IMG/VR virus record: IMGVR_UViG_3300010354_000399
Span: 1 to 29,844 of that record
Origin: a virus
DNA length: 29,844 bases
Strand: one strand, 5' to 3'
The position numbers were made by a program, and so were the translations under genes. Of the stretch, positions 1-29,844 are shown piece after piece; position 1 is the stretch's first letter; each line of letters opens with the position of its first letter. Below the pieces are notes generated by a model. That model saw only the letters and a list, made by a program, of their open reading frames with translations, made no database searches and was not told the DNA's origin.

Positions 1-646
1 GAGCACTCCAACCACTAGCATCGTGTGGGTCTGGACGGTTGGGATAGACTTCTTTCCACCAAGTGTATAGTTCAAGGATTTCCTTTGCGGCTATGGCTTG
101 CTGGGTTGGTTCTTCCTTTTGACCTTCTTCAATCCAGTCTTTATTGGTCAAAGTCATTGCCCATTTAAGATGATCAACACCGGCTTCTGGACAACGCCAA
201 GTACGCCAACGGAACCATCCTGTAGCATACCACGGGCTCTTATATTTGTCACGAGCCTCCGGATCCCAGGCTATGTGACTCCAAGCAGACTCAACTTCAA
301 CAAAATCAACAAGTTCATTAAAAAGGCAAGGGAGAAAACGATTACCAACATCCTTCCATTGTCCTCGCGGAATGTCTCTTGGGTGAGCAGTAAGAGCGTG
401 AGTACGAGAGATCCAACGGTTATTAACATAATACTTGACATCGTAGATCCTATCTATGGGCCACCATAGGAAATTTTGGACGTAGTCTAATCCTTCCTCA
501 GTGATCCAATATCTAATGGGATGTTTTTCCTTTGAGGCTTTATGCCATTTGGCCCAACCCAAACTGGTTTCGGCAGTGGGCTTGTCTGTGCCACGTAGCC
601 AATTGGCGAAACTGCTACAACTCCAGTAATGTGCTCTCATACCCAT
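1..646 (-). CDS. Conserved phage-type hypothetical protein, C-terminus cut by window edge
   Basis: An open frame reads on the minus strand from an ATG at 646 off the left edge, about 215 codons without a stop. AAGG lies 7 nt before the ATG, and the previous gene stops 1 nt upstream. A second ATG two codons later (MGMRAH) is an alternative start. The protein is rich in Trp, Tyr and Arg, with a start like MRAHYWSCSSFANWLRG and a central segment with RTHALTAHPRDIPRGQW. I see no signal peptide, membrane segment or catalytic motif. I recognise the style of a conserved marine-phage protein but cannot assign a function. The opposite-strand frame at 98-469 is its shadow. Confidence 0.8.
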   Translation of the reverse strand, partial: MGMRAHYWSCSSFANWLRGTDKPTAETSLGWAKWHKASKEKHPIRYWITEEGLDYVQNFLWWPIDRIYDVKYYVNNRWISRTHALTAHPRDIPRGQWKDVGNRFLPCLFNELVDFVEVESAWSHIAWDPEARDKYKSPWYATGWFRWRTWRCPEAGVDHLKWAMTLTNKDWIEEGQKEEPTQQAIAAKEILELYTWWKEVYPNRPDPHDASGWSA

Positions 647-647
647 T

Positions 648-932
648 TTAAACCTTTTCGTATGTCTGCCAAAAAATATCGGGTTTACAGGGATAGAACT
701 CTCCTTGAACACCTCGAATGATGAAGTCACCTTCTGTGGCAATATGCTTGACAGTTAGGTGAACACCATCTTCTAATGTTCCAATTTCTGCTTCACCTAG
801 AGCATCTGGGTTACGTTCTTTGTGAGTATTACCCAGAGCAGGTCCACAGAATTCTCGAAGTTGTTTTATTCCCTCGTTACTATAAACAAATTCTAATGCT
901 TCTATTGTAACAGGTTTCTTTCTATATTTCAA
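648..932 (-). CDS. Small conserved phage protein (MKYRKKPVxIEA family)
   Basis: 94 aa. It starts with MKYRKKPVTIEALEF and ends with the pattern EGDFIIRGVQGEFYPCKPDIF. Both motifs are characteristic of a widespread small phage and prophage protein of unknown function. The start overlaps the stop of the Bax-inhibitor-like gene (ATGA-type), implying translational coupling. No enzyme motif, signal peptide or membrane segment is visible. Family recognition is good; function unknown. Confidence 0.85.
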   Translation of the reverse strand: MKYRKKPVTIEALEFVYSNEGIKQLREFCGPALGNTHKERNPDALGEAEIGTLEDGVHLTVKHIATEGDFIIRGVQGEFYPCKPDIFWQTYEKV

Positions 933-1624
933 TCTTTCTTCTCGCCAAATAATTGTAGTAAACTTAAAAATAGGTTAATGAAGTCTAAGTATAGTGTCAA
1001 AGCCCCGCTTATTTCTACTGCGTCTGACGTATCTACACTAACCATTTCTCTAATCTTTTGAGTATCGTAAGCGGTTAGTCCCAAAAATATAACGATAGCA
1101 AGAGCGCTAATAACCATGCCGAGTACACTGCTACCAATGAATATATTGACAATACTGGCAAGAATAATAGCGATAAGGCCAACAAACATAAACTTTCCGA
1201 CACTATCCAGGCTTTTTTTGGTGAAGTATCCGTAGCCACTCATAACTCCAAATAAAATTGCGGCACCCATAAAGGCACCAAATATACTGCCCATTTTAAA
1301 CACTACAAAGATGGTAGCAAAACTTAATCCCATCAATGCGGCAAAACCATGTAGTAGGGCAACTGCTACCGGTTTACTAGGATTGTTGTTTAGAACGTAA
1401 GATATACCAAATACTGCTATTAGAGGTAAAAACATTACGATCCATTTCATATATCCTGTGAAAAGAAAAGTGATCAAAGCAGGGCTTTGACTTACCATAA
1501 AACTAATGATCATACTGGTCAATACGGCTAGACCCATATGACCGTATACTCGGCCCATGGCTGAATTAATTTCTGCCGCGGACCTGTAACTATAATTGTA
1601 ACTTAGAGAGTCTGTAGCAAACAT
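929..1624 (-). CDS. Bax inhibitor-1 / YccA-like integral membrane protein
   Basis: 231 aa with about seven hydrophobic segments after a short polar N-terminus (FATDSLSYNYSYRSAAEIN). The last segments carry FLGLTAYDTQKIREM and LTLYLDFINLFLSLLQLFG, which are hallmarks of the BI-1/YccA/YbhL family (UPF0005). The length matches bacterial members. Family members sit in the inner membrane; some act as Ca2+ leak channels or modulate the FtsH protease. A phage copy might protect the host membrane or restrain FtsH, which is inference. AAGGAG lies upstream of the ATG, so the start is well supported. Confidence 0.9.
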   Translation of the reverse strand: MFATDSLSYNYSYRSAAEINSAMGRVYGHMGLAVLTSMIISFMVSQSPALITFLFTGYMKWIVMFLPLIAVFGISYVLNNNPSKPVAVALLHGFAALMGLSFATIFVVFKMGSIFGAFMGAAILFGVMSGYGYFTKKSLDSVGKFMFVGLIAIILASIVNIFIGSSVLGMVISALAIVIFLGLTAYDTQKIREMVSVDTSDAVEISGALTLYLDFINLFLSLLQLFGEKKD

Positions 1625-1628
1625 TTAA

Positions 1629-1988
1629 TTACTCCTTAGGTAAAAAAGGTTTAAGATCTGGTGGTTCCCACCCGACGGGTTTCAAGACCTTCCCATCTTC
1701 ACGTTTTCTAACTTTGCCAGTATCTTTGTCTATTTTAGCAAAATTAGTTCGCATAACTTCTTTCCATGCACCTTCAGCATCGGCGCCCATGCTGTGAATA
1801 GCTCCTATCGTAACTACCAAAATATCTATCAAAGCATCTAACTCGTCTAACTGGTCATTAGCCTGTACATATTCAGTTATTTCTTCTGTAATCAAATTCC
1901 TATACAAATTGTATTGTAATTCGTTAAATGTACCTGTAGTTTGATCACAGGCTTTCATAAATTTTTCTTGATCTCTAAATGGATTCAT
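1629..1988 (-). CDS. MazG-like / PRA-PH-type nucleotide pyrophosphohydrolase
   Basis: 119 aa, all-alpha. Acidic motifs typical of the MazG/phosphoribosyl-ATP pyrophosphohydrolase superfamily are visible: NLITEEITEY (EExxE, about residues 32-39) followed by ELDALIDILVVTIG (DxxxD, about 49-60). These residues bind Mg2+ and an NTP substrate in known members. The C-terminus (GKVLKPVGWEPPDL) is common in phage members. Phage MazG proteins are thought to hydrolyse dNTPs or alarmones. The gene follows the epimerase stop by 1 nt, with AAGG in the end of that gene serving as ribosome-binding site. Confidence 0.8.
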   Translation of the reverse strand: MNPFRDQEKFMKACDQTTGTFNELQYNLYRNLITEEITEYVQANDQLDELDALIDILVVTIGAIHSMGADAEGAWKEVMRTNFAKIDKDTGKVRKREDGKVLKPVGWEPPDLKPFLPKE

Positions 1989-1989
1989 T

Positions 1990-2808
1990 TTATTTAACCT
2001 TTAACATTTCTTCTATACTATATGATTGTGTCATATAACTGGATGGATTTTTAAGCACACTATATTCTAAATCGCCCCTACGACGTAGTCCCAGATGTAT
2101 TTCAAAATCTACATTATTAACTTCTTTAAACTTTGTGGCTATTTCTAAAACACTATGACCCTTACCATGTCCTAGATTTTCTATATTATTTGCAGGTTTA
2201 TTAATTGCTTTTTCAATACTATCACAGACTTCGTCTACATGTATATAATCTCTAACTGCTGTTCCATCCAGAGTATTATAATCATGTCCATATATTGTAA
2301 ACTGCCCTGTTTGAATAGATTGTTTAAGTTTGTAAAATAATCCATCTGGGTTAGTTGGCTCTACTACAGTATTACCTATTACATTATAAAATCTAAATAT
2401 TGAATAGTCAATCTTTCTATTAGTGCACCATTCTTTAATGCAGTCTTCAGCAGCACGTTTGCTTACAGCATATGGATTATTACAATATTCGGCACCGCCT
2501 GTGCTGGCAAAAATAAAATGTTTCGTAGGAACATTGTTTAATAAATTTAATGTTCCCATAAAGTTGGTCATGTAATATTGGTTAGGGTATTTTTCACTAT
2601 CTCCTACTCGTACTAGAGCTGCCAAATGTATAACGCAATCGAATGCATTTATCCATTTGTAACTGCCACTTACAGTATTGGCCACATGTTCGTGCGGTTT
2701 AATTTTGTAATGATTTAAATCAAAGCCCGTAATATTATGTTGTTTTAATAACCTAGCAGTAAGGTGACTTCCTATATATCCTGAATTACCTGTAATTAGA
2801 ATACGCAT
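1990..2808 (-). CDS. NAD-dependent sugar epimerase/dehydratase (extended SDR, GalE-like)
   Basis: 272 aa. The N-terminal Rossmann motif TGNSGYIG (residues 6-13) binds NAD(P), and D30 fits the NAD-selecting acid. HLAALVRVGDSEKYP matches the HxAA segment. FIFASTGG supplies the Ser/Thr, and Y113-x3-K117 (YAVSK) is the catalytic pair. The family acts on nucleotide sugars (4-epimerases, dehydratases). At 272 aa it is shorter than GalE (about 340), with a trimmed C-terminal substrate domain, so the substrate is uncertain. The start lies inside the previous gene (23-nt overlap), so it is translationally coupled. It may supply sugars to the glycosyltransferases of this window. Confidence 0.88.
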   Translation of the reverse strand: MRILITGNSGYIGSHLTARLLKQHNITGFDLNHYKIKPHEHVANTVSGSYKWINAFDCVIHLAALVRVGDSEKYPNQYYMTNFMGTLNLLNNVPTKHFIFASTGGAEYCNNPYAVSKRAAEDCIKEWCTNRKIDYSIFRFYNVIGNTVVEPTNPDGLFYKLKQSIQTGQFTIYGHDYNTLDGTAVRDYIHVDEVCDSIEKAINKPANNIENLGHGKGHSVLEIATKFKEVNNVDFEIHLGLRRRGDLEYSVLKNPSSYMTQSYSIEEMLKVK

Positions 2809-3106
2809 CCAGCTTGTTCCATCTTAAGTAATATTCGGATAATTTTTTACTTTCTAGTTCACAGGTAATGACACACTGATATCCATAGGTACTATGATCA
2901 AGATGTGTGTGAAATTCATGGTTTTTACCATGCTCCATAATAAATTTACCCTGGTCAGTTTGTTGCCAAGTATGTATTCCGAACCCTGCATATATTTGGG
3001 GGTCTTCTACATCACCCATATTAAAACGATGAGCACGAATTTTGTGCCACTGTTCAATAATGGTTTTACCATTTTGTTCTACTTCAATATATCTTACTTT
3101 GCCCAT
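2786..3106 (-). CDS. Hypothetical protein, possibly a small beta-barrel
   Basis: 106 aa, unrecognised. It has alternating polar/hydrophobic beta-like stretches and several His residues (HKIRAH, HTWQQ, HGKNHEFHTHLDHSTYGYQ). The His/Asp cluster could bind metal, but no family signature is clear. It overlaps the epimerase start by 23 nt and the upstream gene by 13 nt, so it belongs to a tightly coupled operon of small genes. No signal peptide or membrane helix. Confidence 0.7.
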   Translation of the reverse strand: MGKVRYIEVEQNGKTIIEQWHKIRAHRFNMGDVEDPQIYAGFGIHTWQQTDQGKFIMEHGKNHEFHTHLDHSTYGYQCVITCELESKKLSEYYLRWNKLDAYSNYR

Positions 3107-3426
3107 TTTAAATTAAATAGAATAACAAATTTTTCTGCGTCTTTTTTTGTATTAAAGTACCATTGATCCCAAGACATTCTTTTAACGTTTTTCCAACCGG
3201 TTAGTTGTTCATTGGTCCAAAAAACATAATCGTCAAACTTGTCACTTTTTTTAGTAGTATGGTATACATGATCTATGTTACTCCAGATTTCTTCTAATTG
3301 TAAAACAGTATATCTTCCTTTTTTTAAAAGTTTACAACGTATATTAGGACCTAGATTCATTTTTTCTTCTAGTTCATAATATTCAGGTTCGAACGCTGCG
3401 AGAATATTGACCCATGTTGAACTCAT
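3094..3426 (-). CDS. Hypothetical protein
   Basis: 110 aa, unrecognised. It is rich in Trp and Lys, with a C-terminal WDQWYFNTKKDAEKFVILFNLKW segment predicted to be helical. It has no catalytic motif. Its stop lies 13 nt inside the next gene and its ATG overlaps the previous stop (ATGA). Compact packing and a coherent amino-acid composition support a real gene. Confidence 0.68.
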   Translation of the reverse strand: MSSTWVNILAAFEPEYYELEEKMNLGPNIRCKLLKKGRYTVLQLEEIWSNIDHVYHTTKKSDKFDDYVFWTNEQLTGWKNVKRMSWDQWYFNTKKDAEKFVILFNLKWAK

Positions 3427-3848
3427 GCTTTTTTCTTATTAGAGAACCTACGACGTCTCGGTTTATTAGTTTTAAGTATGAGCGGATCGTGTGTAGCAAC
3501 TTTTCTTGATTTTTCAATTGCTGCTAATATCTGTTCTTGACTGGGCTCGTCTTCTTCTACGTCATTTGAGTCGTAGCCAATTTTCTTTATGAATTTATTA
3601 GTTGGTCCTAATGCATCTTTAATATCTCTCAACATGCCTATGGGACCAATCTCGTCTTGACTGATAGTTTCCCATGTTCTAATTTCAAGCAGATCTTCAA
3701 TGTGTGTTGGAATGGCAACCACATAGTGTGTGCCGAGATAACCTTCTATTTCAAAAGATTTAACAATTCTGCCTTTAGTTGGAGTGTTAGGTCTATTGAT
3801 ACCGAATACCCAAACGGTATCACCTTCGTTATATATTTTTTTAATCAT
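3423..3848 (-). CDS. Hypothetical protein with basic C-terminal tail
   Basis: 141 aa. The first half (EGDTVWVFGINRP, KGRIVKSFEIEGYLGTHYVVAIPTH) looks like a small SH3/KOW-type beta-barrel. The middle is acidic (DVEEDEPSQEQ) and the C-terminus very basic (KPRRRRFSNKKKA). That layout suits a nucleic-acid-associated protein, which is inference only. The start follows the previous stop by 2 nt. Confidence 0.7.
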   Translation of the reverse strand: MIKKIYNEGDTVWVFGINRPNTPTKGRIVKSFEIEGYLGTHYVVAIPTHIEDLLEIRTWETISQDEIGPIGMLRDIKDALGPTNKFIKKIGYDSNDVEEDEPSQEQILAAIEKSRKVATHDPLILKTNKPRRRRFSNKKKA

Positions 3849-3850
3849 AA

Positions 3851-4024
3851 TTAAGAACCATTTGGAGTAATACCACTGGACTTAGCTTCTAATAAATCTT
3901 TTACAAATTTAATTGCCTTACGAGCCGAATCATAGACATATTCTTGATCTTCGTCTTCTTCAGTTCGCAGAGTTACTATAACTCCATTTTTAACCTGTCT
4001 AATCTCGATGCTTTCAAACATCAT
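3851..4024 (-). CDS. Small acidic conserved phage-type protein (57 aa)
   Basis: A 57-aa frame begins MMFESIEIRQVKNG and ends SGITPNGS. AAAGGA stands a few nt before the double ATG. It fills the gap between the glycosyltransferase and the 141-aa gene exactly. The pattern (beta strand IEIRQVKNGVIVTLRT, acidic EEDEDQEYVYD, then helix ARKAIKFVKDLLE) looks like a compact alpha/beta phage protein. No function is known to me. Confidence 0.78.
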   Translation of the reverse strand: MMFESIEIRQVKNGVIVTLRTEEDEDQEYVYDSARKAIKFVKDLLEAKSSGITPNGS

Positions 4025-4035
4025 GGTCTTTCCTT

Positions 4036-4761
4036 TTATTTTGGAACTGACAAATTATAGTTGAAATGGAAAATACCAATATGTGCTACCTCTTTACTTA
4101 AATCTTGATCACACCAAATTTCATAACCTGCTTTTTGTGCTTGTTGACAGAAATATATATCTTCGCCAATTTCAAGATTTTTTTCTGGTACATATTCTTG
4201 AAGGTAATGAGGTTGTGGAATACGCTCGTATACTTCGCGCTTACACATTACCATACCATGTGGTAACACATCTATAAGTTCCATAGACGGACTATTATCT
4301 GTAGTTTGGAATTCTGTAAACTGCCCAGCCGACCCCATCATGCCTGTGAAGTTTGGGTTAGGAAATCTACGACGTCTATAATTAGCTCCTACAATAGGTT
4401 TATCTCTGGCCAATAAACGTAAAGGAGAATCAATTGGAAATTTCATATCACTATCTACCCACCAAATATGGGTAAAGTCTGTTTTAAGAAAAATATCTAC
4501 AAGATTTCTTCTTGCGATAGTTATTACACTACCTATATTAAAGGCACAATTAATTTTTATGCCATTTGCTACCATATTAGCAGCAGCCATTGCCAGATGC
4601 TGGGCGAATTCTGCGTTAACCATTTCCATAGCCGGGACTGCGATCATTACACTAGGTCTTTGACCTTGTTGTGTATTAACAGCGGTAGGAATCGGATTTT
4701 GGCTAAGTTGTCTAGCCGCAGGATTCTTAGTAGGGATGTTTAGTTTACCTTTGTTTTTCAT
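4036..4761 (-). CDS. GT-A-fold glycosyltransferase-like protein
   Basis: 241 aa. After a low-complexity N-terminus (about 35 aa), PSVMIAVPAMEMVNAEF resembles the nucleotide-binding start of GT-A enzymes. HIWWVDSDMKF provides a DxD-type metal/nucleotide-sugar motif near residue 105. The C-terminal EIGEDIYFCQQAQKAGYEIWCD resembles the GEDxxFCxRaxxaG pattern of GT2-like enzymes. Acceptor and sugar are unknown. It is transcribed from its own consensus promoter just upstream, and AAGGAA lies 5 nt before the ATG. Confidence 0.8.
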   Translation of the reverse strand: MKNKGKLNIPTKNPAARQLSQNPIPTAVNTQQGQRPSVMIAVPAMEMVNAEFAQHLAMAAANMVANGIKINCAFNIGSVITIARRNLVDIFLKTDFTHIWWVDSDMKFPIDSPLRLLARDKPIVGANYRRRRFPNPNFTGMMGSAGQFTEFQTTDNSPSMELIDVLPHGMVMCKREVYERIPQPHYLQEYVPEKNLEIGEDIYFCQQAQKAGYEIWCDQDLSKEVAHIGIFHFNYNLSVPK

Positions 4762-4779
4762 GAATTTCCTTATTGTTTT

Positions 4780-4808
4780 ATTTTAATAGAAAAAAGTAAT
4801 TTTGTCAA
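4780..4808 (-). promoter_or_regulatory. Sigma70-type promoter for the 4.8-kb glycosyltransferase
   Basis: On the minus strand TTGACA (4808-4803) is followed after exactly 17 bp by TAAAAT (4785-4780). Predicted +1 is about 4773, giving a 12-nt leader with AAGGAA before the ATG at 4761. It lies just after the stop of the 99-aa gene. Confidence 0.8.
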
Positions 4809-4810
4809 GC

Positions 4811-5110
4811 TCAATCTGTTGAATTGGAGGAAAAATTATCACTTATGTATGAATTAATATTATCAGCTATGTCATAGCCCCAATTCCAGTTGTTATCAAA
4901 GGCTTCTGTCCATTCCGGTGTATCTTCTTCAACACCTATAAATCCTACTATTTCATTTGCGAACCAGTCTGCAAAAATTTCAGGATCAACCCATCCTTCC
5001 AAATCTACTACACCGTGTTTGGTAAGGATGTTTCTGATCATCTTAATATTGCTTGATCCATTAATACAATCTTCTATTTCTTCGTCTGTTAAATCGATTA
5101 TTTTTTTCAT
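4811..5110 (-). CDS. Acidic hypothetical protein
   Basis: 99 aa, unrecognised and very acidic ([34 protein letters not shown]). It is mostly helical in character, without a signal or membrane segment. Charge and size would suit a DNA mimic or inhibitor, but that is speculation. Its ATG overlaps the GMP reductase stop (ATGA). A strong promoter for the next gene begins right after its stop. Confidence 0.7.
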
Positions 5111-6228
5111 TTTATGAATATGTCATTAATTTGTCTATTAACCCTAATAAATGTAGTGCATTTGGGCAATTGTTTAAGAGTTTCAGCACCCACATAGGTA
5201 CAGGCACTACGCAGTCCACCTAATATATCTAACACTGTATTTTTCACAGGACCTCGATATGGAATGTCAACTGTGCGTCCTTCTGAGCTACGATATTCAG
5301 CCATACCACCGTGATGACGTTCCATAGCAGTATCACTACTCATACCGTAAAAAGTAACCATTTTACGAATTTCATATTTAGGATGATACCTGATCATGGG
5401 CATAAGCAAAGAATTTTCATTTTGCTCACCTAAAATTATCGTGTCTTGTTCGGTGCTTTCAAATACCTTTTCTACAATGTCACCGCCGCCTTCATCGTGT
5501 CCAGCCAACATACCACCTAACATCACAAAGTCCGCTCCTGCACCAAAAGCCTTAGCAACATCACCAGGGCAAATACATCCACCGTCAGCAATAATGTGTC
5601 CACCAAGACCATGGGCAGCGTCTGCACATTCAATAATGGCAGATAATTGAGGATAGCCCACGCCAGTCTGTATACGAGTAGTGCAAACACTACCAGGGCC
5701 AATGCCCACTTTAACAATATCAGCTCCACGTAATATCAACTCCTGTGTCATATCTCCGGTGACAACATTACCGGCAATTATAGTTCGGTCTGGCCAACGA
5801 TTTCTTACTTCTTCTACAAAGTCACCAAAGTGTTCACTATATCCGTTGGCAACATCAATACAGATAAACTGAGCACCTACACCTGTTACAATAGTATTTA
5901 GGTTGCGAAAATCTTCTTCACTGGTACCTGTGCTTACAGCATAGTTATCACGGCAAACTCTAAACTCTGCAAAGTTCTCTATATCTCTATTATAGCTTTT
6001 AGTAAGGCAAGTAAACAATCTTTGTTTATGTAGTGCCATAGCCATACTAATTGTCCCGACACCATCCATATTAGCAGCCATAATAGGAATACCTTCGTAT
6101 TCATACCTACTATGTTTAAACCTGTAAAATCTTTTAAGATCTACATCACGTCGACTATTCAATGTTGAACGCTTGGGACGAATTAGAACATCCTTAAAAT
6201 CTAATTTAATATCTTCTTCGATTCTCAT
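5107..6228 (-). CDS. guaC: GMP reductase
   Basis: 373 aa. The N-terminus [20 protein letters not shown] and the following STLNSR are nearly diagnostic of Gua[13 protein letters not shown] follows. The catalytic Cys is C182 in GPGSVCTTR, and [16 protein letters not shown] matches the phosphate-binding region. No CBS domains are present, which separates it from most IMP dehydrogenases. It reduces GMP to IMP with NADPH and can rebalance purine pools. About 25 residues longer than the usual 347. Its ATG overlaps the previous stop. Confidence 0.92.
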
Positions 6229-6446
6229 AAAATACCCATATGACGTTTGATATGATCTCCTAAGTTGCTATCCCAAACCTTGATATGTTCTACTGACTTA
6301 GCACATTCCTCTACTATCATTTTAAAGTATGTCTTATGCATCTCGTCTCTAGGTATAGCAGTAGCGTTATCTTCTCTATAGTATTTCACACGCAATTCGT
6401 CCATAGCCTTGTCATACAGTTCGTTATGTAGGTTAATGTTTTTCAT
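6225..6446 (-). CDS. Small phage-type hypothetical protein
   Basis: 73 aa, helical. It contains [21 protein letters not shown] and [11 protein letters not shown], a pattern I associate with small conserved phage proteins of unknown role. No catalytic motif. It begins 11 nt after the FolE stop without a clear Shine-Dalgarno sequence and overlaps guaC by 4 nt (ATGA). Confidence 0.72.
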
Positions 6447-6457
6447 AATAATTTTTA

Positions 6458-7348
6458 TTACCGTGGAGCAAATTCTTGTTGTAATTTAATATTGTCCATA
6501 AATTCTTTTTTGGTACCAGAATCAGTTTTGAAAGCACCTTTGAGCACTGTGGTTTGTGTTAGGCTAGAGTGTGCCATTATACCCCTGTTCTCACAGCAAC
6601 CGTGAGTAGCCTGTATGTAAACACCTAAATCCTCTGCCCCTGTAGCAAGTTCAATTTCTCTTGCGATATCATTGGCTAGTTCTTCTTGTAATGTTCCTCT
6701 GCGGGCACACCACTGAGCAATACGTGTATATTTGCTAAGACCAATAAGTCTGTTAGCAGCAATAATACCAATATAGGCAACACCACTAACGGGCTGATGA
6801 TGATGGCTACACATACTACGAAGCTCACTACGAACAACAAGCATACCTTCATACCGATCGGTAGTATCGTTAGGAAATGCTGTAGCATCCGGTCTTGGAT
6901 CATATCTTCCTGCCATTATTTCATTAAAATACATTTTAGCCAGCCTACGAGCAGTCCCTTTGCTGTTGGGATCATTATGCCTATCAATTAAAAGTGTGTC
7001 TAACACATTTTCAAAGGCTGCGGTTGCCTCCACAATCAAGAGTTCTTTGTCGCTTTCTGATACATATTCACTGATGTTATCACCTGCCCAAAAACGTTTG
7101 CCCTTGGCAATCATCTTAGATCTTATGATTTGGCTCAGGGGTCTTCCTAGATCGTTAAATACCGCGCCTTCGTATCCGGGGTGATAGGGGGCTTCTTCTA
7201 CAAGTTTATTTTTCAATTTATTCTCCGAGTTATCGTCGAGGATGACGTTTGTGTATTTAGACCTTTCTTCATCCCTGAAGATTATTTTAGCACTACCGAG
7301 TGTGCCTGGCATTTCCATTGTAAATCTTTCTGTCTTTTTAATAATCAT
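6458..7348 (-). CDS. folE: GTP cyclohydrolase I with N-terminal extension
   Basis: 296 aa. The FolE core occupies about residues 100-296: SMCSHHHQPVSG supplies Zn ligands C180 and His182/183, LIGLSKYTRI follows, RRGTLQEELANDIA matches the helix, and HGCCENRGI gives the third ligand (C251). The enzyme makes 7,8-dihydroneopterin triphosphate from GTP, for folate or 7-deazaguanine (queuosine-type) pathways. About 70-100 extra N-terminal residues are unusual (typical length about 220). The promoter puts +1 on the A of this ATG, so the mRNA looks leaderless. The alternative start Met11 lacks a strong RBS. Confidence 0.9.
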   Translation of the reverse strand: MIIKKTERFTMEMPGTLGSAKIIFRDEERSKYTNVILDDNSENKLKNKLVEEAPYHPGYEGAVFNDLGRPLSQIIRSKMIAKGKRFWAGDNISEYVSESDKELLIVEATAAFENVLDTLLIDRHNDPNSKGTARRLAKMYFNEIMAGRYDPRPDATAFPNDTTDRYEGMLVVRSELRSMCSHHHQPVSGVAYIGIIAANRLIGLSKYTRIAQWCARRGTLQEELANDIAREIELATGAEDLGVYIQATHGCCENRGIMAHSSLTQTTVLKGAFKTDSGTKKEFMDNIKLQQEFAPR

Positions 7349-7354
7349 GTTATG

Positions 7355-7383
7355 AGCATAACATTAAACTATAACTAAGTCAA
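7355..7383 (-). promoter_or_regulatory. Promoter placing +1 on the folE ATG
   Basis: TTGACT (7383-7378), 17-bp spacer, TATGCT (7360-7355) on the minus strand. The predicted +1 is 7348, the first base of the folE ATG. No Shine-Dalgarno sequence can exist on such a transcript. Confidence 0.68.
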
Positions 7384-8096
7384 TACCAGATCCAATCATT
7401 ATTTTTGTAAGGTTTGCCCATTTCAGCCAGAGGTAAGTAGTTAATTACTTTTTTCTTTAATTTTCGTATTACCGGATGATCATGGTCATAGTTAAAAACA
7501 CTTAGGTAATATTTGTATAAATTGTGTTTTTTAGGTCTGTTTAAATTTAAATATTTTTCAATTTGAGTACTACGAGATCCGTATCTGTCGTATAATTCAC
7601 AGGCTATGTTAAAACCAAATGCGTCAATCTCATCTCTATTGCCTAGATAACCTTGTTCTCTTCTACGATAATGTTCTTCATGCTCACTTTTGAAATCTGA
7701 AACATATTTAAAATTCCGTCTACGATACTGCCTCATATGGATTATTTCATGTAAAATTGTATCAGATATTTCTTTACAAAAGTTTATGAATGTAGTATCT
7801 AACAACTTAATTCTTTTGTCAAACGGGCTGTATAATAGAGTTATTGTAATACATTTTTGATTCAATTGATCAAAATCTGAATTATATTGACCAGAAACAA
7901 CTATACAGTTTCTTGGTACGTTATAGTTTTGTTTTCTGGTTACTCTTAGCGGTGCTAACTTTCTTATATGATTAGCCAGCAATTGATAACTATCGTCTAC
8001 TGTTAATCTTTTGGTTGCCAACTTTTTCAGACTGTACATATGATCGTAAATGTCGATCCTAGTTAATGTTGACCAATCGAAAGATTTTTTAGGCAT
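7380..8096 (-). CDS. Zinc metallopeptidase-like protein (HEIIH)
   Basis: 238 aa. TILHEIIHMRQYRR carries the HExxH zincin motif (His116, Glu117, His120). YLGNRDEIDAFG offers a downstream acidic ligand (about Glu156), the SprT/gluzincin-like spacing seen in phage metallopeptidase-like proteins. No signal peptide, so probably cytoplasmic. The substrate is unknown. It starts 3 nt after the carbamoyltransferase stop and ends inside the folE promoter. Confidence 0.72.
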   Translation of the reverse strand: MPKKSFDWSTLTRIDIYDHMYSLKKLATKRLTVDDSYQLLANHIRKLAPLRVTRKQNYNVPRNCIVVSGQYNSDFDQLNQKCITITLLYSPFDKRIKLLDTTFINFCKEISDTILHEIIHMRQYRRRNFKYVSDFKSEHEEHYRRREQGYLGNRDEIDAFGFNIACELYDRYGSRSTQIEKYLNLNRPKKHNLYKYYLSVFNYDHDHPVIRKLKKKVINYLPLAEMGKPYKNNDWIWY

Positions 8097-8099
8097 TTG

Positions 8100-9557
8100 C
8101 TAATAAACTTTTACATTGTATTTATTTTGCCAGTTTATAGCATCTTGCCATGAATTTACTAATGGTTCTCCCTTAATATTTAAACTAGTATTCATTAACA
8201 AAGGACAACCGCTAGCTTTATACCATGCTTCTAATAATGATCTAAATATATTATTATTATTTTTAGAAACAGTTTGTACTCTGCTGGTATTATCGTAATG
8301 GCAAATTCCTGGTAATAATGTTGGTTCCTTACAATTTGCTACAAATTGCATATAAGGGGCTTCTTTTACAGGCATGTCAAAATATGTGTCTGCGTGTTCA
8401 GCCAATACAGCAGGCGCGAATGGTCTAAATTCTTCTCTGCGTTTTAGCGCATTCATTCTGGACTTAGCATCAGGTCCCCTAGGGTCGCATAGTAAACTAC
8501 GATTACCTAGTGCCCTAGGTCCAAACTCCGCTCTGCCGTTGGCCACTGCTACTACTTTGCCCGCTAATAAGTCTTTAACAATACTATCAATATCTAATTG
8601 TCTTTTTATATCGGTGCCCAAGTATGCTCCTGGCCATGTTAATTGCTTCTTTGTCAAAGCCGCTACAGCACCTATGGCACTTCCTGCGTCACCGGGATTA
8701 GGCATTATCCAGATGTTATCGTATAATCGGGTTCTAGCAATTTTTGAATTCGCCACACAGTTTAGAGCACCGCCTCCCATTAATACTAGGTTTTTGTTTA
8801 CGGGAGACCATAAAGTAACGTTTGTTATTAACCCTATAATATATTTCTCATATATAGCCTGTACCGTGGCAGCTATGTCATAATCTGTAGCACCTTTAGG
8901 TCTATCCCACCAACGACATCCTTGATGTAGGTTATGTTTTAGTTTTAGGTAGGGCGGATTCCAATCTTCGAAAAAGAAATCTATCATTTCCAACATGTAT
9001 TTTGGTTGACCTAATGCGGCCATGCCCATTAAAATATATTCTTCTTCGTTTGGTTTGAGACCTAAGTAATGAGTAAATGCTGTATAAAATAATCCTATAC
9101 TATTTGGATATTTTTTACTCCACTTTTTCTTAATTTTGTTATTGGCACCTTTCCAGTAACTTACAGTGTCCCATTCACCTACAGCGTCTATAACAATTAT
9201 GTCTGCTCTATCAAACCCACTAGTATAGTATCCGGCTGCAGCATGACTTTCGTGATGCCATACATATTCAATAGGTAAATTACCTAATCCTAGTTGCTTC
9301 AGTTGTTCTTTGGGATTCTGGTACCATGGACGTTCACCGCTCCATAGTCTACGAATATTTTTGGGCCAAGGACGTTCAAACCAAACAATTTGTTTTGGAG
9401 AACCATACTCATATAGTTCCTTAATCATATCAGGGTGTAGACGCCTATCGTTTTTTATCCTGCTATAACGTTCACTATGAGCAGCCCACAAGATATCAGA
9501 CCCGTCAATTAATGCCATGCTTGCGTCATGGTTTTGAGCAGTAATACCTAGAATCAT
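8100..9557 (-). CDS. Carbamoyltransferase, NodU/CmcH/TobZ family
   Basis: 485 aa. MILGITAQNHDASMALI (His10, Asp11) opens the Kae1-like domain. VWHHESHAAAGYY (His101, His102, His105) is the metal-binding motif. LVLMGGGALNC and GRAEFGPRALGNRS are the later family signatures; the last is in the C-terminal domain. Family members transfer carbamoyl from carbamoyl phosphate/ATP to hydroxyls of sugars or antibiotics. Phage members acting on 5-hydroxymethylcytosine have been described, so DNA modification is possible here. It is somewhat shorter than usual (about 550-600). Its ATG overlaps the 36-aa upstream ORF (ATGA). Confidence 0.92.
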   Translation of the reverse strand: MILGITAQNHDASMALIDGSDILWAAHSERYSRIKNDRRLHPDMIKELYEYGSPKQIVWFERPWPKNIRRLWSGERPWYQNPKEQLKQLGLGNLPIEYVWHHESHAAAGYYTSGFDRADIIVIDAVGEWDTVSYWKGANNKIKKKWSKKYPNSIGLFYTAFTHYLGLKPNEEEYILMGMAALGQPKYMLEMIDFFFEDWNPPYLKLKHNLHQGCRWWDRPKGATDYDIAATVQAIYEKYIIGLITNVTLWSPVNKNLVLMGGGALNCVANSKIARTRLYDNIWIMPNPGDAGSAIGAVAALTKKQLTWPGAYLGTDIKRQLDIDSIVKDLLAGKVVAVANGRAEFGPRALGNRSLLCDPRGPDAKSRMNALKRREEFRPFAPAVLAEHADTYFDMPVKEAPYMQFVANCKEPTLLPGICHYDNTSRVQTVSKNNNNIFRSLLEAWYKASGCPLLMNTSLNIKGEPLVNSWQDAINWQNKYNVKVY

Positions 9558-9664
9558 TTATAGATAAAAGGGTCGCGTTTACGTAGTTCTTCTATACGAC
9601 GTTTTAATGCCTTACGTCTTTTATAATCAGCAATCAACTTACGGATAAAATTGAATATGTTCAT
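9554..9664 (-). CDS. Basic 36-aa small protein coupled to the carbamoyltransferase
   Basis: A small frame starts MNIFNFIRKLIADY and ends RKRDPFIYK. Its TGA overlaps the carbamoyltransferase ATG by ATGA, the arrangement used by most genes here, which is the main support. It has an amphipathic hydrophobic N-terminal half and a Lys/Arg-rich helix; the RDPFIY ending is one I associate with small marine-phage proteins. No Shine-Dalgarno sequence is visible. It lies just downstream of a terminator. Confidence 0.72.
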   Translation of the reverse strand: MNIFNFIRKLIADYKRRKALKRRIEELRKRDPFIYK

Positions 9665-9677
9665 ATAATTATTTAAT

Positions 9678-9704
9678 AAAAAAAGGGCCTGTTAAAGCCC
9701 TTTT
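9678..9704 (-). terminator. Rho-independent terminator
   Basis: Minus-strand stem AAAAGGGC / GCCCTTTT with an 8-nt loop, running into seven T (9684-9678). The complementary strand has only four T, so it acts mainly on minus-strand transcripts. The start-less frame 9692-9898 ends inside its loop. Confidence 0.82.
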
Positions 9705-9898
9705 AGAATAGCAATTTGCCTAGCTAGAAACAATTTCCATTTAATTCTGTACGGAAGTTTAAAGTTGTATTTGTCTGTATCCTTAACCCTTAATCTATTT
9801 AGATTACGAGCTATTGAATCATCAAAAACTATAACGTCAGTATCTTCAGCAAACTTACTTAATTGTAGAAATCGTAAATCTAAGCGGCGTGCTATAAT
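9692..9898 (-). other. Start-less 68-codon open frame; AUU start or frameshift candidate
   Basis: An open frame follows the Lys-rich secreted gene, shifted by -1 and ending in the terminator loop. It has no ATG, GTG or TTG. The earliest candidate is ATT at 9898-9896, overlapping the previous TAA as TAATT, a match to the TAATG coupling used at 13404 except for the last base. The product (IIARRLDLRFLQLSKF, DTDVIVFDDSIARNLN, FKLPYRIKWKLFL) has protein-like composition. Options are AUU initiation, -1 frameshifting in the A-rich end of the upstream gene, a sequence error, or chance. Confidence 0.45.
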
Positions 9899-10029
9899 TA
9901 CTTCTTTGCTTCTGCTTTCTTTTCTTCTTTCTTCTCTACTTTCTTGTCGTCTTTCTTAGCATCAGAAGCGAAAGAAGCTGTGGAAGTTACTGCGAAAAGA
10001 GCTGTGATGAATGCTGCTAGATATTTCAT
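9898..10029 (-). CDS. Secreted Lys/Glu/Ala-rich peptide (43 aa)
   Basis: MKYLAAFITALFAVTSTASFA is a textbook Sec signal peptide with cleavage predicted after SFA (residue 21). It is followed by a 22-residue tail SDAKKDDKKVEKKEEKKAEAKK of almost only charged residues. AAGGAAA lies 6-7 nt before the ATG. Such short exported Lys/Ala-rich peptides occur in proteobacteria, so this may be a host-derived moron gene. Role unknown; the export signal is the firm part. A TATAAT element lies upstream. Confidence 0.75.
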   Translation of the reverse strand: MKYLAAFITALFAVTSTASFASDAKKDDKKVEKKEEKKAEAKK

Positions 10030-10057
10030 ATTAGTTTCCTTTAAAAAAGCACAGATA

Positions 10058-10107
10058 TTTACACTGTGTATATATTATAACGCCTGAAATAGCAAAAAGT
10101 TTACACT
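10058..10107 (-). promoter_or_regulatory. Promoter region of the secreted peptide with paired direct repeats
   Basis: TATAAT on the minus strand at 10079-10074 gives +1 near 10067 and a 37-nt leader. No convincing -35 is present 16-18 bp upstream. The octamer AGTGTAAA occurs twice on the minus strand (10065-10058 and 10107-10100), 42 bp apart and flanking the -10. It may be an operator or activator site. Confidence 0.45.
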
Positions 10108-11253
10108 TTAGAAGGCAGAAGCTGGAAAATGTTTACTAAAAAAGTCCAAATTAGCTCGTTCAGGCCGCTCTTGATACCATCCCCTGCCTTGATAAACGTC
10201 TAAAACCATTTGGAAATATTCCTCGTATAATGCTCCTACACGCTCTAAACTAAAGTTTTTAGCCGCATAGTTTCTACAATCTTGTGGATCTATGTTGTCT
10301 ATATTATTTGCGGCCCATAAAAACTGTTCAAAAGTTCTACAACGATACCCAGTTATTCCATTTATGTTATTTTCAGCAAATGACCCCCAATCTGTAGTGA
10401 TAGTCGGAGTACCACTTAATAGCATTTCTATTTGTACTCCACCAAAGGGTTCGACATACATGCTCGGAGCAAAAGCAGCCTTAGCGCCGCTCATTAACTT
10501 TCTACGAGTTTCTACATCTGCGTAGCCTATAAATTCAACATGATCGGGTATACTTTTATAACCCATTGCTTCTAGATTATTTTGGCCTGCTATCTTTAAT
10601 TTTACTCCAGCCTTTTCTGCTACTTCTATAGCAATATGTGTGCCTTTTCCTTCATAGACTCTGCCCATATATAGGAAATAATCCTGTTTAATGGCAGGAT
10701 TGTAATCAAAATCCTCTAAGTCAAAGTAATTGGGAATTACAACTTCGTACCAATCTTGTTTACAATTACCTACGCCCTGTAATCCATAATAGGCATGATA
10801 GATAGCATAACTTTCAAATATCTTCCAACGTGCCCAATGCCCTCCGGCATAACCAATACCTGGTTCAACTGTAATGAGTTCAGGGTGAGCGTCACATATT
10901 GGTCTAACACCTACTCCCCAAAACGGTAATATAAAGTCATATTTTTGTTTACGCTTATCTATCTCTCTAATAGCATTAGCATAAAATGTCTGATAGGCAT
11001 GGTCATTTGTGTCGTATTTAAAAAAGTGTTTACGCCAATCGTGGTCTCCATAGGCAATTTTCCAATCATCCGTACTGAGCACATTAACATGTTCGGTACA
11101 AATTAGATCACTTTCTTCGTGACCGTAATGTATAACCTCATGACCTCTATCAGTCATCATTTTGCCAAACTTAACGACCTTTTGTGTATAGGCACAGGCA
11201 TTATATTCTTTACTGCTTACTGTATGGGGCAACCCTAGTATATGAAATCTCAT
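10108..11253 (-). CDS. Family 4 glycosyltransferase (GT-B)
   Basis: 381 aa. The C-terminal half has YFLYMGRVYEGKGTHIAIEVA, GVKLKIAGQ and the nucleotide-sugar motif EPFGGVQIE (E-x7-E), then LSGTPTITTDWGSFAE. These define GT4. The N-terminal acceptor domain starts RFHILGLPHTVSSKEY and is clearly paralogous to the enzyme at 14730-15791. It probably transfers a hexose to a glycan, protein or hydroxymethylated base; the acceptor is unknown. The ATG overlaps the upstream oxygenase stop (ATGA), so the two are co-translated. Confidence 0.9.
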   Translation of the reverse strand: MRFHILGLPHTVSSKEYNACAYTQKVVKFGKMMTDRGHEVIHYGHEESDLICTEHVNVLSTDDWKIAYGDHDWRKHFFKYDTNDHAYQTFYANAIREIDKRKQKYDFILPFWGVGVRPICDAHPELITVEPGIGYAGGHWARWKIFESYAIYHAYYGLQGVGNCKQDWYEVVIPNYFDLEDFDYNPAIKQDYFLYMGRVYEGKGTHIAIEVAEKAGVKLKIAGQNNLEAMGYKSIPDHVEFIGYADVETRRKLMSGAKAAFAPSMYVEPFGGVQIEMLLSGTPTITTDWGSFAENNINGITGYRCRTFEQFLWAANNIDNIDPQDCRNYAAKNFSLERVGALYEEYFQMVLDVYQGRGWYQERPERANLDFFSKHFPASAF

Positions 11254-11795
11254 GTTAATGTAAAATCAAAATTAATTACGCATCGTTTGGTTGTAGTAGG
11301 ATTACTACTGCTATGATATTCTTTTCCATTAAAAAATACAATACGATTTTTTTTAGGACTTATTCTTCTAGTTATTGTTCCTGCGTCTGGTCCAGTGAAA
11401 AAGAATGTATCGCCGTCGGTATCATTTACATAATACAATGCCACATAATGATCAAAGTCTAAATCTATATGTGCTGTATTATGAAACTTTCTATGTAGTA
11501 AAGGTAGTTGTAAAAACAATCTACCTAGATGTACTTTAGCATCAGATTGTATGCCTGCTTTGTCTAAGGCAGTGAATAGTAAAAATAAAAATAGTGTTGA
11601 GTGTGATTCGCTACTATTTCTCATTGAGTCTAAAAAAACATGCCCAAAAGCCATAGTTTTATTGTATTCCTCATCTGATTTAGTTATATCGTCTAAGTAT
11701 CTCCATGGGAATATAGGACTAAAAACATAATCTTCTATTCGATCTGCTATTTGCCTAGGCAACGCATTATCGATTATGAGCGGTTCATTAAACAT
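11250..11795 (-). CDS. 2OG-Fe(II) oxygenase behind a tRNA-like leader
   Basis: 181 aa. TAHIDLDFDHYVALYYVND supplies the HxD metal pair. IVFFNGKEYHSSSNPTTTKRCVINFDF supplies the distal His and the 2OG-binding Arg in the final strands. Together with DTFFF these give a double-stranded beta-helix. Same subgroup as 24486-25037 (LFDGHTYHNSSSQTDTVSRIAINF). The substrate is unknown; close coupling to a GT4 suggests hydroxyl formation before glycosylation, which is inference. No Shine-Dalgarno sequence; the ATG is 6 nt after the CCA of the RNA at 11802-11909. Confidence 0.83.
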   Translation of the reverse strand: MFNEPLIIDNALPRQIADRIEDYVFSPIFPWRYLDDITKSDEEYNKTMAFGHVFLDSMRNSSESHSTLFLFLLFTALDKAGIQSDAKVHLGRLFLQLPLLHRKFHNTAHIDLDFDHYVALYYVNDTDGDTFFFTGPDAGTITRRISPKKNRIVFFNGKEYHSSSNPTTTKRCVINFDFTLT

Positions 11796-11801
11796 GGATA
11801 T

Positions 11802-11909
11802 TGGTGCAGTCGGTAGGCTTCGAACCTACAAAGGCGATGTCTAAGACGTTGCCCCGTCCCTCAAACTCATTAGTTATGTTGGAGGTCTTCCAGTTCCCGT
11901 CACGACTGC
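11802..11909 (-). ncRNA. tRNA-like RNA with encoded CCA and abnormal anticodon region
   Basis: 108 nt on the minus strand. Acceptor GCAGTCG / CGACTGC is a perfect 7-bp stem followed by ACCA. The T arm is perfect (GTAGG TTCGAAG CCTAC). A D-loop-like GGAACTGGAAGA and a variable-arm-like hairpin (GACG/CGTC around GGGCAA) suggest a class II (Leu/Ser-type) body. The anticodon region does not fold normally: the best stem (CCAAC/GTTTG, one mismatch) leaves an 11-nt loop, and about 15 nt are extra before the T stem. Predicted +1 of its promoter is its first base. It may be a tRNA mimic rather than a decoding tRNA. Confidence 0.7.
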
Positions 11910-11915
11910 TTTGTA

Positions 11916-11944
11916 AGCATAACACAAAATATTTAAACAAGCAA
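11916..11944 (-). promoter_or_regulatory. Promoter whose +1 is base 1 of the tRNA-like RNA
   Basis: Minus strand: TTGCTT (11944-11939), 17 bp, TATGCT (11921-11916), with a TGT extended -10. Predicted +1 is 11909, the first acceptor base of the tRNA-like RNA, so no 5' trimming by RNase P would be needed. Confidence 0.65.
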
Positions 11945-11948
11945 GTCA

Positions 11949-12383
11949 TTAATAAACCTTTACCACGTCGATTCCTGATTTTTTTAAAAAATTAATCCCA
12001 CTATCATCTCTATAGTTTTCTCTGAAATATAAACGACGAATCCCGGATTGATAAATTAGCTTGGCACAGTCTACACAAGGACTGTGCGTTACGAATAGGT
12101 CAGCTCTATCGCCGCTGTCATTAGATTTAGCCAACTTGGCAATTGCGTTCGACTCAGCATGAAGTACTTCTGGTTTAGTTTTTAGTGTGTAGGCACCATC
12201 ATGAACATTCCATATTTTATCTTCACACGTATTATCCCAACCAGCAGGCATGCCGTTGTAACCTATGGATATAATGCGATCATCTTTTACAACAATAGCT
12301 CCTACTTTTAACCTTTGGGCATGACTCAGATCTGCTACACGGGCAGCAACATCCATATAAAACTGAATAAATTTACTTTTCAT
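11949..12383 (-). CDS. Deoxycytidylate (dCMP) deaminase
   Basis: 144 aa. Zinc and catalytic motifs are complete: VLHAESNAI (His75, catalytic Glu77) and SPCVDCAKLI (Cys103, Cys106). VGAIVVKDDRIISIGYNGMP is the usual N-terminal signature. It converts dCMP to dUMP for thymidylate synthesis, as the T4 cd gene product does. The length is close to compact phage members, without the extra allosteric insert of T4 Cd. Its ATG overlaps the previous stop (ATGA). Downstream lies the promoter of the tRNA-like RNA. Confidence 0.92.
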   Translation of the reverse strand: MKSKFIQFYMDVAARVADLSHAQRLKVGAIVVKDDRIISIGYNGMPAGWDNTCEDKIWNVHDGAYTLKTKPEVLHAESNAIAKLAKSNDSGDRADLFVTHSPCVDCAKLIYQSGIRRLYFRENYRDDSGINFLKKSGIDVVKVY

Positions 12384-12622
12384 TGTCTTAGTTTTACATT
12401 TAATACAAAGTTTTCTACAATTAACTTGCCCATACTTGCTAAAAACATTTTTGTTTGATCTTCTTGTGTGAACTTAGTCCATTCTGTATTGTATTTTTCA
12501 ACTAAACATGAAACCAATAGGTCAGTTGCGTTTTGTTCGTCTATAGACAACATTCCCCAATCTATGGGATCTTCGGTTTCCATTTCATTTATTAAGTCTA
12601 GTATTTGATCTTTTTGTATCAT
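12380..12622 (-). CDS. Small acidic hypothetical protein
   Basis: 80 aa, helical and acidic, unrecognised (MIQKDQILDLINEMETEDPIDWGML). It overlaps both neighbours by 4 nt (ATGA on each side), which is strong support for translation. No catalytic motif, signal or membrane segment. Confidence 0.7.
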   Translation of the reverse strand: MIQKDQILDLINEMETEDPIDWGMLSIDEQNATDLLVSCLVEKYNTEWTKFTQEDQTKMFLASMGKLIVENFVLNVKLRQ

Positions 12623-13404
12623 TTATCGTATTCGTCTCCGTTATGAGAATAGTATTTTTTCTCTGGATCAAATCTTTCAAATAATTCATAACACGGCTCG
12701 TTAGGTAATACACGCTTACCTACAAAATATTCGCCTATATGGTTAACTAAATTTTTACCTTCTTGTGTTTTTAAACAGCTAGACAACAGTCCTTGTGACT
12801 CTAGCAGTACTTTGCCAATCATACCTTCGTTTGGATTGACTTGCCACCAATTTTCATTAGGATATTTTTCTTTCAAGAATCCTGAATAATCTACTCTAAC
12901 TCTAGAGATTGGATAAAAACTGGCCATTGGGCTGAATAGCACACTGTGCCTAGTATACCTATAATTAATAAATGTCCAGTCAGTCGGTTCAGCTTTCGGT
13001 TCTTCATCGTAGATATACCATTTTTGTCTTTGAAGAACTATTTGGCTTAATACTTGATCTGCGTTTAATAAAAATATAAGGTCGTCTATTTTTATAGGAT
13101 GAAGAATTTCAATATCATCTTCTTGATGATAAACATAGTCATAATCTCTATCTCTAATTAAATTCCAAAATTCTGCCCATGTAGCACTAAGTCCTTGATT
13201 GACAGGATGTAGATATACTTCATTGTATCCGTATAAATTTACCAGCATTTTTATTAATTCATCATTTCTCCCCTTAGGAAAATCATCAAAGAATATACCA
13301 TGAACTTCGTTGTCACCCCAGTTGAGGTGATGTTGAGATTCCAAAGACCTTGTAAGGTATTCTAATCTATTTGTGCTAAAGATAACTTTACAAATTTTTG
13401 CCAT
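12619..13404 (-). CDS. GT2-like glycosyltransferase
   Basis: 261 aa. KVIFSTNRLEYLTRSLES is the N-terminal strand-helix of GT-A enzymes. VHPVNQGLSATWAEFWNL-like context (here LHPVNQGLSATWAEFW) resembles the NxGxxxaxN region of GT2. DYVYHQEDDIEIL supplies the acidic DxD equivalent (about residues 95-97). The C-terminal part is less typical, so donor and acceptor are unknown. It starts at TAATG overlapping the previous stop. Part of a glycosyl-transfer/oxygenase operon. Confidence 0.78.
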   Translation of the reverse strand: MAKICKVIFSTNRLEYLTRSLESQHHLNWGDNEVHGIFFDDFPKGRNDELIKMLVNLYGYNEVYLHPVNQGLSATWAEFWNLIRDRDYDYVYHQEDDIEILHPIKIDDLIFLLNADQVLSQIVLQRQKWYIYDEEPKAEPTDWTFINYRYTRHSVLFSPMASFYPISRVRVDYSGFLKEKYPNENWWQVNPNEGMIGKVLLESQGLLSSCLKTQEGKNLVNHIGEYFVGKRVLPNEPCYELFERFDPEKKYYSHNGDEYDK

Positions 13405-13970
13405 TAGTATCTTTCAGTATTAAAGAAAAATGTTTGGAACAGTCTGCCGTCTGTTTTATTTTCACCAAAATAGTCTAAACTGGCATGGAATAGATCACCT
13501 CTATAAATTATTAGCCTATTGTATTTGTTCCCAATCACATCAAATAAATCCCATTTGGTATAATCATATCCTTCCCATTTTTGAGTAGTTTCTTCAAAAG
13601 CAGATGATAGTTTGTGAGCACCTGTTCGTTTATGCCTAAAGAGTCCGGTTCCACCTGTATGTGGAGCATCTGGTGTAAGATAACATACGCCGGCCCACAT
13701 ATTGTTATAATCACTATGTATCCAAGTTCTGTCACTGGCTGTGGTCAATTGAAAAGCACCGGTATATCCGGAATGTTCATATATGTTTGTAATCTTACCA
13801 GCAAACTGCATATTGTGTTCTATGGCAGCTCTAACATCATCTGTGAAAAAAGATTTTGTTCTACTGCCCGGATAATTGCCTGTTACACTAAATTCTTGAC
13901 TTAGAGCGAAATTCCTTACAGCATCCGGGTCTACATAAAAATTATCAATTATAATACAGGTTACTTCCAT
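13404..13970 (-). CDS. DUF6445-type 2OG oxygenase-like protein
   Basis: 188 aa from the ATG at 13970. This start is preferred because AAAAGG stands 7 nt upstream and it follows the previous stop by 1 nt; an ATG at 13994 would add eight residues but has no RBS. DNFYVDPDAVRNFAL is the family start. WIHSDYNNMWAGVCYLTPDAP holds the HxD pair and GGTGLFRHKRTG follows. LIIYRGDLFHASLDYFGENKTDGRLFQTFFFN gives the distal His and an Arg. Common in marine T4-like phages; substrate unknown. Confidence 0.85.
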   Translation of the reverse strand: MEVTCIIIDNFYVDPDAVRNFALSQEFSVTGNYPGSRTKSFFTDDVRAAIEHNMQFAGKITNIYEHSGYTGAFQLTTASDRTWIHSDYNNMWAGVCYLTPDAPHTGGTGLFRHKRTGAHKLSSAFEETTQKWEGYDYTKWDLFDVIGNKYNRLIIYRGDLFHASLDYFGENKTDGRLFQTFFFNTERY

Positions 13971-13971
13971 A

Positions 13972-14733
13972 TCAGTACCTTTTAAAATAACCATTGACTC
14001 CGTCCCATCCTAGGACTTTCCAATTGGTTTCTATAATGTCATGTTGAAATGGTCTAGTTAAAAAATAGCTAAGTGTTTCTATATCAAAGTGTTTCATATC
14101 AGGATGATTAAGCATTGTAGATATTGCTGTAAAAAAATCTACATATTGTGAGTAGTAACCTCTGCCCCATCCGAATAGGACAGAACAATATTGTCTAAGT
14201 CTATTGTCTCCTTGCTCTTTCCTTAAATCAACTTTGCTGTAGTTCCATTTGTCATCCCATTCGAAATCAAAATATTTTTTGTAAAAGATCTTGTTGGTAA
14301 AGATCTCATTAAACAAAGTGATATCAAATGAACTATCTATAAGATAACGTCCGCTCATTTTAAAGAAGTAATCATATTCTTCTAACTGTTTACGCCATTG
14401 TCTCAGGAAGGTAGCTAGAATTAATGTTTCACAATGACTTTTGTTAATGTGTGTATTAACACGTTCGTGTATTTCCGGAAATTGTTCTTTCACACTAACA
14501 AATCTGACCTTCGGGGACCAACTTAGTACATCTTTGTATTGTTCTGAATTAGGACTTATATCTATAATGAATATAGTAGTATCATTGTCGCTGGCTAAGT
14601 CTAGGCTAACAATTGTGCTTATTGTTTGTCTTAATCGTTCCTCTTTGTTAAAGTGTGAACGAACATGGCTATATGTCAAGGGAAAGTTATTATTGACTTC
14701 TATTGCGCTGGTTACCAAAAAGGCTTTTTTCAT
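13972..14733 (-). CDS. Putative glycosyltransferase-like protein
   Basis: 253 aa. The N-terminus AFLVTSAIEVNNNFPLTYS and the segment DYFFKMSGRYLIDSSF (about residues 119-134) resemble GT-A-like capsule/fucosyl-type enzymes with a KxSGRYxL motif. FGWGRGYYSQYVDFF may form the acceptor side. No canonical DxD is visible. The position between a GT4 and an oxygenase supports a role in glycan tailoring. The ATG overlaps the GT4 stop (ATGA). Family assignment is moderate. Confidence 0.62.
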   Translation of the reverse strand: MKKAFLVTSAIEVNNNFPLTYSHVRSHFNKEERLRQTISTIVSLDLASDNDTTIFIIDISPNSEQYKDVLSWSPKVRFVSVKEQFPEIHERVNTHINKSHCETLILATFLRQWRKQLEEYDYFFKMSGRYLIDSSFDITLFNEIFTNKIFYKKYFDFEWDDKWNYSKVDLRKEQGDNRLRQYCSVLFGWGRGYYSQYVDFFTAISTMLNHPDMKHFDIETLSYFLTRPFQHDIIETNWKVLGWDGVNGYFKRY

Positions 14734-15791
14734 TTTCTGTAAAAGTTTAGATCGTTTATTTTTTGAAGATAGTTATGAAGTTTTTCATGTACTACCTTAT
14801 CTTCGAAGTGGGTAACTGCATATTGTAGACAGTCTATTGGTTTTATTTGGTCAATGTTTTTTATAGCATTTACAAAATCTCTGAAATCTCTACAACGGTA
14901 CCCAGTCAGTCCATGAACATTAGTATCTACAAATCCGCCCCAATCTGTTGTAATTGCGGGAGTGCCGCTCATTAAGGCTTCTGCTACCATATTACCAAAC
15001 GGTTCTATATAATAAGTAGCGCCAATAATACCACGTGCCCGGCTTAGCAAATGTTTACGAGTTTGGACATCTACTATGCCTAAATATTCTACGTGATCTG
15101 GAATAACCTTATACCCCATGCTTTGTAAACTGCCAGGGCCTGCTATTTTAAGTTTGACGCCGGCCTCCTGTGTGGCCTGGATAGCCAGATGTATACCTTT
15201 TTTTTCAATTACCCTGCCTAGACATACAAAGTAATCTTCCTTTTTATCATAAAAATCAAATTCACTCTGGCTTATAGCATTAGGTATAACAGCGTCGAAC
15301 CAACTGGGATTCATAAGCATATCGCGCTGCCCATAAAACATATGCATGTGAGCATATGAAGTAAAAACACGATACGGTGCCCATACTGCTCTGTTATCGT
15401 ATCCTATACTAGCTTCAACTGCTTTTAATTCTGGATTAGCATCGCAAGCCCCTTTATTATCTATACCATGAAAACAGATTATAATATCTCCAGGACGTTT
15501 TCGTTTAGCAATTTCTATACCTGCGTTGAGATTGAATCTTTGCGTATTAGGTCCTCTGTCTGTTGTTTCGTTTTGATGACCGGGGTATTCGGGAGGCAGG
15601 TACGTTAGTTCTGGATTACAAACAACGTCTTCACATTCGACTTCACTGCCCACAGTTCCGTAGTGAATACAATTCCAACCATATGACATCATGTGGTTTA
15701 TGAATTTGTAAGTTAGTATGGGAAATGGATCGACTCTATTTTTAGGAGTTGTGGCTGCATAAGGACATGAAAGAATGTGTAATGTAGTCAT
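14730..15791 (-). CDS. Family 4 glycosyltransferase (GT-B), paralog of 10108-11253
   Basis: 353 aa. YFVCLGRVIEKKGIHLAIQA, GVKLKIAGPG and EPFGNMVAE (E-x7-E) followed by LMSGTPAITTDWGGFVD define the donor-binding half. The order and spacing of motifs match the GT4 at 10108-11253, including the GYRCRDF/GYRCRTF segment, so the two arose by duplication. The predicted transcript begins 1 nt before the ATG, so it appears leaderless. A terminator for the upstream ncRNA lies directly before the promoter. Acceptor unknown. Confidence 0.9.
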   Translation of the reverse strand: MTTLHILSCPYAATTPKNRVDPFPILTYKFINHMMSYGWNCIHYGTVGSEVECEDVVCNPELTYLPPEYPGHQNETTDRGPNTQRFNLNAGIEIAKRKRPGDIIICFHGIDNKGACDANPELKAVEASIGYDNRAVWAPYRVFTSYAHMHMFYGQRDMLMNPSWFDAVIPNAISQSEFDFYDKKEDYFVCLGRVIEKKGIHLAIQATQEAGVKLKIAGPGSLQSMGYKVIPDHVEYLGIVDVQTRKHLLSRARGIIGATYYIEPFGNMVAEALMSGTPAITTDWGGFVDTNVHGLTGYRCRDFRDFVNAIKNIDQIKPIDCLQYAVTHFEDKVVHEKLHNYLQKINDLNFYRK

Positions 15792-15798
15792 ATTATTA

Positions 15799-15826
15799 AT
15801 TATACTAGATTATAGGCAAAGGTCAA
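15799..15826 (-). promoter_or_regulatory. Promoter for the leaderless GT4 gene, overlapping a terminator
   Basis: Minus strand: TTGACC (15826-15821), 16-bp spacer, TATAAT (15804-15799). Predicted +1 is 15792, one base before the ATG. The -35 shares its first bases with the T tract of the ncRNA terminator, so termination and re-initiation are fused. Confidence 0.72.
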
Positions 15827-15850
15827 AAAAATAGGCCCCAAAGGACCTAT
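15825..15850 (-). terminator. Rho-independent terminator of the structured ncRNA
   Basis: Minus-strand RNA stem AUAGGUCC / GGGCCUAU (8 bp with one G-U), UUUG loop, then seven T. The G-U pair becomes an A-C mismatch on the other strand, so the terminator is minus-strand specific. Confidence 0.85.
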
Positions 15851-15985
15851 CTAGTATCAGGTTGGCATCCTACTTTTTGTTTACAGTGAGAACGTCGAAA
15901 CTCACCTTGTCTAGGAGTAAGGAGTTTGTTGTCCTTACCTGCCCTAGACTAGTCATTGTCGTATGTTTTGCTGTATCCAACCTAT
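15825..15985 (-). ncRNA. Independent structured ncRNA with own promoter and terminator
   Basis: About 160 nt with no credible ORF between HNH and GT4. Stems on the minus strand: P1 AGGTTGG (15983-15977) with CCAACCT (15865-15859); P2 GTCTAGG (949-943) with CCTAGAC (915-909); P3 TAAGGA (937-932) with TCCTTA (923-918), nested in P2; P4 GTGAG (905-901) with CTCAC (890-886) around a TTTCGACGTT loop that resembles a T loop. All pairs are exact. A single-stranded A-rich segment precedes P2. It could be a Y-RNA-like partner of the TROVE protein, a phage motif such as wcaG or manA RNA, or a new class. Confidence 0.75.
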
Positions 15986-15990
15986 TTTAT

Positions 15991-16019
15991 ATTATAAGAT
16001 AATTATTTATTGTTATCAA
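15991..16019 (-). promoter_or_regulatory. Promoter of the structured ncRNA
   Basis: Minus strand: TTGATA (16019-16014), 17-bp spacer, TATAAT (15996-15991). Predicted +1 at about 15984, directly at the 5' side of stem P1. It overlaps the end of the HNH gene. Confidence 0.8.
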
Positions 16020-16536
16020 TACCTTTTGATTTTCTTTCTAGTAAAATTTTAATTGTCAATTCTTGCCATTCTTTGCTCATATCATTAAAGTTATCTACTA
16101 TAGTAGCATGTCTTTCATGATCAGAATTAGTATTGCCTCTGTTTTCATTTAATCTGGCACATCTAATCCTAAAGTTAGAAGCAGAATCATTACCACCTAA
16201 ACTTTTAGGAATAATATGATCTAAGTTTGGCTCGTGTAAAGGATGATCTGTTATTTGATTTTTACCTTTTCCCCAATCATAGTAATATTCATTTACACCA
16301 TCTGTCCACTTAACAGAATTTTCTAAATTGTCATTTATAAACTTTTCTGTTTCTTCACTAGTCCATTTGTATAGCTTCTGATAATACCCATAAATTACTA
16401 ATTTAAATAATACATAAGGATCATTATAATTGTCACATACATAGTCATATAAGGCGTTGCTATAATATGTATTGTCTTCTTTGCCCTTAAATAGAGATCT
16501 TGCTTTTATTTTTACATTAATATGGCTATGATTCAT
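16003..16536 (-). CDS. HNH endonuclease-like protein
   Basis: 177 aa. LDHIIPKSLGGNDSASNFRIRCARLNENRGN is present in parts: DHIIPKSLGG gives the first His/Asp, SASNFRIRC the central Asn, and LNENRGN the last element. This is the HNH fold seen in homing and restriction-type nucleases. The N-terminal 90 residues are helical and unrecognised. It overlaps the upstream DGQHR-like gene by 4 nt, suggesting a pair. It could be a homing nuclease or an anti-host/anti-phage nuclease. Confidence 0.82.
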   Translation of the reverse strand: MNHSHINVKIKARSLFKGKEDNTYYSNALYDYVCDNYNDPYVLFKLVIYGYYQKLYKWTSEETEKFINDNLENSVKWTDGVNEYYYDWGKGKNQITDHPLHEPNLDHIIPKSLGGNDSASNFRIRCARLNENRGNTNSDHERHATIVDNFNDMSKEWQELTIKILLERKSKGIDNNK

Positions 16537-17750
16537 GGCATAATTTTAAACTTTTTCAAGCCTTCTTCTATGCTCTGTTGTCTATATAATATTGGAGCCC
16601 ATTGGATATCTGGAAAATGAGTTTTACAAATTTTACCAATACCGGCAGCAATTATACGGGGCTCTGGACATTCTAAGAATTTATGACCATTTGAGTTATT
16701 TTCAAGAAAATCTTTAAATGCTTTTTTTATGTCTAGGTGCATACCACTCTTAGCTGGATTGCTATATGTGGTAGTTAATGCCTGTTCAATGGTCCAATCT
16801 AATTCTTTTTTATCATCGAACAAGGCGTTATTATCTTGTTCTCTCAAAAATTCCATTATTCCCCAAGCATTACCAGATGCTAGAGGTGCTTTAGAGAAAA
16901 CACTACAACATATACTAATAGTTCGTTCGTAAATATCACTACCGTAGGTGTCATAATATTTTAGCATGTTGCCTACACCTGTGCATTCTTTAGGACCTAC
17001 GTTTTCACTACCCTTACCTTTTTCTACAAACTTACTTCCATATCTAGCATGGATATTATAAATGTTTTCACATTTGATATCATCTGTGATAAGATCTGTC
17101 CTACCTTCAGATTTTCTGATTTGATTACGGCGTACCTTAATTCTATATTCGTCAAATGGGCTAGCATTTAAAGTATGTAAGTTATCAGTAGCGTACTGAT
17201 CTACGTCTACACTTTCAAAATCGCTTTCTTGCCATTCTAACGGAATTTCTCTAATACCAATAATAATGCAGGCCACCGTACGATGTTGACCGTTATTTAA
17301 ATTTTGAGTATCATCGCTAAGTTTTCTTGATAAACCCATTAGCACACTGTTAGGATCAAACGAGAATAAAATATCACGTAGCAAATGCCTTAACCATATT
17401 CCACGTTGAACAGAATTATTTTTATAACAAAATTTTGTGCTAATATAGTGGCTGGCATGCCTGCGCATGGCTCTATTACTAAACTGTAAAGAATTACACC
17501 AAAGTAAGTCTATACCTATTAATGCCTTGGTATTTTTTAAAACTAGTAAAACTTTATTAGTAATTTGATAAAAACTAGGCCTAGGTCCTAAATCGTCAGT
17601 ATCTACATACTCTGGAACCTTTTCTAGAATAGCATCTTTTTCTTGAGATGACAGCTCTGTTATTAATCTACGATTTGCTTTTGGTCCAAAGATTTGGAAT
17701 AAATCCTCACCGAAATTGTCTTTAGGATCAGCGTATTGGTTAAAAGCCAT
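16533..17750 (-). CDS. DGQHR/ParB-like domain protein
   Basis: 405 aa. The clearest motif is LNNGQHRTVACIIIG (about residues 151-165), close to the D/NGQHR signature of DGQHR and ParB/sulfiredoxin-like proteins. Before it lie helical segments (FSNRAMRRHASHYISTKF); after it a long helical C-terminal half (about 220 residues) with no known motif. Related proteins occur in DNA modification or defence contexts, often with HNH partners as here. AAAGG stands 7 nt before the ATG. Function not established. Confidence 0.65.
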   Translation of the reverse strand: MAFNQYADPKDNFGEDLFQIFGPKANRRLITELSSQEKDAILEKVPEYVDTDDLGPRPSFYQITNKVLLVLKNTKALIGIDLLWCNSLQFSNRAMRRHASHYISTKFCYKNNSVQRGIWLRHLLRDILFSFDPNSVLMGLSRKLSDDTQNLNNGQHRTVACIIIGIREIPLEWQESDFESVDVDQYATDNLHTLNASPFDEYRIKVRRNQIRKSEGRTDLITDDIKCENIYNIHARYGSKFVEKGKGSENVGPKECTGVGNMLKYYDTYGSDIYERTISICCSVFSKAPLASGNAWGIMEFLREQDNNALFDDKKELDWTIEQALTTTYSNPAKSGMHLDIKKAFKDFLENNSNGHKFLECPEPRIIAAGIGKICKTHFPDIQWAPILYRQQSIEEGLKKFKIMP

Positions 17751-17785
17751 TATAAACCTTTAAAGTAAAAAGTTGGAAGATGTTT

Positions 17786-17814
17786 GTTAGAACTGGGTTT
17801 ATCCCAGTTCTAAC
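17786..17814. repeat. Perfect 12-bp inverted repeat after the TROVE gene
   Basis: GTTAGAACTGGG / CCCAGTTCTAAC around a 5-nt spacer, exactly complementary, located 1 nt after the TROVE stop codon. Neither strand has a T run behind it, so a standard terminator is unlikely. It may be an mRNA-stabilising or processing hairpin, or a protein-binding dyad. Confidence 0.75.
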
Positions 17815-17815
17815 A

Positions 17816-19207
17816 TTATAACACAGAGTAGCGTGGCGTGTCAACAGTTGCTAGCATAATAGCCTCAGGAGTCATAGTAGCACCGCTAAGGACGCCTTTC
17901 ATAACACTGGGACTAAAGCCGCTCACTAGAGCCGTTCCTCGCTGATCAAATTTTACCGGAACATTGTCAGTGGCACTAAGGTTCCAAAAAACGATGTTAG
18001 GCATAGCGTAACCAGCAGCCTCATATTTACGCTGAATCATTTCATGTGCTGAATCATCAAACTTAGCACATTGATCAAACTGCATGTCGCTTAGGATTAA
18101 CAGAGTCTTTGGCATGTCTGCCTCAGAGACTGATCCTTCCTTAGCGATACGCAGAATCTCATCAAATGCCTTGTGTAGATTGGTATTCATTCCCCAATCA
18201 CTACGATTCATTTGAATAAGTTTTTGACTCAACGAACCTTTTAAAACTTCTGCCTTGGTATTGGCACTGAAGTTTAAGAATACATCTTTAAAAGCACTGC
18301 GATTTTTATCCGCACAATACAAACCTAAACTTACAGCAATATCTAAACAGGTCAGGTTTTTATTACGTCCTGCTGGAGTTTCCATACTTCCACTTACATC
18401 AACTAAAGGAATCACACTATGGTCACCGATGTAATTGGGCAGAGCAGCCCACTGAGCATCTGCTACCACATGGTCTCCGCCACTTCTGATGGTCTTAATC
18501 ACATCGTATGGATACACAGCACTGGCATTTACCTTGTCCTCACCTTTGATAAGGCGTTCTTTATAGGCTGCGTATGCTTCTGGAGCACGACGACCAAAGG
18601 CCTTGTTGTAGCGAGCCGCAGCCAACGAAGGTAGTTTACCAAATTCAATGGAGTTCCATTCCTGGGCACACATTTTGGTTTCTACCACATTAGTTAGGCC
18701 TACTAACAATTTACGATAGCCTTTTGGAGTCAACCCCATAAACTGACGAAGTTCTACTGCTTGGCTACCTTTACGAGGCATCCATTTAGCACATAAACCC
18801 TGTCCATCACGCAGAGCATTTTGGATAAAGGTATGAGCCGCACCTTTGAAGCGTGGAGTTTGGAAAATCATGAGATCATCCCAACGACCAAACTCTGGCA
18901 CAAAGGTTAACACACGATCCAACATATCAGGATGTTGGCTTTCCAGATGAAGGAGAATGTCTCGAAATAACTGACGTTCACCTGCGCCACCACGAACATC
19001 ACGCGACCATAGAGCAATTTTCATCGCCATGTCTGAATCTTCTTGAAAGGCACGTTCAAAATCTCCAACAATGTTTTTACCACGACTAGCACCAATCTTG
19101 AAGAATAGGTCCACAAGAGCATTACCGCTGTGAGATAGAGCCTTCATGTTATTTTCAGTGCGGGCTTCTGCGGGTTGAGTTTGAACTGCTTGAGCAAAGG
19201 TAGTCAT
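17816..19207 (-). CDS. TROVE/Ro60-like RNA-binding protein with vWA domain
   Basis: 463 aa from the ATG at 19207 (MTTFAQAVQTQ), chosen over an upstream GTG because AAAGGAG precedes it. Residues about 20-255 are HEAT-like TROVE repeats (WSRDVRGGAGERQLFRDIL, FVPEFGRWDDLM, KWMPRKG). PLVDVSGSMETPAG (Asp270, Ser272, Ser274) is the MIDAS of a C-terminal vWA domain. Ro/Rsr proteins form a ring that binds misfolded RNAs and Y RNAs; bacterial Rsr works with PNPase and YrlA RNAs. It is transcribed from a perfect promoter with a foldable leader. Confidence 0.88.
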   Translation of the reverse strand: MTTFAQAVQTQPAEARTENNMKALSHSGNALVDLFFKIGASRGKNIVGDFERAFQEDSDMAMKIALWSRDVRGGAGERQLFRDILLHLESQHPDMLDRVLTFVPEFGRWDDLMIFQTPRFKGAAHTFIQNALRDGQGLCAKWMPRKGSQAVELRQFMGLTPKGYRKLLVGLTNVVETKMCAQEWNSIEFGKLPSLAAARYNKAFGRRAPEAYAAYKERLIKGEDKVNASAVYPYDVIKTIRSGGDHVVADAQWAALPNYIGDHSVIPLVDVSGSMETPAGRNKNLTCLDIAVSLGLYCADKNRSAFKDVFLNFSANTKAEVLKGSLSQKLIQMNRSDWGMNTNLHKAFDEILRIAKEGSVSEADMPKTLLILSDMQFDQCAKFDDSAHEMIQRKYEAAGYAMPNIVFWNLSATDNVPVKFDQRGTALVSGFSPSVMKGVLSGATMTPEAIMLATVDTPRYSVL

Positions 19208-19237
19208 TTTTCTTCTCCTTTCTGTGTGTAAAATGAC

Positions 19238-19294
19238 AGGATGCACACTGTGGTTTCAATTACGAGTTGAAGATAAAGTTGCTGTAGGCATCCT
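19238..19294 (-). promoter_or_regulatory. Foldable 5' leader of the TROVE mRNA
   Basis: Within the roughly 100-nt leader, AGGATGC (19294-19288) pairs perfectly with GCATCCT (19244-19238). Inside is a hairpin TTCAA/TTGAA with a 7-nt loop (19271-19255). It lies between +1 and the RBS, so it is suited to autoregulation by the TROVE protein. The 9-mer TAGGATGCC at its 5' side recurs in the ncRNA at 15872-15864. Confidence 0.55.
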
Positions 19295-19312
19295 AATTTT
19301 TAATATGTTATT

Positions 19313-19341
19313 ATTATATAAGGAAAAGATATCTATGTCAA
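19313..19341 (-). promoter_or_regulatory. Perfect-consensus sigma70 promoter of the TROVE gene
   Basis: Minus strand: TTGACA (19341-19336), 17-bp spacer, TATAAT (19318-19313). All twelve bases match consensus. Predicted +1 is about 19306. Confidence 0.88.
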
Positions 19342-19358
19342 CGACTAGTTTGTCCAAC

Positions 19359-19604
19359 TTACTTAGGACAGTCTAGGCTCATTGACTTAATATCATGTTT
19401 TTGAAGAAGCATAAGACCAGTAGCACGAACACTAGGATCTGAGCTTTTGGTCATTTCTATGAGGGCTTGAATACGAGCGGCTTCCATGACTACCATGTCT
19501 TTGCTAATCTTTTCCTGAGCCTGCATACAGACGGCATAGTTATTGGTAAATGCGCAACCACCTAAGGTCAAAGCACCAATAAAAATAAAAAGATTTCGTA
19601 ACAT
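19359..19604 (-). CDS. Small lipoprotein
   Basis: 81 aa. MLRNLFIFIGALTLGGC is a lipoprotein signal with lipobox LGGC (Cys17). The mature part is helical (QAQEKISKDMVVMEAARIQALIEM) with ATGLMLLQKHD. AAAGGA lies before the ATG. It probably sits on the inner or outer membrane facing the periplasm. It could be an outer-membrane spanin-like or superinfection-exclusion protein, but no lysis gene is next to it, so the role is open. Confidence 0.8.
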   Translation of the reverse strand: MLRNLFIFIGALTLGGCAFTNNYAVCMQAQEKISKDMVVMEAARIQALIEMTKSSDPSVRATGLMLLQKHDIKSMSLDCPK

Positions 19605-19626
19605 GATAATCCTTTCTATGAATATT

Positions 19627-20223
19627 TTATTTAGTAAATCTTATTTCAATAACTATACAGATTCTCGGGATTTCCGAATTGTGCGTAGTGATCCCATGCC
19701 AGATTCCAGGTGGATGACATAACAAAGTTCCCGGTTTAACAGGAATTTCAAATTTGTCTTTATCATCAAAATGTTCTAATGTTTTATTTCCGTGATCTTC
19801 ACTGATAGTTTCTGGGTTAAGAAACACGATGTTTCCAGAATTTTCAGGAACTTGATAATAAAATATGCTGACAAAATTTATATCATTTTTATGTTTATGG
19901 ATGCCCCCGGCTGAACCAAGGTACATTCTATTCGCCCAAGCTCGTTTAATTTCAATATTGTCAACGGGTTCTCCTATTACCTTTCCAATTTTTTGGTAAT
20001 GAGGCAGAAGAATGTTCCACAGCTTATCAAAATCTGTTAAGTGTGTTAATCCCTTAGGAAATCTTACTGTACCTTCTGCTTTGCCGTTTTGACTAGGATC
20101 CTTGGGCGATGGTAAACTTAGAAATCTATCTAAGTCTTTGTAAAATGGTGTGTTCGGTCCTACACTGTCAAAAAGTATATTTTCTTCAAGATAATATGTA
20201 TTTCCGAACACAGTGTTGAACAT
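19627..20223 (-). CDS. 2OG oxygenase-like protein
   Basis: 198 aa. AWANRMYLGSAGGIHKHKNDINFVSIFYYQVPENSG gives the proximal His pair (HKHKND) and a beta-helix core. GTLLCHPPGIWHGITTHNSEIPRICIVIEI gives the distal His and Arg. This matches the small phage 2OG/Fe(II) fold, though the metal triad (HxH rather than HxD) should be treated with care. It begins 1 nt after the metallophosphoesterase stop. Confidence 0.72.
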   Translation of the reverse strand: MFNTVFGNTYYLEENILFDSVGPNTPFYKDLDRFLSLPSPKDPSQNGKAEGTVRFPKGLTHLTDFDKLWNILLPHYQKIGKVIGEPVDNIEIKRAWANRMYLGSAGGIHKHKNDINFVSIFYYQVPENSGNIVFLNPETISEDHGNKTLEHFDDKDKFEIPVKPGTLLCHPPGIWHGITTHNSEIPRICIVIEIRFTK

Positions 20224-20224
20224 G

Positions 20225-20830
20225 TCACATTACCACAACAGAATTGCCATCTCTAAAACCAATATGTCCGCCTTCGTTAACTATTCTTACGTTAACTTCT
20301 TCGAGACTAATAGGAGCAAAGCCAGTCTGTTCAACGCAGACACAGTGATATCTGTTATCAATTTCATTGCTATACTTGAGTTCTCCCGTTTTCACATTCA
20401 CACCCGCAATCTTCATCACACGATTAGCATGAAGGTGTCCGTGAACATTGCAGCCAAACCTAGCAAGGCTTTCTGGATGAACGGGTACATGGCTGAATAT
20501 CATACCATTCATAACGTGGTATCCACGAACATCCCTAAAGTATTTGGTATAGTCTTCTAGTTTGAAGATATCGTGGTTACCACGGATAAGAACCTTGTCG
20601 CCATTGAGCCTACCAAGAACGTGGAGAAACTTACGATTGATTACCACGTCTCCAAGGTGATAGACCTTATCATTGGGACGAACACGTTCGTTCCAGGCTT
20701 TGACCATGAACTCGTCCATTTCTTCAGCACAGCTAAAGGGACGAAGTGGGCTACCGTCTTTTCTTGTGAAAACAGTGCAGGTCTTTTCGTGACCAAAATG
20801 TGTGTCACTAATTAAAAATGTTGCTGGCAT
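20225..20830 (-). CDS. Calcineurin-like metallophosphoesterase
   Basis: 201 aa. All family blocks are present in order: ISDTHFGH (Asp9, His11), HLGDVVI (Asp61), IRGNHD (Asn85, His86), FSHVPVH (His114) and VHGHLH (His132, His134). The two-metal centre hydrolyses phosphoesters; small phage members resemble YfcE-type phosphodiesterases and may act on nucleotides or RNA ends. The size is typical. AGGAAAG lies upstream of the ATG. Confidence 0.92.
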   Translation of the reverse strand: MPATFLISDTHFGHEKTCTVFTRKDGSPLRPFSCAEEMDEFMVKAWNERVRPNDKVYHLGDVVINRKFLHVLGRLNGDKVLIRGNHDIFKLEDYTKYFRDVRGYHVMNGMIFSHVPVHPESLARFGCNVHGHLHANRVMKIAGVNVKTGELKYSNEIDNRYHCVCVEQTGFAPISLEEVNVRIVNEGGHIGFRDGNSVVVM

Positions 20831-20848
20831 AATATACTTCTTTCCTAA

Positions 20849-21094
20849 TCATAATGTTGTTGAACCAGCGTGTTTTAAAATATACATACTTACAATAGAT
20901 CCTTCTAGTTTAACAACATCCTTAGGATATTTGTTCCAAGTTAAAGGTTGCCATTTTTTAGGCGAATCGACTTTTTTCACTTTAACCATTTTTGGATTTA
21001 GTTTTACTATCACTCCTACTTCTAATGTATTGTGGTTAGGCCATACTACAAAATCACCTTCTGTTAGATCTTGTCCTAGTTTATCTTTAAACAT
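20849..21094 (-). CDS. Small beta-rich protein with leaderless start
   Basis: 81 aa. LTEGDFVVWPNHNTLEVGVIVKLNPKMVKVKKV suggests a small SH3/KOW-like barrel; no family is certain. A strong promoter sits immediately upstream and its predicted +1 is within 1 nt of this ATG, with no room for a Shine-Dalgarno sequence. Confidence 0.72.
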   Translation of the reverse strand: MFKDKLGQDLTEGDFVVWPNHNTLEVGVIVKLNPKMVKVKKVDSPKKWQPLTWNKYPKDVVKLEGSIVSMYILKHAGSTTL

Positions 21095-21099
21095 ATGTA

Positions 21100-21128
21100 A
21101 TTATAGCAGATATTTGATAACAAGTCAA
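21100..21128 (-). promoter_or_regulatory. Promoter placing +1 at the ATG of the 81-aa gene
   Basis: Minus strand: TTGACT (21128-21123), 17 bp, TATAAT (21105-21100). Predicted +1 is 21093-21094, and the ATG begins at 21094. Confidence 0.8.
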
Positions 21129-21134
21129 TGCTAA

Positions 21135-21992
21135 TTAACTCAAATACCTATTTTGTAAAAATTTAGCTAATTCACAGGCGATCTCTTTGTAACCATCTAT
21201 AGTTGGATGGCTGTCGTTAGTAATATATTTGGCTGGCCAATCCAATGATTCATAATGTCTGTAAAAATGAGTCCAATCTACTAAACCTTCTAATCCATCT
21301 AATTTAACAAGTCTTTCAACCATCGCTCTGTATTCAGTATACCTATGTAGATAAATGCTCCAATCAAATTTTTTATATAATGGATTGGCATAATCTTGTA
21401 AGAAATCTTCTACACTATAATTTGAATTCTCACTATACTGTCCATAAGCGTTAGCAACTGTTAATTTAAAATTTTTACCTTGGAAAAATTCTTGGAACTC
21501 TAATAAAGCCAACATAGTTTCTGCGGCTACTGATTCTTCTGTACATAATTTTTCTGCGTAGAATCTATACAGTGGTTCATAGTCATCGCCATGCCCGGGT
21601 ATTGGCCAAATAGTTTTCCATTTATAATGCTGGTAGTTGCCTAACTTGTCGAATGGTTTGGTATTAATAAAGCTGAAACGTTCAAAACCCGATAAAAGCA
21701 ATATAGCATACCCTTCACTGTTTTGCCAGTCTACGTCGGCAAAATATAATTGTTTAACGGCTGCTCTATTACCTATACCTTTAATACCTAAATTAATTGA
21801 TTGATAATCTTGGAAATAATCTCTAGTTAATACGTTGACCCAATTATTTTCTATCTCATAATGGCGACGATCTTGATCACAAATCATACCCGACTCTCTC
21901 ACTCGTCCTTTCCATTTACGCCAAAAATCTTCTGGATAGGCTCCTTCTCCCTGCGTCCAACTACATCCTAATCCTATTATAAGTTTTGTCAT
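21135..21992 (-). CDS. SGNH/GDSL-like hydrolase
   Basis: 285 aa. LIIGLGCSWTQGEG carries the GxS block (Ser11 as nucleophile candidate). INLGIKGIGNRAAVKQ gives the Gly/Asn oxyanion block. The C-terminal NDSHPTIDGYKEIACELAKFL matches the DxxHP catalytic Asp/His block. Such enzymes deacylate or acylate glycans and lipids. The phage form could edit O-acyl groups on a glycan. It starts 6 nt after the preceding oxygenase stop without a clear RBS, probably by coupling. Confidence 0.78.
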   Translation of the reverse strand: MTKLIIGLGCSWTQGEGAYPEDFWRKWKGRVRESGMICDQDRRHYEIENNWVNVLTRDYFQDYQSINLGIKGIGNRAAVKQLYFADVDWQNSEGYAILLLSGFERFSFINTKPFDKLGNYQHYKWKTIWPIPGHGDDYEPLYRFYAEKLCTEESVAAETMLALLEFQEFFQGKNFKLTVANAYGQYSENSNYSVEDFLQDYANPLYKKFDWSIYLHRYTEYRAMVERLVKLDGLEGLVDWTHFYRHYESLDWPAKYITNDSHPTIDGYKEIACELAKFLQNRYLS

Positions 21993-21998
21993 GGTTAA

Positions 21999-22622
21999 CT
22001 AACATGTTTTTTTAAAAGTTTCAATAGGCGATGCTGTTATTTTCAATCTCAATCCGCTATTAACTTCTGGTAAATGTCCTGTTAGAAATGTGTTAAAACT
22101 AATACTATATCTAATAATGTTTTCTTTTAATATTTCTGTTTCATGAAATAATGTACTAGGAAACAATATCAACTTACCTTTTTCTGGTTTTATGGTTAAT
22201 TTTAAGTTTCTATCTGCAGTTAATTTGGCAAATCTTAAAAATAAACATTGTTTAAACCACGGATTAGGATGTGTGAATATTGTTTTAGATGATTCGCAGT
22301 CAGTCAAATAAAATATTCCGCTAACGATACTATTAGGGTGGTGATGAAAATGATGTTGTTGATTTAGTTTAGTTTTGTTCGCCCATGAATCAACAATTGT
22401 CAAATCTACTGTCTCTGAGTAATACTTGTCTCTAATAATTGCAAGACATTTGTTAAACCATGTAAACATTTCTTTATCGTAGTATGGGTTGACACTGATA
22501 ACATTTATGTCATTCTTGTCATATTCCATTTCCTCTACATGTTCTAATACTTTATTAACTTTTTCTAAATCCGGATATTTAAATTCATATAAGGGAAACC
22601 CTAAGTCTAATATTTCTTTCAC
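21999..22622 (-). CDS. 2OG-Fe(II) oxygenase (2OG-FeII_Oxy_5-like)
   Basis: 207 aa from a GTG start at 22622; GAGG stands 5 nt upstream. SWANKTKLNQQHHFHHHPNSIVSGIFYL is the W-x-N...HxH-P-S-SG block typical of this phage family. ILFPSTLFHETEI...RYSISFNTF gives the distal His and the Arg. Third of three oxygenases in tandem. Substrate unknown. Confidence 0.85.
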   Translation of the reverse strand: MKEILDLGFPLYEFKYPDLEKVNKVLEHVEEMEYDKNDINVISVNPYYDKEMFTWFNKCLAIIRDKYYSETVDLTIVDSWANKTKLNQQHHFHHHPNSIVSGIFYLTDCESSKTIFTHPNPWFKQCLFLRFAKLTADRNLKLTIKPEKGKLILFPSTLFHETEILKENIIRYSISFNTFLTGHLPEVNSGLRLKITASPIETFKKTC

Positions 22623-22639
22623 TTCATCCTCGTAAAAAA

Positions 22640-23197
22640 TTATTTACATTTAACAAATTCGTTAGGTACAAAAGTAAGATTACCTGCTAATATACTACGA
22701 TTTGTATCGCCCAGCATGACTGGTACCCTATGTTTAATCATAGAATCAAATACTAACAACATACCCGGTTGGGGGGAAATATCTAGTACTCCTTCAAACT
22801 TTAATGGACTACTAGAATTATCTGCTTCCACATAATATACGAATGAATACCTAGATCCAGTGTGATCGTGTTGATCAGCATAGCTATTTTTTGTATATAT
22901 AGCAGTCCAAAAATCTGATATTTCTAATCTGGCGTGTGGATTTTCTGGAACTATACTATTAACAGCCTTAGTAATAATTTCTAACTCTATATCAAATACA
23001 TCAGTCATAAGATGAGTTTTATATGAACTGTGCCAAGTTTTTAGGTTAGATACATTGGATTCGGGATAGGTTTTTTGAAATGTGTAAATTTTTTGACGTA
23101 AACTTGTATTATCGATGTCGTTTACAATAACAGACCATATGGTAAAGTACAGTCTTCTATTAGCTGTTACTGTATGATGGTTTAGCATCTTATACAT
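22640..23197 (-). CDS. 2OG-Fe(II) oxygenase (2OG-FeII_Oxy_5-like)
   Basis: 185 aa. FWTAIYTKNSYADQHDHTGSRYSFVYYV carries the proximal HxH/D motif (HDH). GMLLVFDSMIKHRVPVMLGDTNRSILAGNLTF carries the distal His and Arg. It overlaps the upstream oxygenase by 8 nt; an alternative Met4 starts just past that stop. Second of three tandem paralogs. Confidence 0.83.
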   Translation of the reverse strand: MYKMLNHHTVTANRRLYFTIWSVIVNDIDNTSLRQKIYTFQKTYPESNVSNLKTWHSSYKTHLMTDVFDIELEIITKAVNSIVPENPHARLEISDFWTAIYTKNSYADQHDHTGSRYSFVYYVEADNSSSPLKFEGVLDISPQPGMLLVFDSMIKHRVPVMLGDTNRSILAGNLTFVPNEFVKCK

Positions 23198-23798
23198 TAT
23201 TAATTTGGTATGTATTAAAACTTAGCACTATTCTTTCCTCACTTTTATTAACTTCTAGTCCTCCATGCTTAAGCCAACTAGGAAATAAAAATAAATCACC
23301 AATATTTGGTTTTAAAAAATAGTAGGAAAAATTATAAATGTTTTCGTGTCCCGGTTTACATTCAATAAATTCAATAAATGGATTTGGGTTATCAAACACA
23401 ATACTACTACTATTTTTATCAACTTTTAAGTACAGAGCTCCTGACATTAAAGATGCAGCATGAACATGTCCTCTTAACGAAGAATTAGGTTTTTGAACGT
23501 TTATCCAAGAATTGCTAATCTTAAATTCATTACAGCCATATGTATTGGAATAATGATTTAATCTGTCTGTTAATTTACTTTTTATGTCAAGAAAAGAGTC
23601 AATTAAATCTAAGTCTTGGATTCCTAATAGAGATGCGTTATAAGATGAACCACCCTGACTATTATCAATCAGAGCATTATGCTGACTTAATCTATTCACA
23701 TCTAAGTTTTTTAATATTAATTCACATTCTGATTTTGTTAGAAAATTTTCTGTAACTTGGACTAGAATAGGGAATAAGTCAAAGTTTTTTGTTATCAT
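23190..23798 (-). CDS. 2OG-Fe(II) oxygenase (2OG-FeII_Oxy_5-like)
   Basis: 202 aa. SWINVQKPNSSLRGHVHAASLMSGALYL is the family block (HVH). GDLFLFPSWLKHGGLEV...RIVLSFNTY supplies the distal His and 2OG-binding Arg. The N-terminal 70 residues are helical (FLTKSECELILKNLD). First of three in tandem. No Shine-Dalgarno sequence; the ATG is 5 nt after the CCA of a small hairpin at 23804-23855. Confidence 0.86.
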   Translation of the reverse strand: MITKNFDLFPILVQVTENFLTKSECELILKNLDVNRLSQHNALIDNSQGGSSYNASLLGIQDLDLIDSFLDIKSKLTDRLNHYSNTYGCNEFKISNSWINVQKPNSSLRGHVHAASLMSGALYLKVDKNSSSIVFDNPNPFIEFIECKPGHENIYNFSYYFLKPNIGDLFLFPSWLKHGGLEVNKSEERIVLSFNTYQINNV

Positions 23799-23803
23799 AT
23801 TAA

Positions 23804-23855
23804 TGGTTAACAGTCTCTAGTGTAGTGTTAGTGCTCACGACAAGACTGTGCTAAC
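23804..23855 (-). other. Short acceptor-like hairpin ending in CCA
   Basis: On the minus strand ACAGTC (23849-23844) pairs exactly with GACTGT, and flanking GTTA with TAAC, leaving a 2-nt bulge. The 3' strand continues to ACCA, 5 nt before the ATG of the oxygenase at 23798. The position copies that of the four tRNA/tRNA-like leaders, but no T or anticodon arm is visible. The GNAT-like stop codon lies in its 5' strand. Confidence 0.35.
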
Positions 23856-24291
23856 TAGAAATTACATATTCGTAATTTATAGTATCCGCATTCTCACGTA
23901 GGATGACGGCACCATTATTTAAATGAAAGCGTCTGGCCATTTCTGTTTTTGGACTAAGAGTTACGAATCTTTTAACATTTTTATTATTATTTTTTATATG
24001 ATTGACAGTGTCTAAAAGCAATTCTCTGCCTTTCCCTGCTCTGTAACTCCAAATAGTATAAAAAATAGCGTTGCCGGGCTCGTCAGTGTTTTCAAATAGC
24101 TGATCTTCGTCTTCAGGAATTTTATTTTGAAAACTAACACAGGTAATAGCAGTGGCTATATCTAATTCTCTGTTCAGGTATATTCCTCTGTTTTTACCAA
24201 TCCGTTGTTCTTGAGGAATATGGGGACGAATGGGGTCTTCCCTTATAAGTTTTAGAAAGTTGTCAGTGATATCCCTAATAATATAAAGCAT
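23851..24291 (-). CDS. GNAT-like acetyltransferase
   Basis: 146 aa. IFYTIWSYRAGKGRELLLDTVNHIK resembles the acetyl-CoA-binding strand/helix of GNAT proteins (RxGxGxxLL, here with AGKGREL). FVTLSPKTEMARRFHLNNGAVILRENADTINYEY matches the final motif B. Similar proteins occur in marine phages. The substrate may be an amine on a sugar, protein or base. It follows the 64-aa gene by 3 nt and ends inside the CCA hairpin. Confidence 0.72.
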   Translation of the reverse strand: MLYIIRDITDNFLKLIREDPIRPHIPQEQRIGKNRGIYLNRELDIATAITCVSFQNKIPEDEDQLFENTDEPGNAIFYTIWSYRAGKGRELLLDTVNHIKNNNKNVKRFVTLSPKTEMARRFHLNNGAVILRENADTINYEYVISS

Positions 24292-24294
24292 TAT

Positions 24295-24489
24295 CTATAT
24301 ACTTATACGTAATCTATTTAACTCTTCAGAAGTCAGAAACATTTCATATTTTTTTTGATATTCATTAGGATTTTTCGCGCCTTTCCATTTTGTGTAAAAA
24401 ATAACACTAATTTTTCCTATATCATAAGCAGGAATAGTAGTTTCTATAAATGTTTGATATCCGTCAGTTTCACTAATTAAAATTTTCAT
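24295..24489 (-). CDS. Small hypothetical protein
   Basis: 64 aa, unrecognised (MKILISETDGYQTFIETTIPAYD; C-terminal helix MFLTSEELNRLRISI). Its ATG overlaps the oxygenase stop (ATGA) and the next gene follows after 3 nt, so translation as part of the operon is likely. No signal or catalytic motif. Confidence 0.65.
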   Translation of the reverse strand: MKILISETDGYQTFIETTIPAYDIGKISVIFYTKWKGAKNPNEYQKKYEMFLTSEELNRLRISI

Positions 24490-25037
24490 TTTGGTAATAT
24501 ATTAAAGTTAATTGCTATTCTAGATACTGTATCTGTTTGTGATGAACTATTGTGATAAGTGTGTCCGTCAAATAGTATCATTTTATTTTCTTCAGGGAAT
24601 ATTTCTTTCTGTATGGTCAACGTAGGTTCAACTCCTTCTACAAATTTTTCGTTATAGAATTGTGTCACGCCGTCGCAATTAGTAAAATAAAGTAATGCTG
24701 TGTAGTGAGGTTCTGGGTAATCTACGTGCGGTCTATGATAATGAGTTTTTTCTGTAGCAGTTATCAAGCCTGCTCTCACCCTCAGCACTTTAGCCAATGG
24801 AAAACCTATATCATAACAGAACATGGCTATGGACATAAGACAAAAGTGAGATAATGGTTCTAAAGATACTTGGCCTCGGTCATCGTCTAGAAAAATTACA
24901 TTAGAAAAACTTGATCCATATATATCTTTATCTCCGTCCGTTGTCTCGCCAAATGCCCAAGCAAAATAATTAGATGTTATCTCTTTTTTTATTTTTTCAT
25001 ACAGTACAGGATGAATAGCGTTTGTTTTTACTATCAT
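24486..25037 (-). CDS. 2OG-Fe(II) oxygenase directly after tRNA-Val
   Basis: 183 aa. THYHRPHVDYPEPHYTALLYFTNCDG holds the HxD pair (HVD). MILFDGHTYHNSSSQTDTVSRIAINFN holds the distal His and Arg. Very similar in layout to 11250-11795, so they are paralogs. No Shine-Dalgarno sequence; the ATG is 6 nt after the CCA of tRNA-Val. Confidence 0.87.
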   Translation of the reverse strand: MIVKTNAIHPVLYEKIKKEITSNYFAWAFGETTDGDKDIYGSSFSNVIFLDDDRGQVSLEPLSHFCLMSIAMFCYDIGFPLAKVLRVRAGLITATEKTHYHRPHVDYPEPHYTALLYFTNCDGVTQFYNEKFVEGVEPTLTIQKEIFPEENKMILFDGHTYHNSSSQTDTVSRIAINFNILPK

Positions 25038-25043
25038 AAATTA

Positions 25044-25119
25044 TGGTGGACGGTGAGAGTCTCGAACTCCCGACATTCGCGGTGTAAACGCGACGCTCTT
25101 CCAACTGAGCTAACCGTCC
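25044..25119 (-). tRNA. tRNA-Val (UAC)
   Basis: 76 nt with encoded CCA. Acceptor GGACGGT/ACCGTCC is perfect; the D arm contains TAGCTCAGTTGG, the anticodon loop is TTTACAC (anticodon UAC, reads GUA), and the T arm is GGGAG TTCGAGA CTCTC. Its first G is the last base of the TAG stop of the omega gene, and its CCA is 6 nt before the next ATG. Confidence 0.96.
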
Positions 25120-25355
25120 TATTTAACCTTTCGCAAGTACTCTGGACCTACCAGTTTACATTGTACATCCAGCAATGCGCTAACTGGAGCACATTCGTGT
25201 TCTGTTTTTTCATTTGCTTTATTACGTTTACTAATTTCTCGCGATCTAGCAGCAGCCGCAAGAACTAAGTTAAATCTATTACCATGCATTTGTGCAACGC
25301 ATTGATCAAAATCAATGGTTGTGCCTCTACTTAATTTTACCTTGTTCATCGACAT
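25119..25355 (-). CDS. RNA polymerase omega subunit-like protein
   Basis: 78 aa. GNRFNLVLAAAARSREISKRN (residues 25-45) matches the conserved omega signature NRFxLVLxAAxRARE, preceded by a helix FDQCVAQMH as in RpoZ (VEKIGNRFDLV in E. coli). Bacterial omega chaperones the beta-prime subunit and influences sigma choice and ppGpp response. Length is close to RpoZ (about 70-90). A phage copy could replace host omega and redirect RNA polymerase. The start may be Met1 or Met3, the latter overlapping the previous TGA by 4 nt. It is co-transcribed with tRNA-Val. Confidence 0.8.
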   Translation of the reverse strand: MSMNKVKLSRGTTIDFDQCVAQMHGNRFNLVLAAAARSREISKRNKANEKTEHECAPVSALLDVQCKLVGPEYLRKVK

Positions 25356-25474
25356 TCACCTATAGTTGGATTCCACGCTGTCATACAGACAGGACCTATA
25401 TCAATAAAAATCCCTGCTAATAATAGTATAAAAAATAATGCTATAATAAAATTTTCTGATGTTTGCTTTTTCAT
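25346..25474 (-). CDS. Single-span membrane peptide (42 aa)
   Basis: 42 aa from the ATG at 25474 (MKKQTSENF), preferred over an upstream ATG because AAGGAA stands 8 nt before it. One hydrophobic helix (IIALFFILLLAGIFIDIG) is followed by a short tail with two Cys (VCMTAWNPTIGECR). It may be an inner-membrane peptide with a periplasmic disulphide. It ends inside the omega gene start. Confidence 0.72.
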   Translation of the reverse strand: MKKQTSENFIIALFFILLLAGIFIDIGPVCMTAWNPTIGECR

Positions 25475-25484
25475 AATTATTTCC

Positions 25485-26066
25485 TTAAATTGGAATCCAA
25501 TGATTAAAACCGAAGTGTATTTTTTCTGCTGGAACCATATCAAACGCTATAGTAATACGATCTTCATGGATGTCAGTCCACGGATATGTTCTATGGAAAT
25601 CTCCTGCGCTTTTACTAATAACTATTTGGTTGTTTTTGTTTTCTATATCTATTATCTTTCCATCGTTAAGTTTATATGTTGTAATCGTATTCTCACCGTT
25701 CACACAATAAAAGCCATGATATGCTTCAAATTCAGGTATCCAATGATTATGCCAATCTATAAATTGCTGTTCTTTAAAAATGTTTATCCAACATTGTATG
25801 TAGTATGGTCTATTCGTTTTTTCAATGCTTCTAAATAAGTGTTTTAGTGAAAAGTATAAATCATAAAACCCAGGAAATGGATACATTAATAAATTATAGT
25901 GTTCGTAATATTTGGTTGTTTCAGGTGCTTCTACACTATAACTAGATACAAAATTTGGTATAACTGAATTTTGAACTACATCATTTACTCTATAAACAGA
26001 AGATTTAATTATGTTTAGGTCCAACGCTAGTTGTTCGGTATAAACATAGTTTTCAAATATTTTCAT
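25485..26066 (-). CDS. 2OG oxygenase-like protein directly after tRNA-Thr
   Basis: 193 aa. CWINIFKEQQFIDWHNHWIPEFEAYHGFYCV matches the W-x-N...WHxH block. SAGDFHRTYPWTDIHEDRITIAFDMVP gives the distal His and Arg. N-terminal helices resemble the other members. The first metal pair is HNH rather than HxD, as in the 2OG-FeII_Oxy_5-like group. No Shine-Dalgarno sequence; the ATG is 6 nt after the CCA of tRNA-Thr. Confidence 0.78.
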   Translation of the reverse strand: MKIFENYVYTEQLALDLNIIKSSVYRVNDVVQNSVIPNFVSSYSVEAPETTKYYEHYNLLMYPFPGFYDLYFSLKHLFRSIEKTNRPYYIQCWINIFKEQQFIDWHNHWIPEFEAYHGFYCVNGENTITTYKLNDGKIIDIENKNNQIVISKSAGDFHRTYPWTDIHEDRITIAFDMVPAEKIHFGFNHWIPI

Positions 26067-26072
26067 AGAAAA

Positions 26073-26147
26073 TGGTGCTGAATGTCGGATTCGAACTGAC
26101 GACCTACCGCTTACAAGGCGGTTGCTCTACCACTGAGCTAATTCAGC
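26073..26147 (-). tRNA. tRNA-Thr (UGU)
   Basis: 75 nt with encoded CCA. Acceptor GCTGAAT/ATTCAGC, D arm with TAGCTCAGTGGTAGA, anticodon stem ACCGC/GCGGT with loop CTTGTAA (anticodon UGU, reads ACA), T arm with GTTCGAATC. The predicted transcript begins 2 nt upstream of base 1. Confidence 0.96.
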
Positions 26148-26155
26148 ATATAAAA

Positions 26156-26184
26156 AGTATATAATAATAAGATTGTTGTGTCAA
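26156..26184 (-). promoter_or_regulatory. Promoter of the tRNA-Thr/oxygenase operon
   Basis: Minus strand: TTGACA (26184-26179), 17 bp, TATACT (26161-26156). Predicted +1 is 26149, two bases before the mature tRNA 5' end. Confidence 0.85.
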
Positions 26185-26217
26185 TATTTAATCTAATCAA
26201 TTCGCCCAAATAATATT

Positions 26218-26778
26218 TTACCATAGCCATGAAACAAAACTATATCTTGTTCCCTGTGTAATAGGAGTTACTCTATGAGGAAATAAAAAGTTTGAAGGAA
26301 AAATTAAAATATCACCAGGCATAAAGTTCACTGTTTTATCATTGAATAATATTAAATCTCCACCCGAGTCACTGTTTTGAAGACAGCCTAATATCGAAAG
26401 GATTGGAATACCGCGCCTTGTTCCATCAAATAATGTAGTTATATGATCACAGTGATTCTTCATTTCGGTTCCTACAGTATATTTGTTAAACCTAGGTCGA
26501 ACGATCCCTTCCCATTTACTAAACCAAGAGAAACCTAATTCTTTTTGATACTCGTCTACACAATTAATTATAGCGTCTTTGAGCAAGTTACTGGTAGATG
26601 TATCTACCATAGAAACATAACAGTCAGACTCATTGCTAAATTTTTCCTTTTTAATATTGTCATAATACCAATGTCGTACAAACTCGTTGTTTTCTAATTC
26701 CTGTATTGTTTGCTGACAGGTTGAAGTGTTAAAAGTTTTTTTATACTGTTTAACATAATAATATAAATTAGTGTTCAT
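26218..26778 (-). CDS. Prolyl-4-hydroxylase-like 2OG-Fe(II) oxygenase
   Basis: 186 aa. EMKNHCDHIT supplies HxD (His-Cys-Asp). GIPILSILGCLQNSDSGGDLILF is the central strand pair. GDILIFPSNFLFPHRVTPITQGTRYSFVSW supplies the distal His and the Arg, as in prolyl hydroxylases and PKHD-type proteins. The most canonical oxygenase of the island. The ATG overlaps the preceding stop (ATGA). Confidence 0.88.
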   Translation of the reverse strand: MNTNLYYYVKQYKKTFNTSTCQQTIQELENNEFVRHWYYDNIKKEKFSNESDCYVSMVDTSTSNLLKDAIINCVDEYQKELGFSWFSKWEGIVRPRFNKYTVGTEMKNHCDHITTLFDGTRRGIPILSILGCLQNSDSGGDLILFNDKTVNFMPGDILIFPSNFLFPHRVTPITQGTRYSFVSWLW

Positions 26779-27380
26779 TTAAAAATAATATTACCTGCTA
26801 TGCTTATTCTTAATTCATCTGACGTATAAAAAGGATAAACAGAATGTGGTAGATATGAGGGAAACATTATTAATTTCCCTTCATACGTTTTATCAACATT
26901 AACGGTATGATTTCTAATCATGCCATTTAATTGATTAAAATGAAACATAAATCTAGCATTAGAGCTGACACTGCTAGATATACTGTTTTCTAGGTTATCT
27001 TCGTCAGAAAGTTTGTACGGAATTTTAATCCACAAGACCCAGCTTAGATCAGAATTATGAACATGGATAGGATTAAATTCATGTCGTTTCTGTAAATTTA
27101 CCCACGCATCGTGTTTTAGTATAACACGTTTTGGGTAATTAAAATATTCTCCGTAGCGCAGAGCGAATAATTCTAGAAATGTTTGAAATTCATTCGGTAA
27201 TTCAAATTCATATTCTTTTGATATATGACCTACCAAGTTCTTGTTATATGATTTAGGTAGACTATTAGTAGGATTTAAAATTTGTCTATCAATAGTGAGA
27301 TTAATTGTTTCAAACAATGTGTCAGGTATTCTAGTCTCTAGTATACCAGGATTGTTTAATTTAATTTCTTTATAGTCCAT
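26775..27380 (-). CDS. 2OG-Fe(II) oxygenase directly after a tRNA-like RNA
   Basis: 201 aa. AWVNLQKRHEFNPIHVHNSDLSWVLWI is the W-x-N...HxH-xS block. LIMFPSYLPHSVYPFYTSDELRISIAGNI gives the distal His and Arg. Long N-terminal helical part. No Shine-Dalgarno sequence; the ATG is 5 nt after the CCA of the RNA at 27386-27480. Confidence 0.85.
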   Translation of the reverse strand: MDYKEIKLNNPGILETRIPDTLFETINLTIDRQILNPTNSLPKSYNKNLVGHISKEYEFELPNEFQTFLELFALRYGEYFNYPKRVILKHDAWVNLQKRHEFNPIHVHNSDLSWVLWIKIPYKLSDEDNLENSISSSVSSNARFMFHFNQLNGMIRNHTVNVDKTYEGKLIMFPSYLPHSVYPFYTSDELRISIAGNIIFK

Positions 27381-27385
27381 GATTT

Positions 27386-27480
27386 TGGTAGTAGGTAAAG
27401 GTTACGATCCTTTCCGTTCCAGCCCATCTGACCAGTCTCCAGAGTTTATAAGTCTCCGCCGCACACCAGTGCTACCTACC
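27386..27480 (-). ncRNA. tRNA-like RNA with encoded CCA, atypical fold
   Basis: 95 nt. Acceptor GGTAGGT/ACCTACT (one G-U) plus ACCA; T arm AAAGG ATCGTAA CCTTT is perfect in the stem but has A in place of the first loop T. The D arm would be GCAC/GTGC with only a 4-nt loop. The best anticodon stem CGGAG/CTCTG leaves a 9-nt loop ACTTATAAA, centred on TAT. About 25 nt separate it from the T stem (class II-like). It might be a divergent Ile(UAU) or Tyr-like tRNA, or a tRNA mimic acting as an mRNA leader. Confidence 0.65.
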
Positions 27481-27488
27481 ATATCTTT

Positions 27489-27517
27489 ATTATAAATTAA
27501 TTGCTTCTCTTTGTCAA
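27489..27517 (-). promoter_or_regulatory. Perfect-consensus promoter of the tRNA-like RNA/oxygenase unit
   Basis: Minus strand: TTGACA (27517-27512), 17 bp, TATAAT (27494-27489). Predicted +1 is 27482, two bases before the acceptor stem. It overlaps the end of the halogenase fusion gene. Confidence 0.88.
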
Positions 27518-29749
27518 TATACCTTGAACATACTGAAGATGATCTACACTGGTTTCAAAATCTACAAGTTTATTCTGATGCATTTTGATAGCCATTAATC
27601 TAGAGATATCTAACATATTTCTGTTTTTGAGATCTGTTCTCCAACTGTCTTTGTTAATCTTTTTTAATCCATTTGCTACTCTAATGTAGTTGCCATAGTG
27701 AAATATTATGCCCGGTGTACTTCGGTTTGATAAAATATCGTAGGTGACTTTTTCTTCTAAATCTCTTACCTCTTTGGGCACTGTGTTAGTCATGTATTTC
27801 CAAAATTCGCTATCAGTTCGATTGGTAGTATAACAAAATCTTAAGTACAAATAAACATTATCATAAAAATCTTGCATGTGTTTGTTGTACTGAACCACGT
27901 CATGGTTGAAAATATTAAAGTTAAATACTTCGATAAAATGTTTTGTTTGTACTACAACATGATGTATATTAGTGGCCTCTAATGGTTCAGTAAACCCACT
28001 AGCCAGACCTACGGCAATACAATTTCCTACCCATTGCTTTCGCCAATATCCGCTTCTAAAGCCTAGTACTTTTGTTTTATTAGCTAAAGTATTATGGCCA
28101 TAATTTTGATTCAAAAAAGTTTCAAAGTTATGAAATGCCTTGTCATCGTCTAAAAATTCGCTACAATACAAGTATCCTGTACCCCAACGATTGCTTAAAG
28201 GAACCTGTAATATCCATCCTTGGTCGCTAGCTTCAGACGTTGTAAACGTAGGTTGTTCACTAAACCTCCAAGGCAACGGGTTTGGGATACATTTATCTAA
28301 AGGCAACCAATCTTTTTTATCTACCCAATCTTTTGTAAGATGTTTAAACAACACATACTGAAATCCGCTAGCATCTACGAAGAAATCACCCTGTATCATA
28401 CGACCGTCTTTAAGTATAACAGATTCTATAATATCTCCAGACTTAATTACATCTTGAACTACACCGTCTACTATAGTAAGTTGATCCTTATAGCCATTCT
28501 CTAAAAATTTACTAAAAAGGGTAGCGTCGATATGTAATGACTGAGACTTGTTTGTATCTATAGGGATTCTACTGGATTCCATAAAATATTTGCTATAAGT
28601 TGAGTCGTTATCGTACATATCATGGACTATATCGTAGGCCGCCTCATATAAATTTCCACTAGGATCCATTTGTATTTGGCTAAAGTTGTGGTAGTAGTAC
28701 CCTCCGTCATTTAACCAGTTTTTAAACTGTAATCCTAATTTTACTGTAGCATTAACGTTGGCAATCATGTCTTCCCTAGTGATACCTAGATAATTTAGAA
28801 AGGTATATATAGCAGGAGTTAAACTTTCTCCTACACCGATTCCGGGATTTTTATGATCATATACTACTGTAACATCTACTAGATTACCCCAATACCGTTT
28901 GAATAGAGTAGCTGTCATCATACCAGCTGTACCACCACCTACAATAACAAATCTATATTTTTTCATTGTTTCTTCTTTCGTATAGTTCTTGTAAAAATCA
29001 AACGTATTGATATCTATATTCCTTGATTGATTATAACACATATCAAAAAAATCTCTATCTGTTATTTTGCCAAAAGTTTTTTCTTTTTGAGTTTTCATAG
29101 CCTGTATATAATCATGACCCCAAACATTAGTTTGCATATGTTTGGTATAGATATCGTTGTTAAATGTACTATAATTTGGGTTAAAGAGTTTAGGATCTAG
29201 TCTTTTACTACCGGGCATACTAGAAATAAATCCTGCGCCACAAATATAATTTACATGACTGCTATTAATTGGTACATGAGGAATTGAATCAGACCTAGTT
29301 AACTCTTTACAATCAAATTCCCTAAGTCGTCGTAGACTTTCGTTTATAGCCGTAAAAAAAAACTTATTTTTTTCAGTTGCGGCCATTAAGAAATTTTCCA
29401 GTGTATCTGTTCTATCAGAATTATTCCCCACTATACAAACGTCATGATCTAGCAAATTATAAAAGTCTTTGTAACAATATACATCTAGATCAAGATATAT
29501 TCCACCATAAACATAAAGAATCATTAATCTAGCTATATCTATTTTGATTATTTCTAATGGACACGTTTTCCATAAGTTATAATATTCTGAGAAATTGGTT
29601 TTGACAAATAAATCAGTTTCGTCATGACTCCAAAACATATGCTGATAGTTCGGCAGATTATCTAAAACGCTTTGATTACATTTAATCCATAATGTATGCC
29701 AAAGGTCCTTTTCCTTTGGACCCATTTGATGAACTATTTTAGGTATCAT
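27497..29749 (-). CDS. Fusion: GT32-type glycosyltransferase + flavin-dependent halogenase
   Basis: 750 aa. Residues 1 to about 255: IPKIVHQMG start and ARLMILYVYGGIYLDLDV (DxD at Asp87/Asp89) define a GT32/Gly_transf_sug domain. Residues about 264-750: FVIVGGGTAGMMTA (FAD motif 271-276), VGESLTP, NATVKLGLQFKNW (Lys337 aligns with the catalytic Lys of tryptophan halogenases), GWILQVP (512-517) in place of WxWxIP, and GLASGFTEPLEATNIH (Glu591 aligns with the catalytic Glu). Phage halogenases are known (VirX1 of a cyanophage), but I do not know this fusion. The ATG overlaps the upstream stop (ATGA). Confidence 0.87.
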   Translation of the reverse strand: MIPKIVHQMGPKEKDLWHTLWIKCNQSVLDNLPNYQHMFWSHDETDLFVKTNFSEYYNLWKTCPLEIIKIDIARLMILYVYGGIYLDLDVYCYKDFYNLLDHDVCIVGNNSDRTDTLENFLMAATEKNKFFFTAINESLRRLREFDCKELTRSDSIPHVPINSSHVNYICGAGFISSMPGSKRLDPKLFNPNYSTFNNDIYTKHMQTNVWGHDYIQAMKTQKEKTFGKITDRDFFDMCYNQSRNIDINTFDFYKNYTKEETMKKYRFVIVGGGTAGMMTATLFKRYWGNLVDVTVVYDHKNPGIGVGESLTPAIYTFLNYLGITREDMIANVNATVKLGLQFKNWLNDGGYYYHNFSQIQMDPSGNLYEAAYDIVHDMYDNDSTYSKYFMESSRIPIDTNKSQSLHIDATLFSKFLENGYKDQLTIVDGVVQDVIKSGDIIESVILKDGRMIQGDFFVDASGFQYVLFKHLTKDWVDKKDWLPLDKCIPNPLPWRFSEQPTFTTSEASDQGWILQVPLSNRWGTGYLYCSEFLDDDKAFHNFETFLNQNYGHNTLANKTKVLGFRSGYWRKQWVGNCIAVGLASGFTEPLEATNIHHVVVQTKHFIEVFNFNIFNHDVVQYNKHMQDFYDNVYLYLRFCYTTNRTDSEFWKYMTNTVPKEVRDLEEKVTYDILSNRSTPGIIFHYGNYIRVANGLKKINKDSWRTDLKNRNMLDISRLMAIKMHQNKLVDFETSVDHLQYVQGILTKRSN

Positions 29750-29844
29750 TTATATGGCGTATCTATGAAACTAAGCCATCCTGTGGCTATATATTTTTCT
29801 TGAGTATTGCTAGCTATGCCTCTATGAGTAAAGCACCAGTCAAC
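29746..29844 (-). CDS. C-terminal fragment of an oxygenase/cupin-like protein
   Basis: An open frame enters from the right edge and ends at TGA 29748-29746, overlapping the fusion gene ATG by 4 nt. The visible 32 residues include VDWCFTHRGIASNTQ and IATGWLSFIDTPYK. A His-Arg pair in a late beta strand suits a 2OG oxygenase or cupin end, but the fragment is too short to be sure. Confidence 0.6.
   Translation of the reverse strand, partial: VDWCFTHRGIASNTQEKYIATGWLSFIDTPYK

Follow-up and report, generated by a model that had tools for sequence, protein, structure and literature searches.

Four tRNA or tRNA-like elements placed 5 to 6 nt upstream of oxygenase-type genes without Shine-Dalgarno sequences suggest tRNA punctuation in a group of uncultured phages

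The window, that is, the whole stretch of DNA analyzed, comprises 29,844 nucleotides of the IMG/VR virus record IMGVR_UViG_3300010354_000399. Its minus strand carries four elements (1 to 4) whose CCA 3′ ends lie at positions 11802, 25044, 26073, and 27386 and precede start codons at 11795, 25037, 26066, and 27380, leaving gaps of 6, 6, 6, and 5 nt, respectively. These coordinates bear out the original prediction for all four elements and confirm that the arrangement is real. The description of all four as tRNAs or tRNA-like RNAs stands, although it covers different kinds of molecules. ARAGORN and Rfam call two of them as tRNAs, Val(TAC) and Thr(TGT): element 2 is a tRNA-Val(UAC) (25044..25119, 64.4 bits) and element 3 a tRNA-Thr(UGU) (26073..26147, 74 bits), both scoring above the gathering score of RF00005, which elements 1 and 4 do not reach. 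Element 4 (27386..27480) was drawn as a cloverleaf by ARAGORN only at a relaxed threshold, as a 95-nt class II molecule with the anticodon loop CUUAUAA and an unpaired closing position. The tRNA-Ile(UAU) of relatives share this loop and have a long V-arm, and element 4 is probably a divergent class II tRNA, Ile-UAU. Blastn gave no match to it in annotated phages, and Rfam at loose thresholds gave only chance matches. Element 1 (11802..11909) is not a tRNA and belongs to a new, covarying family of tRNA-like RNAs (TLR).

Three elements have a sigma70-type promoter whose position agrees with the predicted +1 at, or 1 to 2 nt before, their first base: TTGCTT-17-TATGCT for element 1 (8/12; 11916..11944, ending 6 nt before base 1, a position conserved in all the family members listed), TTGACA-17-TATACT for element 3 (11/12; 26156..26184, ending 8 nt before the tRNA-Thr), and TTGACA-17-TATAAT for element 4 (12/12; 27489..27517, also ending 8 nt upstream). 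The tRNA-Val lies directly behind an omega/Rpb6-like ORF of 78 amino acids (25119..25355, minus strand), itself a weak match (PF01192, E = 6e−4, below the cut-off), and, as predicted, overlaps its stop codon, whose last base is base 1 of the tRNA.

All four downstream genes, on the same strand, had been taken for 2-oxoglutarate (2OG) oxygenases, which Pfam and PHROGs support for three of them. Only the gene behind element 4 (26775..27380, 201 amino acids) passes the Pfam cut-off (PF13759, E = 1e−12), and those behind element 1 (11250..11795, 181 amino acids) and tRNA-Val (24486..25037, 183 amino acids) fall below it and score strongly in phrog_274. The match of the gene behind tRNA-Thr (25485..26066, 193 amino acids) is weaker (phrog_2696; phrog_81, E = 9e−5). 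The first gene has an ortholog in the related locus L003 that is 90% identical and keeps the 6-nt gap; a scan for relatives with the protein of 24486..25037 found none.

None of these ATGs has a Shine-Dalgarno (SD) sequence, as the original prediction stated, the anti-SD duplex energies being 0.4, 1.2, 0.7, and 2.4 kcal/mol. Missing SD sequences are not peculiar to the tRNA-adjacent genes: only 7 of the 42 genes in the window reach −5 kcal/mol. True starts further downstream were considered and rejected, as no alternative in-frame start with an SD was found in the four genes except codon 48 of the first, which would cut off roughly one-fourth of the protein. A promoter hidden in the tRNA itself, with its +1 on the ATG, was also discarded, since with a 6-nt spacer only the last six bases of the tRNA (NNNCCA) could serve as its −10 box.

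Other genes of the window would lack a leader by virtue of their promoters: a gene at 20849..21094 (TTGACT-17-TATAAT, 21100..21128, 5 nt before the ATG), a glycosyltransferase gene at 14730..15791 (TTGACC-16-TATAAT, 15799..15826, 7 nt), and a GTP cyclohydrolase I gene at 6458..7348 (TTGACT-17-TATGCT, 6 nt), all on the minus strand. Across the clade, the distance between the end of the −10 box and the ATG was 5 to 8 nt in 21 cases (peak at 6) and never 9 to 17 nt. Controls had 0 to 2 such promoters each, except G002 with 4; T4, three cyanophages in culture, and two of the three further contigs with tRNAs had almost no promoter-leaderless genes. In bacteria, tRNA precursors are cleaved a few nucleotides 3′ of the CCA, and leaders under 10 nt count as leaderless (PMC4681348; also PMC3848588); leaderless translation requires a 5′ phosphate and is favored when the start codon lies close to the 5′ end (PMC9031893). 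By sequence, the tRNA-adjacent genes combine a leader of less than about 10 nt with a missing SD, provided that the 5′ end is set by the CCA.

The arrangement is carried by a group of uncultured phages, mostly from freshwater, and is seen again in related but independent phages in which the tRNAs differ and the genes behind them are unrelated. In the clade set (n = 204 tRNAs), CCA-to-ATG distances are bimodal, with 15 at 3 to 9 nt, 3 at 10 to 13 nt, and 27 at 14 to 22 nt. The rate at 23 to 40 nt predicts 2.7 cases at 3 to 9 nt, against the 15 observed (Poisson; P = 2e−7; n = 204), a bin that was chosen after inspecting the clade distances. Near tRNAs numbered 16 of 171 in the clade and 0 of 130 in the controls (T4, S-CRM01, BUCT-ZZ01, S-CAM7, G002, G013, and G014; P = 1e−4). 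The near class (mode at 6 nt) is AT-rich and mostly SD-less, while the 14- to 22-nt class has better SD matches. A sharp, general 5- to 6-nt rule, as originally expected, is not supported: the near class is broader, and many tRNAs of the same contigs precede an SD-led gene at 14 to 22 nt. Variable distances, which the prediction had named as grounds for refutation, do occur in relatives, whereas better downstream starts, the other such ground, do not appear in the window genes. In the held-out records G037 to G039, only 1 of the 12 tRNA-followed genes within 30 nt fell into the 3- to 9-nt class, at 8 nt and with an SD-like spacer (AGGA); G038 had two such genes at 10 to 11 nt, and G039 had two 2OG genes 13 to 15 nt behind tRNAs with SD-like spacers. 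Loci from the collection scan that allowed 12 rather than 10 bases from the T-arm to the CCA served only as random tRNA-bearing contigs.

The predicted association with oxygenases is real, 2OG oxygenases accounting for 15 of 19 near-class genes but only 1 of 25 farther ones. This pattern could instead originate in compact packing, the tRNAs being recombination slots for SD-poor 2OG cassettes that abut whatever lies upstream and are weakly translated by readthrough or scanning ribosomes, with no part for the tRNA. The whole genome is tightly packed, genes are swapped behind the same tRNA, and 2OG genes elsewhere in the contigs overlap the upstream gene or start 0 to 9 nt from it in 31 of 44 cases and rarely have an SD (20% versus 39%). 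Because these genes are also tightly packed and SD-poor, packing alone could explain part of the pattern. Translational coupling, however, arises behind a protein gene and not behind a tRNA, and tRNA-gene spacers are more AT-rich than size-matched gaps between protein genes (88% versus 70%; P = 7e−6). Spacers behind tRNAs also measure no less than about 3 nt, are scarce at 10 to 13 nt, and co-occur with leaderless promoters. We consider packing as the sole cause a real but less probable explanation.

Our preferred reading, to which we give an even chance, is that some transcripts of these phages are punctuated by tRNAs and one tRNA-like RNA, whose 3′ maturation would free a near-leaderless mRNA with a 5′ phosphate that is read without an SD. 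RNA polymerase would start at, or 1 to 2 nt before, base 1 of the tRNA or TLR, or enter from an upstream gene; the latter would apply to the tRNA-Val of the window and to several tRNAs of G008 and G009 that adjoin the upstream gene (0 to 7 nt), some in operons of the form ORF-(0 to 7 nt)-tRNA-(3 to 9 nt)-ORF, and not to the promoter-bearing ones. Host tRNA processing enzymes would recognize the fold and cleave within the AU-rich spacer of 3 to 9 nt, immediately 3′ of the CCA. Given a CCA at this distance from the start, a nearly leaderless message would follow from tRNA excision: an mRNA with a 5′ monophosphate and at most a few nucleotides ahead of the AUG, probably translated by the SD-independent, leaderless-type initiation that apparently also serves about twenty other genes with a promoter +1 on the AUG. 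Such messages suit these phages, whose contigs also hold genes made leaderless by their promoters. The spacing classes, the AT-rich and mostly SD-less spacers, the promoter positions, the leaderless promoters, the 2OG link, and the gene swapping behind a given tRNA at a spacing that stays short are observed directly; for the last of these, tRNA-Val(UAC) stands before genes for three unrelated types of protein in four records, always at 5 to 6 nt. From them we infer excision, the cut site, and translation of the product, and sharp 5′-monophosphate ends just after the CCA are predicted.

The folded tRNA or TLR could instead remain attached to the mRNA, as a leader that protects its 5′ end or recruits ribosomes. 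Transcription seems to start within 0 to 2 nt of base 1, so that the mRNA would begin with the fold. Against this, a fold that ends 6 nt ahead of the AUG would be expected to collide with the 30S subunit, two of the elements are ordinary tRNAs, which function only once released, and the near class includes tRNAs deep within operons. We consider a retained leader very improbable.

The assignment of element 1 to the TLR family rests on its 105.9 bits in the TLR model, where ordinary tRNAs reach at most about 44. It has a 7-bp acceptor with ACCA, a canonical T-arm, and a long V-arm, whose tip (GUC-UUA-GAC) is conserved in the family. No recognizable anticodon arm is found in the family, which instead has a hairpin that varies and bears tetraloops or unusual loops, and ARAGORN did not draw element 1 on its own strand as a tRNA with any of the thresholds tried. 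A tmRNA was rejected, as ARAGORN reports none, as was an intron-bearing or UAG-anticodon tRNA-Leu: its stem fails to pair, and the hairpin found there varies freely in relatives. Element 1 gave only chance matches in Rfam at loose thresholds, blastn with a TLR gave nothing in annotated phages, and a TLR 21-mer was absent from GTDB genomes. Each phage record has one copy and every member listed has its own sigma70-type promoter aimed at the first base; downstream lie very different genes, at 5 to 45 nt, or another tRNA. In another phage group the TLR lies 42 to 45 nt upstream of an SD-led gene, and identical copies precede an oxygenase gene at 6 nt in L003 and a glycosyltransferase gene at 9 nt in L167. 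The constant promoter, the single copy, the varied surroundings, and a V-arm tip unneeded for processing would all fit an independent small RNA with a function of its own, incidentally placed 6 nt before the oxygenase gene. This reading, compatible with punctuation, falls only slightly short of an even chance; against it, in four related loci as well as the window the TLR opens a unit with an ORF 5 to 9 nt behind, like ordinary tRNAs. It is unlikely that the TLR is a tRNA mimic that no longer decodes and is retained as a self-contained, transcribed tag for 5′ processing, where polymerase would start on its first base and tRNA enzymes would remove it, giving genes 5 to 9 nt behind a 5′-phosphorylated, near-leaderless mRNA. 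The family is in any case a concrete new noncoding RNA of many uncultured phages, absent from Rfam and the phage collection in the searches made.

If punctuation is true, tRNA supply would be coupled to the expression of accessory oxygenases, whose genes would be freed from a ribosome-binding site, and tRNA maturation, leaderless translation, and the exchange of gene cassettes would be linked in phages. In the open-access literature searched, we found no account of such punctuation by phage tRNAs. Among known systems, the T4 stable RNAs rnaC and rnaD (species 1 and 2, in the tRNA cluster) are likewise small stable RNAs encoded by a phage beside tRNAs, but each TLR carries a promoter of its own and a complete acceptor, T-arm, and CCA; a search of T4 with the TLR model gave only ordinary tRNAs, at most 37 bits. 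Bacterial Y RNAs (YrlA), partners of Ro60, have a tRNA-mimicking fold, like the TLR. A DUF2828/DUF7788 protein, RNA-binding by PHROGs annotation, is likewise encoded in the window and may be linked to the TLR. The TLR differs from YrlA in its complete 7-bp acceptor and encoded CCA and has no Rfam match. Leaderless mRNAs (lambda cI, prophage regulators, and Actinobacteria) share a −10 box 5 to 8 nt before the AUG and no SD, but their known 5′ ends come from the transcription start, whereas a cut at the tRNA 3′ end is proposed here. Mitochondrial tRNA punctuation, as in animals, is alike in that tRNAs directly flank protein genes and excision would give mRNAs with little or no leader. Unlike mitochondria, these phages would punctuate only some genes, the spacing is 3 to 9 nt, many of the units start at a sigma70-type promoter of their own, and other tRNAs in the same contigs precede SD-led genes; a bacterial virus would, if the reading is true, have evolved the mitochondrial answer to mRNA 5′ ends.

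The original prediction placed four CCA-ending tRNA or tRNA-like elements directly before start codons on the minus strand of the window, and each CCA end and each ATG was confirmed at its given position, with gaps of 6, 6, 6, and 5 nt. Two of the elements, tRNA-Val(UAC) (25044-25119) and tRNA-Thr(UGU) (26073-26147), are ordinary tRNAs according to ARAGORN and Rfam, neither of which made a call for elements 1 (11802-11909) and 4 (27386-27480). The following genes had been described as 2-oxoglutarate-type (2OG) oxygenases lacking a Shine-Dalgarno (SD) sequence. Pfam and PHROGs bore out the family, in one case only weakly (one gene passed the Pfam cut-off, two matched phrog_274, and one gave a weak 2OG match). 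SD pairing was found for none of the four genes, nor was a better start found further downstream, except codon 48 of the gene behind element 1. The absence of SD at these genes says little by itself, since just 7 of the 42 window genes have a good one. The 2OG family is also common in the window, where five more such genes have no tRNA in front; eight genes of this type are clustered within 8 kb (19627-27380). Elsewhere in the window, one ORF (27497-29749) fuses a sugar-binding glycosyltransferase domain with a tryptophan halogenase, and a gene on this phage contig (929-1624) encodes a Bax inhibitor-1 family membrane protein.

The spacing between each CCA and the nearest downstream ATG opening an ORF of 60 aa or more was then measured in contigs tied to the window through one oxygenase gene (the clade), a choice that biases the set toward oxygenase-rich regions but not toward any given spacing. 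ORF calling was mechanical, and several loci are akin to one another, near-identical ones having been removed. The distances were bimodal: the predicted 5 to 6 nt was recovered as a near class with a mode of 6 nt, but this class of 15 cases ranges from 3 to 9 nt, and 3 other distances lie at 10 to 13 nt and 27 at 14 to 22 nt. Adding promoter-driven members of the element 1 RNA family (TLR, for tRNA-like RNA) and element 4, with genes picked to be nonoverlapping, brought the near class to 19. SD pairing was stronger in the 14- to 22-nt class than in the near class, where AGGA was restricted to three spacers of 8 to 9 nt. For 1334 phage tRNAs sampled at random, distances peaked mainly at 10 to 23 nt, with a small bump at 5 to 6 nt. 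None of the 130 tRNAs of T4, S-CRM01, BUCT-ZZ01, S-CAM7, and the tRNA-bearing contigs G002, G013, and G014 was a near case (P = 1e-4 versus the clade, exploratory because the 3- to 9-nt bin was set after the data were seen), so the near class belongs to part of this phage group and not to tRNA-rich phages generally. Among records examined later (G037-G039), only 1 of 12 tRNA-followed genes was near, a 2OG gene 8 nt behind tRNA-Gly with a 12/12 promoter. Judging from IMG sample names, the contigs are presumably mostly freshwater. One window glycosyltransferase is 66 to 70% identical to cyanophage proteins, which is only a hint as to the host.

The two distance classes differ in gene content. 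Of the 19 near genes, 15 are 2OG oxygenases, against 1 of the 25 genes found 10 to 30 nt behind a tRNA and no more than about 24 in 100 random genes of similar size; the farther class comprises omega-like proteins, small proteins, rotamases, and others. Since 2OG genes without a preceding tRNA are likewise packed tightly and poor in SD, the link to this family is in part a general trait of these cassettes. RNA polymerase omega (Rpb6) matches account for 4 of the 25 farther genes, suggesting a conserved tRNA-omega link, and small ORFs lie 18 to 22 nt behind tRNA-Arg (L092:4168-4362, L103:7853-8095, L105:9200-9394, and similar phage loci). In the sequences compared, genes behind tRNAs and the TLR turn over with the short spacing retained. 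In four records, tRNA-Val(UAC) is followed by three unrelated protein types, each at 5 to 6 nt; the TLR is followed at 5 to 9 nt by two types of oxygenase or by a glycosyltransferase, and it is identical in loci L003 and L167 while the following gene differs. One operon (G008) reads tRNA-Thr, 6 nt, 2OG gene, 0 nt, tRNA-Gly, 4 nt, next gene.

The core 17-mer of element 1 is present in 61 IMG/VR stretches, nearly all of them members of one RNA family (window 11802-11909; L003, L005, L011, L012, L014, L016, L039, L059, L068, L089, L100, and L121-L179). An alignment of 14 sequences supports a structure of 23 pairs. In it, 97.8% of the cells pair, dropping to 35 to 50% in slid controls, and compensatory changes occur at 10 pairs (42 cells; shuffles gave 13.8, and 0 of 500 reached 42). 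Of the tRNA fold, the acceptor stem, ACCA, and T-arm remain; a variable hairpin stands where the anticodon arm would be, and the tip of the long V-arm covaries (GUC-UUA-GAC, GAC-UUA-GUC, GAC-AUA-GUC, CCC-UUA-GGG). Each listed member has a TATAAT-like box 6 to 7 nt 5' of base 1, in most cases with a TTGAC-like box 16 to 18 nt further upstream. A covariance model scored members at 74 to 107 bits versus at most about 44 for ordinary tRNAs, and found exactly one copy at family-level scores in each of 16 of the 38 records tested, but none in G013, G014, or the cultured phages S-CAM7, S-CRM01, T4, and BUCT-ZZ01. The family had no Rfam match and no blastn match in an annotated phage collection. This solid by-product of the analysis is an undescribed tRNA-like RNA family that has its own promoter and a conserved tip on the V-arm but no recognizable anticodon arm. 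A DUF7788/DUF2828 protein (17816-19246; phrog_850, "RNA-binding protein"), found in hundreds of cultured phages, might serve as partner to a tRNA-like RNA.

From alignment by eye, the most likely identity of element 4 is a divergent tRNA-Ile(UAU). Both its loop CUUAUAA and its long variable arm recur in the 92- to 94-nt tRNA-Ile(UAU) genes of related contigs, and AUCGU-type T-loops occur in other tRNAs of the phage group. At a relaxed threshold ARAGORN draws the cloverleaf of element 4, but with a shifted anticodon. Such long-arm genes of 92 to 95 nt (L009 661-752, L016 1400-1491, L055 968-1059, L120 8029-8122, and window 27386-27480) have an arm loop resembling CAGAU(UA), unusual in tRNA-Ile.

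Leaderless transcription was sought at all clade ORFs of at least 80 aa with strong sigma70-type promoters, from the distance between the -10 end and the ATG. A sharp peak stood at 6 nt (21 at 5 to 8 nt, 0 at 9 to 17); usual leadered genes have 18 to 40 nt. About thirty promoter-leaderless genes were listed, including orthologous sets across records and three clear ones in the window. T4 and three cyanophages had 0 to 2 each, and the TLR-bearing contig G002 had 4. These counts support, without proving, that the clade infects hosts able to translate leaderless messages. A smaller peak exists also in unrelated phages: in 18 ORFs of random tRNA-bearing IMG/VR contigs (L185-L463), exactly 6 nt separated the -10 end from the ATG.

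In bacteria, RNase E or RNase Z cleaves tRNA precursors a few nucleotides beyond the CCA (PMC4681348), and RNase E prefers A/U-rich sites (PMC3848588); the clade tRNA-gene spacers are 88% AT. A cut 3' of CCA would yield an mRNA with a 5'-monophosphate and a leader of less than 10 nt, the class termed leaderless in PMC4681348, and leaderless translation in E. coli requires a 5' phosphate (PMC9031893). Every step beyond transcription is one that we infer. The placement of tRNAs and TLRs before ATGs is real, recurrent, and unusual among phages, and a plausible, though unproven, mechanism in these phages would be tRNA punctuation, in which 3' maturation leaves a near-leaderless, 5'-phosphorylated mRNA, as in mitochondria.
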